64,000 nucleotides of DNA from a virus, in the IMG/VR virus record IMGVR_UViG_3300050821_010968, positions 92,273-156,272 of that record, one strand, 5' to 3'. Below are positions 1 to 64,000 of this stretch, piece by piece (position 1 is the first letter of the stretch; each line of letters opens with the position of its first letter). A model generated the notes under the pieces. It searched no databases. It was given only the letters and a program-made list of their open reading frames with translations, and had not been told where the DNA came from. Both the position numbers and the translations under genes were made by a program.

Positions 1-6810: not shown

Positions 6811-7260
6811 ATGGAAAGCAAAGTAAAGTCCACCTACGATGCGCTTTTGGCGCTTCAACTGGTGGGATCAGCAGCGGTCACGAACGTTGGTTCAAACGTT
6901 TCGTCCATTGTCGATCTTAATCTCATCACAAAAGGTCGTGGTGATCTTGACGGACGTTTCGGTGAAGGTTCCTTCGACGTGGTCTTCCACGTTGTTGCCC
7001 TTGACCACACGACCGGAGATGAAACCTACACGGTTCACTTCAAGTCTTACGACATCAACGGCGCGAACGGCACCGATCAGGAAACTCAGGTCCTGACGAC
7101 CGCGAACATCGGCGAGACTTATCGCTGGAAGTTCGACACGCGCACGTTGCAGAACACTCACGCGGCTGCCGCCCAGTTTGGCCTCGATATTGTCTGCGCT
7201 GGAACGACCCCAATCTTCCAGTACTGGGCATTCATCGCTCCCAACCTTGCGTGGGGCTAA
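6811..7260 (+). CDS. probable capsid-associated (decoration) protein
   Basis: The 149-residue protein is beta-rich with regular spacing of Asp, Thr and Val, has no signal peptide, and ends with an aromatic C-terminus (PIFQYWAFIAPNLAWG). It lies 50 bases after the major capsid gene behind AAGGAAA and is followed by a strong terminator, so it belongs to the capsid transcription unit. Its position and size fit a decoration or head-completion protein; no family was recognised, so the role is inferred from context. Confidence 0.6.
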   Translation: MESKVKSTYDALLALQLVGSAAVTNVGSNVSSIVDLNLITKGRGDLDGRFGEGSFDVVFHVVALDHTTGDETYTVHFKSYDINGANGTDQETQVLTTANIGETYRWKFDTRTLQNTHAAAAQFGLDIVCAGTTPIFQYWAFIAPNLAWG

Positions 7261-7284
7261 TAGCCTAAACGGCTAATGAATCAG

Positions 7285-7317
7285 GGGCAGCAGTCTAATC
7301 GGCTGCTGCCCTTTTTT
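7285..7317 (+). terminator. intrinsic terminator after the capsid unit
   Basis: GGGCAGCAG (7285-7293) pairs with CTGCTGCCC (7303-7311), followed by a run of six T. Confidence 0.93.
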
Positions 7318-7374
7318 CTTCAAAATTCAAAGGTGCCTGATCAAACAGACGGCTAGCCGTTCACGGAGACGCTT

Positions 7375-7749
7375 GTGGAGAAAGACCACTTCATCACGCG
7401 GGACGGTCTGGTGTTTGCTGGGTCGCACCTGATTGCAGATTTTTGGGATGCTGAGGGGCTCGACGATTGTGAGCGCCTCGAAGAGGCCATCCTTGCCGCT
7501 GTAGAGGCCGCTGGAGCCACGTTGCTTCACATCCATCTCCACACCTTCGGTGACGGTGGAGGGGTCTCAGGCGTCGCTGTGTTGGCTGAGAGCCACATCA
7601 GCGTTCACACATGGCCCGAACGTAATTTTGCAGCCTTCGATGTCTTCATGTGCGGTGATGCGAATCCCCGGGAAGCCATTGAAGTTCTCAAGGCTCATTT
7701 GAAGCCGAAGAACTTTGTCGTAGCTGAACATAAGAGGGGACTTGTCTAA
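7375..7749 (+). CDS. speD: SpeD-like pyruvoyl-dependent decarboxylase (AdoMet decarboxylase family)
   Basis: The 124-residue protein has the length and motifs of prokaryotic S-adenosylmethionine decarboxylase proenzymes: GSHLIADF at the N-terminus, then LAESHISVHTWPE around the self-cleavage site, with Ser73 as the residue that becomes the pyruvoyl group, and DVFMCGDANP. The family enzyme makes decarboxylated AdoMet for spermidine synthesis. Some phage SpeD homologues are known to have changed substrate to arginine or ornithine, so the substrate is not certain. The GTG start at 7375 has GGAG 8 bases upstream. Its stop directly abuts the protease gene. Confidence 0.92.
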   Translation: MEKDHFITRDGLVFAGSHLIADFWDAEGLDDCERLEEAILAAVEAAGATLLHIHLHTFGDGGGVSGVAVLAESHISVHTWPERNFAAFDVFMCGDANPREAIEVLKAHLKPKNFVVAEHKRGLV

Positions 7750-8535
7750 ATGATTCAACGTACCATTAAGCGTTATGGCTGGAAGCGTGATCTTCCAGAT
7801 CACCGTGATTTACTATACGGTGCCGTTCATCACGCAACTGCGGTTGTCGAACCGCCTTCTGTCAATCTAAAGCCGAAACTTGCATTGGTCTTCGATCAGG
7901 GCGATCTCGGGTCCTGCACAGCAAACTCAACGATGTGGATGTGGCAGTTTGTCCACGGCGCTCCTCCCGGTGATACCTGCTGGAGCAGAATGTTCACATA
8001 TATCGAATCTCTCATCGCTGAAGGCTCCTATCCACAGGATGCCGGAGCCGAACTCCGCGATGTTATTAAGGTCATGTCCGTCAAAGGCATTCCGCCTGAG
8101 AAAGACTTTCCATATATCGTCTCCACCTTTCCGCACAAGCCGTCTCGCCATGCCATTCAGGATGCGGCGAATGACAAGGTCATCAGCTACTCGCGTCTTG
8201 CTACTCGGGCTGATTTTCTAAACTGCCTTGCAAGCGGCTTTCCGTTTGTCTTCGGCTTCACGGTTTATGAGAGCTTTGAATCTCAGGCTGTGGCAAGCAC
8301 CGGTATCGTTCCGATGCCGAAGCCGACCGAGCAGGTTCTTGGCGGTCATGCGGTTTGCTGCATCGGCTACGATCAGAACTTCAATGGAACCGGACAGCTT
8401 TATTATCTCGTTCAGAATTCATGGGGGCTAGACTGGGGCGTCAAAGCTGACCCGGGATGCTTTTGGATGCCAGCGACGTATCTGGAAAACCCGAATCTTG
8501 CGAGCGATTACTGGACGGTTCGCAACAGCAAGTAA
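7750..8535 (+). CDS. papain-like cysteine protease (C1A)
   Basis: The 261-residue protein has the complete papain triad: DQGDLGSCTANS with Cys56, GGHAVCCIGYD with His200, and VQNSWG with Asn223, plus the oxyanion Gln in DQG. The N-terminus (KRYGWKRDLPDHRD) matches the usual start of microbial C1A proteins. There is no signal peptide, so it acts in the cytoplasm or is packaged. It is translationally coupled to the SpeD-like gene (its ATG follows the stop at once). Phage head maturation proteases are normally of other folds, so a role in capsid processing is only a possibility. Confidence 0.9.
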   Translation: MIQRTIKRYGWKRDLPDHRDLLYGAVHHATAVVEPPSVNLKPKLALVFDQGDLGSCTANSTMWMWQFVHGAPPGDTCWSRMFTYIESLIAEGSYPQDAGAELRDVIKVMSVKGIPPEKDFPYIVSTFPHKPSRHAIQDAANDKVISYSRLATRADFLNCLASGFPFVFGFTVYESFESQAVASTGIVPMPKPTEQVLGGHAVCCIGYDQNFNGTGQLYYLVQNSWGLDWGVKADPGCFWMPATYLENPNLASDYWTVRNSK

Positions 8536-8542
8536 TAAGTTG

Positions 8543-8580
8543 ATGGTGTAATGAGATAAAACTCATTACACCATTTCCCT
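8543..8580 (+). terminator. terminator-like hairpin
   Basis: ATGGTGTAATGAG (8543-8555) pairs perfectly with CTCATTACACCAT (8562-8574), followed by TTCCCTT. The T tract is poor, so it may act as an mRNA end or as a partial terminator. Confidence 0.65.
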
Positions 8581-8605
8581 TAACTGACAGATGAGGTCGG
8601 AATCC

Positions 8606-8633
8606 TTGACACTCAAGCTGTTCATAGTATATC
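8606..8633 (+). promoter_or_regulatory. promoter
   Basis: TTGACA 8606-8611, 16-base spacer, TATATC 8628-8633. Best match to the -10 consensus in the window. It serves the gene at 8691 and following structural genes. Confidence 0.8.
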
Positions 8634-8690
8634 TGAACCACAAATCTGGTGCACCCGAGCGCCATTAATCCCGAAAAATTAGGAACAAGA

Positions 8691-9107
8691 ATGGCAAAGA
8701 CAGTCAAAGTGTATGGGCAGCAGGGAGAAGTTCGTGATGAGAGTCTTCTCAATGCCCGAGACCTCGTGAATGGTTGCAGCGGCTACTGGAAATGGAAGCC
8801 CGAGCAGAAAGCCGGGTCTCCTATGGACCCAGTCCCATTCGCACGTTCCACGCCGCCGTCTCCGAAGTCAGCGACACAAGAACTTCTTGATCGCATGGGG
8901 ACTGGCGGCAATGCCATCGGTGAGCGCACGCTTGGCGTCGAGAAAGAACCTGTTGTTGAGGAAGTCGTCGAAGTAGAGGCATTTAAAGACCCTGTACTCG
9001 ACGAGCCGGATGACACAGGCGAAGAAGAATCAGTTGTAATCCCTGAAACACCGGCAGCGAAGCGTCGTCGCCAAGCTCGTGAAGCGAAAGCTGAAGATGG
9101 GAAATAA
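8691..9107 (+). CDS. hypothetical structural-region protein
   Basis: The 138-residue protein starts MAKTVKVYGQQGEV, has a short folded N-terminal half, a Pro-rich linker, a very acidic segment (EEVVEVEAF then PDDTGEEESVV) and a basic tail (AAKRRRQAREAKAEDGK). This looks largely disordered. ATG 8691 with AGGAACAAG upstream is preferred over an in-frame ATG at 8649. It overlaps the next gene by 11 bases. No family recognised. Confidence 0.6.
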   Translation: MAKTVKVYGQQGEVRDESLLNARDLVNGCSGYWKWKPEQKAGSPMDPVPFARSTPPSPKSATQELLDRMGTGGNAIGERTLGVEKEPVVEEVVEVEAFKDPVLDEPDDTGEEESVVIPETPAAKRRRQAREAKAEDGK

Positions 9108-9315
9108 CATCATCAGCATTCACGTCACTGGATGCCACCACAATGGTATCCCGCAAGACATCGATCAGATGGCGTTCGAATTTGTGAAATCACTCAAGTC
9201 AGCCGGTCACACTGTAACAAGTGCCAAGATTGTTAGCGGCGGCGAGTATGATCTTCAGAACGGTGGCCGTTTTCCGTTGAAGTCGGAAAATCCAGACTTC
9301 TATAATAAGAGATAA
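9097..9315 (+). CDS. hypothetical protein
   Basis: The 72-residue protein starts MGNNIISIHVTGCHHNG and shows an alpha/beta pattern (a strand, a long helix DIDQMAFEFVKSLKSAGH, a strand SAKIVSGG). It overlaps the end of the previous gene. No known motif. The start is set by the overlap and by the lack of an earlier ATG with a ribosome-binding site. Confidence 0.55.
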   Translation: MGNNIISIHVTGCHHNGIPQDIDQMAFEFVKSLKSAGHTVTSAKIVSGGEYDLQNGGRFPLKSENPDFYNKR

Positions 9316-9321
9316 TCCTAG

Positions 9322-9627
9322 ATGATTCACTTCGGCTTCATTGGCGTAACCGTCGTCGAATCGGTGACGAACTCCGCCGCAACTGTTTATACGGCTGATG
9401 TCCCGGATGTCAGAAAATTCCGGCTGCTGATTTCGAGTGATGTGGATATCCATATTCAACGCGATCCGGTCGGAACGGTTTCCCCAACTGTCGATCCTTC
9501 ATCGGCCCCCCGCATCCCCGCCAATACAATTGTCGAAGTCTCGATCTTCGGCGAAGAGCAGATTTCCGCCGTAATTGCTGCCAGCGCATCGGGCAATGGA
9601 AGCATCTGGATCACGCTGGCTGAATAA
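9322..9627 (+). CDS. hypothetical beta-rich structural protein
   Basis: The 101-residue protein is rich in Val, Ser, Thr and Ala with short strands (FGFIGVTVVES, KFRLLISSDVDIHIQRD), as in small virion proteins. It sits between structural genes in the same direction, 6 bases after the previous stop. No family recognised. Confidence 0.55.
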   Translation: MIHFGFIGVTVVESVTNSAATVYTADVPDVRKFRLLISSDVDIHIQRDPVGTVSPTVDPSSAPRIPANTIVEVSIFGEEQISAVIAASASGNGSIWITLAE

Positions 9628-9640
9628 AGGAATTTAAATA

Positions 9641-10675
9641 ATGTCTGTCTTGGAAAGCGATCTCTATTTTTACGGTTCGGCAAATATGCCGGACGGCGAT
9701 GGCACGACCACGGGCGGCGCGCTCGATACCACGAAGTTGATCTTCTTCAACGACATCTCGCCTGCTGGTACGATGAACTATGTCTCGTCATCTGCCTCGG
9801 ACACGGCTGCGACCATTACACTTTCAGGCCGCGACTCCACGGGTGTCATCCAGACCGAAACCAAGACTTTCAACGGCACAACGCCAGTTACAGGATCGCA
9901 GTCTTTTGAGCGCCTCTTGAAAGGTGTTATTGCTGGTACAACGGCTGTCGGCGATCTGGCAGCAATCTCGAACACGGCTGTCATCTCAGCACACACCGCG
10001 CAGGCGGCCTCGGCTGCATCAGGTGCGACCGCAGCATCCATCACACTTCAGTCCGGCGACGGCGCTTCCGTTTCTGTCGGGCAGATTATCCGCATCACGA
10101 ACAACCTGCCTTCTGGTGTTCAGAACCAGCTTCGCCGCATCATCCGGATTTCGGGCGACATCGTCTACGTCAACCGCGCATGGGGAACTGTGCCGTCGTC
10201 CGCATCGACATATTCCATCTATGAAGGAATGTTGTTCGACCTTGCACCGAACCAAGTCACACAGATTCGTCGTCCGTTCTATAACGCGGCTGCCGACGTT
10301 CCGGGTGGCTCGAACCGTACCTATTACGAAAAAATCTTTGCAGTCAACAGCAATACCACAACCGCATTGACAGTTGTGGTAATCTCGAAACAGGTCGATC
10401 CTTCTTCTGGAACATTGCAGTTCGCACTCACGAACGCGCTCAATGATACCGGCACCGTTGCCAATCGCCAGACTGCACCTGTCTCTGGAATCACGTCGTT
10501 CTCATCGGGCTCGTCACCGCAGACCATCAACGTTCCGTCGCCTCAGAATCTTCCATCTGGTGCAACGCCAAATGCTGCGGGCGCACAAGGTATGTGGCTG
10601 TCTCTTGCCTTAACGGCAGGACTCGCAGCGGCGAAGACTTCTTTCGATATTCGTGTGACGGGTCAGACGACCTAA
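9641..10675 (+). CDS. virion structural protein, beta-rich
   Basis: The 344-residue protein is poor in charged residues and rich in Ser, Thr, Ala and Gly, with repeated beta-strand pattern (ATITLSGRDSTG, ASITLQSGDGASV, IVYVNRAWG). There is no signal peptide. A good ribosome-binding site (AAGGA) precedes ATG 9641. The composition is typical of head fibre, decoration or tail appendage proteins; the exact role is not recognisable. Confidence 0.6.
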   Translation: MSVLESDLYFYGSANMPDGDGTTTGGALDTTKLIFFNDISPAGTMNYVSSSASDTAATITLSGRDSTGVIQTETKTFNGTTPVTGSQSFERLLKGVIAGTTAVGDLAAISNTAVISAHTAQAASAASGATAASITLQSGDGASVSVGQIIRITNNLPSGVQNQLRRIIRISGDIVYVNRAWGTVPSSASTYSIYEGMLFDLAPNQVTQIRRPFYNAAADVPGGSNRTYYEKIFAVNSNTTTALTVVVISKQVDPSSGTLQFALTNALNDTGTVANRQTAPVSGITSFSSGSSPQTINVPSPQNLPSGATPNAAGAQGMWLSLALTAGLAAAKTSFDIRVTGQTT

Positions 10676-10685
10676 CGGAGGAACT

Positions 10686-10889
10686 GTGTCCCTTTCGGTA
10701 GTCTCATCGAGTTATTCTAGCGGAGCCACCCAAGCAGACGGTTCACATTGGATTGTTGAAACCATTACCATCAGTGATGGCTCAACTCAGATGATCCAAT
10801 ATCTTGCAGCGCCCGGATGCGATTTGGATGCGCATCTGACAGCCACAGTTAATTATTACAACACTCTATTCTCTACGGATGATTCGTGA
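10686..10889 (+). CDS. small structural-region protein
   Basis: The 67-residue protein begins at GTG 10686 behind a strong GGAGG. It is beta-rich (SHWIVETITISDGSTQMIQYL) and overlaps the next start (GTGA). Such small proteins with ITISDG-type strands are common next to phage structural proteins; the role is unknown. Confidence 0.6.
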   Translation: MSLSVVSSSYSSGATQADGSHWIVETITISDGSTQMIQYLAAPGCDLDAHLTATVNYYNTLFSTDDS

Positions 10890-12223
10890 CAGCGCATTAC
10901 GTTCGTTCAGGCGCAGCAGGCTCGAATAACGGTACGTCGTGGGCGAATGCCTACACGACGATGACGGCTGCGATAGCAGGTGGTGCAGCGGGAGATACCT
11001 ACTACGTTTCGGAAGATCATGCCGAATCTACTGCGGGTTCCGTCGCGCTTGCGTTTAATGGTACTTCTGCTGTCCCAGACCTTGTCATTTGTGTTAACCA
11101 CGCAGGGTCTGTACCTCCTGTCTCAGCCGACTTGCGCACCACTGGTCAGATCACGGTGACAGGTGCTGCCGTTATTACCACAACCGGCTACGCGAAGATT
11201 TACGGCATCATTTTCAACAATGCAACTGGGTCTGGTAGCAACAATTTAAACATTGGAGGTGCAGCGGCTGTCCCTGTAGGGTTGAAACTTATCAATTGCC
11301 AATTAAATGTAAAATGCACCGGCACTGGTGCTCGCATAGTAATCGGCACGAATACTTCTGGTGGTTCTGGAACTGGTTACATAGAGTTGTTTAACACGAC
11401 ATGTAGTTTTTCCAATGCCAGCCAAGGTCTTACAGTCAATGGCACAGTTTACTGGCGGAATACGCCTAGTTTGATTCAAGGCGCTACAATTCCTACGACC
11501 TTAATTTCTGTCTCATCCGCCGTTTCATCTATAGTTCTGTTTGAAGGCTGCGATCTGAGTGCGTTGGCCTCTGGTCATATTATTGTCGGAGCAGTCGCGA
11601 GTGCATTAAAAGTTATATTTGTTAATTGTAAGCTAGGCGCATCGGTCACTATCGCTGCTACACCTACTATTGATGCTTCTATAATTGATTTGATAAACTG
11701 TGATTCGGCTGCCACCACGAACCGTCAGGAGCGCTACACCTACGCTGGTACATTATCTACGGAGACAACTGTAGTACGCAGCGGTGGCGCGAATGATAGT
11801 GTTCAATCGATGTCGTGGAAAATCATTACCACTGCTAATACCAATAATACGTTTCCTTTCGAAACATTCCCAATCGATACTTGGAATTCTAAGGTAGGGC
11901 AGACTGTCAATGTTAACCTTGAAATACTCAATGACGGTGTGACACTTCAAAATTCTGATATCTATCTTGATGTTTACGGGCTCACCGATACCACTGATCC
12001 CCTTGCATCATTGATTTCCAGTGGTCCAGCGGACCCATTAGCTGCCGGTGCAAATATCTCATCTTCATCAGCTTCTTGGGTCACTACCGGTCTGACAAGC
12101 CCAATTGCACAGAAAATCACTGTCTCTTTTACACCTCAGACACAAGGATATATTCGTGCCTATGTACGGATTCCGAAAGTGTCGAAAACCATCTGGGTAG
12201 ACCCGGCTATCTATTTCTCCTAA
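10886..12223 (+). CDS. parallel beta-helix tail or head appendage protein
   Basis: The 445-residue protein starts with YVRSGAAGSNNGTSWANAY, a pattern found at the N-terminus of right-handed beta-helix (pectate-lyase-like) proteins, followed by short regularly spaced strands with repeated Ile/Val/Asn ladders (residues about 60-270) and a beta-sandwich-like C-terminus (VNLEILNDGVTL to ISVSFTPQ region). It starts with GTG overlapping the previous stop. Beta-helix proteins in phages are tailspikes or capsid fibres that bind or cut surface polysaccharide. No catalytic residues could be assigned. Confidence 0.65.
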   Translation: MTAHYVRSGAAGSNNGTSWANAYTTMTAAIAGGAAGDTYYVSEDHAESTAGSVALAFNGTSAVPDLVICVNHAGSVPPVSADLRTTGQITVTGAAVITTTGYAKIYGIIFNNATGSGSNNLNIGGAAAVPVGLKLINCQLNVKCTGTGARIVIGTNTSGGSGTGYIELFNTTCSFSNASQGLTVNGTVYWRNTPSLIQGATIPTTLISVSSAVSSIVLFEGCDLSALASGHIIVGAVASALKVIFVNCKLGASVTIAATPTIDASIIDLINCDSAATTNRQERYTYAGTLSTETTVVRSGGANDSVQSMSWKIITTANTNNTFPFETFPIDTWNSKVGQTVNVNLEILNDGVTLQNSDIYLDVYGLTDTTDPLASLISSGPADPLAAGANISSSSASWVTTGLTSPIAQKITVSFTPQTQGYIRAYVRIPKVSKTIWVDPAIYFS

Positions 12224-12235
12224 GAGGATTGCGAC

Positions 12236-15200
12236 GTGAGCACGCAGCGCATCCTCGCGGGATTTCCTTTCCCAGCTTTTGCCACTGAACGCGCAGGCCA
12301 ACAAAACATTGTTGTGTCTGTTTTTCTCGTTGGCTCTGAAAAAGTCAACGCTGACGTTATCAGCTTGGAAGAAACGGCATCTAGTATCTTGTCAGATACC
12401 GTTGGCCGTAACGAATTCAATATAATTAAATACAATGCCCGGATCGTTGCAGGACTCCCTTTTCCAGCAATGATGATTGAATCTGGCGTCATCGGACGAC
12501 AGGCAATTATCAGTGGTCCGTCTTTTATCAATGAAATTCCTATTCTAACAACGAAGTCCGATATCGTCGGTAGTCTGACGTTTAGTGATAACATCCAGTT
12601 CGACATCGTTCCTCGCGTGGAACCGGATGTGACATCAAGACGTGATGATCTTGGAAATGTAGAAATCGCATCTGCGGATCGTGTAGATTCTATTACCCCA
12701 ATTGAAGAAGGAGCATCTTCGAGAAGCGATATCATTCCAGCATTGGAGTCCTCTAGCTTATCAAAAGCTGATATCCTTTCGATTCAAGAGATCGCTTCGA
12801 GTGCAAGAAACGATATACTGACTCGGTTAGAAGTTTCATCTTCGGATCGCGTTGATATTTTTTCCCAGAATGAAGGAGGGACATCGTCCAAAAATGATGT
12901 TGTCTCCGCATCTGAGTTATCTACTTCATCGAAGGTTGATATTCTCTCGACTCAAGAAAATGCTTCTAGCGAAAAATCCGATATCCTCCCCAAACTGGAA
13001 TACGCTTCATCGCTATTTATGGATGTAATCGTTCCATCAGAATTTAATATTATCTTAAACACCGTTCAAGAACATAATTTGATTGAATTTGGGTCAAGTC
13101 TCAACTCAGATGCGATCCCACCGAAAGAGTTCTCTGCATCTAATCGGTTAGACATTATCTCGCCTATCCAGAGTCAAGCGCAGTTAAATTCGGATACAAT
13201 CGGCTTAATCGCCCTGCAAGGATTGCTCGTAACCGCCGATACGATGGCGTTTGTGGAATGGCTGACAGCCAAGTATTCCGCACGTATCAACGCTGCATTC
13301 CCATTCCCGTCTTTTGTAGTGGAGACGCAGCAGCGCCAAGCGATCACTTCTGGACCTGTCTTTGTGAATGAGAATCCGATTTTGACTGTGATCGGAAACA
13401 TTCTTACCAATTTTGATTGGCTGTCCAACGTTAAAATCGCTGCCGACACATTAGCATTCGCAGAGTGGCTCATCGCGAAATACTCCGCACGTATCAACGC
13501 TGCATTCCCATTCCCGTCTTTTGTAGTGGAGACACAACAGCGTCAAGCTATTACGTCAGGCCCAGTGTTCATTGTTGAAAATCCGATCATTTCCATCATG
13601 GGAAATATCCTATCATCTATGGATTGGCTCTCCATCCTGAATTCCGATATCAATGGAGTTAATGAAGTTGCGCTGACGACACACACAGACCTGATCCCAA
13701 GCCAAGAATGGGGAATGTCAGCAAAATCCGATGTTCTCCCCAAACTGGAATATGCTTCATCGCTATTTATGGATGTAATCGTTCCACAAGAATTTCATAT
13801 TATCTTAAACACCGTTCAAGAACATAATTTGATTGAATTCGGCGCGACATTTAGAGCGGATACTGCATCCGTGCAGGACTGGGCATATATATTACAGAAT
13901 GTGCAACCCAAACAACAGATAGAATTCGCAGGCTCAGCCAAAAGCGATAATGTCTCCTTGCCATGCTGGCAAGCGACGTTGAACACAGATCAATTGGTCC
14001 CGACTGAGTTCCTCGGCTCTAGCGTTGCGACATTCACTCCACGAAACCCGCTTGAATTCGGAACTGGAATGCGTGCAACTTCAAGACAGCAAACTGAGTT
14101 TGGAATGGGAGCGCGCAGCGATAGCAGCGCGCCGTCCGAAAGAGCAGCTTCATCGAAGATTGATCTTGTTGGGTCGCTGGAGAGCGCTGCGCGTATTTAC
14201 AGTAATCCACACGTCGCATTCGATTATCTAACAAACGAACAAGCCGGAATTCATATCTTTGACGATTTTGGCATGACGACGAAAGCTGATATTGCCTCGG
14301 TATCAGAGCGTGGGATGTCTGCGCAACATGACGATATTGGAACCGTCGAGGAAAGTGGAACTTCATTCAATAATTCGCGAATTCCTTCCGATCATTTGTC
14401 AGCGCCATTAGCGCTGACTCACGTTCTGATCGAAGCCGCAACAGGCGCTCGCTTCACGGCACACCAGAATATCGATTTTGGCATGACAGCGCGTGCCGAT
14501 AACTTGGGCTTCGTAGATTTTGGCTATGGCATTTACGGTCGAGCATATTCTCAAATGGAAATCTCGGCGTCATCGAAACTGGATATTTCCGGACCTTCCG
14601 AATGGCGCACATCGTTGAATGCAGATAATATTTCTCCTCTGGAATTTCACAATTCTAGCTTCTTATCGACAACATACGCTCCGATTGAATTCGGTGTGTT
14701 ATCTCAAGCGACATCGCGTGTGCAAACGGAGTTTTCTACAAGTGTTCGCGCGGATTTGAATACAGCACTGTATAACTTGGCATCTTCGCAAGCAGATCAG
14801 AGCACATTCTTTGAGATGCAGACTGCAATTGCTTCTTCTATCCATGTGATGGCTAATTGGTTGGCTATCATGCACACGATTCAAGAAAAGTTTCAGATTG
14901 AGTATGGAACCAATGTAACTTCTAACGCTATCTCAATTATTGAAGGCTTGGCAAGCTCGTTCGCGCAGATTGAGAGCGGCATCGCGACGTTGACAGACGT
15001 TAGCATGACGGAAGAACTCGATAGTGACTGGATTGGCGATCTTCAAACCAGTATTTCAGACCTCGTCGAGTTCAATACAAGTCTGCAATCCGAGATTGAA
15101 GCGTTTTTCGATGCCGGAATGGTCTCAACACAGGATTTTGAGGGTGATCCGGAAATTTCTGTGTCTTCCGAGGGCGTCAATCTTGTCGAGATTACGTATT

Positions 15201-16039
15201 TAGCCAATCTTTTCCGCGCAGAGACGATTTTCAACGAAAATTCGACAGAGACACGCGCAACGCATACGCATCAGATTGAATTTGCGATGTCCGCAGAGGC
15301 ATTCCTGATTGGGCGCATCGATTGGGTCGGTATCTGTTCTGCTATCTGGCCGAATCCGGTTAATTTCAGCGCTAATACCTTAGCAACTCTACCTGTTCGT
15401 GAAGAAAGTGGTACGAAAGCGGAATCTGCTGTTGAACCATTGGAAGAAATTGGTGCTCGTATAGATGGCAGCATGGAATCGCAGATTTCACGGACTGCAA
15501 CTACTCTTCATACGGAAAATGTTGCGACGAACTGGCTCACGACATTGAATTCAGACATTCAGATAGCCATGTCGGCTGCTGTAAGCGCAACCGCACTCAT
15601 TACGTCTTATGCGGAAGTTATTATTCATGCATCTGTCATCTTCAATGGTGAATTTCCTCTTGAAATCAACACAAGCGCACAGATGGTCCCATTACCCGAG
15701 ATCGATGTGGTAGCTTCGCTGTCGGCAACGACATCGAACGTTCCAGTGAGCGAAGCATCCGGCGTCACTACTGACTTTGAAGCCTTTACCGCTTTTGAGA
15801 GCAGCGTCGAGATCACCTATTTCACTTATCTTGAATTCTCGGGTGTCTTCTTCGTTACTACTGCCGTTGGGCGCACATGGCACCATCAGACGGCGCTCCG
15901 TATGTTCGGGGACGGCATCAACACGCTCCGTTCGTTCGCCGAGTATCAGATCGTCCGTGAGTCGCAGGATGCAATGGCGGTTCGTAGTTTTGCAGCCGAG
16001 ATGGCACCCAGATTCTTTGCAACCGCAATGGCTGCATGA
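12236..16039 (+). CDS. giant repeat protein, probably virion-associated
   Basis: The 1267-residue protein consists largely of 17-18-residue units of the form (S/T)S-x2-D-(I/V)-x4-E-x3, for example SSSLSKADILSIQEIASS. Dozens of units can be followed from about residue 100 to 1150. Two longer blocks are duplicated almost exactly, including an FPFPSFVVETQQRQAITSGP segment seen twice and related in the N-terminus. The C-terminus (RTWHHQTALRMFG and a helix of about 45 residues) is not repetitive. GTG 12236 follows GAGG. Repeat length and position among structural genes suggest a fibre or whisker; no family recognised. Confidence 0.7.
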   Translation: MSTQRILAGFPFPAFATERAGQQNIVVSVFLVGSEKVNADVISLEETASSILSDTVGRNEFNIIKYNARIVAGLPFPAMMIESGVIGRQAIISGPSFINEIPILTTKSDIVGSLTFSDNIQFDIVPRVEPDVTSRRDDLGNVEIASADRVDSITPIEEGASSRSDIIPALESSSLSKADILSIQEIASSARNDILTRLEVSSSDRVDIFSQNEGGTSSKNDVVSASELSTSSKVDILSTQENASSEKSDILPKLEYASSLFMDVIVPSEFNIILNTVQEHNLIEFGSSLNSDAIPPKEFSASNRLDIISPIQSQAQLNSDTIGLIALQGLLVTADTMAFVEWLTAKYSARINAAFPFPSFVVETQQRQAITSGPVFVNENPILTVIGNILTNFDWLSNVKIAADTLAFAEWLIAKYSARINAAFPFPSFVVETQQRQAITSGPVFIVENPIISIMGNILSSMDWLSILNSDINGVNEVALTTHTDLIPSQEWGMSAKSDVLPKLEYASSLFMDVIVPQEFHIILNTVQEHNLIEFGATFRADTASVQDWAYILQNVQPKQQIEFAGSAKSDNVSLPCWQATLNTDQLVPTEFLGSSVATFTPRNPLEFGTGMRATSRQQTEFGMGARSDSSAPSERAASSKIDLVGSLESAARIYSNPHVAFDYLTNEQAGIHIFDDFGMTTKADIASVSERGMSAQHDDIGTVEESGTSFNNSRIPSDHLSAPLALTHVLIEAATGARFTAHQNIDFGMTARADNLGFVDFGYGIYGRAYSQMEISASSKLDISGPSEWRTSLNADNISPLEFHNSSFLSTTYAPIEFGVLSQATSRVQTEFSTSVRADLNTALYNLASSQADQSTFFEMQTAIASSIHVMANWLAIMHTIQEKFQIEYGTNVTSNAISIIEGLASSFAQIESGIATLTDVSMTEELDSDWIGDLQTSISDLVEFNTSLQSEIEAFFDAGMVSTQDFEGDPEISVSSEGVNLVEITYLANLFRAETIFNENSTETRATHTHQIEFAMSAEAFLIGRIDWVGICSAIWPNPVNFSANTLATLPVREESGTKAESAVEPLEEIGARIDGSMESQISRTATTLHTENVATNWLTTLNSDIQIAMSAAVSATALITSYAEVIIHASVIFNGEFPLEINTSAQMVPLPEIDVVASLSATTSNVPVSEASGVTTDFEAFTAFESSVEITYFTYLEFSGVFFVTTAVGRTWHHQTALRMFGDGINTLRSFAEYQIVRESQDAMAVRSFAAEMAPRFFATAMAA
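12985..13850 (+). repeat. duplicated DNA blocks inside the repeat gene
   Basis: A block near 12989-13090 recurs near 13739-13835 almost unchanged (both begin CCCAAACTGGAATA and run past the codons for a EHNLIEF segment), and a block at about 13279-13325 recurs at about 13489-13535 (CGCACGTATCAACGCTGCA start). The near-identity at DNA level points to recent internal duplication or gene conversion within the reading frame. Confidence 0.8.
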
Positions 16040-16063
16040 TAGACTTCCCGAAAAGGTAGAGTT

Positions 16064-16384
16064 ATGATAAAACCCCAATCATTTCCATCGAAGTTCAGTT
16101 TCGAAGAGCCGATTACGTCGATGGATTTTGCTGCGCAGATTGCAGCCCAATCTCCCGGCGCAACCATTGCGAGCTTCGAGGTCGATTCGGACTTCTTTGC
16201 CGGAGATGCGAGTTCGCCGAGCGATATTCGTATGGGAGGAGCATCATTATCCGGCACACGAGTCATCCAGCAGATCACAGGCGGATTGCCCGGCAATACT
16301 TACCTTCTTACTTACCGAGTCACCCTTTCGACGGGAGAAATCTTCGGCGAGCAGCGCCTCCTTCCGGTCGTCTTCTACATTTAA
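16064..16384 (+). CDS. hypothetical structural-region protein
   Basis: The 106-residue protein has an Ig-like or fibronectin-like strand pattern (ATIASFEVDSDFFAG, GASLSGTRVIQQITGG, TYLLTYRVTLSTGE), of the type found as beta-sandwich domains in phage structural proteins. ATG 16064 is preceded by AAAGGTAGAG. The role is inferred from context only. Confidence 0.6.
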   Translation: MIKPQSFPSKFSFEEPITSMDFAAQIAAQSPGATIASFEVDSDFFAGDASSPSDIRMGGASLSGTRVIQQITGGLPGNTYLLTYRVTLSTGEIFGEQRLLPVVFYI

Positions 16385-16464
16385 GATTGATTTATATGGA
16401 GTTTTACCCCTTGTAGGGGAGATTCGGCATATGGATTAATCGATGACACGAAGAGTCGGCGATC

Positions 16465-16493
16465 TTGACTCCTCGATTTCCTTGAATTAAGGT
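16465..16493 (+). promoter_or_regulatory. promoter
   Basis: TTGACT 16465-16470, 17-base spacer, TAAGGT 16488-16493. It precedes the gene at 16517. Confidence 0.65.
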
Positions 16494-16516
16494 GCGCCTC
16501 ATAGTTGAGGTCAGCC

Positions 16517-16792
16517 ATGCCGGATCGTATCCGTGTTTATCATCCTGAGACAGGCGAACCTTTCGATCTTCCGGTCGGAAAGGCGAATGAATTGCGCCTC
16601 GAAAAAGGATGGCTGGCGCAACCGCTCGATCCGGATGCCGAGCCCGCTGTGAAGACGGTTGAGACCGTCAAGGTAGAGGCTGAAGAGAGAGAAGCTGAAG
16701 AGCTTTCGCAGATCAAGCGATTCGTCGATCTCTCGAAAGATGTGGCTGAAACTTATGTCCCGAGCGCTTGGATCAAACCGAAAGCAGGCTAA
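16517..16792 (+). CDS. hypothetical charged protein
   Basis: The 91-residue protein has an N-terminal folded part (VYHPETGEPFDLPVGKANELRLEKGW) and an acidic helical part (VKVEAEEREAEELSQIKRFV). The N-terminal motif resembles small domains that accompany phage head proteins. ATG 16517 with GAGG 8-11 bases upstream is preferred over TTG 16505. No function assigned. Confidence 0.55.
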   Translation: MPDRIRVYHPETGEPFDLPVGKANELRLEKGWLAQPLDPDAEPAVKTVETVKVEAEEREAEELSQIKRFVDLSKDVAETYVPSAWIKPKAG

Positions 16793-16812
16793 GGATTTTG
16801 TTATCCCATTAA

Positions 16813-17304
16813 ATGACTAAAATGACCCCCGAGGAAAATCGGGCTTATTACCGTAAGTATAAGGCCGACAATAAGGAAAGACTAAGGTATCAAGAGCAAG
16901 TTCGACATAGGGAATGGCGGGCAGAACTTTTGAAAATTGTCGGTGATCATAAATGTAAAGATTGCGGGAATGATGATTTTCGTGTTCTTGAGTTTGATCA
17001 CATAGGTGACGATAAGACCGCCAATGTAGCTAGATTCATAAGTAGAAACTGGCGTAAATCATTGGAAGAAGCGCTTAAATGTGAAGTCGTATGTGCCAAT
17101 TGCCATAAGATTCGTACGTTCGAAAGGTATCCTAAGTTATCACCACTACAGGAAGAATGGAAAAGATTGTCTGAAACTCATTGTCCTCAAGGACATGAGA
17201 AAATTCCGGAAAATAGAGTGACTTACGATGGTAAGGAAGGGTGCCGGATTTGCCGAAGAGACGCTGGGGCTCGATATAGAGAGAAACAGAAAGAAATTAC
17301 ATAA
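16813..17304 (+). CDS. HNH endonuclease with C-terminal zinc ribbon
   Basis: The 163-residue protein has a basic N-terminal helix (RAYYRKYKADNKERLRYQEQ), an HNH core with CKDCG, VLEFDHIG (catalytic His) and EVVCANCHKIRTFER (Asn and final His), and a C-terminal zinc-binding tail with C-x2-GH and CRICRR. The layout matches free-standing homing HNH nucleases that come with an extra finger. The neighbouring tRNA group makes this a plausible homing site. The stop overlaps the next start. ATG 16822 is an alternative start. Confidence 0.85.
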   Translation: MTKMTPEENRAYYRKYKADNKERLRYQEQVRHREWRAELLKIVGDHKCKDCGNDDFRVLEFDHIGDDKTANVARFISRNWRKSLEEALKCEVVCANCHKIRTFERYPKLSPLQEEWKRLSETHCPQGHEKIPENRVTYDGKEGCRICRRDAGARYREKQKEIT

Positions 17305-17831
17305 TGACAATCGTCTTTAATTCGTTAGGTGGTCCCGGAGTCGGAAAATCGACCTTGTCGTATGGCTTGATCGCCAAACTGAAAAGCCGAGGGCATAAGG
17401 CAGAGTACGTTCCAGAATATGCGAAAGAACTCACGTTTCGTCGAGACTGGAACACAATCAACGATCAGGGCGTTGTTACAAGAGAGCAGGATCGGCGTTT
17501 ACGCGATCTATTAGGGCATGTGGATTTTATTATACATGATACGGCTCTACCGCTTGGCCTGATGTATACGAAAGGCGACTATACGCAGGATTGGTTCGCT
17601 CGACGGGTTTGGGAATTATACGAGGGATATAATAATTTTAATTGCTACGTCCGCCGCGTTAAACCATACGCGACATACGGAAGAAGTCAGACGGAATCCG
17701 AGGCGCGAGAACTCGACGACCGGATTCGACAGTTGTTTGGTCCAGAAAAAATCCATCTTGAAGTTGATGGAGCAGAAGGATCAGTTGACATCGCGTATAA
17801 AGCTTTGCTAGAGTACGCAAATATTCAGTGA
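17304..17831 (+). CDS. P-loop nucleoside/nucleotide kinase-like ATPase (AAA_28 type)
   Basis: The 175-residue protein starts with a strand and Walker A GGPGVGKST (residues 9-17), then EYVPEYAKELTF, a Walker-B-like FIIHDTALPLGL and an Arg-rich lid region (RRVKPYATYGRSQTESEARELD). This is the compact AAA_28/NadR-like family of single-domain ATPases, often nucleotide or nicotinamide-riboside kinases. The substrate is unknown. It overlaps the HNH gene by one base of the stop and precedes the tRNA group. Confidence 0.8.
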   Translation: MTIVFNSLGGPGVGKSTLSYGLIAKLKSRGHKAEYVPEYAKELTFRRDWNTINDQGVVTREQDRRLRDLLGHVDFIIHDTALPLGLMYTKGDYTQDWFARRVWELYEGYNNFNCYVRRVKPYATYGRSQTESEARELDDRIRQLFGPEKIHLEVDGAEGSVDIAYKALLEYANIQ

Positions 17832-17854
17832 CTCGTTGAGTCACAAAAGTTTAC

Positions 17855-17929
17855 ACCAGTTTAGTTCAGGGGTAGAACAGCGGCCTCCAAAACCGCGTGT
17901 CGGGCGTTCGAATCGCTCAACTGGTGCCA
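17855..17929 (+). tRNA. tRNA-Trp (CCA)
   Basis: Acceptor ACCAGTT/AACTGGT, G73, encoded CCA. Anticodon loop CTCCAAA. Canonical elbow: D-loop with GG, T-loop TTCGAAT. Confidence 0.93.
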
Positions 17930-17937
17930 CGATTTTT

Positions 17938-18011
17938 AGGGTGTGAGCCGGGCGGTGAGGCTCTTGTCTGCAAAACAAGCGATATGGGTTCGACTCCCAT
18001 ACACTCTTCCA
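17938..18011 (+). tRNA. tRNA-Cys (GCA)
   Basis: Acceptor AGGGTGT/ACACTCT, encoded CCA. Anticodon stem CTTGT/ACAAG, loop CTGCAAA. T-loop TTCGACT, D-loop with GG. Confidence 0.93.
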
Positions 18012-18095
18012 AATCGGCGCAGCAAGAAAGCACACAGTCGTGATATCAGGTTTGCTCATCGTCGTGAGCGCCGTATTGCGAAACTAGAATTAAAT

Positions 18096-18171
18096 GCGGG
18101 TAAAGCCTAGAGGCGAGGCGCTACGTTGCCAACGTAGATAGAGGAGATCACTGGGCTCCTTACCCGCTCCA
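18096..18171 (+). tRNA. tRNA-Gly (GCC), odd T-loop
   Basis: Acceptor GCGGGTA/TACCCGC, T73, encoded CCA; anticodon stem CTACG/CGTAG with loop TTGCCAA. D-loop AGAGGCG keeps GG. The T-stem AGGAG/CTCCT closes a 9-base loop ATCACTGGG instead of the usual 7-base TTCRANY. Confidence 0.85.
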
Positions 18172-18177
18172 GTTTAT

Positions 18178-18240
18178 GCCGAGGTCTTGTATAAAGACGG
18201 GGGCAAGTCCCGGCTGGTGTAATTCCAGCCCTTGGCTCCA
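18178..18240 (+). tRNA. D-armless tRNA-like element A
   Basis: This is a 63-base element with acceptor GCCGAGG/CCTTGGC, T73 and encoded CCA, and a T-arm GCTGG/CCAGC with loop TGTAATT. Between them are only a 13-base segment TCTTGTATAAAGA and a hairpin CGGG/CCCG that touches the T-stem directly. There is no D-arm and no readable anticodon loop (no T33). T-loop position 55 is G and 56 is T, so the usual contact with a D-loop is lost, as expected if there is none. Confidence 0.6.
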
Positions 18241-18245
18241 AGTTT

Positions 18246-18318
18246 GCTTGGGTCGTGTAAGAGATAGCATGTAAGCGCTTATTTGCTATCGGTGGTGAAA
18301 TCCCATCCCCTAGCGCCA
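18246..18318 (+). tRNA. D-armless tRNA-like element B
   Basis: This 73-base element has acceptor GCTTGGG/CCCTAGC (one mismatch), G73 and encoded CCA, and a T-arm GGTGG/CCATC with loop TGAAATC. The rest is a 10-base linker TCGTGTAAGA and a 7-bp hairpin GATAGCA/TGCTATC abutting the T-stem, with a 14-base loop. The linker resembles that of element A (TCTTGTATAAAGA), so the two are probably homologous. No anticodon can be assigned. Confidence 0.55.
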
Positions 18319-18551
18319 ATTCGATATTCATCCATGTCGGGTGCGTAGGACTTTTGGTAATAGCCGTTAGCTCTGTCATTCAAATAAGTACGGCCTTGGC
18401 TGACCGGAATAAATAGAATGATATTCTGACGTTTCTCGGTTTCGATTGCATGTCTAAAGCCCTAAAGGAGACATGGTCGAGTAACCTGCATGAGGAAGCG
18501 CTGTTTGTGGTGCAGCAGGAAAGGTGAGGATATCGCCAACCACGGAAATTC
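18319..18551 (+). other. spacer within the tRNA group
   Basis: No supported gene. A 25-codon frame (18450-18527) starting MSKALKETW has no ribosome-binding site. Short hairpins such as ATGTCT/AGACAT at about 18449 and CCTGC/GCAGG near 18488 suggest structured RNA, but no cloverleaf forms. Confidence 0.4.
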
Positions 18552-18627
18552 GCGGTGTTAGCTCAATGGTGGTAGCGGCTGACTTCCAATCAGCAGGACG
18601 GGGAATCAGTATCCTCACACCGCACCA
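18552..18627 (+). tRNA. tRNA-Gly (TCC), A54/G58 T-loop
   Basis: Acceptor GCGGTGT/ACACCGC, A73, encoded CCA; anticodon stem GCTGA/TCAGC, loop CTTCCAA. D-loop keeps GG. T-loop is ATCAGTA: 55-56 remain TC but 54 is A and 58 is G. Confidence 0.88.
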
Positions 18628-18644
18628 GACAGACCCTTCAGTCG

Positions 18645-18675
18645 GAGAAGTGGCACCTTCGGGTGCCATTTCTTT
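18645..18675 (+). terminator. terminator after the first tRNA group
   Basis: TGGCACC-TTCG-GGTGCCA, extended on both sides by GAA/TTC, followed by TTTCTTT. Confidence 0.75.
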
Positions 18676-18685
18676 ATGAGGTAAT

Positions 18686-19330
18686 ATGACCAACTTCACG
18701 TATAGTGTTTTCTACGGACAGTTCTCTGTTCCGGTCGAAATGGTCGTCGCGATCTTCGCGCCAAATCCCCCGATTGCCGAGATCGGTTCTACTGTCCCAT
18801 CCGTTATCCTAAACTGGGGACTTTCCAAAGCTGCCGTCTCGCTTTCACTCAACGGTGTTGCTCTCAACCCCGCCATTACACAGGTCACCCAAATCGGTCC
18901 TTTCACCGACGATACGACATGGGAACTGATTTGCGCCGATGAAGATACGCAGGCACGTCAGCGGACCCAGCTTGAATTCCTTCCATTGGTTTACTGGGGT
19001 GTCGTTCAAGCACCTCCGGCGTCGAGCGCGGATATTTTAGCTTTAACATCAAGCGAGTTTATCGACCGCAAGTTGGAGATGACAGTTCAGTATGCCTGCG
19101 CAGCCGGAGGCTATCCATGCATCGCATATCCGGCAAGCATTGGACTGCCTCGTCGCCCGCAAATTGCAACGCCTGATGTAATGCCCAATACGTTAGACTG
19201 GAACGCCTTTACCGATTACACGGCTACAACTGTCTCGCATACGAATGCATCCGGATACACGCAAGACTATCTTGTGCTGACCTTTAATACCCTCCAAACG
19301 AGTCAGAACGTTCCTGTTATTTGGACCTAA
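18686..19330 (+). CDS. hypothetical structural protein
   Basis: The 214-residue protein has a beta-rich pattern with Pro-rich turns (FAPNPPIAEIGSTVPSVILNW) and a repeated strand-turn design through the middle (AVSLSLNGVALNP, TTWELICADED). No signal peptide. Behind GAGG at ATG 18686. The ILNWGLSKAAVSLSLNG type of segment is common in phage tail-associated proteins whose domains read as Ig-like. The role is unproven. Confidence 0.55.
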   Translation: MTNFTYSVFYGQFSVPVEMVVAIFAPNPPIAEIGSTVPSVILNWGLSKAAVSLSLNGVALNPAITQVTQIGPFTDDTTWELICADEDTQARQRTQLEFLPLVYWGVVQAPPASSADILALTSSEFIDRKLEMTVQYACAAGGYPCIAYPASIGLPRRPQIATPDVMPNTLDWNAFTDYTATTVSHTNASGYTQDYLVLTFNTLQTSQNVPVIWT

Positions 19331-19346
19331 TCATGAGTCATCATTC

Positions 19347-19375
19347 TTGACTCTATCTGTCTTAAATGTCATCTT
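19347..19375 (+). promoter_or_regulatory. promoter
   Basis: TTGACT 19347-19352, 17-base spacer, CATCTT 19370-19375 (weak -10). Upstream of the gene at 19405. Confidence 0.45.
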
Positions 19376-19404
19376 GCAGTTCATAATCTCTTAAGGAAAT
19401 TTCC

Positions 19405-19872
19405 ATGGCAAGCGGCGTATACGATCCGGAACGCGACCACAGCGATATGTCGCAATTGACAACCGTCAATCGCAACAATGTGGTGGGCGCACTCAATGAA
19501 GTTAATGCAGCAGGAAAGGCAGCTACCGCAGCCGTGGCTCTCGCCATCAAGTGCCAGCACGTCGCCATTGGCGTAGCAGGCCCTGTCGCGATCCCAGCGC
19601 TTCCGTCAGGCTCGAAGATTATTGGCATCCGCGAGCACGTCACTGCGGCTTACCCAAGCGGCGGTAAGATCACCGTAGGCGACCATTCTGGCGGCAGCGG
19701 CGCACTGGCTGCAACGTCCATCACGGATGGAACGCATGCAGCCGTCACAGCGCCCGGCGACTTTAATGTGCCAGTCTACGTGCAGCCTGTCGGCGATCTC
19801 AGCATCTCAATTTCAGGCGGCGACGGATCGACCGGCGCAGCTACCGTCATGATCGAGTACATCGACGCCTAA
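19405..19872 (+). CDS. fibre-associated structural protein (probable)
   Basis: The 155-residue protein contains QLTTVNRNNVVGALNEV near residue 17-35, a motif very common at the oligomerising start of phage tail fibre and appendage proteins (T-x2-VVGAINE-type helix), followed by a beta-rich C-terminal domain (VAIPALPSGSKIIGI, KITVGDHSGG). AAGGAAA precedes ATG 19405. Its end overlaps the end of the converging minus-strand operon by 4 bases. Confidence 0.6.
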   Translation: MASGVYDPERDHSDMSQLTTVNRNNVVGALNEVNAAGKAATAAVALAIKCQHVAIGVAGPVAIPALPSGSKIIGIREHVTAAYPSGGKITVGDHSGGSGALAATSITDGTHAAVTAPGDFNVPVYVQPVGDLSISISGGDGSTGAATVMIEYIDA

Positions 19873-20585
19873 TCGGCGATGTAGTCCAAACCTGCCAAGC
19901 TATGCAGCGCATAGTTTTGAAGAATCCGGGGCTGAAGCGACTCAAGTTGCTTCAGCCTTTGGGTTATCTGGGCCTCTGTAAACTTGTTGTATAGGCCTTC
20001 CAGTGATGGAGCACCCGTTGGATGTTTCAGCATACTGGCACCGTAGGGATCGACGAATGTACGGCTCGATGCGAATGGCCCTTTCACATCGGGATATTGC
20101 CAGATGAGCAGCACGGTTTCGGGCGCAACATCGATGAGTGTATGGATTTGGTCATAGCACATCGTATGGCGCGAACCGACTTGGTGAACGCGAGTACCAC
20201 TTAACCTGAGCCAGCTTTCGCGCTCATATTTGAAACCTGCGCCGCCATTTAGAGGCGTACGGAAACTGTATTCCAAAAATTTTGTAACGCCGTCGCCATA
20301 CATCCCCGTCTCAGCCGTTTCGACCCATATGGCATTTCCTATTTTCCCACGTAGGACGAGAGTAGCAAAATCGTAGCGATGGTCATGTGGACTGACGATC
20401 TGCCGGTTCTTCCCAAGCGCGCGTCCACTTCCTTCATCGAAGAAATACGCCTTTATGGTCAGATGCGGATGCCTATGCAGGCAAACGTAATCGACGCCCG
20501 GCGCATGGAAGTCGCGGTAGGAGTTCGCAATGAGCGTTTTCATCTGTTCTTCTGGTGTTACGACTTGCATCATATTCAGGTGCAT
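19869..20585 (-). CDS. cupin-like metal-binding protein
   Basis: The 238-residue protein is the last gene of the minus-strand operon. It shows a cupin-type motif 1 (VSPHDHRYDFATLVLRGKI, with HxH) and a later His-containing strand (GSRHTMCYDQIHTLI) that could supply the third ligand, so it is probably a double-stranded beta-helix iron or manganese protein. Members act as dioxygenases or as sugar/amino-acid binding enzymes. It has AGGAGA upstream of ATG 20585. The assignment is by motif only. Its place in a transporter operon suggests it handles the imported or modified compound, which is inference. Confidence 0.6.
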   Translation of the reverse strand: MHLNMMQVVTPEEQMKTLIANSYRDFHAPGVDYVCLHRHPHLTIKAYFFDEGSGRALGKNRQIVSPHDHRYDFATLVLRGKIGNAIWVETAETGMYGDGVTKFLEYSFRTPLNGGAGFKYERESWLRLSGTRVHQVGSRHTMCYDQIHTLIDVAPETVLLIWQYPDVKGPFASSRTFVDPYGASMLKHPTGAPSLEGLYNKFTEAQITQRLKQLESLQPRILQNYALHSLAGLDYIAD

Positions 20586-20594
20586 AGCTTTCTC

Positions 20595-20804
20595 CTAGTT
20601 GATTCCAAGAACAATAGGAATTCCGTTCCAGACAAGGAACAGACCTGTCGCCATCAAGATCGGCATGATGACGCCAAAGATGCCGGTGTCCGCGACTTTA
20701 AGATTCAGTTTGATCACCGACGAGAACCAAAGTGCACTTACGCAGATGAGAGAACTTCCCATCATCGTGTAGGCCCACCCCATGAAGATATCAAACGCGG
20801 TCAT
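20595..20804 (-). CDS. small two-segment membrane protein
   Basis: The 69-residue protein has two hydrophobic stretches: about residues 8-29 (FMGWAYTMMGSSLICVSALWF) and 42-62 (GIFGVIMPILMATGLFLVW). Its ATG overlaps the ATPase stop (ATGA). I chose this start over an upstream in-frame one that lies within the ATPase gene. It is probably a subunit or helper of the ABC transporter. Confidence 0.65.
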   Translation of the reverse strand: MTAFDIFMGWAYTMMGSSLICVSALWFSSVIKLNLKVADTGIFGVIMPILMATGLFLVWNGIPIVLGIN

Positions 20805-21628
20805 AGTGTCGTAAAGATGCTCTTGATTTCCTGAACGGTAGAAACGAAGTTCGGCATATGCTCCACGTCCGTATGCCACGCCAAGTTGCGCTCGATTAGA
20901 TCGATGGTCTGCTGGATACGCGCACCCGGTACCGGCATTCCATGAACATCCTTATCGCGTCCGAGGATCAGGATCGTATCTGCGATCATGACGGCGCTCT
21001 CGATGTCGTGGGTCGAGAAGATGGTCGTATTCAGTTCGTCTCGCGACGATACCGCATCGATCACATCGCAGACCGTTTTCTTCGCGATGATGTCCAAGCC
21101 CGAGAACGGCTCGTCCATGAGCAGAAAGTGATTGCTAGAGAGCAACTGCTCGGCAATCGAGATTCGCTGTCTCTGGCCCCCTGAAAGCTCCTGCGGATAG
21201 ACGTGACGCTTATCGGCAAGTCCGAACTGCTCCAGAAGCTCCAGAACCTTGGCCTTTGCCGTCGTACTGTTTTTTTCGCGCATCCCGGCAGCCAAAAGCA
21301 GACTGCTCTCGACCGTTCGGTGTCCGAACAGGAGGTAATTCTGAGGCACTATTCCAACCATTCCAGCTTTGACTGGCGTCTGGTCAATGCCAATCAGAAC
21401 GGTACCTGAACTGGGCGGAAGAAGTCCTGAGAGGCGTTTGAAGAGTTGCGTCTTACCTGTCCCGCTCGGTGCCAAGAGCGCCACTTTCTGGCCTTGCGTG
21501 ATCCCCGGACGTTTGATGTCCCGAATTTCGATATTGACATCGCGCAGGATCGGCAAGCTGTAGTTCACGCACAGGCCAGTGACCTTAAGCAGAACTTCGG
21601 CGCGCTCGTAAGTGTAATCAGAAGACAT
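20801..21628 (-). CDS. ABC transporter ATPase subunit
   Basis: The 275-residue protein has all ATPase motifs: Walker A APSGTGKT (residues 53-60), signature LSGGQ, Walker B FLLMDEP, and switch His in STHD. It most resembles the ATPase subunits of nitrate/taurine-type (NitT/TauT) importers, matching the permease encoded just upstream. The first 45 residues and the C-terminal 50 (about WHTDVEHMPNFVSTV) are specific to this protein. It overlaps the permease stop and the next gene's start (ATGA both times), so the subunits are translationally coupled. It sits on the cytoplasmic side. Confidence 0.93.
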   Translation of the reverse strand: MSSDYTYERAEVLLKVTGLCVNYSLPILRDVNIEIRDIKRPGITQGQKVALLAPSGTGKTQLFKRLSGLLPPSSGTVLIGIDQTPVKAGMVGIVPQNYLLFGHRTVESSLLLAAGMREKNSTTAKAKVLELLEQFGLADKRHVYPQELSGGQRQRISIAEQLLSSNHFLLMDEPFSGLDIIAKKTVCDVIDAVSSRDELNTTIFSTHDIESAVMIADTILILGRDKDVHGMPVPGARIQQTIDLIERNLAWHTDVEHMPNFVSTVQEIKSIFTTL

Positions 21629-22416
21629 CAGCCGCGTCCTTTCCCGAGATTGGCATACGGGCAAGCGATATAGTTTCGGAACATCCCAATGAGGAAGTCC
21701 TGAATAATTCCAACACAGAAAAGGCTAATCAGGATCGCGCCGGTTGCGGGCAAATCCATATGCCGGTTCATATTGATCAGCACGGTGCCTATGCCGCCCT
21801 CTGAGCGAACGATGCCCTCGACCATTGTCAGCATCATCCAACCCATCGCAGCATTGACGCGAAGAGATTCGAGCGCCTCGTCGAGGGTTCCCAAGACGAT
21901 CACCTCATAGATGATGCGAATCTGGCTCATCCCGAGGGTCTCGGCATGGTCATATTCTTCCTGCGGGATTGCTTGAACAATACTGAGCATATCGCGGAGA
22001 TAAAAGACTGTCATACCGAACGTCAGCACCATGACCTTGAGTGCATGCCCGTCCGGCGCGATCAGCGTGAAGGCCAGCATGAGGCCGACGAGGCCGAGAT
22101 AGCGAAGCCCGGTGATGAACTTTACGAATGGTTCGAGGATGGGCAAGACGGACAAATACGCGAGCGAAAGTGAAATCGCGACAGTCCAGAAGATTGCTTC
22201 CATCATCGTCCAGATGCTGGTGCCGAATTCAAGGAAGGTACCATTCTGCCGGAGCGTCTCGAACGCATTGAGAATTTCAGTTGGCTTGGGAAGGAAACGG
22301 ATATCAACGAATTGCCAGATCAACAGCGTGACAACAATCCAGCCGAAGATGATCGCCGACCGCGTACTCTTATTGATACAGGCATTCGGCGTGATGAGGG
22401 AAAGCAGATTGTTCAT
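21628..22416 (-). CDS. ABC transporter permease (NitT/TauT type)
   Basis: The 262-residue protein has about six hydrophobic segments (first at about 22-38) and the cytoplasmic coupling loop, EYDHAETLGMSQIRIIYEVI, close to the EAA motif of importer permeases. The family moves small organic or inorganic anions across the inner membrane together with an ATPase and a binding protein, all of which are present in this operon. The start overlaps the upstream gene's stop (ATGA). A permease of this type in a phage genome is very unusual. Confidence 0.9.
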   Translation of the reverse strand: MNNLLSLITPNACINKSTRSAIIFGWIVVTLLIWQFVDIRFLPKPTEILNAFETLRQNGTFLEFGTSIWTMMEAIFWTVAISLSLAYLSVLPILEPFVKFITGLRYLGLVGLMLAFTLIAPDGHALKVMVLTFGMTVFYLRDMLSIVQAIPQEEYDHAETLGMSQIRIIYEVIVLGTLDEALESLRVNAAMGWMMLTMVEGIVRSEGGIGTVLINMNRHMDLPATGAILISLFCVGIIQDFLIGMFRNYIACPYANLGKGRG

Positions 22417-22643
22417 GAATGGTCGTCCTTCAATGCACGGACTTCCCGGAGGCAGCCTTTGATATCAGAATCACTGGAAAACCACTTAGCGATGATTTTG
22501 AGAACACGCGCAATCGTTTTCTCGCGCCCGGATTGTTCACCTCGCAGGAAGGCTAATTCGATTGCTCCCGCGACTTGAGTATCCCTGCGCATACGATTTG
22601 CCCAAGGCTTTTTCAGGTCTTCAGTGCATTCGTTCCGTCTCAT
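22413..22643 (-). CDS. small basic helical protein
   Basis: The 76-residue protein starts MRRNECTEDLKKPW and is mostly helical and charged (QVAGAIELAFLRGEQSGREKTIARVLKIIAKWF). It overlaps the genes on both sides by ATGA. The start is set by that overlap; a longer in-frame start at 22790 would lie inside the upstream gene. No family recognised; it may be a cytoplasmic regulator or subunit of the transporter. Confidence 0.6.
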   Translation of the reverse strand: MRRNECTEDLKKPWANRMRRDTQVAGAIELAFLRGEQSGREKTIARVLKIIAKWFSSDSDIKGCLREVRALKDDHS

Positions 22644-22867
22644 TTCGGCATCATCTTCCTGATCGTATTCCACTTCACGAGAGCGGTTCCCGTCCAGACG
22701 AATTCTGCAATTCCAAAGGGCCATGCTCCTTGCGCAAAACCGTAGATCGATCCCAAAAGACAACTTCCAGCGAACGCCAGCATGAACCAATGACTACGAG
22801 ACTCAAGGCTATGAAACAGAATCATTAAAGTGACGGCGAGCAAGCCAAATGCCGTCAGCAATGTCAC
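22640..22867 (-). CDS. small multi-pass membrane protein
   Basis: The 75-residue protein has hydrophobic segments at about 3-20, 28-46 and 48-60 (TAFGLLAVTLMILF, WFMLAFAGSCLLGSIYGFA). ATGA overlaps on both sides bind it into the operon. The function is unknown; it is likely an accessory membrane component. Confidence 0.62.
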   Translation of the reverse strand: MTLLTAFGLLAVTLMILFHSLESRSHWFMLAFAGSCLLGSIYGFAQGAWPFGIAEFVWTGTALVKWNTIRKMMPK

Positions 22868-23115
22868 TCCTCTATCTCATTTATTGCAGCCCATAACTCA
22901 TAATCCTCGACCGTATCAAGATGATGCCTCTCTGCAATCTCACTGGCTTTCTTTAGGGGATAGGAGACGACCGAAAGAGATTCCCAATGACCTCCCGTGT
23001 CGAGAGGATTGTTACTGGGCTCATGGAACCATCCATAAGGCATGTACTCATCTTCGCCTAGTTCGACGAGGAAAGCATACTTGGTTACGATAGGCATTTC
23101 GCGGCACGTACTCAT
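22864..23115 (-). CDS. hypothetical acidic protein
   Basis: The 83-residue protein is acidic and reads like a soluble alpha/beta domain (VTKYAFLVELGEDEYMPYGWFHE, ASEIAERHHLDTVEDYELWAAI). It overlaps the next gene by ATGA. A 23-base gap separates it from the Cys-rich gene upstream. No family recognised. Confidence 0.58.
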   Translation of the reverse strand: MSTCREMPIVTKYAFLVELGEDEYMPYGWFHEPSNNPLDTGGHWESLSVVSYPLKKASEIAERHHLDTVEDYELWAAINEIEE

Positions 23116-23138
23116 TTATGCTTTTCCTCGCCGTATTG

Positions 23139-23339
23139 TCAGGCGTGCAGGCGAAGGCGAGCCAGAAGATCGTCGTGAACTTCCTTTGCGCATTCGTCGG
23201 CAACGATTGGCGCGATGGCGGAAACGAGCTTTTCGGCGTCCGCCTCCCCATAGTGGCAATTGCAGCCTTCGCAATCGCATTTGCGCCCTGCCATCGCACC
23301 TACGACGGCAGTAACGAGTTTCTGTTTGAATGCAGTCAT
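23139..23339 (-). CDS. small Cys-rich protein
   Basis: The 66-residue protein contains CDCEGCNCHYG (about residues 21-31), four Cys and one His within 9 residues, in a helical background (KLVTAVVGAMAG, EKLVSAIAPIVADECAKEV). The motif suggests binding of zinc or another metal. ATG 23339 has AAGGAG 7 bases upstream; TTG 23345 is an alternative start. Confidence 0.62.
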   Translation of the reverse strand: MTAFKQKLVTAVVGAMAGRKCDCEGCNCHYGEADAEKLVSAIAPIVADECAKEVHDDLLARLRLHA

Positions 23340-23374
23340 GGACAACTCCTTTTTAAGACACAGTGAGAAAGAGA

Positions 23375-25141
23375 TTATGATCCTAGGCTGATTTCAACGC
23401 GACGGTTCTGAGCGCGGCAATCTGCCGTGTTATCAGAGCACAGCGGATCGTCAGAACCGTGCCCACGGGCTTCCATACGCGTAGCCGGGAAGTTATTCGG
23501 AGCTTTGGTCGTCAACCAGTTAGCCACGGCCTGAGCCCGCGCTTCCGAGAGCGGAATGTTACGCGTCGCCGACCCCGTGCTGTCCGTATAGCCATCCAAG
23601 CGAATACGGAGATTGGTCATCGCCGCCGTATCTTCGATCTGATAAAGCTGATTCATCGAATCCGGCTTGATCGTTGCCTGACCGGAGTCAAACTCGATGT
23701 GCCAAGACTTCTTGGAGACCGTCTGCGTGATAGGAGCCGACACTGCCAGTGCAGCAGTGACTGCGCCTTGAGTTTCGGGAATTCCGGCAAGAGCATCGGC
23801 GAGATAGCTGGTATCGACGACCTCTTCGTATGACGGAATAGAATCCGATCCAGATTTCGGATACAGGGTCGGGTAGAACGTCCCATCATAGTTTGCGAAC
23901 ACGCGATAGACCGATGCGTAAATGTTTTCGGTGCCAGCGCGCATGCCGAAGTAATCGCGTTCTTCTTGAAGCGTGATCACTTTCGAACCGCCGAGGTTCA
24001 CCATATCGCCAGCGTGTGAGACAGTTTCGCCTTTGAAATAGTGCGCCCAATAGTCTGGCGTTTGCTCCTTGAAGATTTGAGCGTTTGCTGCGCCCATTTG
24101 CATCAAGCCACCTTCACTGGTCCGGATCGCCATCGCGCCCCGGTCGGAAGCCCGTAGCAAGCCGACCACGTAATCGTGGTGCGCCGCCATCCATGTTTTC
24201 GCACCGATGATGAGGGCTGGCATCTGCCCTGCATAGTCATGTGTCGATGCAACGCCGACGATGCTGCCCGGATATTTCTTGATGACATCCACGTCGCCCG
24301 GTGTCCATGTCGCTACGCCGTTGACGCAGACTTTCTTCGTACCATGCGTCAGACCGTTCGACACAACCGTACGATCTTCGCAAGCGCCTGCAATGAGTTT
24401 GTCGTCGGCGGTCGTGAAAGCATCCACATCCATGAAGTTCATTGCGGTCGGGTCATAAGTCTTCTGATCGACATTGATCGGAATTCCATTGTCCGATGCC
24501 CACTTCACGCAAATGTTCCAGTCGCCGTCACGTGCCACAGCAGCGACGAGCGTTCCGCGAGCCTTTTGCGGGTCCTTGGCAACCTCGCCCGGAAGCATGC
24601 ACTTGTCTTCGCCATCCGAGAAGCCGATAGCGCCGATGGCTTCAAACTGTCCCGGAATCAATTTCTGAAGCGCGGCAGCGACATACGGATAGGCGTCGCC
24701 CATAATAGCGATAAACGCGTCGCCTTTCGCTCCATCGGAACTGACGAAAGCTGCAAGATTGGTTTCCATCTGCCCATAATCGTCTTGACGCTTGAGCGAG
24801 ATGCAGCCGCCATTCGTATATTTGGCGACCATGGAATCGCGGTCGGTCTCTGCACCGCCATTGGCGACGTTGAGTGCGCCCATGGCATTCCATGCCAGTT
24901 CTTCCATGACCGGACATGTCGGCATGGAAGTTGGTTTGGCAGATACGGGAAGGGAATAAGTCGCCGCAGAATCCGACACAGTAAAGTGTTGAATTGTCGT
25001 GACTGTCGGAACCGACGACACAACGTCTGTCGGTTTGCCGAGAATGCCTTTGTTGATGGCGAACTTGCCGAGCGCGCCGAGGGCCGCGACGCCCACGACG
25101 GCGATGACAAGAAAGCCTGCGCGTGTAATTTTCAATGCCAT
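23375..25141 (-). CDS. periplasmic substrate-binding protein fused to an OmpA-like domain
   Basis: The 588-residue protein has an N-terminal membrane anchor (about 8-25, GFLVIAVVGVAALGALG), a periplasmic binding-protein-like region (about 60-430, phosphate/NitT-type PBP pattern) and a C-terminal OmpA domain (about 475-585) with EFDSGQATI, IRLDGYTDSTGS and NIPLSEARAQAVANWL, which in the family binds peptidoglycan. A PBP tethered both to the inner membrane and to the cell wall would sit next to the permease encoded downstream. Start ATG 25141 follows GGAGA; the 60 codons upstream are not conserved. Bacteria have similar PBP-OmpA fusions. Confidence 0.85.
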   Translation of the reverse strand: MALKITRAGFLVIAVVGVAALGALGKFAINKGILGKPTDVVSSVPTVTTIQHFTVSDSAATYSLPVSAKPTSMPTCPVMEELAWNAMGALNVANGGAETDRDSMVAKYTNGGCISLKRQDDYGQMETNLAAFVSSDGAKGDAFIAIMGDAYPYVAAALQKLIPGQFEAIGAIGFSDGEDKCMLPGEVAKDPQKARGTLVAAVARDGDWNICVKWASDNGIPINVDQKTYDPTAMNFMDVDAFTTADDKLIAGACEDRTVVSNGLTHGTKKVCVNGVATWTPGDVDVIKKYPGSIVGVASTHDYAGQMPALIIGAKTWMAAHHDYVVGLLRASDRGAMAIRTSEGGLMQMGAANAQIFKEQTPDYWAHYFKGETVSHAGDMVNLGGSKVITLQEERDYFGMRAGTENIYASVYRVFANYDGTFYPTLYPKSGSDSIPSYEEVVDTSYLADALAGIPETQGAVTAALAVSAPITQTVSKKSWHIEFDSGQATIKPDSMNQLYQIEDTAAMTNLRIRLDGYTDSTGSATRNIPLSEARAQAVANWLTTKAPNNFPATRMEARGHGSDDPLCSDNTADCRAQNRRVEISLGS

Positions 25142-25160
25142 TGTCGTCTCCTGATTAAAT

Positions 25161-26183
25161 CTACGAACGGATGAATCCGGCAAGCATATCCGAAGATGTA
25201 CTTGCCTCAACGGGAGGGGCCAGAGGAAGTGGTGTCGCAGCCGTTGATTCGAGTAGTTTGGCTCCCCCTGTCTGAACTTGCTGGAACATTTCTTCGCTGT
25301 ATGACGCATTTTCCACGTCAATCGATTGCAAGAACGGTTCCGCGTAATTTTTCAGGTGATCGAGATGCCCAAGCTCTTCGGAATATTTGGTATCGATGAG
25401 CGTCTCCGCCTGTTGTGCCATATCCCAGACCTGCGTCTTAGAACGACCGAGAATACGACTCGCGGCCTTCGTAGCAGAACCCACTGCTTTCTGTACTTGC
25501 CATTTGTCGGCAAGGAGAGTGCGCTCAGTTTCAAGTTTCTGGGCCGTGATATCGCACGCCTGCGAAATGTTCTGAAAAGTCTTGCGGATTGGATCAAGCC
25601 GTTGTGCCGTCGCCTCATAAGAATCAGCAGCATCTTTGAATCGACCGAAATTTGAAATGGCGACTTCAGCCGCAGCTTTTTGACCCTGCTTGGTTGCAGC
25701 GATTCCAAGCCGTTGGGCTTTCGCACTCTGATCGCGATAGTTCGCCGCCTTATCGTGCAGACTTGAAATCAGGCCATCGAGTGTTTCGAACTGCTTTTGA
25801 AACTGCGCCTGATCGGCGCGGACGGCTTGCAACCGTTCCGTGATCGGCGAAAGTGGATCGATGTTCAAAAAGAATCTGGTCAAACCGTTGACCATGATCC
25901 AATACGGCATCCGGAGAAGGCGATTGATACTGCCAGCCGGGCTGATTGTTTCTCTCGCCAGCCAAGCCACGATGATCAACCCGACTCCGGAAATGATCAT
26001 GTGCGTGGCGTCTTGCAAGATAAGATTGAGCAACGTGACAGCAGTCACGACCGTTGGCGCAAACGTATTGAAGGCAATGAAACCTCCAATTACGAGCGCA
26101 GCCAAACCTCCCCATTTGACGATTGACTGCATGACTTTGGACTCCGGTGGAGTCCACGGCGTCGAGACCAGATCGTTGCTCAT
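25161..26183 (-). CDS. membrane-anchored coiled-coil protein
   Basis: The 340-residue protein has two hydrophobic segments near the N-terminus (about 25-45 and 60-80), then a long helical, Gln- and Ala-rich region (about 105-290, e.g. KAQRLGIAATKQGQKAAAEV) and a short Pro-rich tail. This is a membrane-anchored cytoplasmic or periplasmic coiled coil. Start ATG 26183 has AAGGA upstream. Its position between the PBP-OmpA gene and another coiled-coil gene suggests a scaffold for the envelope complex. No family is firmly recognised. Confidence 0.65.
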   Translation of the reverse strand: MSNDLVSTPWTPPESKVMQSIVKWGGLAALVIGGFIAFNTFAPTVVTAVTLLNLILQDATHMIISGVGLIIVAWLARETISPAGSINRLLRMPYWIMVNGLTRFFLNIDPLSPITERLQAVRADQAQFQKQFETLDGLISSLHDKAANYRDQSAKAQRLGIAATKQGQKAAAEVAISNFGRFKDAADSYEATAQRLDPIRKTFQNISQACDITAQKLETERTLLADKWQVQKAVGSATKAASRILGRSKTQVWDMAQQAETLIDTKYSEELGHLDHLKNYAEPFLQSIDVENASYSEEMFQQVQTGGAKLLESTAATPLPLAPPVEASTSSDMLAGFIRS

Positions 26184-26192
26184 ATCAATTCC

Positions 26193-26879
26193 TTAGTGAG
26201 CGGTGGAGAGAAGCTGTTTGGTTTGGAGCAGAGGCGCGTTCAACTGATCTTCAACCAGTTTGAAATGTACCGCCGCATCTTGGAGAGCCCGGTCGGCATT
26301 CGCAATATCTGTCTGCATCTGCGCGATCTTGGCTGTGCGGTCGGCGATCTGCTGAACGGCAGCCGCATTCGCCGCAGTGAGATCGGCAATCCCTTGCGTT
26401 GGACCATCAATCTTTGCAGCACGTGCGTCCTTCATCTGCTGATCGAAGCGAGCCCGCAGCGTACCGACGATCCCAAGATGAGTTTCGATATCTGCAACAA
26501 CCTTATCGGTTGTGACGCCCGGGTTTGCCGCCGACAACACCTTGAATATCATATTGACATCCGAGATATTACCCAAGCTCTCACGCACACGTTGGAAGAT
26601 AACGTATGTAGAAGGCATCGCGTAGACTTGCGTCGTCATTGCTTGCAGTTGCTTCTGGTCGGCTTCGGTCAGGACCGCAGGCGCGGTATATAAAGGAGCG
26701 CTTGAAGTAAATTGCGGAGGAGGTTGTGCGCCAGTGACCGCAGCCGGAGGAGGCACCATTGTATTTGGTTGCATCAAGGGCTGCGCGGGTGGCGGCGCAT
26801 GAGGAAGATCATGTGGCAGTTCCGGCTCGTCGCTTTCGACGAGTCCCAGTTTTTCCAACATGCTCGGGTGTTTGGTCAT
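26193..26879 (-). CDS. coiled-coil protein with Pro-rich N-terminus
   Basis: The 228-residue protein has a Pro- and Gln-rich first quarter (residues 25-60, PHAPPPAQPLMQPNTMVPP) and a helical remainder with heptad-like spacing (IADLTAANAAAVQQIADRT, then KIAQMQTDIANADRALQD). No membrane segment or signal peptide, so cytoplasmic. It overlaps the upstream gene by ATGA. A partner of the coiled-coil membrane protein encoded next is likely. TelA-like toxic-anion proteins have a similar look, but I cannot confirm that. Confidence 0.6.
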   Translation of the reverse strand: MTKHPSMLEKLGLVESDEPELPHDLPHAPPPAQPLMQPNTMVPPPAAVTGAQPPPQFTSSAPLYTAPAVLTEADQKQLQAMTTQVYAMPSTYVIFQRVRESLGNISDVNMIFKVLSAANPGVTTDKVVADIETHLGIVGTLRARFDQQMKDARAAKIDGPTQGIADLTAANAAAVQQIADRTAKIAQMQTDIANADRALQDAAVHFKLVEDQLNAPLLQTKQLLSTAH

Positions 26880-27052
26880 TTTGCGCCTGCCGCTTCGACG
26901 ACTTTTGCCGCCTCTTTGAGAATGATTGCACGTCCCCAGACAGAGGGTGGAAGGCCGAGAAGGGCAGCGGCTTTATCGATCAGCGCCCGATCCTTCTGCA
27001 TCAACGCCATAGCTAGTCTGGACTCTTTCTTCTTCGGCGGTTTTTTCGCCAT
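26876..27052 (-). CDS. small basic DUF1778-like protein, first gene of the operon
   Basis: The 58-residue protein starts with a Lys- and Pro-rich stretch (MAKKPPKKKESRLAM) and continues DRALIDKAAALLGLPPSVWGRA, which resembles the ribbon-helix-helix type of DUF1778/antitoxin proteins that bind DNA. As the first gene of the minus operon, it could be its repressor. AGAAGGG lies upstream of ATG 27052 and the stop overlaps the next start (ATGA). Confidence 0.6.
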   Translation of the reverse strand: MAKKPPKKKESRLAMALMQKDRALIDKAAALLGLPPSVWGRAIILKEAAKVVEAAGAK

Positions 27053-27079
27053 GTAGTGAGACCCTTCTTTATGGGATGC

Positions 27080-27108
27080 GGTGTAATGGAGTGGAATGGG
27101 GCTGTCAA
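27080..27108 (-). promoter_or_regulatory. promoter of the ABC/OmpA operon
   Basis: On the minus strand: TTGACA at 27108-27103, 17-base spacer, TACACC at 27085-27080. It drives all 12 minus-strand genes down to 19869; no terminator is visible between them. Confidence 0.75.
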
Positions 27109-27190
27109 TATGGCATCTGTCGCTTTTTATGACCGGTAGTGCCGGATTTCAGCCGCTTTCCTATATGGCGTCTATATTATCGAGGCATTC

Positions 27191-27219
27191 TTGACAAGGC
27201 CGTCTGAAAATGAGATGAA
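27191..27219 (+). promoter_or_regulatory. promoter
   Basis: TTGACA 27191-27196, 17-base spacer, GATGAA 27214-27219. The ATG of the next gene lies only 6 bases after the -10, so its transcript would be leaderless or nearly so. Confidence 0.6.
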
Positions 27220-27224
27220 AGCGC

Positions 27225-27332
27225 ATGGTTATCTCGAATCACATCCGCGCACTCATGCACGTGTGCCTCTCCGGCACCGTTGCCCGCGAACTTGAACGTT
27301 CGACGGGCCGAGATATGCGCGTCGCCGCTTAA
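27225..27332 (+). CDS. small protein, probably leaderless
   Basis: The 35-residue frame starts MVISNHIRALMHVCLSG and ends in a basic segment RELERSTGRDMRVAA. No ribosome-binding site is present and the ATG falls at the expected transcription start of the promoter just upstream. The function is unknown. Confidence 0.4.
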   Translation: MVISNHIRALMHVCLSGTVARELERSTGRDMRVAA

Positions 27333-27374
27333 GCGCGCGACGTAAATCTTCGACCCGTCCGAAACTCCTCTCTA

Positions 27375-27454
27375 CGGGTCATCGTCTAAATCAGGACTAG
27401 GACAGCTTGCCTCTCAAGCTTGCTATGCGGGATCGTTCCCCGTTGACCCGACCA
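27375..27454 (+). tRNA. tRNA-Glu (CTC), C33
   Basis: Acceptor CGGGTCA/TGACCCG, A73, encoded CCA; anticodon stem AGCTT/AAGCT, loop GCCTCTC with anticodon CTC. Position 33 is C instead of the near-universal T. T-loop ATCGTTC keeps T55-C56; the D-loop has GG. Confidence 0.78.
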
Positions 27455-27456
27455 AT

Positions 27457-27533
27457 CATGCCATGGTCTAGCGGTCTAGGATACGGGACTTTCAATCCTT
27501 GTGGCACGAGTTCGAATCTCGTTGGCATGACCA
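27457..27533 (+). tRNA. tRNA-Glu (TTC)
   Basis: Acceptor CATGCCA/TGGCATG, A73, encoded CCA. Anticodon loop CTTTCAA. Canonical T-loop TTCGAAT and GG in the D-loop. Confidence 0.93.
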
Positions 27534-27554
27534 ATTTATTATATGTGAGATAAT

Positions 27555-27630
27555 GCATCTAGGTTCATCTGGGAATGAAGCTTGATTGTCGATCAAGTCG
27601 CTGCGAGTTCGAATCTCGTTAGGTGCGCCA
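27555..27630 (+). tRNA. tRNA-Asp (GTC)
   Basis: Acceptor GCATCTA/TAGGTGC, G73, encoded CCA; anticodon stem CTTGA/TCAAG, loop TTGTCGA. T-loop TTCGAAT, D-loop with GG. Confidence 0.93.
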
Positions 27631-27701
27631 TCTCATATATTATAAATTTCATATATTAGATTTCATCTCTGTAACTTGACTCCGGCAATGAGTCGGAATT
27701 C

Positions 27702-27730
27702 TTGACTCGTTGTGTCATAAGCGAGACAAT
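27702..27730 (+). promoter_or_regulatory. promoter
   Basis: TTGACT 27702-27707, 17-base spacer, GACAAT 27725-27730. It precedes four small genes ending at a terminator near 28670. Confidence 0.75.
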
Positions 27731-27766
27731 CCGCGCTTCTCAGGTCCCTATTGAGGTAGCGCCGTC

Positions 27767-27979
27767 ATGGCAAAGAAAGCAAAACATTTTATCCAGAAAG
27801 CGATTGGCGGCGACAAAGGCGCGCTGCATCGTGCATTGGGAATTCCACAAGGCCAGAAAATTCCGCAGGACGAACTCAAAAAGGCGGCTGCGGAACCGGG
27901 TAAGATCGGCAAAGAAGCGCGTCTCGCCGAAACTCTGGAAGGCTTCCACAAGAAGCGCGATGGAAAGGCTCCAAAATAA
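27767..27979 (+). CDS. conserved small basic phage protein
   Basis: The 70-residue protein starts MAKKAKHFIQKAIGGDKGAL and continues HRALGIPQGQKIPQDELKKA, a pattern I recognise from small proteins common in phages of proteobacteria; no function is known to me. GAGG precedes ATG 27767. First gene after a good promoter. Confidence 0.7.
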   Translation: MAKKAKHFIQKAIGGDKGALHRALGIPQGQKIPQDELKKAAAEPGKIGKEARLAETLEGFHKKRDGKAPK

Positions 27980-28201
27980 ATGAAGTACAATATGCGAAAG
28001 AATAAGGCTGCTTCGACGAAGCACCCGAATTCGAAGGCGCTTGTTGGCGTCATCACCAACAATCAGGCTGGTCCGCCAACTTCTGCGCCTCGTGGCGCAT
28101 GGCCTACCGGAGAATTGATGGACCCGAATAATAATGCACATCCCAATCAGGCGATGTGCGATCCCGACATGGACCCGGACGCAGACACGCCGGGCATGTA
28201 A
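27980..28201 (+). CDS. small hypothetical protein
   Basis: The 73-residue protein has a basic first half (MKYNMRKNKAASTKHPNSK) and an acidic, Asn/Asp/Pro-rich tail (DPDMDPDADTPGM), suggesting disorder. It starts directly after the previous stop. No function recognised. Confidence 0.55.
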   Translation: MKYNMRKNKAASTKHPNSKALVGVITNNQAGPPTSAPRGAWPTGELMDPNNNAHPNQAMCDPDMDPDADTPGM

Positions 28202-28231
28202 CTACCCTCAACCAACAAAAGGAAATCCCGA

Positions 28232-28354
28232 ATGGCCTCGAAGAAACCTGCATTCCCCGGTGCAGCACCTCCCTTTGGTAAGAAGAAAGGTGCAGGCAAG
28301 AAACCGGCTGGCGGAAAGAAGGCAATGCCGATGCCCAAGAAGAAGGGCAAATAA
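28232..28354 (+). CDS. small Lys/Pro/Gly-rich basic protein
   Basis: The 40-residue protein is made almost entirely of Lys, Gly, Pro and Ala (for example FGKKKGAGKKPAGGKKA). AAAAGGAAA precedes ATG 28232. Such peptides bind DNA or RNA, or are structural tails. No homologue is evident. Confidence 0.55.
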   Translation: MASKKPAFPGAAPPFGKKKGAGKKPAGGKKAMPMPKKKGK

Positions 28355-28356
28355 AA

Positions 28357-28566
28357 TTGGACCAAGGTATCTCTGATCTTCAGGCTTCTATCGGGCCTGA
28401 TCTCCAGCAAGAACATCAAGCTGGAACAGCAGCCCTTCAAGCCGCGATGAAGTTACATCAGGGACACATGGATGGAACAATTTCTCGTAATCCAGATACG
28501 AACGCTCAAATGACTGGATTATTGAAACGTGCTGGTAAGGCGATGGCTAAACTGGCACCTGCGTAA
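28357..28566 (+). CDS. small hypothetical protein (TTG start)
   Basis: The 69-residue protein starts at TTG 28357, 3 bases after the previous stop. It is helical with alternating Gln/His/Ala (QQEHQAGTAALQAAMKLHQ). No ATG with a ribosome-binding site gives a better start. No family recognised. Confidence 0.5.
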   Translation: MDQGISDLQASIGPDLQQEHQAGTAALQAAMKLHQGHMDGTISRNPDTNAQMTGLLKRAGKAMAKLAPA

Positions 28567-28642
28567 ATAAGATCGTCCTGCGACAGATGAAAATCTGGCG
28601 ATCTTTGTGTCTGTGAAAGCAGGCTGGCGGCGAGTAGCCGAA

Positions 28643-28672
28643 CAAGGCCCGGAGCGATCCGGGCCTTTTCAT
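28643..28672 (+). terminator. intrinsic terminator
   Basis: AAGGCCCGGA-GCGA-TCCGGGCCTT, a 10-bp stem with a GNRA loop, followed by TT and C. Confidence 0.85.
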
Positions 28673-28686
28673 TGTGTGGGAATAAA

Positions 28687-29007
28687 ATGAAACTTGCTCC
28701 TTGGACCGCCGAGTTTGGCGGCAATTTATATCACTGGTGTCCAGCTTGTGAAGAACTGCATGTTATCCCGACAGGGCGCTGGGCACGATCAGGCACTGAT
28801 GATAAACCAACGTACAGTCCGTCATTCGGTCAGCACTTGAAACGTGGATACTGCCATTACAATATAACGGATGGGCAGTTGTTTTTTCATGCTGACAGTT
28901 ATCACGCACTTCGAGGCACAGTTCCCATGCCGGAAATTCCGGACACGGCGCTGGAAGAAATTGATGGCGAGGTCGGCGTGACGACTGATGCTGTATTTTG
29001 CCGCTAG
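28687..29007 (+). CDS. DUF6527-like protein
   Basis: The 106-residue protein contains WCPACEELHVIPTGRW, DKPTYSPSFGQHL and CHYNITDGQLFFHADSYHAL, the order and residues I associate with the DUF6527 family, found in phages and prophages. The CxxC near the start probably binds zinc. The function of the family is unknown. ATG 28687 is used; the upstream in-frame TTG has no support. Confidence 0.75.
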   Translation: MKLAPWTAEFGGNLYHWCPACEELHVIPTGRWARSGTDDKPTYSPSFGQHLKRGYCHYNITDGQLFFHADSYHALRGTVPMPEIPDTALEEIDGEVGVTTDAVFCR

Positions 29008-29300
29008 TCGTCGAACGAAGGATAGATGCCGGTTTGACGATGATGCCGATGCGCCCAAAGTAATTTCTGGGCTCTTCGAACCATCAAATCTCGCATTTCG
29101 GGAAAGAGCTTTAAGCCTTTTCGTTCCTTGACGATGAGTCGAAGAAGTCCTCGGACTTCATAATGGTAGCGCTGCTTTGGCGTCAACGATCTATACCATT
29201 CCATATATTCCGCCTCAGCCACGCGGAGTTCCTGCTCCTGTTCCGCATCGGTGAGCGCGATCCAGCGTTCCCATTCTTCATTGTCCCAATCATCGTCCAT
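29004..29300 (-). CDS. hypothetical acidic helical protein
   Basis: The 98-residue protein starts MDDDWDNEEWERWIALTDAE and is mostly helical with a central aromatic segment (EYMEWYRSLTPKQRYHYEV). GGAGATC is present upstream of its ATG. It converges on the DUF6527-like gene with a 4-base overlap. No function recognised. Confidence 0.6.
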   Translation of the reverse strand: MDDDWDNEEWERWIALTDAEQEQELRVAEAEYMEWYRSLTPKQRYHYEVRGLLRLIVKERKGLKLFPEMRDLMVRRAQKLLWAHRHHRQTGIYPSFDD

Positions 29301-29721
29301 TTTGATCTCCTTTACTCATATGAGCCGCTCATCCGGGAATTCGGATGCATTGCCATAAAGAAAGCGACACGACGCCTGCAAAAGCGGGCGTCCTTTTGTT
29401 AATCGCGGCAACCCGGCGAAACCGGAAAGTGGATTTTGAAATTTCTTTGTTGACATACGAGTCTGGATATGAGACACAAAGACTTCCGGCGCGACTCGCG
29501 CCACTTAAAGGTTTGAAAATGTTCGCAACGTTGTCACTCAAGTCGAGCCCCAAACTGGCCTCCGCCAGTTTGCATTCGCTCGTGCTGACAACGCCAGCGA
29601 CCGCACCACTCTCAAGCCGCTTACGGGACTAAGTCCCTCTCGCGGCTAACACGAGTCGCGACCAAACCTTCTGATCCCCGCTCCAGAAACAGGTCCGGCT
29701 CCAACAGGAGACGAAGAACGA
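29301..29721 (+). other. intergenic region before the main tRNA array
   Basis: It holds a hairpin GACGCC/GGCGTC with CTTTT (29372-29400), a promoter at 29450-29478 (TTGACA, 17, GACACA), and a 37-codon frame (29519-29632, MFATLSLKSSPKL) with no clear ribosome-binding site. Further inverted segments (GCGACTCGCGCC and CGAGTCGCG) suggest a structured leader for the array transcript. Confidence 0.5.
29450..29478 (+). promoter_or_regulatory. promoter for the main tRNA array
   Basis: TTGACA 29450-29455, 17-base spacer, GACACA 29473-29478. The first tRNA starts 244 bases downstream, with no gene in between that is well supported. Confidence 0.65.
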
Positions 29722-29797
29722 CTGTCTATAGCTTAACTTGGTAGAGCCCCGGCCTCGGAAGCTGGTGATTCAGGTTCAAATCCTGATAGGCAGACCA
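29722..29797 (+). tRNA. tRNA-Pro (CGG)
   Basis: Acceptor CTGTCTA/TAGGCAG, A73, encoded CCA; anticodon loop CTCGGAA. Canonical T-loop TTCAAAT and GG in the D-loop. Confidence 0.92.
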
Positions 29798-29844
29798 ATT
29801 CAATCATCGTAAGCGGAGATTCGCTATGATGATATTAGAATTAT

Positions 29845-29932
29845 CAGAGTGTCGGATAGGCTGGCTCATTCCGCCTGCTTTGGGAGCAGGAGCCGAAAGG
29901 CATCGTGTGTTCGAATCACACCACTCTGACCA
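29845..29932 (+). tRNA. tRNA-Pro (TGG) with long variable arm
   Basis: Acceptor CAGAGTG/CACTCTG, A73, encoded CCA; anticodon stem CCTGC/GCAGG, loop TTTGGGA. The variable region is 14 bases and holds GCC-GAAA-GGC, unusual for proline. T-loop TTCGAAT, D-loop with GG. Confidence 0.85.
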
Positions 29933-29938
29933 TTTTGT

Positions 29939-30010
29939 GCATGATCTCCGTAAGCCGGTGATGGCTGAAACTATCGGGACGCGAAGAAGGCGAGACTACC
30001 CGAATCATGC
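29939..30010 (+). tRNA. tRNA-like element C
   Basis: GCATGAT and ATCATGC form a perfect 7-bp acceptor 72 bases apart. Inside are a hairpin AGCC/GGCT and a stem TCGGG/CCCGA with a 20-base loop, in place of normal arms. No CCA, no readable anticodon. It sits in line with real tRNAs. Confidence 0.35.
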
Positions 30011-30021
30011 AATTGTTTTTT

Positions 30022-30097
30022 GCCGATATGGCGCTAGTGGAGCGCAACTGTTTTGTAATCAGTCAGGGAGGCAGTTCGATCCTGTCTATCGGCACCA
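30022..30097 (+). tRNA. tRNA-Thr (TGT)
   Basis: Acceptor GCCGATA/TATCGGC, A73, encoded CCA; anticodon loop TTTGTAA. Canonical elbow (T-loop TTCGATC, GG). Same anticodon as the permuted element at 1750-1825 but otherwise different in sequence. Confidence 0.9.
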
Positions 30098-30098
30098 C

Positions 30099-30173
30099 GC
30101 CTTTTAATCATAGAAAGCGATGAGCACCTTTGGTAGGGGTGAGAGGAACGGGCAGGTCGTTCAAGAGGCACCA
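30099..30173 (+). tRNA. tRNA-Thr (GGT), G55 class
   Basis: Acceptor GCCTTTT/AAGAGGC, A73, encoded CCA; D-stem TCAT/ATGA; anticodon stem CACCT/GGGTG, loop TTGGTAG. T-stem GAACG/CGTTC is perfect but the loop is GGCAGGT. D-loop AGAAAGCG has A18-G19. Confidence 0.85.
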
Positions 30174-30178
30174 GTTGA

Positions 30179-30254
30179 TCCGCTTAAGCATTGGTAGCGA
30201 TGCGCTCGTCTCGTAAACGAGAGATGATCTGTGCAAGTCAGATAAGCGGAACCA
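30179..30254 (+). tRNA. tRNA-Thr (CGT), G55 class
   Basis: Acceptor TCCGCTT/AAGCGGA, A73, encoded CCA; anticodon stem CTCGT/ACGAG. T-loop TGCAAGT (G55); D-loop TGGTAGCG aligns with A18-G19. Confidence 0.9.
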
Positions 30255-30269
30255 ATTTTATACTGAGAT

Positions 30270-30356
30270 GGATCGGTGGACAGAGTAGTCGAAGTCACGG
30301 GTCTTTTAAACCCACGCAGAAATGCCATCGTGAGTGCAAATCTCACCCGATCCTCA
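30270..30356 (+). tRNA. tRNA-Lys (TTT), G55 class, extended acceptor
   Basis: Acceptor GGATCGG/CCGATCC; anticodon stem GGGT/ACCC, loop CTTTTAA. T-loop TGCAAAT (G55), D-loop AGAGTAGTCGAA (A18-G19). Variable region of 15 bases with GCA-GAAA-TGC. The flanks TATACTGA and TCAGTATA extend the acceptor by 8 bp past a 3-base bulge; CCA is not encoded. Confidence 0.82.
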
Positions 30357-30372
30357 GTATACTGAATAATTT

Positions 30373-30460
30373 GGACTCGTGACCCGAGAAGCGATGGGCG
30401 TGGATTCTTAATCCACTAGCGTAACTGCCACCGAGAGTGCAATTCTCTCCGAGTCCTCCA
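30373..30460 (+). tRNA. tRNA-Lys (CTT), G55 class
   Basis: Acceptor GGACTCG/CGAGTCC, T73, encoded CCA; anticodon stem GTGGA/TCCAC, loop TTCTTAA. T-loop TGCAATT (G55), D-loop GAGAAGCGAT (A18-G19). Long variable region. Confidence 0.88.
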
Positions 30461-30465
30461 AGTTT

Positions 30466-30549
30466 GGCCCTATGGCGTAATAGAAGCCGCGTTGGTCTTA
30501 GGAACCAATGTCGAAAGACGTGGGGGTGCAAGTCCCTCTAGGGCTACCA
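30466..30549 (+). tRNA. tRNA-Leu (TAG), G55 class
   Basis: Acceptor GGCCCTA/TAGGGCT, A73, encoded CCA; anticodon stem TTGGT/ACCAA, loop CTTAGGA. Class II variable arm. T-loop TGCAAGT, D-loop GTAATAGAA (A18-G19). Confidence 0.9.
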
Positions 30550-30590
30550 ACTTACAAGTGAATCGTACTACTCGATCACAAGTTTATAAT

Positions 30591-30673
30591 GCCCATCTGG
30601 CGGAATGGCAGACGCGACGGCTTTAAATCCCGTTCTCATTGAGGTGTCGGTTCGACCCCGACGTTGGGCACCA
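30591..30673 (+). tRNA. tRNA-Leu (TAA)
   Basis: Acceptor GCCCATC/GTTGGGC (one mismatch), encoded CCA; anticodon loop TTTAAAT. Canonical elbow: T-loop TTCGACC, D-loop with GG. Confidence 0.9.
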
Positions 30674-30685
30674 AATAACGAATAT

Positions 30686-30768
30686 GCCTCCATGGTGGAA
30701 ATGGTAGACACGCTGGCTTCAAATCCCAGTGCGAAAGCGTCCCAGTTCGAGTCTGGGTTGAGGCACCA
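30686..30768 (+). tRNA. tRNA-Leu (CAA)
   Basis: Acceptor GCCTCCA/TTGAGGC (one mismatch), encoded CCA; anticodon loop TTCAAAT. Canonical elbow: T-loop TTCGAGT, GG. Confidence 0.9.
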
Positions 30769-30777
30769 CTAAAATAA

Positions 30778-30861
30778 CGCTCTATGGCGAAACTAGTAGA
30801 CGCGCAACGTTGAGAACGTTGTCCTTCGGGATTCCAGATGCAAGTTCTGGTAGAGCGACCA
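30778..30861 (+). tRNA. tRNA-Leu (GAG), G55 class
   Basis: Acceptor CGCTCTA/TAGAGCG, A73, encoded CCA; anticodon stem CAACG/CGTTG, loop TTGAGAA. T-loop TGCAAGT (G55), D-loop with CTAGTAG (A18-G19). Confidence 0.9.
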
Positions 30862-30869
30862 AATTAAAT

Positions 30870-30945
30870 GCTGCGTAGGACTAGCAAGCGAGTCGCCGCC
30901 CTGTGAAGGCGGAGGAGGTCCGTGCAAATCGGACACGCAGTTCCA
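30870..30945 (+). tRNA. tRNA-His (GTG), G55 class
   Basis: Acceptor GCTGCGT/ACGCAGT, encoded CCA; anticodon stem CCGCC/GGCGG, loop CTGTGAA. T-loop TGCAAAT (G55), D-loop AGCAAGCG (A18-G19). Confidence 0.88.
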
Positions 30946-30949
30946 GTTC

Positions 30950-31021
30950 GGGGTAACCGCGAGGGCGGAGATTGGTCTTGCAAACCGATTGCGATGGGCG
31001 CGACTCCCATTTACTCCACCA
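30950..31021 (+). tRNA. tRNA-Ala (TGC), G55 class
   Basis: Acceptor GGGGTAA/TTACTCC, A73, encoded CCA; anticodon loop CTTGCAA. T-loop CGCGACT (C54-G55-C56), short D-arm CCGC-GAGG-GCGG (A18-G19). A canonical tRNA-Ala with the same anticodon follows. Confidence 0.85.
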
Positions 31022-31027
31022 AGCTAC

Positions 31028-31103
31028 GGGCCTTTAGCTCATCTGGGAGAGCGGCTGCTTTGCAAGCAGCGGGTGGTCGGTTCAAGTCCGGCAAGGTCCA
31101 CCA
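31028..31103 (+). tRNA. tRNA-Ala (TGC)
   Basis: Acceptor GGGCCTT/AAGGTCC, A73, encoded CCA; anticodon stem GCTGC/GCAGC, loop TTTGCAA. Canonical elbow: T-loop TTCAAGT, D-loop with GG. Confidence 0.93.
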
Positions 31104-31110
31104 TTTTTAC

Positions 31111-31201
31111 AGAGAGTGAAGCCGTCGAGGTACGGCGACCGTTTCGAAAGCGGATCGAACTTCGAGAGAAGTTTGCGGAGCATCCCCGTCGCTCTCTGCC
31201 A
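31111..31201 (+). tRNA. tRNA-Ser (CGA), G55 class
   Basis: Acceptor AGAGAGT/GCTCTCT, encoded CCA; anticodon loop TTCGAAA. Variable arm AACTTC-GAGA-GAAGTT. T-loop AGCATCC (G55-C56), D-loop TCGAGGTA (A18-G19). Confidence 0.8.
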
Positions 31202-31206
31202 ATTAC

Positions 31207-31296
31207 GGAAGGTGAATCTAACCAGTGTTAGACTCCGTTTTGAAAACGGATGGAGCCCTAACCGGCTTGGGCGGCAGCAGCACCCGCCTTCCTCCA
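31207..31296 (+). tRNA. tRNA-Ser (TGA), G55 class
   Basis: Acceptor GGAAGGT/GCCTTCC, T73, encoded CCA; anticodon stem TCCGT/ACGGA, loop TTTGAAA; class II variable arm. T-loop best read as GGCAGCA (G55-C56), D-loop ACCAGTGT (A18-G19). Confidence 0.82.
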
Positions 31297-31366
31297 GTCA
31301 AGACCAGCGCAGGCCAACGTGCCGGAATGGTTGAAAGGGATGCGTCGTGGCATCTCGCGCAAAATT
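31297..31366 (+). other. possible tRNA-Ser remnant
   Basis: GTGCCGGAATGGTTGAAAGG resembles the 5' half of a class II tRNA (D-arm with GGTTGA), but no matching 3' half exists here. Probably a decayed tRNA. Confidence 0.35.
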
Positions 31367-31456
31367 GGAGCGTAAACGGGACGAGCGCGCCCGGCCTGCT
31401 TGGAAAGCATCGCGAGCCTGCAAAGGCCTCTGACGCAACTTCAGTGCGCTCCGCCA
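31367..31456 (+). tRNA. tRNA-Ser (GGA), G55 class
   Basis: Acceptor GGAGCGT/GCGCTCC, G73, encoded CCA; anticodon loop TTGGAAA. T-loop CGCAACT (G55), D-loop ACGAGCGCG (A18-G19). Confidence 0.82.
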
Positions 31457-31461
31457 GATTA

Positions 31462-31551
31462 GGAGAGTTAACTCATCAGGTGATGGGACAGGTTTGCTAA
31501 ACCTTGTGTACCTTTACGGGTATGGGACTCGGGTTCGCCAACTCTCCGCCA
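31462..31551 (+). tRNA. tRNA-Ser (GCT), degenerate T-arm
   Basis: Acceptor GGAGAGT/ACTCTCC, G73, encoded CCA; anticodon stem AGGT/ACCT, loop TTGCTAA; variable arm TACC/GGGTA. The T-arm region (31524-31540) does not fold into a 5-bp stem with a 7-base loop. Confidence 0.75.
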
Positions 31552-31594
31552 TTTACGACTTTCCCGTACCTGAGATACGCGAAAGTCGCGATCC

Positions 31595-31623
31595 TTGACC
31601 GCACCTGTCGAATCCCCTAGCCT
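31595..31623 (+). promoter_or_regulatory. promoter of a structured RNA
   Basis: TTGACC 31595-31600, 17-base spacer, TAGCCT 31618-31623. No gene follows for 230 bases; a structured RNA does. Confidence 0.6.
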
Positions 31624-31627
31624 CCCC

Positions 31628-31770
31628 AGATCGCGTGGCATCCGCGTCCGGCGCAAGCCGAGGTCGGGAGGGCTATGATAGGCCGGAGCGCAGGAGTAGC
31701 GCTGTTCTGGGATTGCTACAGCCCAGATGAAAAGCCTCTGGCCTTTCCTAGCCCTCCCGACAAGTTTTGG
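31628..31770 (+). ncRNA. unassigned structured RNA
   Basis: Downstream of the promoter at 31595 lie a GNRA hairpin CGGC-GCAA-GCCG (about 31649-31660) and a long stem GTCGGGAGGGCT (31663-31674) with AGCCCTCCCGAC (31750-31761), continued by AGGCC/GGCCT after an internal loop. The stem encloses AGCGC/GCGCT and CTGGG/CCCAG hairpins. There is no tRNA-like arm. No known RNA family recognised. Confidence 0.55.
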
Positions 31771-31817
31771 GAATGTCAAGTCAGTCAAACTGACTCACCA
31801 CCCCATATTGGGTATCC

Positions 31818-31846
31818 TTGACATTCAAAATCGAATCAGGTACACA
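31818..31846 (+). promoter_or_regulatory. promoter
   Basis: TTGACA 31818-31823, 17-base spacer, TACACA 31841-31846. The ATG at 31853 falls at the expected transcription start. Confidence 0.75.
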
Positions 31847-31852
31847 AACATC

Positions 31853-31942
31853 ATGAGCAAGAGATTCAACCGCGTGCAGCAAGTCAACTTCGTCCGGTAT
31901 ATTCCGGGCGGGTCTTCGGCGCGTGAGCAGGATATCTGGTAA
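31853..31942 (+). CDS. small protein, probably leaderless
   Basis: The 29-residue frame reads MSKRFNRVQQVNFVRYIPGG and ends SSAREQDIW. The ATG lies 7 bases after the -10 with no ribosome-binding site, and the gene is followed by its own terminator, so this is a complete small transcription unit. Function unknown. Confidence 0.55.
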   Translation: MSKRFNRVQQVNFVRYIPGGSSAREQDIW

Positions 31943-31964
31943 ACCCAGTCGCTCTCAAGGTTCC

Positions 31965-32002
31965 GAAAGGCCCGCCCGGTAAACACCGAGCGGGCCTTTT
32001 TG
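31965..32002 (+). terminator. intrinsic terminator
   Basis: AAAGGCCCGC pairs with GCGGGCCTTT across a 14-base loop that itself pairs partly (CGGT/ACCG), followed by T residues. Confidence 0.9.
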
Positions 32003-32014
32003 CATTTGGACCAT

Positions 32015-32100
32015 GGGAGTGCGGTCGAGTTAGAGAGCGGCGCTGGTCTGTAAAATCAGTCCCCACGGGTGAGTAGGTGCAATTCCTTCCACTCCCACCA
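32015..32100 (+). tRNA. tRNA-Tyr (GTA), G55 class
   Basis: Acceptor GGGAGTG/CACTCCC, A73, encoded CCA; anticodon stem CTGGT/ATCAG, loop CTGTAAA; class II variable arm. T-loop TGCAATT (G55), D-loop with TTAGAG (A18-G19). Confidence 0.88.
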
Positions 32101-32193
32101 AAAGCAGAACTCGTCAAAGACGACGAGTTACAAACGAAACAGACGTTAACTCGCCAGAAACGGCGAATTATGGAGATGAGAAGTAACGAATAT

Positions 32194-32268
32194 CGATCTG
32201 TAGCTCAGGAGTAGAGCAGGAGACTGAAAATCTTCGTGTCGGTGGTGCGAGACCATCCAGATCGACCA
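32194..32268 (+). tRNA. tRNA-Phe (GAA), G55 class
   Basis: Acceptor CGATCTG/CAGATCG, A73, encoded CCA; anticodon stem GGAGA/TCTTC, loop CTGAAAA. D-arm GCTC-AGGAGTA-GAGC shows A18-G19 where GG is usual; T-loop TGCGAGA (G55). The clearest member of the G55 class. Confidence 0.92.
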
Positions 32269-32269
32269 T

Positions 32270-32343
32270 ATCTCTTTAGCTCAGTGGGAGAGCACCGGTA
32301 TGACATGCCGTGATGAACTGGTTCGATTCCAGTAAGAGATACC
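32270..32343 (+). tRNA. tRNA-Val (GAC)
   Basis: Acceptor ATCTCTT/AAGAGAT, A73, encoded CCA; anticodon loop ATGACAT. Canonical elbow (TTCGATT, GG). Confidence 0.9.
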
Positions 32344-32348
32344 AAATT

Positions 32349-32424
32349 TCGGCCTATAGCTAAGTGGTACAGCAAGCGCCTGATGAGCGTTTATGCCCGA
32401 GTTCGATTCTCGGTAGGCCAACCA
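32349..32424 (+). tRNA. tRNA-Ile (GAT), copy 1
   Basis: Acceptor CGGCCTA/TAGGCCA with a C1-A72 mismatch, A73, encoded CCA; anticodon stem AGCGC/GCGTT, loop CTGATGA. Canonical elbow. Confidence 0.82.
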
Positions 32425-32429
32425 AATGA

Positions 32430-32504
32430 TGTCTCTTAGCTCATCGGTAGAGCAAACGGCTGATAACCGTTAGGTAGATGGTTCAACTCCATCAGGGACA
32501 ACCA
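32430..32504 (+). tRNA. tRNA-Ile (GAT), copy 2
   Basis: Acceptor TGTCTCT/AGGGACA, A73, encoded CCA; anticodon stem AACGG/CCGTT, loop CTGATAA. Canonical elbow (TTCAACT, GG). Confidence 0.92.
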
Positions 32505-32538
32505 AATCAACGTTTACTCGAAAGGAGTAAAAAAGTTT

Positions 32539-32613
32539 AGTTCCTTGGGCCAGTGGCTGGTCGCCTCCTTTACACGGAGATTTAGCGGAGTTCGATTCTC
32601 CGAGGAACTACCA
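32539..32613 (+). tRNA. tRNA-Val (TAC)
   Basis: Acceptor AGTTCCT/AGGAACT, A73, encoded CCA; anticodon stem CTCC/GGAG, loop TTTACAC. Canonical elbow (TTCGATT, GG). Confidence 0.9.
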
Positions 32614-32614
32614 T

Positions 32615-32690
32615 TCACCCTTGGCGCAACTGGTAGCGCAACAGACTCTGAATCTGGAGGCTCTTCGTTCGAATCGAAGAGGGTGAGCCA
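32615..32690 (+). tRNA. tRNA-Gln (CTG)
   Basis: Acceptor TCACCCT/AGGGTGA, G73, encoded CCA; anticodon loop CTCTGAA. Canonical elbow (TTCGAAT, GG). Confidence 0.92.
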
Positions 32691-32695
32691 AATTT

Positions 32696-32770
32696 TCAAG
32701 GATCGTCTAGCGGTAGGACACGACGCATTGAACGTCGGCAACGTGGGTTCGAATCCTACTCCTTGATCCA
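32696..32770 (+). tRNA. tRNA-Gln (TTG), A33
   Basis: Acceptor TCAAGGA/TCCTTGA, T73, encoded CCA; anticodon stem CGACG/CGTCG is perfect, loop CATTGAA, so position 33 is A rather than T. Canonical T-loop TTCGAAT. Confidence 0.88.
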
Positions 32771-32801
32771 AATCAATCTGTGAGATATGTCATCTCACTA
32801 T

Positions 32802-32878
32802 TCCTGTTAAGTGCACCGGGTGTGGACATCTGACTGTTAATCAGATCGCGGCAAGTTCGAGCCTTGCAACAGGAGCCA
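32802..32878 (+). tRNA. tRNA-Asn (GTT)
   Basis: Acceptor TCCTGTT/AACAGGA, G73, encoded CCA; anticodon stem TCTGA/TCAGA, loop CTGTTAA. T-loop TTCGAGC. Confidence 0.93.
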
Positions 32879-32915
32879 TTTTAATCAGTGTACGGATTAT
32901 CCGTATACATAATAC

Positions 32916-33004
32916 ACTGACGTAGTCTAACTGGATCAAGGCACCAGACTACGAATCTGGAGTGGGAAACCACATTGCGAGTTCGAATCTCGCCGTCAGT
33001 GCCA
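32916..33004 (+). tRNA. tRNA-Arg (ACG) with long variable arm
   Basis: Acceptor ACTGACG/CGTCAGT, G73, encoded CCA; anticodon stem CCAGA/TCTGG, loop CTACGAA. The variable region holds GTGG-GAAA-CCAC, not expected in arginine tRNA. Canonical T-loop TTCGAAT. Confidence 0.88.
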
Positions 33005-33016
33005 CTTAATGTGCAT

Positions 33017-33091
33017 AGTCCCATAGCTCAGCGGAAGAGCCTTCGTCTTCTAAACGAATGGTCGGCGGTTCGAATCCGTCTGGGACTGCCA
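33017..33091 (+). tRNA. tRNA-Arg (TCT)
   Basis: Acceptor AGTCCCA/TGGGACT, G73, encoded CCA; anticodon stem TTCGT/ACGAA, loop CTTCTAA. Canonical elbow. Confidence 0.93.
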
Positions 33092-33095
33092 CCTT

Positions 33096-33173
33096 CTCGC
33101 TATAGTTCAAATGGATAGAACGTTGACCTCCGAAGTCTTCACGATCCGAGTTCGAGCCTCGGTAGCGAGTCCA
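33096..33173 (+). tRNA. tRNA-Arg (CCG)
   Basis: Acceptor CTCGCTA/TAGCGAG, T73, encoded CCA; anticodon loop CTCCGAA with a GAC/GTC stem core. T-loop TTCGAGC. Last tRNA of the array. Confidence 0.9.
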
Positions 33174-33174
33174 C

Positions 33175-33204
33175 TTGACACCCCACAGAAAGATTGCTTA
33201 TCCT
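33175..33204 (+). promoter_or_regulatory. promoter of a short RNA
   Basis: TTGACA 33175-33180, 18-base spacer, TATCCT 33199-33204. A terminator follows within 70 bases. Confidence 0.7.
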
Positions 33205-33210
33205 GATCGT

Positions 33211-33270
33211 CCTTCGACTAGTACGGGAGAAGGCCGTGTTGAGCCGCAATCCCAGCGCGGCCTTTTTCTC
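33211..33270 (+). ncRNA. short RNA between promoter and terminator
   Basis: A transcript from the promoter at 33175 would start near 33211 and stop at the terminator AAGGCCG (33230-33236)/CGGCCTT (258-264) with five T. About 55 bases, no coding frame of note. It may be a small RNA or an attenuated leader. Confidence 0.5.
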
Positions 33271-33316
33271 CTGATCGAAGCAGCCCGTGCTTGGGCTCAT
33301 CTGTACGCTGTTAACG

Positions 33317-33356
33317 AAAGCCCCGTGGGTTTCCTCCCCATGGGGCTTTTATTTTG
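33317..33356 (+). terminator. intrinsic terminator
   Basis: AAAGCCCC (33317-33324) pairs with GGGGCTTT (33342-33349), extended inside by TGGG/CCCA, followed by TATTTT. Confidence 0.9.
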
Positions 33357-33359
33357 CCC

Positions 33360-33388
33360 TTGACACACAGTTCCAATCCTCCTATTAA
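33360..33388 (+). promoter_or_regulatory. promoter
   Basis: TTGACA 33360-33365, 17-base spacer, TATTAA 33383-33388. One of the strongest matches in the window. It heads the PhoH and head-tail connector genes. Confidence 0.85.
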
Positions 33389-33419
33389 CCATGCAACTTA
33401 CTGTATCAATGGGGAATTC

Positions 33420-33448
33420 TTGACTTCATTCCCTCTCTAAAGTAACTT
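33420..33448 (+). promoter_or_regulatory. promoter
   Basis: TTGACT 33420-33425, 17-base spacer, TAACTT 33443-33448, 60 bases after the previous promoter. Confidence 0.7.
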
Positions 33449-33531
33449 GCGCGAACGAAACAATACTTGCGCCGGGGGCATAAGTATGTGTCGAACTCTG
33501 GACCCGACCAGATTGATTCATCCCCGCGCGA

Positions 33532-33876
33532 GTGAAGACATTGGTCAACTTCGACGACGAAATTGATGCTGCGGATACGTCTTCGCACCATCACAAACAT
33601 AGAGGACCAACTTTTGATTGGTCTTTGAATCTCGGACATGTGGCGATTGTGATTTCGTTCTTGCTCGGCACCGCCGGTCTATACGGTCAGAACGAATCAC
33701 GTTACGCTGTCCTGAGTGCCCGTGTGGATGAACTAACAGATGCGAAGTTGGCACCCCGCGTCAGCACGCTCGAAGCGCAGACATCCGATCTCCGCGACTG
33801 GATGAAGAATGAGACTGATCTCCTTCGTCAGATTCGCGATCTTCTCGATACCAAACAGGATAAGCCACATCGTTAA
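33532..33876 (+). CDS. membrane-anchored coiled-coil protein
   Basis: The 114-residue protein starts at GTG 33532. It has a cytoplasmic N-terminus with a His patch, a single membrane segment at about residues 34-50 (HVAIVISFLLGTAGLYG) and a coiled coil behind it (ARVDELTDAKLAPRVSTLEA). The ribosome-binding site is weak, so the start is uncertain. Comparable small proteins near lysis or connector genes are often holin-associated or of unknown function. Confidence 0.6.
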   Translation: MKTLVNFDDEIDAADTSSHHHKHRGPTFDWSLNLGHVAIVISFLLGTAGLYGQNESRYAVLSARVDELTDAKLAPRVSTLEAQTSDLRDWMKNETDLLRQIRDLLDTKQDKPHR

Positions 33877-33967
33877 ATTTATTTTGTGCGCGGAGGCAAA
33901 GCCTCTTGCTCGCAGTCGTCGGACATGAAAAGTTCTTTCTCGGGGCAGAGAAGAGAAAGGGCTAGTT

Positions 33968-34177
33968 GTGGTTCAAAACGCTGCACTAAAAGAAACGCTT
34001 TCAAACGAAACAGTTCTTGAGGAAATCCAAACATCTCTGCAAATCGAGGCAGATGATTTCATGACATTACTTTCGGGTGCACTGAATGCTACCAGCGTGG
34101 TGGCACTGACCAAATCCCTCTCTAATCTCAACGCAGGTCTCAAGAGGGTAAATCAGATTCTTCAGGAGCCCTCATAA
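33968..34177 (+). CDS. small helical protein
   Basis: The 69-residue protein starts at GTG 33968 behind AAAGGG and is entirely helical (TVLEEIQTSLQIEADDFMTLL, SLSNLNAGLKRVNQILQ). It precedes the PhoH gene by 22 bases. No family recognised. Confidence 0.55.
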   Translation: MVQNAALKETLSNETVLEEIQTSLQIEADDFMTLLSGALNATSVVALTKSLSNLNAGLKRVNQILQEPS

Positions 34178-34199
34178 CCAGAGACCTTCGGGGAACTAA

Positions 34200-35000
34200 G
34201 TGAACGACGACCTCGTTTTTGAAAATCCGATTACCCCACGCCCAATCTCGAAATCAGAAGCACGTAAAGCACGTCGAAAAGAAAAACAAAAGAAAGCTCA
34301 AGGATCAGCCGGGCCACTAACCGCCCGGAGCCAGAACCAGAGCCTCTACCTTGCGGCGCTCAGAGCCGGTCAGAGCATTTTTGCTGTGGGTCCGGCTGGA
34401 ACAGGTAAGACACTTCTTCCAGCCCGGATCGCAGCCCGCAGATTAGCAGACGGCGTCATCGACAAGATCGTCCTGTCTCGCGTCACAGCCTCCAAGCCTC
34501 AACATAAACTCGGCTTTCTGCCGGGTAAACTCGACGCCAAAATGCGCCCTTGGTTGATTCCGATTTTCGACGGGATCAAGGCTGAAGTAGGATCGGCCCT
34601 CCTCGATCAGTGGCTTCAAGACGGTCGGGTCGAAATTGCTGCGTTTGAGCATATGAGAGGACGCACATTTGGAAACGTTCCAACTTTCGTTCTGCTCGAT
34701 GAGGCCCAAAATGCGGACTTCGGCGACTTACGTCTTTTCTTAACGCGCATGGGCGAAGATGCGCAATGTGTCATTACCGGCGATCTCGAACAGATCGATA
34801 TTCCTAACTCCGGCCTAGAACGTGTTATTGGAATTGGAAAGCGCCATGATGTGGGTATGACATTTATCGAATTTACTGAGAAAGATGTCGTGCGTTCACC
34901 GTTGACCGCAGCGTGGGTACGGGCTTTTGCTGCGGAACTGAGAGGAGATGTCGAGAATCTTGACCACCTCCCTACTTTCCTGCACAGTCAGAGTCACTAA
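34200..35000 (+). CDS. phoH: PhoH-like P-loop ATPase
   Basis: The 266-residue protein has an Arg/Lys-rich N-terminal tail (about 18-45), then the PhoH core: Walker A VGPAGTGKT (about residues 62-70), the motif VTASKPQHKLGFLPGKLDAKM, Walker B FVLLDEAQNAD, and the Q-loop segment VITGDLEQIDIP. PhoH proteins are common in phages; they are ATP-dependent RNA/DNA-associated enzymes, some with helicase or nuclease activity. Start GTG 34200 follows GGGGA. An inverted repeat AGAGTCACT/AGTGACTCT lies just after the stop. Confidence 0.9.
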   Translation: MNDDLVFENPITPRPISKSEARKARRKEKQKKAQGSAGPLTARSQNQSLYLAALRAGQSIFAVGPAGTGKTLLPARIAARRLADGVIDKIVLSRVTASKPQHKLGFLPGKLDAKMRPWLIPIFDGIKAEVGSALLDQWLQDGRVEIAAFEHMRGRTFGNVPTFVLLDEAQNADFGDLRLFLTRMGEDAQCVITGDLEQIDIPNSGLERVIGIGKRHDVGMTFIEFTEKDVVRSPLTAAWVRAFAAELRGDVENLDHLPTFLHSQSH

Positions 35001-35026
35001 GTGATCCAAGAAAGTGACTCTTAATT

Positions 35027-35548
35027 ATGAGTTTTACATTTGTTGTTGAGAATGGCGTCGGAGACCCCGACGCAAACTCGTATGTAAGCGAGGATTACGC
35101 GAACGATTATATCGCGGTCAATTCATATGCAGCCGATACATGGGCTGCCTTGGATGATGATCAGAAGCAAAAGCTGCTGGTTCGCGCATCGAAGTCATTA
35201 GACGGTATCATGCAATGGGCTGGCACCCGCGTCGATGATGAATCTGGACTGCGCTGGCCCCGGTCCTGTGCCTATGATGCCGATGGCTTTCAAATCCCTG
35301 ATGATGTGATTCCCACCGTCCTGATGGACGGTGTATGCGAGTGGGCATCATATTTGATGACCTCAGACTGGACGGCTCCGCAGCCCCAGCGTGGCCTTAA
35401 TCGTATCGAAGTCGATGTCATCAAGATCGTTTACGATGATAGCTATGTTCGTCCGGCTCTTCCTGACTTTATCATTGCCATGCTGTCGGCAATCGGTCTC
35501 GTGAATAAAGGCGTTCGTCCGGCCTTCAAGAAAATCATCCGTAGCTAA
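35027..35548 (+). CDS. head-tail connector, DnaT-like family
   Basis: The 173-residue protein has SFTFVVENGVGDPDANSYVS at the start, KQKLLVRASKSLDGIMQWAG and LRWPRSCAYDADGFQIP in the middle; this is the pattern of the phage 'putative DnaT-like ssDNA-binding' (DnaT_2) family, which on gene position is a head-tail adaptor rather than a replication protein. It is the first of four connector-type genes in a row. Confidence 0.78.
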   Translation: MSFTFVVENGVGDPDANSYVSEDYANDYIAVNSYAADTWAALDDDQKQKLLVRASKSLDGIMQWAGTRVDDESGLRWPRSCAYDADGFQIPDDVIPTVLMDGVCEWASYLMTSDWTAPQPQRGLNRIEVDVIKIVYDDSYVRPALPDFIIAMLSAIGLVNKGVRPAFKKIIRS

Positions 35549-35559
35549 TTGGAAAAATA

Positions 35560-35934
35560 ATGGGCTTACGCAATACAGTTCAACTTGCCGCTCTTCAGGC
35601 GTTCATCACACTCGGTGATCTTGTCCAGACAGTCACTTACATGTCTCTGACTGGAGCAGTCACACGCGACATCGAAGCTGGAACTGTTGTGCCAGTCTCC
35701 GTCAACTATACGCTGCCACGCGCTGTCTTTGCCCGTTTTAAGGAAAGCGAGATCGATGCGAACGTTTCAGTCCTGACTGACTCGAAGCTGCTCATTCCGG
35801 CGCTCGATCTGCCTGTAGCACCAAAGTCCGCCGATATTGTTCTGGATGAAACTGGGCGTACATGGGAAATCGTACGTCGGCTTTCTGATCCAGCCGCAGC
35901 CGTCATCGTTTGCCAAGTGAGAACTTCGCGGTAA
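35560..35934 (+). CDS. head closure/adaptor protein (probable)
   Basis: The 124-residue protein has a beta-barrel-like strand pattern (VQTVTYMSLTGAV, RTWEIVRRLSDPAAAVIVCQV) of the size of siphovirus head closure proteins. It lies between the DnaT-like connector and the tail completion gene, the place where this protein is found. Its stop overlaps the next start. Confidence 0.65.
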   Translation: MGLRNTVQLAALQAFITLGDLVQTVTYMSLTGAVTRDIEAGTVVPVSVNYTLPRAVFARFKESEIDANVSVLTDSKLLIPALDLPVAPKSADIVLDETGRTWEIVRRLSDPAAAVIVCQVRTSR

Positions 35935-36431
35935 TGGCACGTTTCTCATACCATGCGGATGGAAATTTAGGTGCGGTCTTCAAGAATTACTTCAAAGGCG
36001 TCACCGCAGCCGCGATCCGTCAAGAAGACGAAATTCTGATTGCGTTGAATGACGCCATCCTTGCCTTGACGCCGGTCTGGGAGGGTGAACTCATCGTCAA
36101 CTGGCGTTGGTCTACAAAAGCACCAATCTATGGGCATATCGATCCCGTCGAATCGCCTCTCGATCCCGGACATACCGGTAAGAGCCTCGCCAATCCGGGC
36201 GGAATGCCGCTTGGACAAGAGCCTCGTCGCAAGGCAAATAGCGTGCGCCCCAAGCAATCTCTTTCCGGCGCACTGTCTGCTAAGGAACCGGTGGATATTT
36301 TCCTCACCAATGCCTCTGATATCGCTGTGGACGCCGAGTATGGGCTTGTACCCACCAAGGATCGGTCTCGTAGCGCGAATGGCATTGTGCGGCTCGCAAT
36401 TCGTCAAGTCATGGGCCGTCTAACGGCTTAA
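35934..36431 (+). CDS. neck/tail completion protein (probable)
   Basis: The 165-residue protein has an N-terminal helix pair (FKNYFKGVTAAAIRQEDEILI, then LNDAILALTPVWEGELIVNW) typical of the HK97-gp10-like neck proteins that join head and tail, followed by a long loop region and a C-terminal strand pair (DIFLTNASDIAVDAEYG). The start at 35934 overlaps the previous stop by one base. Confidence 0.65.
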   Translation: MARFSYHADGNLGAVFKNYFKGVTAAAIRQEDEILIALNDAILALTPVWEGELIVNWRWSTKAPIYGHIDPVESPLDPGHTGKSLANPGGMPLGQEPRRKANSVRPKQSLSGALSAKEPVDIFLTNASDIAVDAEYGLVPTKDRSRSANGIVRLAIRQVMGRLTA

Positions 36432-36442
36432 AGGATTCGGTT

Positions 36443-36883
36443 ATGCTAGAACACGACATGCTTCGGCAGGTTTTATACACGAAGGCGATCACCGTCGTGA
36501 ATACCAACAATTTTTTGTGCAAGATCGGCGAGGAACCTTTTGTTCCGCCGACCGATGGTACATTGTACGGGGAATTCTGGTTCCGGACAGCCGATGCCGA
36601 GCAACTCGAACTTGGCTCAATGACTGGGCAAGAATGTTCGCCGGGAATTGCGCAGTTCACGATCTTCGCGCCTGAAAAGGATGGCGACGGGCCGTCCCTG
36701 AAGCTCGCAGGTGCTTTGAAGCACTATCTCAACCGCCAGCAATGGATCGTCCCACCGGATGGTTATGTGAATCTTCAATCAGCTTCGGTCAAGCAGTTGG
36801 GGATCAAGAACGGGAAGAAAGTGGTGGTGGTGGATTGCCATTTCGACTTCTACTACAACAATCCAGCCGCCGCCCCTACCTAA
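36443..36883 (+). CDS. tail terminator protein
   Basis: The 146-residue protein has the pattern of DUF4128-type tail terminators: an N-terminal helix (MLRQVLYTKAITVVN), then DGTLYGEFWFRTADAEQLELG and VVVDCHFDFYYNNP strands. This protein caps the tail tube and stops its growth. Its end overlaps the minus-strand gene that interrupts the module. Confidence 0.7.
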   Translation: MLEHDMLRQVLYTKAITVVNTNNFLCKIGEEPFVPPTDGTLYGEFWFRTADAEQLELGSMTGQECSPGIAQFTIFAPEKDGDGPSLKLAGALKHYLNRQQWIVPPDGYVNLQSASVKQLGIKNGKKVVVVDCHFDFYYNNPAAAPT

Positions 36884-37314
36884 CTGTCGAGATCGAAAAG
36901 AACGGTTCCATTGGGCGTTTTGCAACCCGAGGCTTCGAAGTCATCCTCCGATTGAATAAAATGCAGCCGAGCACCGTCATCGCCCGCAGAAGCTGCCCAG
37001 TATTTATCTTGCCCATTGACGCTGGAATTACCGCAAACCACGAGACCTTCTTCTCCTCCGCTGGCGCGCTTCCAGATGATCGCCGATTCCATGAGGATAT
37101 CGTCCGTTCCTGTGAGAGATGAAATATAGTTCCGTAGAGAACGAATCAATTTGAGCCGCGCTGTGAGGGGCACCGAAATTTGTCCCGGCACCGCATCATA
37201 ATAATTCGGTTGGCCCGGATAAGTACCGGGTGCCAAGTCATCGGCATGTGCTGGAGCGAACGTCAGGATTGCTAGCACGGCGATCAGAAGAGCACAAATT
37301 CCAAGGTTCCTCAT
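36880..37314 (-). CDS. secreted moron-like protein
   Basis: The 144-residue protein has a clear signal peptide (residues 1-24, LGICALLIAVLAILTFAPAHA with cleavage after AHA) and a soluble domain with two Cys (VVCGNSSVNG, ASGCKTPNG) that could form a disulfide in the periplasm. It lies on the opposite strand between the tail terminator and tail tube genes, behind its own promoter and GGAGG. That arrangement is typical of morons, which often change the host surface or block superinfection. The function is not recognisable. Confidence 0.75.
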   Translation of the reverse strand: MRNLGICALLIAVLAILTFAPAHADDLAPGTYPGQPNYYDAVPGQISVPLTARLKLIRSLRNYISSLTGTDDILMESAIIWKRASGGEEGLVVCGNSSVNGQDKYWAASAGDDGARLHFIQSEDDFEASGCKTPNGTVLFDLDS

Positions 37315-37344
37315 GGGACACCTCCTATAGTCGATTGCGCCTCA

Positions 37345-37373
37345 CATATACGCTGGCTTGAGGCGGTTGACAA
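37345..37373 (-). promoter_or_regulatory. promoter of the moron-like gene
   Basis: On the minus strand: TTGTCA at 37373-37368, 17-base spacer, TATATG at 37350-37345. Confidence 0.65.
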
Positions 37374-37418
37374 TACCCTCCCTCACAATTGGTTAATGGA
37401 GGGTAAACTGACCTCCTC

Positions 37419-37447
37419 TTGACACGAGTCGGGAAACTGGACCATAC
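37419..37447 (+). promoter_or_regulatory. promoter, first of a tandem pair
   Basis: TTGACA 37419-37424, 17-base spacer, CCATAC 37442-37447 (weak -10). Confidence 0.5.
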
Positions 37448-37459
37448 TGGTCGATTTTC

Positions 37460-37488
37460 TTGACATGTTCTATCCGCTGAGGTAGGGT
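37460..37488 (+). promoter_or_regulatory. promoter of the tail tube gene
   Basis: TTGACA 37460-37465, 17-base spacer, TAGGGT 37483-37488. The -10 and the next bases (TAGGGTCCG) match the scaffold/capsid promoter at 4685. Confidence 0.8.
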
Positions 37489-37561
37489 CCGTCCATCGCG
37501 TGCGAACCGGGGCGTTTCGCAATCGCATTCCCGTCTCAGATTTAAGGATTGGTGATAACCA

Positions 37562-39445
37562 ATGACAGTGCGTATTTTCGCCGACTCCAATCGCGCTCGC
37601 ATGCGCTACATCAAGGAATCGGATACTGCATGGGCTGTAACGCCCGGCTCCGGAATCACTCGTGAACTCCGTTATACCGGTTCCACCCTGAACGCCGAGA
37701 AGACCACGGCGATCTCCACTGAAATTCGGTCTGACCGCATGGTCCCGGATATCATCGAGACCGGCGCATCGGCAAAAGGTGAAATCAACGTCGAATTCTC
37801 GGCTGGTTCTCACGACGACTTCATGGAAGGTTTCATGTATGGCGCGTGGACGCGCCCCATGACTTTCGATGGCGCTGCCGGACTTCCGGTTAACTGGACC
37901 GCTAACAATATCATTTCCATCAATGGCGTTGATATGTCCCTGTATTTTGTTGCAGGGCATCGTATCCGTGTCAGTGGATTTGTGAATCCCACCAACAATG
38001 ACTATTTTCAAATTGTCAGCAGCGTCTATAACTCTGGTGCAGCCCGTACCGACATCACCGTCGCAACGACTGTTTCAGTTATTGAAGGCGGCACGATCTA
38101 TACGACGGTCGAAGACGCAAACGACGTAATCATCCTCAAAAGCACTGCTATCCGTTCGGGCACGACTGGTGCCAGCACCTTCGACTCAAATGGCGGAAAC
38201 GCGTTTACTGCCGCAGTGTCAGCAGGACAGTTGGTCCCGGGACAGAAAATTTATGTGGACGGCCTCGGCTATGAATCTGGAACTGTAACGGTTCTTGATC
38301 CCACGACTCCGGCACTTGTTGCGGCAGGCGCAACTTTGACTGTTACGGACGGCATCAATACTGCTACACTTCAGTTCGGTGGTTCTCCGATTGCAGGAAA
38401 TATCATGGTGGTTGCATCTGCGACCGATGATACTATCACTGCTGGAAACATCGCAGCAGCTTTGAATGCACTTCGTCCGGCAGCAATTGCGAACACTTTG
38501 GGTGAAGGAGTGTTAAACGTCGTCGCAAAAGTTGCTTCGAACGTTGTTACAATCCGCAGCCTTAACGCACCGGGCGGTGCGATTTCAAAAGCTGGCGATA
38601 CCAACTCTGCGTTGACGGTCGTCAACTATGCAGGTGGTAATGCAGCGGAACATGGCTTCTATACGATCACCGCAGTTGTCGATGACGTAATCACGGTCAG
38701 CCCGGCTCCGCCAACCAATGCAAACAGCGGCAGCCTTCCGGTTACTATCAAAGGCTCGATGCTTCGTAACCCGGGAAATTCTGCCAACATTGTTCCTCAC
38801 TCTTTCTCATTCGAGACTGCTTTTGAGGATGTCGGCGAATACTTCGTTGCCAACGGTCAGCGTATCGGCACCATGCAGTACAATATCTCCGCTGGTGCAA
38901 TCTTGACGGGCGGCTTCGGTCTTCAGGGACAGGGCATGTCTCGTGAGACCGTTACCACACTCGGAAATTCCGGCAGTTACACCACTCTTGGAACGACAAC
39001 GACTCCAGTCGCTAATGCGACCACGAACGTTGGAACCATCTACAAGAATGGAACTGCACTCTCCACTGCACTCAAGACGATTGCCTTCCAAGGCACGAAC
39101 AACCTTCGTGATCAGATGGCAGTCGGAAGCAAGTTCGCGGTCGGTATCGGTGCAGGCCGTATCGAATTCACCGGTTCCGTTGACGGCTACTTCTCCGATG
39201 GCGATCTGTGGGACAACTTCATCAATCACGACACTGTCAGCTTGAACTTCTTCGTGCAGGACGTTTACAAGAACCACTATGAGTTCACGCTCCCTGCCGT
39301 TGTGTTTTCGACGGATACTGTCAATCCGGCTGGTGGCGATCAAGACGTTATGGAAAATATGCAGTGGACCGCAAAGCGCGACCCCGTCACGCAGTGCACC
39401 ATTCAGATCGACCGTTTCTCCTCCGTCTATCCGGTTATCGGATAA
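37562..39445 (+). CDS. major tail tube protein with Ig-like insertion
   Basis: The 627-residue protein has a tail tube N-terminus (RMRYIKESDTAWAVTPGSG, then STEIRSDRMVPDIIETGASAKGEINVEFS) and a matching C-terminal tube part (FETAFEDVGEYFVANGQRIGTMQYNI to the DFFVQDVYKNHYEF region). Between them (about residues 100-400) lie beta-rich, Ig-like segments. Siphovirus tube proteins are usually 150-350 residues; the insertion would give surface decorations on the tail. ATG 37562 has AAGGATT upstream and two promoters. Confidence 0.8.
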   Translation: MTVRIFADSNRARMRYIKESDTAWAVTPGSGITRELRYTGSTLNAEKTTAISTEIRSDRMVPDIIETGASAKGEINVEFSAGSHDDFMEGFMYGAWTRPMTFDGAAGLPVNWTANNIISINGVDMSLYFVAGHRIRVSGFVNPTNNDYFQIVSSVYNSGAARTDITVATTVSVIEGGTIYTTVEDANDVIILKSTAIRSGTTGASTFDSNGGNAFTAAVSAGQLVPGQKIYVDGLGYESGTVTVLDPTTPALVAAGATLTVTDGINTATLQFGGSPIAGNIMVVASATDDTITAGNIAAALNALRPAAIANTLGEGVLNVVAKVASNVVTIRSLNAPGGAISKAGDTNSALTVVNYAGGNAAEHGFYTITAVVDDVITVSPAPPTNANSGSLPVTIKGSMLRNPGNSANIVPHSFSFETAFEDVGEYFVANGQRIGTMQYNISAGAILTGGFGLQGQGMSRETVTTLGNSGSYTTLGTTTTPVANATTNVGTIYKNGTALSTALKTIAFQGTNNLRDQMAVGSKFAVGIGAGRIEFTGSVDGYFSDGDLWDNFINHDTVSLNFFVQDVYKNHYEFTLPAVVFSTDTVNPAGGDQDVMENMQWTAKRDPVTQCTIQIDRFSSVYPVIG

Positions 39446-39726
39446 GAGTCACATTCCATCTGCAAAGTGTGCCTACACAGGGCACATTTCGCAGTTTGGA
39501 TATAATCCCCGTCGTCGATTTATCGGCGACCTACCCAATCTTTCGAGATTGGAATTATTGTCCCGACATTTTGGCTAACCCAAAATGCTTCCGGAAGCAG
39601 AGAGGTCGCGGTTTTCGGGAGCGGCGACCTCTCACTCCTCACAAATCCATTCAAAATTTATCATGACCGGGAGTTTCACTCCGCCCGCCATGAATCCCGA
39701 TAGGAGTGTTTACCCGAAAGAGTATC
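39446..39726 (+). promoter_or_regulatory. array of six hairpins between tail tube and chaperone genes
   Basis: After the tail tube stop, consecutive hairpins follow: GTGTGCC/GGGCAC near 39468; GTCGTCGA/TCGGCGAC near 39510; CCAATCT-TTCG-AGATTGG near 39535; CATTTTGG/CCAAAATG near 39568; CTTCC/GGAAG near 39590; and GAGAGGTCGC/GCGACCTCTC (about 39600-39637). There is no gene in this stretch. It separates the highly expressed tube gene from the low-level chaperone and tape measure genes, so a role in mRNA processing, stability or partial termination is likely. Confidence 0.7.
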
Positions 39727-40152
39727 ATGACTACTGAAGCAAACGACGTTCTCGACCTTTTTGAAATTTTCAGCACCAACCGCGAATCCGAAGAAGATGG
39801 CCGTTGGGTACAACTCAACGACAAGACCGGATTTAAAATCCGGGCTCTGAATGCAAAAGCCGTTATCGACCTTCGTGAAAAGCTTGCGAAGCCGTATGCG
39901 CAACTTGTTCGTGCAGGCCTCAAGATTCCGGAAGAGAAGAATGAGGAATTAAGCCTCCGTGTCATCGCTGGCGGCGTCATCGCTGATTGGCGTGGTGTGA
40001 AGATCGGCGATCAGGTCGATGTTCCTTACTCGTCAGAGGCTGCCTATGCTTTGATCAAGAAGTTGCCGAAACTGGCAAACTGGGTCGCTGGTGTTGCAAC
40101 CGATGCGGATAACTTCCGTGAGGAAGTTCGCGAGGACGGCTCAAAAAACTAA
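39727..40152 (+). CDS. tail assembly chaperone (short form, gpG-like)
   Basis: The 141-residue protein lies just before the tape measure gene, where the gpG-type chaperone is encoded. It is helical with a conserved-looking core (GFKIRALNAKAVIDLREKLAK, LSLRVIAGGVIADWRGV). It ends DGSKN at a slippery sequence, and a second frame continues without an internal start: this is the classical G/GT arrangement. ATG 39727 has AAAGAG upstream. Confidence 0.85.
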   Translation: MTTEANDVLDLFEIFSTNRESEEDGRWVQLNDKTGFKIRALNAKAVIDLREKLAKPYAQLVRAGLKIPEEKNEELSLRVIAGGVIADWRGVKIGDQVDVPYSSEAAYALIKKLPKLANWVAGVATDADNFREEVREDGSKN

Positions 40153-40565
40153 TAGAGGCGCTTACATCCATTCTGAGTGCGCCGAAGAAAGACAAGAACG
40201 CAGAATGGAAAGCAAAGGTCAATGCTGAGAAGGGGATCGCACCCGAACGTCCCCTTAAGGCTGTACCGAAAGTAGAACCGTTTAATGACCTTCTCTGGGC
40301 ATGGAATGGTTTTTGGCGTTTATCGAATACCCGACCAATCGGATTCAATGGCGCTCTGCGAATCCCATTGAGTGAAGTCTCTGCGTATGCCCGACTGAAC
40401 CTTTTCGATTATCGAAAGACTCAGGATTTTCTCTACTACGTTGAGCGCCTCGATAACGCCTACATGGAACACATTGATCGTGTCCGTGAAGACGAAGAGC
40501 GCAAGCGCGCAATTCAATCAAATGAGATGAACCCCAAAAGCCGAAATCGGAGACGGGGTCGTTAA
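39727..40565 (+). CDS. tail assembly chaperone, frameshifted long form (gpGT-like)
   Basis: Codons TCA AAA AAC end just before the stop of the short form and make the perfect -1 slippery heptamer A-AAA-AAC at 40143-40149. A -1 shift there continues LIEALTSILSAPKKDKNAEW and runs to the TAA at 40563-40565, adding 138 residues for a 279-residue product (39727-40149 joined to 40149-40565). The second part has no start codon or ribosome-binding site of its own near its beginning. In lambda and many siphoviruses the long form binds the tape measure protein during tail assembly. Confidence 0.88.
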
Positions 40566-40571
40566 TGGGCA

Positions 40572-43500
40572 ATGGAAGACCTAAAACTTAAAATTGACTC
40601 TAAGGCAGCGCAAGCAGACATACTTGCGCTGTCGAAGGCTCTTGATCGCGCCACCGCTTCCGCTTCAAAAATGGAAGTGGCTTTTGCAAAAGCCGCAACC
40701 AGTGCGGATGTCAATCTCACAAAAGCTGCTCGGGCGATGGAGAAGTACGCTTCTGTCGCCAATCTTCTTTCTAAAATCAAGAACGCCGGTAATCCAGTCG
40801 GTCACATCCAAGAGATGGCGGCTGCACTAGATGCTATGGGACGGGCTCGCACGGTTTCTCCTGAGAAGCTTGCCGGTATCCGTCAAATGGCCGTTGCTCT
40901 CAGCCTGATCAAGCCAAATTCTGGTATCTTTGCCATGGCGGAGATGATCAATGGTATCGGCAAAGCAAAATTTCCAACAAATCAGCAAGTCGTCAATCTT
41001 GAAAAGCTTTTCGTTGTTATCGGCAACGCGAAAGAGTTTCCGAACGCTCGCAGAGTCGCCAATGATCTAAACGAGATTGCTTCTGCTGCAAATCGTGCTT
41101 CAGCCGCTCTTAACCGCATGCCACGTAATGCAGGAAGCGTTATGGGGCGTGGTAATAGTGCAGGAGGCACCGGTGTCGTCGGTCAGGCGGCGGGATTAAA
41201 TCGAGTTCTGGAGGAATCTGAGCCCAAAGGTAAGCGCGCAGCAGGCACATTTGCTATGATGGGCAACGGTTTGACAAATCTGTCAGGCCGTTTTCGTCTT
41301 ACCTATCAGGCTGGTACGCTCTTCTCGACGCTTTTCACGTCTTTCACATTAGGCGCATTCGTCGGTGGTCTTTATCAGGCCAATATTCAGCTTCTAAAGC
41401 TTCAGAAGGCAATGTTGTTCGCAACGGGAACATTTGCAGGCGCTGAAAAGGCTACAAGTTCATTTATTGGGATCGCTCAGAAACTCGGTCTTTCGATCAA
41501 GGATAACATTGACACGTATGGTCGTTTCGTTATTGCTGCCACCGCATCCGATTTGAAGCTTAACCAAACCAATTCGATCTATGAATCTCTTGCAACTGCT
41601 CTAACTGTTGTTGGATCGAGCGCTAAGCAGCAGCAGCTTGCCTTCTACGGCTTGACTGAAATGATGCAAAAAGGCGTCGTTTATTCAAAAGAATTCAACC
41701 GTCAGATCGGCGCTCAGTTGCCCGGTAACGCCGTCATTGGTGCGCAGGCACTTTCGAAATTGGAAGGGCACTTCGTCTCAGTCACTGATTTCTTCAAGCA
41801 GATGCATAGTGGAACATTGTTGTCAGCGACATTTATCCCGGAATGGGCGAAAGCGGTTCGCGAGATGTATGAACCGCTTCTTTCGTTGGCGCAGCAGCGT
41901 CCTGACGTTGCCTTGTCCCGTTTGAAAAATACGTTCTTTATTTTCGCCCGCGAAGTTGGCGGTGGAAAGTTCATGAGTTCTATCGGTAGCGAATTAAAGA
42001 ATCTGACTTCGCTGATTATTACTGGCGATGGAGCGAATGCACATCTAACTGTTGGAATGCAGAAGCTTGCCGATACACTAGGAAAGAATCTCGCTGACAC
42101 GATTCATGCGGTGGGGACTGGGCTTGAATTTCTTATTAAGCATCTTGATACGATCCTTACATTATTAAAAGCATTTGTCGCGTACAAACTTGCAGGTGAA
42201 TTCATTGCGTGGAGTGTGGCAGCAGGAAAGGCCGCACAATCTGTCGGAACGTTAGCATCATACATTCGCGGACTTGCAGGAGCCGAAGCAACTGAAGGAG
42301 CCGTAAGTACTGTATCTACTGGCGCTGGGGGCCTTGGTGGATACGCCGCTATGATGGCAGGTCGTGCCGAACGTGCAGCAGCTTCGACACGGTCTTCACG
42401 TGCTATTACAAATATGACAACGACAGAAGCCATTTTCGGCAAACGGGCTGCGCCTGCTGCCGCTGGAACCTTAGTTGCAGTTCCGAGCGGCTTTAAAGCT
42501 TCCGGGCGCATTCGTGGTTTTGGAGACGTTGCTGAAATTGCTGGAAGTGATGCGTCGAAAGTCGCAATTGCCGGTGAGTCAGCACTTCCGGGTGTAGCAG
42601 CAGCGGATGCAGCAGCGGTTAGTTTGTCAGGCGCTCTTGGTGGATTAGGCGTCGTGATCGCCGGTACCGCAGCCGTACTTTTTGCGATACGCGATAAGGC
42701 ATCCGGTCAGAAAACTTCTCAGGGCCACGATATTCTTTACAGTGATCTTGAAGACGCCACTTTCAAGGAAGTGATGGATAGCGTTCACCAAACCTTGGAT
42801 GACCTTGCTGGTGGATTCAATGATTTTGGTAATAGCCTTCTAAAATTCTTCGGTGTTTCGACAAACGGTGCGAAAATCTTTGCCGCAATAGCAGGTACTT
42901 TGCAAGCATTGTTTGTTGGACTGTATGACGAAATTGCGATTCCTATTCGTATTGCATGGGCAGGAATTAAGTCAACCGTCGATGTCATTGTCGGAGCCGC
43001 AAAAGCTTTATCAGATATTGCGCAAGGCCGTCCTGTTGATGCATATAATGATTATAAAGCTGCAAAGACGGATATCGGTAATTCATGGAAGAGTGCATGG
43101 GATGGGTCACTGCAAGACCTATCAGGTGCGAATACTATCCATAATGCACAACGAATCGCAGGAGGTGCAGTAGATAGCGCAAATGCACGTGTTACGCAGG
43201 AAGGCATTAGCGCCGCAAATAAGCAAATTGAAGCTTCTATTCAACAGCAAGCTGCCGCAAAAGCAAATAGAGAAGCGGCAGAACTTATGCAAGATACAAT
43301 GGAAGAATATAATAAAGATAACAAACCATTGGATTTCAATAAAGATATTTTACCGCTCTTTCAAACTCTAGTGGACGGAAGTGCATTTAATAGAATCAAC
43401 GCTAAGCCGCATATTTCCGGTGAAGATAGTCCGGAAGTAACTAAGCTTAAGAATACACCTATGACTGATCCTCACTATCTTGAAAAGACCAGTGCAGCAG

Positions 43501-46500
43501 CATTGTATACCGATGCACGAGGATATAGAGGCGACCATTTAGGAGATGAGGGTCTTCAGACTCTTTTTGGTACAAACCAAATTACCCTTGGCCTCGACCC
43601 TGAAAAAGTGAAGTGGTGTGCTGCCTTTGTCAACGCGGTTTTGGCAGATAATGGACATCCTACCACACATTCACTTGCTGCTAGTTCGTTTAGAAATTAC
43701 GGCCAAGAAGAAAAGAATCCAATTCCGGGTGATATTGTCGTCCTAAAGCCGCAAGAAGCTGGATCGACAGGTCACGTTGGATTTTATTCGGGAATGGATG
43801 CCAAAGGAAACGTTCTCGTTACCGGCGGAAATCAAAACAATGAGGTAAATACCAGTCCTTTTAAGGCCTCGGACGTACTTAGTTATCGCCGTCCGGATCA
43901 GTACGCGGCACAATTTACAAATCCTCAAAGTGCATTAAACGCGCTTGATAGCGATGAAGAAGCTGTTACTCCGCAAGAATCTCCAGCTAAAGCCTTAGAG
44001 ATGAAGATGTTAGGTGATCGCAAGGAGCTTGACAAATTTATTTCAGGAGGTGGCCCCATTGCGGCAGCAGCAGAGCAAATGCAGGAAGAGTTTATTGGCC
44101 TCAAGAAAATCTTTGCGAATCAAATTGATTTGATGACTGCCAATCATGGCCTTAAATCGGTTGTTAATAGTGACGATCTTAAGGCTATGCAGGCTGCAAA
44201 TGAAAGAATTGCACAGAAGAATTTTGATGTGGTGCAGCCTATCGAAAAGTCTAATCGTGTTATGGCGGAGGGAAATGCCATCACGGCTCTCCGGGTAAAA
44301 GGACTCGATGCGCAAGCTGATCTAATGGAGTTGACCAATAAACTCACAGAAGAAGGTTACACAGCGCAACAAATTGCCAATATGACCGGCAAAGAGGCTG
44401 TTGCTATTGGGAAGCAGACTCAAGCAACATTAGCGGCTCAACTCGATCTCCAAAAGCAGCTTAATCAAAACACTGTCGCAAGTTTTGCGCGTAATAACAA
44501 CGATCCGTTTCAGAACGCAATGATGAAGGGTCTTGAAGCCAACGCTGCGAAGAATGGTGGTACTATCGATCAAGCTCGTGCTCGTATGTCGATTGTCGAT
44601 CCGACGACGGGGACGAGTGAATATAATGTCATGGCTCAGAATGTACAAGCTCAGATTGCCAATAGAACCGCTGAAGCTGCCGGAGCCATGGCTGATCAAA
44701 TTCAATCGTTGCAGGAAACTTATGCCAACAATCCAACCGCAAATAAGTTAAACAGCGATTATAAGAGCGCACTTGAGCAGATGACAGGACTTTCGAAAGC
44801 CTCACTTGCTGTATTGAATGACGCGGCGTCTCAAGACGAAAAAGATTTCGCTCTAAACTGGGCTAAGGCAAAGCAACAGCTTGAAAATCCTCCGGGCTTC
44901 CAGAAATGGGTCGATGGTCTCGAACCGTTCGAAAAACGTATGGAGGATATCAAAGCAAGCTTCGCAGAAGGTCTCTCGAACGCCTTGAGCGATATTGCTA
45001 CCGGCGACGAAAAGCCGGGGAAGGCTTTTAAGAAGCTCTTCGATGACACCCGCAAGGAATGGATGAAAGCACAGACTGATACATTGCTTGGAGGAGCATT
45101 CAAGGCTCTCGGTATTGCGTCACCGAATCCAGAAACTCCGGAACAAAAAGCTGTCTTTGATATGACAGATACTTTTGATAAAAAGGCCGTCGCCCCAATG
45201 GCAGACGCTGCCGTCACTCTCCAAACCGGTGCCACGACTCTCCAGCAGGCTGCATCCGCCATGCTCCAAGTCGCAACCCAGTTTGGTCAGATCAATAGCG
45301 ATGTGAGCAACACGCTCGACAGCGCGAATGGGACGCTAGCGACTGCATTGACTGGTGGCTCCGGTACTGGCGGAGGAATTCCTGCGCTTCGTGGGGCTTT
45401 GGATGTCGGCGGTTCGGGATCGGATGCCGGATCAGGCTTCTTTGGCGGAGCACTCCCGGGCGGCACACAGCTTATGCAGTCTATGGGACTGGGCAATGGC
45501 AGCACGCCGACTTTCCAGCCGTACAGCAACGCCTCTCTGCAAGCACTCGGCCCCAATGTTGGTTCCTCATTGCTTCCGACGAGCCTGCCAAGTCTCAACG
45601 GTGCGGGCACGATTGCTGCACAAAACGCGGCTGCGCAGCCGGGCATTCTCGACAGCCTTGGAAGCCTATTCGGCGGAAGCGACGTATCGGGCGTCAATAT
45701 CACGCCAAATCAAATGACTGGAACATATTCGGATGGTTCTTCCCCGAATCCGAGTACGCTTGATCTGATCGGTAATCTGTTCGGCATCAAGAGCAGCAAT
45801 AGCACGAGCCAGAATATCGGAAACGGATTGCTAGGTGCTGTCGGCACTTTTGGCGGATTGATCGAAAATCTTCTTAAGCCACCGAGAAAGCCCCCACTAT
45901 TACCACAGACGAATGTCCTCGGCACGATGTCCACCAATACCGTCACCGGAACGCAGCAGGCAGAACAGCCGAACATTCTTGGATCGTTGCTCAACATGGT
46001 CGCACAGGCGATGCTGGGGCAGGCAAACGGCGCAGCTACTGCGACCGCTACGGCAGCCAATACGGGCGTTGGTGGCTATCTAGGTGCGCTTGGGAACAAC
46101 TTGGAAGGTCAGCTATCCACTGACTGGGCCGGTATCAGCAATTTCGCCAGCAATGCATGGAACGGGGCGACAAGCCTCTTCAAAGAAGGTGGCTTTACCA
46201 CGCAGCCCGTGGAAAAGGTCATGACAAATGCCTCATTCAGAGACGCGCCTCACTACGCCGAAGGAACGCCGAATACGGATGGCATTCCAGCAATTGTGCA
46301 TCCGAATGAAGCCGTCATTCCGCTGTCCCGTAACCGTAAGATTCCGATTGAAGGCGGCATGCAGTCGCCGTCGATGAATTCGAATATTACCATTATCGCA
46401 CCGAATCCGGATGCCTTCCGTCAATCCAAAGGTGCAATCATCCGCGATCAGAACCGCCTCATGAAGCGGAACTCACTCCGGAATCTGACCGGAACGCTAT

Positions 46501-46502
46501 AA
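40572..46502 (+). CDS. tape measure protein with embedded CHAP/NlpC-like hydrolase
   Basis: The 1976-residue protein begins with helical tape-measure sequence (KLKIDSKAAQADILALSKAL) and the lambda-type tape measure N-terminal domain (about 230-440, SSFIGIAQKLGLSIKDNIDTY, then QLPGNAVIGAQALSK). Hydrophobic segments lie near 250 and 660-690. Around residues 980-1090 there is a cysteine-hydrolase domain: KWCAAFVNAVLADNGHPTT with Cys at about 1015, and TGHVGFYSG with His near 1066. This could open peptidoglycan during DNA entry. The tail end is Gly/Ala/Ser-rich. By the usual 1.5 angstrom per residue, the tail would be about 300 nm. Confidence 0.93.
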   Translation: MEDLKLKIDSKAAQADILALSKALDRATASASKMEVAFAKAATSADVNLTKAARAMEKYASVANLLSKIKNAGNPVGHIQEMAAALDAMGRARTVSPEKLAGIRQMAVALSLIKPNSGIFAMAEMINGIGKAKFPTNQQVVNLEKLFVVIGNAKEFPNARRVANDLNEIASAANRASAALNRMPRNAGSVMGRGNSAGGTGVVGQAAGLNRVLEESEPKGKRAAGTFAMMGNGLTNLSGRFRLTYQAGTLFSTLFTSFTLGAFVGGLYQANIQLLKLQKAMLFATGTFAGAEKATSSFIGIAQKLGLSIKDNIDTYGRFVIAATASDLKLNQTNSIYESLATALTVVGSSAKQQQLAFYGLTEMMQKGVVYSKEFNRQIGAQLPGNAVIGAQALSKLEGHFVSVTDFFKQMHSGTLLSATFIPEWAKAVREMYEPLLSLAQQRPDVALSRLKNTFFIFAREVGGGKFMSSIGSELKNLTSLIITGDGANAHLTVGMQKLADTLGKNLADTIHAVGTGLEFLIKHLDTILTLLKAFVAYKLAGEFIAWSVAAGKAAQSVGTLASYIRGLAGAEATEGAVSTVSTGAGGLGGYAAMMAGRAERAAASTRSSRAITNMTTTEAIFGKRAAPAAAGTLVAVPSGFKASGRIRGFGDVAEIAGSDASKVAIAGESALPGVAAADAAAVSLSGALGGLGVVIAGTAAVLFAIRDKASGQKTSQGHDILYSDLEDATFKEVMDSVHQTLDDLAGGFNDFGNSLLKFFGVSTNGAKIFAAIAGTLQALFVGLYDEIAIPIRIAWAGIKSTVDVIVGAAKALSDIAQGRPVDAYNDYKAAKTDIGNSWKSAWDGSLQDLSGANTIHNAQRIAGGAVDSANARVTQEGISAANKQIEASIQQQAAAKANREAAELMQDTMEEYNKDNKPLDFNKDILPLFQTLVDGSAFNRINAKPHISGEDSPEVTKLKNTPMTDPHYLEKTSAAALYTDARGYRGDHLGDEGLQTLFGTNQITLGLDPEKVKWCAAFVNAVLADNGHPTTHSLAASSFRNYGQEEKNPIPGDIVVLKPQEAGSTGHVGFYSGMDAKGNVLVTGGNQNNEVNTSPFKASDVLSYRRPDQYAAQFTNPQSALNALDSDEEAVTPQESPAKALEMKMLGDRKELDKFISGGGPIAAAAEQMQEEFIGLKKIFANQIDLMTANHGLKSVVNSDDLKAMQAANERIAQKNFDVVQPIEKSNRVMAEGNAITALRVKGLDAQADLMELTNKLTEEGYTAQQIANMTGKEAVAIGKQTQATLAAQLDLQKQLNQNTVASFARNNNDPFQNAMMKGLEANAAKNGGTIDQARARMSIVDPTTGTSEYNVMAQNVQAQIANRTAEAAGAMADQIQSLQETYANNPTANKLNSDYKSALEQMTGLSKASLAVLNDAASQDEKDFALNWAKAKQQLENPPGFQKWVDGLEPFEKRMEDIKASFAEGLSNALSDIATGDEKPGKAFKKLFDDTRKEWMKAQTDTLLGGAFKALGIASPNPETPEQKAVFDMTDTFDKKAVAPMADAAVTLQTGATTLQQAASAMLQVATQFGQINSDVSNTLDSANGTLATALTGGSGTGGGIPALRGALDVGGSGSDAGSGFFGGALPGGTQLMQSMGLGNGSTPTFQPYSNASLQALGPNVGSSLLPTSLPSLNGAGTIAAQNAAAQPGILDSLGSLFGGSDVSGVNITPNQMTGTYSDGSSPNPSTLDLIGNLFGIKSSNSTSQNIGNGLLGAVGTFGGLIENLLKPPRKPPLLPQTNVLGTMSTNTVTGTQQAEQPNILGSLLNMVAQAMLGQANGAATATATAANTGVGGYLGALGNNLEGQLSTDWAGISNFASNAWNGATSLFKEGGFTTQPVEKVMTNASFRDAPHYAEGTPNTDGIPAIVHPNEAVIPLSRNRKIPIEGGMQSPSMNSNITIIAPNPDAFRQSKGAIIRDQNRLMKRNSLRNLTGTL

Positions 46503-46546
46503 AATAATATTCCTGTCATAGTCTCCGACATGCTTGTTCGGAATTC

Positions 46547-46575
46547 TTGACGGCATTCCTGATCCATGCGATCAG
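46547..46575 (+). promoter_or_regulatory. promoter for tail-tip genes
   Basis: TTGACG 46547-46552, 17-base spacer, GATCAG 46570-46575. The -35 matches well, the -10 poorly. Confidence 0.45.
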
Positions 46576-46636
46576 GGCACACGACTTCTCGACATCGATT
46601 CATGTCGAAAATCCTTCCTCACATTTGAGTTTACGA

Positions 46637-47290
46637 ATGACCGGAACCTTTCACGAAGTTTTATTCCCGACCGATATCAGCTATGGGTCAAGCGGGGGGC
46701 CTGCATTCAAGACAAGCATTTTCACAGCCGATTCCGGTTATGAGCAACGCAATGTTGACTGGCAGAACATCCAATCGAAATACGATGTAACCCAAGCAAT
46801 CAAGACTTGGGATCAAATGACGGCTTTGACGGAATTCTTCATGGCGCGGCGAGGACGGGCTTATGGATTCCGGTTTCTTGATTATAATGATTTTAATATC
46901 AATGCCCAGCAGATCGGCGTCGGCGATGGAACGACTACTGTTTTCCAGCTTATTAAAACCTATACATCCTATCAAGCTGAGTCCGATGAGACTGATACCT
47001 ACACACGCATCATCACGAAACCGGCGTGGAATACGATAGCTGGCGTTACAGTCGGCGGTGTCACAAAAAACTCTCCGGGCGATTATACCGTAGATTACAC
47101 GACGGGTCTTTTTACTTTCACGACCGCTCCCGGGGTCGATGCTGCAATCATCGTCGGTGCAGCCCAATTTCACGTTCCTGTTCGTTTCGACATCGATCAT
47201 TTTGATGTCTCGCAGGATTTCTTTGAAGTCGCAACAGCCAACAGCATCACACTCGTCGAAGTGCGTGACTGGGGACAGGTTTTTAGTTAA
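46637..47290 (+). CDS. DUF2460 distal tail protein
   Basis: The 217-residue protein has the features of DUF2460 proteins: FHEVLFPTDISYGSSGGPAF, then DWQNIQSKYDVTQAIKTWDQ, FFMARRGRAYGFRFLDYND and a C-terminal FHVPVRFDIDHFDV. In gene transfer agents and alphaproteobacterial phages this is the distal tail hub protein after the tape measure. ATG 46637 (after GAG) begins the conserved part; the frame extends upstream without conservation. It overlaps the next start. Confidence 0.88.
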   Translation: MTGTFHEVLFPTDISYGSSGGPAFKTSIFTADSGYEQRNVDWQNIQSKYDVTQAIKTWDQMTALTEFFMARRGRAYGFRFLDYNDFNINAQQIGVGDGTTTVFQLIKTYTSYQAESDETDTYTRIITKPAWNTIAGVTVGGVTKNSPGDYTVDYTTGLFTFTTAPGVDAAIIVGAAQFHVPVRFDIDHFDVSQDFFEVATANSITLVEVRDWGQVFS

Positions 47291-48909
47291 TGAAAGACAT
47301 TTCTGCCAATCTCCTCGCCCATATTCAGGGCGAAGTCACGACGGTGTGCTTATGCATTCAAATTCGTCGTCGTGATAACTATATTGTTGGCCTGACAAAT
47401 CTCGACATTCCAGTCACGGTTTATAACCAGACTTATTTTCCCTACAATTCATTTGTGAGCGCGTCCATTTCGAATTCGACAAGTCTCGAAGTCGATAATA
47501 TGGAAATCAATGCCATTCTGAATTCCGGCGCAATTGCCCGCGCCGATATTGCAGGCGGTCTCTACGATTTTGCGCAGGTCTCCGTTTTCGTCGTCAATTA
47601 TAATTCGACGGACGATGGCGTCTTGGAGATGCGCGACGGCTGGCTCGGCGAAATTGAGATGATGGAAGACAATTCCTTCCATGCCGAAATTCGGGGACTT
47701 TCGCAGGTATTCGCCTATCGTGTGGGTCAACCCTATGCTCCAGAATGTAACGCCGATCTAGGAGATTCACGCTGTAAAGTCGGGCTCGATCCAGATTTCT
47801 GGAAGCCACTTTTCGCCTATCAGCAAGGTGATTGCATTATTGGGCACATTACATCAGCTACGGACTATGTGAACGGTCTCTTGACAAACAACCAGTTCCA
47901 AGATGAAACGCTTGGAGAACTGGTTCGTAGTCTTGAAAACTGGACGACATACGGTGATGTGGATGGGCGCTGGACTCTCCGGACAAGCTGGCACAGCCTG
48001 ACCAATAGTCCGACCGGCCTCATGTTTGCGGCTATCACCGACAATATCGCGACACAGACGACCAAGACACTTGGAATGTATCAGGATGTCGATCTGGTGG
48101 CATCAGGCCTATCGACAGATGACATCGATACTGGAAAATGCATGTGTGTTTTCACAGGTTATGTCGCGTGCATGACCAGTGACGCCAAGACCAGTTGCCG
48201 CCTCATGGCGGTTGATGCCAATGGAAATGTAACGACAATTTTCGATCCGGGTACTCATACATATGGGCTAAACCGCTGGATTCCAATTCAAACAAACTCA
48301 ACCCTGATTCCATCGGGAACACGCAAGATCAGAGTTGACTTCAATACGACCAAGAAGCGCACGGTCGAAAATGGTGGCGCATTCGGCGGCTATACGCTCT
48401 CATTCAATGATACGGTTGGTACATTCAATTCAGACTTGCAGGCTGATGGCGTGATGTTTCAAGCGCAGACATCGGGCGTTAGCGGCACTACCGAGCCTGC
48501 CTTCTCGGCGTTGCTCAATGCGACATATACCGATAGCGGCGTGACATGGAAATGCATTGCATCTTTCAAAGATGTCACGACGGTCACAACGGTAGAAGAG
48601 AATAATATCTTTGCATGCACACTTCCGCATCCTTCCGGCTATTACGATGCCGGACTTTTGATCTGGGAAACGGGCGCAAATGCTGGATATGCCATGCAGG
48701 TTCAAACATGGGATGGTACGAATATTACGCTCTTCCAGCCTCCCTATCGTCCGATGCTCGCGGGAGATCGTTTTGTCATTCATCCCGGCTGCGACAAGAC
48801 TCGGCCAACTTGCATTACGAAATTTAACAACATCTTGAATTTTCGAGGTTTTCCCGATGTGCCCGGACAAGATGCTTATATGGCAACGCCTGATGTTCCG
48901 GTTCAATAA
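47290..48909 (+). CDS. DUF2163 tail hub/iron-binding protein with insertion
   Basis: The 539-residue protein starts like DUF2163 proteins (LLAHIQGEVTTVCLCIQIRR, then DGWLGEIEMMEDNSFHAEIRG) with ECNADLGDSRCKVGL and ends with GCDKTRPTCITKF; the paired Cys are those of the family, which in gene transfer agents bind a metal cluster. Family members are about 300 residues; the extra 200 residues or so (about 195-400, with beta-sandwich pattern) interrupt the domain and may form an accessory carbohydrate-binding or structural module. Confidence 0.85.
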   Translation: MKDISANLLAHIQGEVTTVCLCIQIRRRDNYIVGLTNLDIPVTVYNQTYFPYNSFVSASISNSTSLEVDNMEINAILNSGAIARADIAGGLYDFAQVSVFVVNYNSTDDGVLEMRDGWLGEIEMMEDNSFHAEIRGLSQVFAYRVGQPYAPECNADLGDSRCKVGLDPDFWKPLFAYQQGDCIIGHITSATDYVNGLLTNNQFQDETLGELVRSLENWTTYGDVDGRWTLRTSWHSLTNSPTGLMFAAITDNIATQTTKTLGMYQDVDLVASGLSTDDIDTGKCMCVFTGYVACMTSDAKTSCRLMAVDANGNVTTIFDPGTHTYGLNRWIPIQTNSTLIPSGTRKIRVDFNTTKKRTVENGGAFGGYTLSFNDTVGTFNSDLQADGVMFQAQTSGVSGTTEPAFSALLNATYTDSGVTWKCIASFKDVTTVTTVEENNIFACTLPHPSGYYDAGLLIWETGANAGYAMQVQTWDGTNITLFQPPYRPMLAGDRFVIHPGCDKTRPTCITKFNNILNFRGFPDVPGQDAYMATPDVPVQ

Positions 48910-49335
48910 ATGAAACGAGAAGAAATTGTAGCAGCAGCATACCGGTTTGTAGAACTCAAAACGCGGTGGCAGAGAATGGGACGCAGTGATACGCGTCTCG
49001 ATTGCTATGGGCTGCTCATTCGGGTGCGTGAAAGTTTCGGTCTTCCGAGCGAAGACTACCAGCGGTACGGACTTTACCCGCAAGATGCCATCGCAATGGA
49101 TACGATGAAGCGCATGTTCACGCAGGTGCATCCGCCATTGAAACCGGGCCAAGTTGTTGTTTTCTCGTTTGACGGTCGTCCGTGGCATATGGGAATCACC
49201 TCAATTGATCGATATGGCCGTTTATCGGTTATCCATTGCAGCGCGCTTCACAAGCACACCATTGAAGAGCCTTTTGAAGGCGAACTGAAGAACCATTTCC
49301 GGGCCGCATTCGAATTTCCGGGGGTTGAAGACTAA
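48910..49335 (+). CDS. NlpC/P60 family tail peptidase
   Basis: The 141-residue protein has RLDCYGLLIRVRESFG with catalytic Cys32 and GRPWHMGITSI with His93, followed by the third polar residue region VIHCSALHKH. This is the gp14-type cell-wall peptidase of gene transfer agents and alphaproteobacterial siphoviruses, which helps the tail pass the peptidoglycan. It starts directly after the previous stop. Confidence 0.88.
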   Translation: MKREEIVAAAYRFVELKTRWQRMGRSDTRLDCYGLLIRVRESFGLPSEDYQRYGLYPQDAIAMDTMKRMFTQVHPPLKPGQVVVFSFDGRPWHMGITSIDRYGRLSVIHCSALHKHTIEEPFEGELKNHFRAAFEFPGVED

Positions 49336-49338
49336 CCC

Positions 49339-52300
49339 ATGGCAATGGCATTTGCATTCTTCATCATCGCCGAAGCTGTTTCGGCGGCGATCAGCTTTCT
49401 CTTTCCCGCTGAAGGTCCACGCCTAAAAGACCTCAGCGTATCCGCATCGACGTATGGAAATCCGATCCCGCAGGCGTTCGGCACCATGCGTGTTGCTGCG
49501 AACATGATCTGGGCGAATCCGATTAAGGAACACAAGACGACTCAGAAGGCCGGTCTCGGCTCCTTCTATAAGCAATTCACTTACACCGTCGATATGGCGA
49601 TGGCGCTATGCGTTGGACCCGTTCAATCGATTCGCAGAATCTGGGCAAATGGTAAAATCATTTATGACGCGACCGGTGCTTCTCCAAGCGTGAATAATGG
49701 AAAGTACCTCTATACCTTTTACCCCGGTGATGAGGAACAGCTTCCCGATCCCATAATTCAAGCGTCTGTCGGTGCATCAAATACTCCTGCTTACCGTGGG
49801 ATTTGTTACATCGTCTTTAGTAGCTTCCTGTTGACTGATTTCGGCAATCAGATTCCGCAAATTTCTGTGGAATTATATGCCGGACCAATGCAGGCAACAC
49901 CCTACACGAATTTGACCAATGATGGTTCGGTCGAACTATCAGGGTACGGAAAAGATGATCCGTATACTGCCGATTTTGATCGAGGCGTAATTTATCTATA
50001 CGACGCCAATGAAAATGGCCTCATCACTGTCGATATGACGACAGGCATTAAAACTGGCGAAACATTCCCAATGTTGGTTCCTGAAGATTATTGGGACAGC
50101 GGTAAACTTGCAGCCGTCTGGGATGTTAGCAGCCTTGGAGAAATTCTAACAACCATCGGACAGCAAAATCTCTCTCGTTATGCTCGGCTCGATCCATTTT
50201 CATTAGCTCCTGTCAGTACCGTCAGTCACTCGATTCCGGGAACTGGCTACTCGTCATACGTCACACTCGATCCGCCATTTATTCCTGCCGCGAATAGAGT
50301 TCTTTATGACACGGCTGGTGAGTTGGCGATTTTGATCACTTATTCCGGTCAAATTTGGTATACCGATAATCTCCTGACTCCAAGCTTAACGTCTGCTTTG
50401 GGAGTATATGGCGACATCTACACTCCGCGTCGTGCATGCGCGGTCGATACTGCCGCATGGGCGCTATTTTGGGGTGGAAGCCTGTTCGACGATACAAATA
50501 CGTTGACATTGTCGTTTATCACGCCGGTAGAATTTGTCGATACATCATATCTTCCATTCACGCTGAACAATCCTGATGCTGGCTCAGGATCGATTCGCAT
50601 GGAACCGCTCGCTGTTGTATTAGACGTTAGCACCGATTGCGTTATTATGTTTTTCGAATGCCTTGGCACCGATAATACTTATGCGGCAAAATACTCTAGA
50701 GATTCTCAGACTATTCTTTGGCAGGTCCTGCTACCGCACGGTTTCGCAGATAACGACTATCAGGCCAAGCGCTTAGACACGGCAGAGATTGCGTGGTCTG
50801 TGGGTGGTCTTCTATTCATTATGGATACATCTGACGGATCGTTCGTTAATTTAACTCCGGCTTCACCACAACTACAATCAGGCGTTTTCTTTTTAATCGA
50901 CGTTATTGTCGGCGCACAGTTTAATCCGGGAGAAAACGGTTACACACTTCCGTCTGGAACCGGTTCAGGTGGTCAGATTTATGATGGACAGACAGGTAAC
51001 CTGATTTGCATGGGAGATATCCCACGCATTGTGCGTGTGGGATATTTCGCGAATGTCGCAGTCGATCTTTCATACGTCTTGAATTCACTGATGGCGCAGA
51101 CTGGATTGACTCCGGATCAATACGACATGAGCGCGCTTGCAGCTATTCCTGTGAATGGATATGGCTTCGCTCAGATGACAGACATTAAGAGCGTCATCGA
51201 GGAACTTACTCAAATCTATCTTTTCGATATCGTTGAAAGAGATGGCAAACTTGTTGCTGTCATTCGCGGCGGTACGGAGAGCGTCGAAACAATTTCCTAT
51301 AAAGTCCTGAGTGCGCAGGGCAGCAACGATCCAAATACCGTTAATTTTTGGAAAGAGACGCGTCTTTCTGAAGCCGATCTTCCTGCTCAAATCAGTCTGA
51401 CCTATTATAATCTCGAACAGGATTTTGAGACGAGTACAGCACTATCCAAGCGTATTTTTGCGCCAGTACCAACCATGTTCTCGCGTCAGCAAGAAGGAGT
51501 TGAAGCAACAATCGCATTCCATCCGGATGATGCAAAGAATCGCGTCAATGCTATGCTATATACGACATGGGGAGAACGTACGAAGCACGAGACACGTTTC
51601 CCATTGTCATATGCTTATCTTGATCCGACTGACCTCATTACAGTCAATTTGCAGGATGGGCGTTCTTATTTCGAACGTATCATGCAGATGGAAATGGGCG
51701 CGGATTATTCATCAAACATGAATTCCAGCGGTCAGGATTCCGGTGTTTATAGTTTTAATCTCACGGCGGACGGGGGAACCGGATTTACTCAGACTGTCAA
51801 AGGCGCACAACCGGCGCGTCCTTTCGTCTTTAATACGCCGTACCTCAGAGATACCGACGCGGCTGGTAATGGAGCGTATTCCATCTACTATGCGGGCGTC
51901 GGGAATATGGGACCATCAACCTTTGATTCGGCTGCAATGTTTATTGCGCCTGACGATTCCAGCTTTGCCCTTCTTGATAATATGTCAAGCGACGTTGAAT
52001 GGGGAACGGTACAGGGAGTACTCGCACCACCAAGTCATGGCTGTTTCGCACTAGATTGGCTGAATACGGTAACTATTTATCCCGCTATCTCGTGGTTCGA
52101 TATCGAATCCATCACCGATGACGAGCTATGGGCTGGTGGAAATATGGCGGTCATCGGAGATGAAGTAATTCAGTTTCGGGATGTTGTCTCGAATGCTGAT
52201 GGTTCATGGACGATCTCAAACCTATTGCGCGGCGTGCGCGGAACAGAATGGGCTTGCGATAGCCACACTGCTGGAGAAACATTCGTCTTCTTGAGTGCCG

Positions 52301-52818
52301 CTACGATTGCATTGGAGCAGAAATCGATTGATTCTGGCGGCAAAGATTTTTGGTATAAGGCGGTTGGCGCAGGCGCACCATTGACTACAGCATTGACCGT
52401 CGAGATCGAATATGAATGTCGCGACCTGATGCCATATGCGCCAGCCGATATTCGGCGAGAGCTTAATACGCCGTCCTCTGGAGATATTACAATTACATGG
52501 GAACGCCGTACGCGTCTCGGTGGAGGCCTCATGGATGGGACCGGCGATGTGCCTTTGAATGAAACCAGTGAGGCCTACCAAATCTATATTCTATCGGGGA
52601 CATTCGATGGCGATCCATCAAAGCCCGATCTTCCTGACAATATCGTCCGTACGTATACGAGCACTTCCCCGACAGTTGTATATACGGATTCCGACCAAAC
52701 GTCAGATTCATTCGATAACGCGACGGATACACTCCATGTCGTGATTTATCAAATGAGCGGCACGGTCGGGCGTGGTTTTCCCGGAACACGCGATATTCCT
52801 GCTTCTGCGTTTTTCTAA
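49339..52818 (+). CDS. tail tip (megatron-like, Phage-tail_3) protein
   Basis: The 1159-residue protein starts with a hydrophobic helix and PRLKDLSVSASTYGNPIPQAFG, the beginning of gene-transfer-agent gp15-like tail-tip proteins; later parts VEATIAFHPDDAKNRVNAML and FPLSYAYLDPTDLITVNLQDG fit the Phage-tail_3 region. Residues about 190-520 contain a beta-propeller-like stretch with repeated Gly/Asp turns. The C-terminus has a fibronectin-like domain (ITWERRTRLGGGL). It closes the tail tip and contacts the receptor-binding proteins encoded next. Confidence 0.88.
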   Translation: MAMAFAFFIIAEAVSAAISFLFPAEGPRLKDLSVSASTYGNPIPQAFGTMRVAANMIWANPIKEHKTTQKAGLGSFYKQFTYTVDMAMALCVGPVQSIRRIWANGKIIYDATGASPSVNNGKYLYTFYPGDEEQLPDPIIQASVGASNTPAYRGICYIVFSSFLLTDFGNQIPQISVELYAGPMQATPYTNLTNDGSVELSGYGKDDPYTADFDRGVIYLYDANENGLITVDMTTGIKTGETFPMLVPEDYWDSGKLAAVWDVSSLGEILTTIGQQNLSRYARLDPFSLAPVSTVSHSIPGTGYSSYVTLDPPFIPAANRVLYDTAGELAILITYSGQIWYTDNLLTPSLTSALGVYGDIYTPRRACAVDTAAWALFWGGSLFDDTNTLTLSFITPVEFVDTSYLPFTLNNPDAGSGSIRMEPLAVVLDVSTDCVIMFFECLGTDNTYAAKYSRDSQTILWQVLLPHGFADNDYQAKRLDTAEIAWSVGGLLFIMDTSDGSFVNLTPASPQLQSGVFFLIDVIVGAQFNPGENGYTLPSGTGSGGQIYDGQTGNLICMGDIPRIVRVGYFANVAVDLSYVLNSLMAQTGLTPDQYDMSALAAIPVNGYGFAQMTDIKSVIEELTQIYLFDIVERDGKLVAVIRGGTESVETISYKVLSAQGSNDPNTVNFWKETRLSEADLPAQISLTYYNLEQDFETSTALSKRIFAPVPTMFSRQQEGVEATIAFHPDDAKNRVNAMLYTTWGERTKHETRFPLSYAYLDPTDLITVNLQDGRSYFERIMQMEMGADYSSNMNSSGQDSGVYSFNLTADGGTGFTQTVKGAQPARPFVFNTPYLRDTDAAGNGAYSIYYAGVGNMGPSTFDSAAMFIAPDDSSFALLDNMSSDVEWGTVQGVLAPPSHGCFALDWLNTVTIYPAISWFDIESITDDELWAGGNMAVIGDEVIQFRDVVSNADGSWTISNLLRGVRGTEWACDSHTAGETFVFLSAATIALEQKSIDSGGKDFWYKAVGAGAPLTTALTVEIEYECRDLMPYAPADIRRELNTPSSGDITITWERRTRLGGGLMDGTGDVPLNETSEAYQIYILSGTFDGDPSKPDLPDNIVRTYTSTSPTVVYTDSDQTSDSFDNATDTLHVVIYQMSGTVGRGFPGTRDIPASAFF

Positions 52819-52848
52819 ACCCAAACAATATGTGAAGAGTCTCAAAAT

Positions 52849-55116
52849 ATGACCGCATACACTCCTATCCTAAATATCCCACAAGTTGCTTCGAACCAGA
52901 CTTCGAAAGAAGTGACGATCAATACCGGTATCGCGATTCTGGAAGCAGCAGCGAACGACTTCATCGAACTCGATGCAAGCGCTGGGAACGTCGTCCTGAC
53001 AACCGATCAGTATACGAAGTATTTTATGCTGCGCGTGCAGGGACATACTGTCTCCAGAAATCTAGACACGCCTGCGTTAGCCGGGACATTTACCGGAAAA
53101 CGTTTCTTCATTGTTTCGAATGAAGGCACGGCATCCGTTGTCGTTCGGCCTTCCGGATCGAGTTCTGGAACGATCACGGTCGCAGCCTCCAAGATCGTTA
53201 TTTTACAGAACGATGGCACGACATTGCGAGCCGTTTCATCAGGCGTCGGTGACTTGACCGATTTGTCGGATGTTGACGTAACCACCGTCGCGCCGACCAA
53301 CGGGCAGGTGCTACAGTTTAACTCGACAACTGGAAAGTGGGATGCTGGTGATTTCTCCTCGGCAACATTCACGGGCCTTACCGATACTCCAAGCAGTTAC
53401 ACATCTAAAGACCTTTGGGCAGTTCGGGTTAATGCAGCCGGGACAGCATTGGAATTTTATCAGATCGTAATCAGCGATATTACAGATTTTCCAACTTTCG
53501 ATATCACGGTTGCCGGTAATCTTCTGCGTGTTAAAGAAGATGCGAGCGGGTTGGAATGGGTTACGCCTGTCGAAGCATCCGCTCCAGCGCTCGTCGATTT
53601 AACGGACGTTGACGATTCGACGCCTCCTGCTGATGGACAGACTGTCATTTGGAATGCTGGAACAAGCGAATGGGTTTTCGAAGATGTCGAGAATGGTGGT
53701 GGTCCTGTCACGATCACTTATACATTCAGCACAACCACCACGGATTCTGATCCCGGCAATGGTAACCTTCGCCTAGATTCTACAACACAAAATGCCGCGA
53801 TGAAAATTCGCGCTGACTTGCTGGACGTAAATGGAGCAAGTTGGTCTTCTGTCATCGATACATTCGATGATTCCACCAGCACGTTAAAAGGCTATATTCG
53901 TCTTACGTCGCGCAAAGACTCGACGAAATTCCTTTTGTTCTCAGTCTCGTCAGTCGATAGCTCTTCTGGCTATCGCAATATCAGTGTCACAAATATTGCA
54001 TCTAGCGCGACATCGCCATTTTCAAATGGAGATATTCTAAATCTATCATTTGAGCGTACTGGTGACAAAGGCGCGACTGGTGACGGTATCAACTGGACAG
54101 GAAATTGGAGCAGCGCGACAACCTATAATATCGGAGATGGCGTTTTCGATACGACGGCTGGATCGTCCTTCATCTGTATTCTTGGACACACCAATCACGA
54201 GCCGCCGAATGCCACATACTGGAATATGATGGCAGAAGCTGGCGCGGCTGGCAGCAATGGAACTAATGGTACTAACGGGGCGAATGGTGGGGCAATCACG
54301 ATTGCCTATACATTCGACAATGGGACATCAAATGCCGATCCCGGCGCTGGTAAGTTGCGCCTCAATAACGCCACGGAAAATGCTGCGACGGCGATCTATA
54401 TGGATGTCGTCGATAGCGGCTCCGTAGACTGGACAAGCGTCTTAGACACCCTTGATGCCTCAACTTCTACTGTCAAGGGCCAAATCCGCATCTATAAGGC
54501 CAGCGACACGACAAAGTGGCTTGTCTTCAATGTTACCGCTCGGACAACGCATACTAGCTATCGCGAATTTACGGTTACTGAAATCGGATCGAGTGCAAGT
54601 TCGCCGTTCTCAAATGGCGATGCAATCATTTTTGCCTTTACCAGAAATGGCGATAAGGGAATCACGTCCCTAGCTTTCACGGGTCTAACGGATGCTCCGT
54701 CTTCATATTCTGGTGCTGGCGGTCAAGTTGTTCGTGTAAATCTTGCAACGAATGCTGTAGAGTTCAAAGACCTGTTTCCAGCGTTTGCTGTATCCATTTC
54801 TGGAAAGCCCGGCGCATCTCAGAATATCAACATTCCTATCTTAGAAGGTATCAAGCTTCCATCCTCATTGACTGGAAGTGTCTTCATCATCGGAACCAAT
54901 CCGACTTCGACGATGACGTTCACTCTTTATCAGGTGACTTCGGGGACGGCAACTTCGATTGGTACGGTTGCCTTTTCGACTTCTGGCTCTCCAACAGTAA
55001 CGTTCTCCTCAACAATAACATTTGCGTCTGGTGATCTTTTACGCATCTCCGCGCCGGGCTCGCAAGATGCGACTGGTGCCGATATTTCACTCGGCTTTAA
55101 AGGTTCGCGCACCTAA
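52849..55116 (+). CDS. tail fibre protein with duplicated domain and collagen-like linker
   Basis: The 755-residue protein has an N-terminal baseplate-attachment-like part, SGVGDLTDLSDVDVTT-type segments, and a beta domain of about 120 residues that occurs twice (about 287-405 and 481-600, both starting ITxxYTF and containing SPFSNGD). Between them is a Gly-x-y stretch (AAGSNGTNGTNGANGG). The C-terminal domain is beta-rich with ATGADISLGFKGSRT. Collagen-like linkers and TGLTDTPSSYTSK-type segments are typical of receptor-binding fibres. Confidence 0.8.
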   Translation: MTAYTPILNIPQVASNQTSKEVTINTGIAILEAAANDFIELDASAGNVVLTTDQYTKYFMLRVQGHTVSRNLDTPALAGTFTGKRFFIVSNEGTASVVVRPSGSSSGTITVAASKIVILQNDGTTLRAVSSGVGDLTDLSDVDVTTVAPTNGQVLQFNSTTGKWDAGDFSSATFTGLTDTPSSYTSKDLWAVRVNAAGTALEFYQIVISDITDFPTFDITVAGNLLRVKEDASGLEWVTPVEASAPALVDLTDVDDSTPPADGQTVIWNAGTSEWVFEDVENGGGPVTITYTFSTTTTDSDPGNGNLRLDSTTQNAAMKIRADLLDVNGASWSSVIDTFDDSTSTLKGYIRLTSRKDSTKFLLFSVSSVDSSSGYRNISVTNIASSATSPFSNGDILNLSFERTGDKGATGDGINWTGNWSSATTYNIGDGVFDTTAGSSFICILGHTNHEPPNATYWNMMAEAGAAGSNGTNGTNGANGGAITIAYTFDNGTSNADPGAGKLRLNNATENAATAIYMDVVDSGSVDWTSVLDTLDASTSTVKGQIRIYKASDTTKWLVFNVTARTTHTSYREFTVTEIGSSASSPFSNGDAIIFAFTRNGDKGITSLAFTGLTDAPSSYSGAGGQVVRVNLATNAVEFKDLFPAFAVSISGKPGASQNINIPILEGIKLPSSLTGSVFIIGTNPTSTMTFTLYQVTSGTATSIGTVAFSTSGSPTVTFSSTITFASGDLLRISAPGSQDATGADISLGFKGSRT

Positions 55117-56444
55117 TGACTCTCGCTGTCGTTCAACATAATGCCAACTACTTCTCTCACGGAACACCGGGTTCTGGAACACTTGGGAGTACGCCAACTG
55201 TTGGAAATTTGATTATCGCTTTTCTTGCAGTTAACACTACCGAAAATGCTATGACAATCGGGACCGGGTGGACCGTCTTCGATAAAGCGCTGGACGACGG
55301 AACGAACGGCACGCAAGTCCTGATTGGGCTTTACAGATATGTTCAAAGCGGAGATACGACCACACTTCCAGTGTTTTGTTCTGCTGGCACGACGTATTCT
55401 GCATACACTGTCTACGAAATTAGCGGCGTAAGCGGCACATGGTCCACAGACATGTTGTCGTCAATGTCAAGATTCACAACAAGTACTGGCAGCTTTTCAG
55501 GGCCATATAGCACGACGGTCGCTAATGGAAGTTTGGCTCTTACGGGGCTAGGTTCCTATAATGCTTCCTCTAATGCTTCAATTGGCGGAAGTTGGACGAC
55601 CGATGAGAATCATAACAATTCGAGCAATTATGGCGGCTTTTCGTCGGCATCACAAACTGGCATTGCATCAGGAACAAAAGTCAATGCAGTCTGGACAGTT
55701 GCGTCTTCCGGCAACCCAACCGGCATCATACAACTTATCTTAACGACAGCGCAGCCGACAACGCCGTATGTTAGACGCGCGCGTTCTTTTTCTCCGGGTG
55801 GTGGCAGCACGACCCCCGGTCAGATCAAGATGGGAGGAACTCCTATTGTTGGTGACTTGTTTATCGCATTTCTAAATTGGTCTCATGGAAATAATGCTGC
55901 TCCTACTATTTCCACCAATTGGACGCAATTCGATCAGGCCTTAAACGGCAGTGACCCGATGATCATCGGCCTTTACCGATATGTGCAAGGAGGCGATAGT
56001 GATCCGATCCCAACATTATGCACAAGCGGTTCGACATTCTGGTCGATTGTGGTTTTCGAAATCAGTGGCGTCACCGGAACATGGGCCAGCGATTTCGTAG
56101 ATTCAAAGAACGGATATCAGGGTTCCGGATCGTCGATGACGACGACGAGCGATACCACAGCTTCCAATAATACACTCGCACTTCTGGACGCTGTCAATTA
56201 TAGTGCTACGGCTCTTGTCTCATTAACAAATTTCGATTTTGTCACGAACGTACTCGATAATACCCGTTATGGTGCGTGGCAAGGAGCGCAGGATATCGTA
56301 GCGTCTTCTGGGTCTTCTGTCTCGTCTGTTATCACAGCAGGATCAAGTGGTGAGCCGAGCGCTTATATGCAAATTCTATTATCAGGGGCTGGAAGCGGTG
56401 GTGGTTCCTCTACATCGACAAATGTGGTGATCATCCACTTCTAA
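55116..56444 (+). CDS. fibre-associated protein made of two tandem domains
   Basis: The 442-residue protein consists of two related halves of about 210 residues: the first contains FDKALDDGTNG, IGLYRYVQSGD and YEISGVSGTW, the second FDQALNGSD, IGLYRYVQGGD and FEISGVTGTW. Each half is a beta-sandwich-like unit ending in a Gly/Ser-rich linker. It overlaps the fibre gene's stop by one base, so both are made together. It may form the tip or a second receptor-binding protein. Confidence 0.75.
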   Translation: MTLAVVQHNANYFSHGTPGSGTLGSTPTVGNLIIAFLAVNTTENAMTIGTGWTVFDKALDDGTNGTQVLIGLYRYVQSGDTTTLPVFCSAGTTYSAYTVYEISGVSGTWSTDMLSSMSRFTTSTGSFSGPYSTTVANGSLALTGLGSYNASSNASIGGSWTTDENHNNSSNYGGFSSASQTGIASGTKVNAVWTVASSGNPTGIIQLILTTAQPTTPYVRRARSFSPGGGSTTPGQIKMGGTPIVGDLFIAFLNWSHGNNAAPTISTNWTQFDQALNGSDPMIIGLYRYVQGGDSDPIPTLCTSGSTFWSIVVFEISGVTGTWASDFVDSKNGYQGSGSSMTTTSDTTASNNTLALLDAVNYSATALVSLTNFDFVTNVLDNTRYGAWQGAQDIVASSGSSVSSVITAGSSGEPSAYMQILLSGAGSGGGSSTSTNVVIIHF

Positions 56445-56463
56445 GGGAACTTTTTTAGAATCC

Positions 56464-56492
56464 TTGACAGAGTCGCCGTTCCAGACGATAAG
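56464..56492 (+). promoter_or_regulatory. promoter of the lysis cassette
   Basis: TTGACA 56464-56469, 17-base spacer, GATAAG 56487-56492. A run of T at 56451-56456 after a GTGG/CCAC hairpin just upstream may end the fibre transcript. Confidence 0.75.
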
Positions 56493-56516
56493 TGTCGGTC
56501 TATGTGACTGGAAGCC

Positions 56517-57128
56517 ATGAACATCTCTGCTGAGGGCCTAGCGCTCATTCAATCTTTTGAGAAGTGTTCTCTGACGCCTTATATCGACGCAGTCGGTGTC
56601 TGGACCGTTGGATGGGGCCACGCACTCACGACCTCTTCCGGTCAGGAAATCAATACCAAGACATTTGGAACTACTTTGGCACAGCAGCTTGCTCAAGCTG
56701 CCATGATGCGCATCTTTGGTGCGCCTGATGCCACTCAGCAGCAAGCCGATAGTCTCCTTACAACCGATCTGACAAGCCGTGAAGCACAATTGTCAGCCCA
56801 AGTCGCGGCTGACACGACGCAGTCACAATTTGATGCTATGTTCTCCTTTACATATAATGTCGGTATTGGGAATTTCGCAATTTCTGCCGTAAAACGGCTA
56901 CACAATGCCGGTAATCGCGAGGTCGGACAGATTTCTCTTGGCGATCTCTATCAAGATGCCGTCAATCATGTGAGTTCTACTAATATGCCTACTGCCTTCG
57001 TTCACTGGTCTGAAGGTGGAGGACAGTTCTATCTAGGCCTTTTTCGTCGCCGCATCGCTGAGTTGCTTGTTTATAGCGGATGGGACGCTGCAAAAGCATA
57101 TCAGACCGCAGAAGCCTTTACTCCCTAG
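56517..57128 (+). CDS. endolysin, GH24 lysozyme
   Basis: The 203-residue protein has the T4-type catalytic triad with exact spacing: Glu15, Asp24 and Thr30 in SFEKCSLTPYIDAVGVWTVG. Further parts (FDAMFSFTYNVGIGNF, then LGLFRRRIAELLVYSG) fit the family. It cuts the glycan strands of peptidoglycan from inside at lysis. There is no signal peptide, so it needs a holin. It heads a four-gene lysis cassette with its own promoter. Confidence 0.93.
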   Translation: MNISAEGLALIQSFEKCSLTPYIDAVGVWTVGWGHALTTSSGQEINTKTFGTTLAQQLAQAAMMRIFGAPDATQQQADSLLTTDLTSREAQLSAQVAADTTQSQFDAMFSFTYNVGIGNFAISAVKRLHNAGNREVGQISLGDLYQDAVNHVSSTNMPTAFVHWSEGGGQFYLGLFRRRIAELLVYSGWDAAKAYQTAEAFTP

Positions 57129-57135
57129 GAAGCCC

Positions 57136-64000: not shown

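Follow-up and report, generated by a model that had tools for sequence, protein, structure and literature searches.

The window, i.e. the whole 64,000-nucleotide stretch of viral DNA analysed here, comes from a relative of the phiCbK-like Caulobacter phages and contains a large tRNA region (table 1). ARAGORN detected 27 tRNAs in the window, Rfam contributed further matches for Gly-GCC (18096), Gly-TCC (18552) and Glu-CTC (27375, slightly under the Rfam cut-off), and seven genes were added by hand (Thr-GGT, Lys-CTT, a second Ala-TGC, Ser-CGA, Ser-TGA, Ser-GGA and Ser-GCT). Thr-GGT and Lys-CTT were both absent from the ARAGORN list for the window. The resulting total of 37 tRNA-like genes matches the number given in a first-pass annotation, which had been made from the sequence alone. 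Four of the 37 could not be placed at positions 18 and 55, namely Gly-GCC, which has a 9-base T-loop, Ser-GCT and Ser-TGA, the T-arms of which are irregular by eye, and the second Ala-TGC.

Table 1. The tRNA region of the window and its genes with G55 or a G55-like elbow.
Feature	Position	Strand	D-loop	T-loop	18/55	Remarks	Basis
Whole tRNA region	17855..33173	+					ARAGORN, Rfam, script; 3 of 22 readable T55 genes (re-)read by hand
tRNA-Thr(GGT)	30099..30173	+	AGAAAGCG	GGCAGGT	A18/G55	G19; G54, C56, G58	hand alignment, script-tabulated
tRNA-Thr(CGT)	30179..30254	+	TGGTAGCG	TGCAAGT	A18/G55		ARAGORN, script
tRNA-Lys(TTT)	30270..30355	+	GAGTAGTCGA	TGCAAAT	A18/G55	long variable arm	ARAGORN, script
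tRNA-Lys(CTT)	30373..30460	+	GAGAAGCGA	TGCAATT	A18/G55	long variable arm	hand, script
tRNA-Leu(TAG)	30466..30549	+	AATAGAAG	TGCAAGT	A18/G55		ARAGORN, script
tRNA-Leu(GAG)	30778..30861	+	AACTAGTAG	TGCAAGT	A18/G55		ARAGORN, script
tRNA-His(GTG)	30870..30945	+	AGCAAGCG	TGCAAAT	A18/G55		ARAGORN, script
second tRNA-Ala(TGC)-like	30950..31021	+		CGCGACT	G55, 18 unplaceable	shortened D-arm; uncounted	by eye
tRNA-Ser(CGA)	31111..31201	+	TCGAGGTA	AGCATCC	A18 or G18/G55	A54/T58; ambiguous	script
tRNA-Ser(TGA)-like	31207..31296	+			A18 plausible	G19 plausible; irregular T-arm; uncounted	by eye
tRNA-Ser(GGA)	31367..31456	+	ACGAGCGCG	CGCAACT	A18/G55	C54; weak anticodon stem	hand alignment, script-located
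tRNA-Tyr(GTA)	32015..32100	+	AGTTAGAGAG	TGCAATT	A18/G55		ARAGORN, script
tRNA-Phe(GAA)	32194..32268	+	AGGAGTA	TGCGAGA	A18/G55		ARAGORN, script

Positions 18 and 55 in the window

Scripted alignment of 31 genes gave 19 with T55/G18, one with T55/A18, ten with G55/A18 and one with G55/G18 (Fisher P = 2.6e-6). The lone T55/A18 gene is Glu-CTC, and arose because the GG of its 12-base D-loop lies outside the search range of the script, while the G55/G18 gene is Ser-CGA, the D-loop of which is compatible with both readings. With Glu-CTC re-read, and Arg-CCG and Gly-TCC added by hand, the counts became 22/0 against 10/1 (P = 1.2e-7). Hence, in the 33 of 37 genes readable at both positions, T55 was accompanied by G18 in 22 of 22 and G55 by A18 in 10 of 11, the eleventh being ambiguous. 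The swapped A18-G55 elbow is carried by about one third of the tRNA genes of this phage.

The ten clear A18-G19/G55 genes (Thr-GGT, Thr-CGT, Lys-TTT, Lys-CTT, Leu-TAG, Leu-GAG, His, Ser-GGA, Tyr and Phe) fold as cloverleaves with paired stems, a 7-base anticodon loop and a CCA end, the encoded CCA being doubtful for Lys-TTT, which terminates in TCAG in the scripted layout. None of them has the canonical combination of G18 and U55. C56 was present in all 31 scripted genes, as was G19 according to the D-loop reading. The first-pass annotation had proposed that T55 tRNAs retain G18-G19, and that the 18-55 pair is swapped jointly with G19-C56 unchanged. Both proposals hold, the former in all 22 readable T55 genes and the latter in all ten clear swapped genes, and G18 was not placed in any G55 tRNA except, ambiguously, Ser-CGA. 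Its figure of about 14 G55/A18 tRNAs (13 named) was a slight overestimate, as three of these genes (Ser-CGA, Ser-TGA and the second Ala) cannot be read cleanly. As it stated, these tRNAs cannot carry Psi55, since residue 55 is G; escape from host modification is supported in this narrow sense.

Some genes of the window are irregular by eye (Ser-TGA, Ser-GCT, Gly-GCC and the second Ala), which might point to mis-alignment or decayed genes. However, the mean share of paired stem positions was 0.948 in the 11 G55 genes (range 0.86–1.0) and 0.952 in 20 T55 genes, and the same pairing of states at 18 and 55 was found in hundreds of well-scoring viral tRNAs. Since stem pairing is the same in G55 and T55 genes, class-wide decay of the former was rejected, and an origin in mis-alignment or decay is scarcely credible.

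Joint change in viral tRNAs

A set of 987 viral tRNAs was reduced to 815 by removal of duplicates, and to 661 by dropping those that scored below 48, had no CCA or lacked the required T54/C56. Loci entered the set through either a T-arm pattern or the presence of a neighbouring protein, with the D-loop playing no part in their choice, and some are copies of named phages described below. Counts from the viral and genome pattern scans are among the matches listed and are not frequencies; moreover, T-loops lacking C56 or A58 escape the scanner, which requires both. Among the matches listed, T55 was present in 588 of the 661 tRNAs (576 of these with G18) and G55 in 73, of which 69 have A18, three can be read either way and one was unassigned. 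The G55 tRNAs cover 27 anticodons with no evident amino acid preference.

Mutual information between positions 18 and 55, the check suggested in the first-pass annotation, amounted to 0.427 of the 0.501 bits of position 55 across these 661 tRNAs, against 0.027 for the next-best column. Together with the Fisher table of the window, this value rejects chance co-occurrence. The tree contained 63 changes and 16 well-supported independent pairs, in which position 18 shifted with position 55 in 13–16 of 16 (mean 15.2), with none against.

Eleven records of named phages were also scanned, leaving out a Citromicrobium phage and one CcrPW tRNA locus near 258 kb. G55 was found in five of the 11 records (Bajun 5/26, Kikimora 4/30, Kabachok 3/24, Colossus 1/30 and CcrPW 1/31), but not in phiCbK (0/25), CcrSC (0/25), BL57 (0/27), Rogue (0/23), MD18 (0/34) or Cp1R7A-A1 (0/24). 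Within isoacceptors of related Caulobacter and Brevundimonas phages the switch takes a near one-letter form: Lys-CTT has CAGTAGCGA with G55 in Kabachok and CAGTGGCGA with T55 in phiCbK and Rogue, Met-CAT has AGTCCAGTA with G55 in Kikimora and AGTCCGGTA with T55 in CcrSC and Colossus, and Val-GAC has AGTAGAA with G55 in Bajun, Kabachok and Kikimora and AGTGGGA with T55 in the window. A query for relatives with a single protein returned no match, and an alignment query was substituted.

The distribution of G55 is patchy, ranging from none in phiCbK to 11/31 in the window and 8/250 in 22 viral loci located through a neighbouring protein, and has no evident link to an amino acid. This would be consistent with neutral drift between two structurally fit states, the second elbow being of no use to the phage, but drift alone leaves the strict association of A18 with G55 (69/73) unexplained. 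As that association needs a structural constraint, drift concerns only the adaptive value of the swap, and uselessness to the phage is possible, although the less likely case.

Cellular genomes, translation and TruB

A phenomenon restricted to phages was rejected, as G55 was also found in Verrucomicrobia MAGs, mollicutes and Patescibacteria. The genome pattern scan gave 119 loci among the matches listed, 41 of them G55 loci and 78 without a G55 tRNA called by the scanner; one of the 78 is a tmRNA of the Caulobacterales kind (Rfam). In cellular loci, again among the matches listed, A18 was found in 86 of 101 TGC tRNAs and G18 in 128 of 130 TTC tRNAs. The coupling has exceptions, as C18 and T18 are also present with G55 in cellular arrays, and two Clostridia-class tRNAs combine G55 with a clear G18.

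The complete chromosome of Mycoplasma sp. SG1 encodes 28 tRNAs, and G55 is carried by its sole Asp, Glu, Gln and Pro tRNAs and by the UGA-reading Trp tRNA. The Asp, Glu and Gln tRNAs have A18, while the Pro tRNA has a 6-base D-loop without A18. Since cellular G55 tRNAs, most of them with A18, include sole isoacceptors, the form appears able to serve translation. This opposes the analogy drawn in the first-pass annotation with the staphylococcal tRNA-Gly that ribosomes use poorly. The standard elbow is missing from that tRNA-Gly too, which would favour specialised non-ribosomal tRNAs of the peptidoglycan type, but the SG1 isoacceptors and the 27 anticodons of viral G55 tRNAs make such a role highly improbable; for the class it was rejected on the SG1 data.

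In the order of SG1, the Psi55 synthase TruB was missing in 12 of 119 sampled genomes, and the G55 pattern was found in 8 of these 12 and in none of the 107 TruB-bearing genomes (P = 6e-10), although the genomes are related and the eight may reflect as few as about three events, including one that concerns a tmRNA. Six of the eight have a tRNA-Ile(GAT) with A18, adjoining tRNA-Ala. A general rule of TruB loss failed in a Patescibacteria class of 188 genomes, where G55 was found in 25/139 without a TruB match and in 6/49 with one (P = 0.50). TruB was present in 22 of 31 G55 genomes tested (drawn from the 41 G55 loci among the matches listed), and likely hosts of the phage, such as Caulobacter vibrioides, have it. 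Supply of TruB by the phage was rejected, as PF01509 had no match in its 156 kb record, although this record may be incomplete.

G55-rich arrays were found at seven loci of Verrucomicrobia MAGs (G55/T55: L354 11/1, L364 10/0, L376 13/3, L383 8/0, L388 6/0, L436 12/1 and L444 5/0). Their neighbours include a Ro/TROVE protein at L436, RtcB at L444, RlaP (an RNA-repair polymerase family) next to the L354 array, and HNH_4 proteins at L354, L388 and L563, the last on the contig of L376. The window phage itself has a TROVE and VWA (Ro) protein (3184–4557) and a YrlA-like RNA (1739–1856). Such neighbours would suit a reserve set of G55/A18 tRNAs, encoded with RNA-repair proteins and spared by a nuclease, toxin or quality control that reads G18-Psi55. 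They are also the only hints of the escape from nucleases or surveillance suggested in the first-pass annotation. However, the flanking test covered only about 30 ORFs, two of the seven arrays (L364 and L383) showed none of these genes, and Ro was not found in the remaining viral loci, which are short. Many G55 tRNAs are moreover solitary in chromosomes (19 of the 32 outside arrays, among the matches listed, are tRNA-Cys), and the tRNA-damaging defences known to us cut the anticodon loop, which also counts against a reserve set. This explanation is therefore considered unlikely.

A proposed alternative elbow and known systems

Positions 18 and 55 switch jointly, repeatedly and independently in phages and in some cellular genomes, and because some of the bacteria with the swap must use it in ordinary translation, it looks like a real alternative to the standard elbow. 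The sequence comparisons suggest, with a probability of roughly 0.7, that the A18-G55 elbow works in translation, does not depend on Psi55 and has arisen repeatedly through coupled change. Phage tRNAs would then have two interchangeable elbows, G18-U55, which the host can convert to G18-Psi55, and A18-G55. In the latter, a purine is retained where residue 18 intercalates in the T-loop, G19-C56 is kept, and a putative A18-G55 tertiary contact would maintain the L-shape in the absence of both Psi55 and Gm18. As this contact would be independent of Psi55, it may be accessible where modification of U55 is unreliable, which would apply to cells after the loss of TruB and perhaps to the tRNAs that a phage makes in large amounts towards the end of infection. 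In this phage, the swapped genes would most probably act in ordinary decoding as modification-independent tRNAs, and most of the spread of the swap probably reflects near-neutral, compensatory change, in which two fit states are linked by an intermediate that is rare. More tentatively, and with the odds against it, a modification-free elbow may arise whenever a tRNA escapes TruB, either because a reduced genome has lost the enzyme or because the tRNA resides in phage or RNA-repair-linked arrays, where a whole back-up set, converted to differ from the resident tRNAs, would survive their damage.

A natural and recurrent alternative that can be the sole tRNA for an amino acid offers a direct test of the purpose of Psi55 and Gm18. 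It could serve as a sequence mark for TruB-independent tRNAs and would improve tRNA-finding models (ARAGORN passed over Thr-GGT and Lys-CTT). Both the association with TruB loss in mollicutes and the occurrence of RNA-repair genes next to G55 arrays lend themselves to testing.

No description of A18-G55 tRNAs was recognised in a literature search, which mostly did not extend to subscription papers and so does not show absence from print. Suppressor tRNAs were reportedly selected in the Steinberg laboratory from libraries with randomised D- and T-loops, giving a "specific and non-specific purine trap"; G55 with a purine in an unusual arrangement at 18, as well as G54-G58, are said to be functional. 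In the non-specific purine trap, G55 tolerates any purine at position 18. The phage Thr-GGT also has G54-G58, but the A18-G55 pair occurs widely in nature, and the partner of G55 is mostly A18 rather than either purine (A18 in 69/73 and G18 in at most three viral tRNAs among the matches listed, with C18, T18 and two clear G18 cases in cells).

The alphaproteobacterial two-piece tmRNA (RF01849) has the G55 T-loop TGCGATT in 9/9 Caulobacterales genomes, one of them checked with Rfam; unlike the decoding tRNAs here it is a tmRNA, and the likeness covers the T-loop only. The staphylococcal tRNA-Gly has a GUGC T-loop, a different D-loop and a use outside translation; the T-loop is shared, whereas the viral G55 tRNAs span many anticodons. 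Parts of PMC4810233 describe the non-proteinogenic form as apparently inefficient in translation. Nuclease-evading phage tRNAs with anticodon-loop changes (PMC10264068) likewise depart from the host consensus, and the main text of that paper does not mention the T-loop, T-arm, D-loop, elbow or G18. According to parts of PMC9801127, the double change G18U-U55G in tRNA-Leu did not restore TrmK activity; that exchange differs from A18-G55. With the canonical elbow (G18-Psi55, G19-C56 and T54-A58), the tRNAs described here share G19-C56, the purine at 57, the loop lengths and, in most, T54-A58, but their 18-55 pair is A-G and excludes Psi55, a residue called universally conserved in parts of PMC4810234.

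Coupled exchange of tRNA positions 18 and 55

The window forms the final 64 kb of a virus record 156 kb long. The tail protein encoded there shares about 42% identity with that of phiCbK-like Caulobacter phages, and a PhoH gene lies about 15 kb ahead of the tail gene, an arrangement also found in those phages. ARAGORN detected 27 tRNAs and Rfam three more; with hand reading of the rest, the 37 tRNAs counted in the first-pass annotation were reached. Features other than standard tRNAs are listed in the table; a long variable arm also occurs in Lys-CTT of phage Kabachok.

According to the first-pass annotation, tRNAs with G55 in the T-loop carry A18 in the D-loop in place of the standard G18-T55. 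A scripted table of 31 window tRNAs gave 19 T55/G18, 10 G55/A18 and one in each mixed cell (Fisher, P = 2.6e-6). Both mixed cells reflect difficulties of reading: in Glu-CTC the GG sits further along a D-loop of 12 bases, and in Ser-CGA either reading of position 18 fits. Once Arg-CCG, Gly-TCC and Glu-CTC had been read by hand, 22 T55 tRNAs had G18 and none A18, while the G55 tRNAs comprised 10 with A18 and one ambiguous (P = 1.2e-7; four of the 37 genes could not be placed), confirming the coupled exchange. Stem pairing was as good in the G55 genes as in the T55 genes. Side variants were present at positions 54/58: A54/T58 in Glu-CTC and Ser-CGA, G54/G58 in Thr-GGT, and C54 in Ser-GGA.

The proposed comparison with other phages and the mutual information between the two positions bore the observation out. 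G55 tRNAs occurred in five of 11 related or similar named phages, the other six having none. At least 307 viral loci were collected by two scans of IMG/VR for T-arm patterns and a third scan based on a protein; together with the named phages these loci provided 661 well-scoring unique tRNAs. G18 was found in 576 of 588 T55 tRNAs and A18 in 69 of 73 G55 tRNAs, three of the remaining four being equally readable as A18; the intermediate A18 with T55 was rare (3/588). Mutual information between 18 and 55 was 0.427 of 0.501 bits, against 0.027 for the second-best column, 57. Within one isoacceptor, some phage D-loops were near-identical except at position 18, as in Lys-CTT (CAGTAGCGA with G55, CAGTGGCGA with T55), Met-CAT (AGTCCAGTA and AGTCCGGTA, respectively) and Val-GAC (AGTAGAA and AGTGGGA). 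A tree of 678 tRNAs, built after masking the anticodon and positions 18 and 55, required 63 changes at position 55; among 16 independent pairs with good support, 18 moved with 55 in 13–16 and against it in none. Among 22 viral loci picked by PhoH gene rather than T-loop, some of them copies of named phages, 8 of 250 tRNAs had G55.

Features of the window and of loci near Verrucomicrobia G55 arrays
Feature	Location	Strand	Remarks
YrlA-like RNA	window 1739-1856	+	Rfam RF02553, 34.8 bits, E 1.2e-5, under gathering score
TROVE+VWA (Ro/Rsr-type) protein gene	window 3184-4557	+	short way downstream of YrlA-like RNA
HNH endonuclease-like protein	window 16813-17304	+	PHROG match; short way upstream of first tRNA genes, thymidylate kinase-like gene between
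tRNA-Gly(GCC)	window 18096-18171	+	9-base T-loop ATCACTGGG flanked by paired T-stem arms (hand reading)
tRNA-like structure	window 18178-18240	+	CCA end, acceptor/T-arm pairing, no normal D or anticodon arm; T-loop TGTAATT (G55, not C56)
tRNA-like structure	window 18246-18318	+	as preceding; T-loop TGAAATC (G55, not C56)
tRNA-Pro(TGG)	window 29845-29932	+	long variable arm (14-16 bases)
tRNA-Lys	window 30270-30355	+	long variable arm (14-16 bases)
tRNA-Lys	window 30373-30460	+	long variable arm (14-16 bases)
tRNA-Arg(ACG)	window 32916-33004	+	long variable arm (14-16 bases)
RlaP	L354:3502-4320		near G55 array
Ro	L436:6069-7754		near G55 array
RtcB	L444:1582-3246		near G55 array
HNH_4 proteins	L354, L388, L563 (same contig as L376)		near three G55 arrays

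G55 tRNAs in cellular genomes

In the complete chromosome of Mycoplasma sp. SG1 (L402/G001), 28 tRNAs scored above the Rfam cut-off, and ARAGORN called 28 in the fetched stretches. G55 is carried by its sole Asp, Glu, Gln and Pro tRNAs and by the UGA-reading Trp tRNA, all with A18 except Pro. A form present in the only tRNA for each of four amino acids must be used for cellular decoding, which is the strongest argument against the suggestion of the first-pass annotation that such tRNAs avoid the ribosome. The interpretation given in that annotation is partly supported overall.

Bacterial and archaeal genomes, searched by pattern, gave at least 119 loci, and in 41 of those listed our scanner called a G55 tRNA. 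A18 was present in 86 of the 101 G55 tRNAs (T-loop TGC) of the listed loci; the remainder were scored G18 (7, several readable as A18), C18 (5) or T18 (3). Among the matches listed, tRNA-Cys was over-represented, making up 19 of 32 G55 tRNAs outside ten array-bearing or G55-rich loci; these tRNA-Cys came from Patescibacteria, archaea and others. Chromosomal tRNA-Cys(GCA) with A18/G55 recurred across Patescibacteria and archaea, in L344, L371, L373, L392, L396 and L399, and in archaeal L345, L352, L389, L395 and L419. Across 148 genomes in the class to which a Clostridia seed belongs, there were 31 pattern matches, of which 30 were examined; five, in four genomes including the seed, were tRNAs, two with clear G18.

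Nine genomes of Caulobacterales, the phage's likely host group, had 28–45 T55 matches each. An identical G55 match in all nine was the two-piece tmRNA (one verified by Rfam); of three others, one was a tRNA-like 3' end called by neither ARAGORN nor Rfam, and two were chance-like. G55 tmRNA genes (L470, L486, L498, L515) comprised this Caulobacterales tmRNA, two from Patescibacteria and one from an SG1-order genome.

No match to TruB, the Psi55 synthase, was found in SG1, and TruB was absent from 12 of 119 genomes of its order. The pattern GGTGCRANYCC-N11-CCA was present in eight of the 119 and the reversed pattern in none; pattern-bearing genomes were 8/12 without TruB and 0/107 with it (P = 6e-10). 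These matches were six tRNA-Ile(GAT) with A18 adjoining tRNA-Ala, one in SG1 and one tmRNA. Because the genomes are related, they may represent about three independent events. A Patescibacteria class, represented by 188 genomes, showed no significant association (25/139 without TruB, 6/49 with it); examined matches there included two tmRNAs and two not parsing as tRNAs.

A possible link between G55 arrays and RNA repair

Seven Verrucomicrobia MAG loci (L354, L364, L376, L383, L388, L436, L444) had largely or wholly G55 tRNA arrays, in genomes that possess TruB. RNA-repair genes (Ro, RtcB, RlaP) lay near three of the seven, with few flanking genes sampled. The YrlA-like RNA of the window phage has a permuted tRNA-like module and may form a Ro-Y RNA pair with the TROVE+VWA gene. 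Both observations suggest that G55 arrays may be back-up tRNA sets linked to RNA repair; because few flanking genes were sampled, we consider this explanation unlikely.

The A18-G55 elbow and known systems

These data demonstrate the joint 18-55 exchange, its recurrence, and G55 tRNAs as sole isoacceptors. A18-G55 is a naturally occurring variant of the elbow, real and widespread, and does not define a novel type of RNA. A18-G55 would stand in for the G18-Psi55 contact, with G19-C56 and T54-A58 kept; such an elbow would be independent of TruB, and Gm18 would be impossible on A18. For the phage, the conservative view would be that compensatory change led to a second fit state, which is patchy among phages and has no evident amino-acid preference.

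No description of an A18-G55 elbow was found in the literature searched, mostly papers available without subscription. The Steinberg laboratory reportedly selected suppressor tRNAs with G55 and named the arrangement a non-specific purine trap. The natural tRNAs likewise indicate that G55 works and show that it prefers A18.
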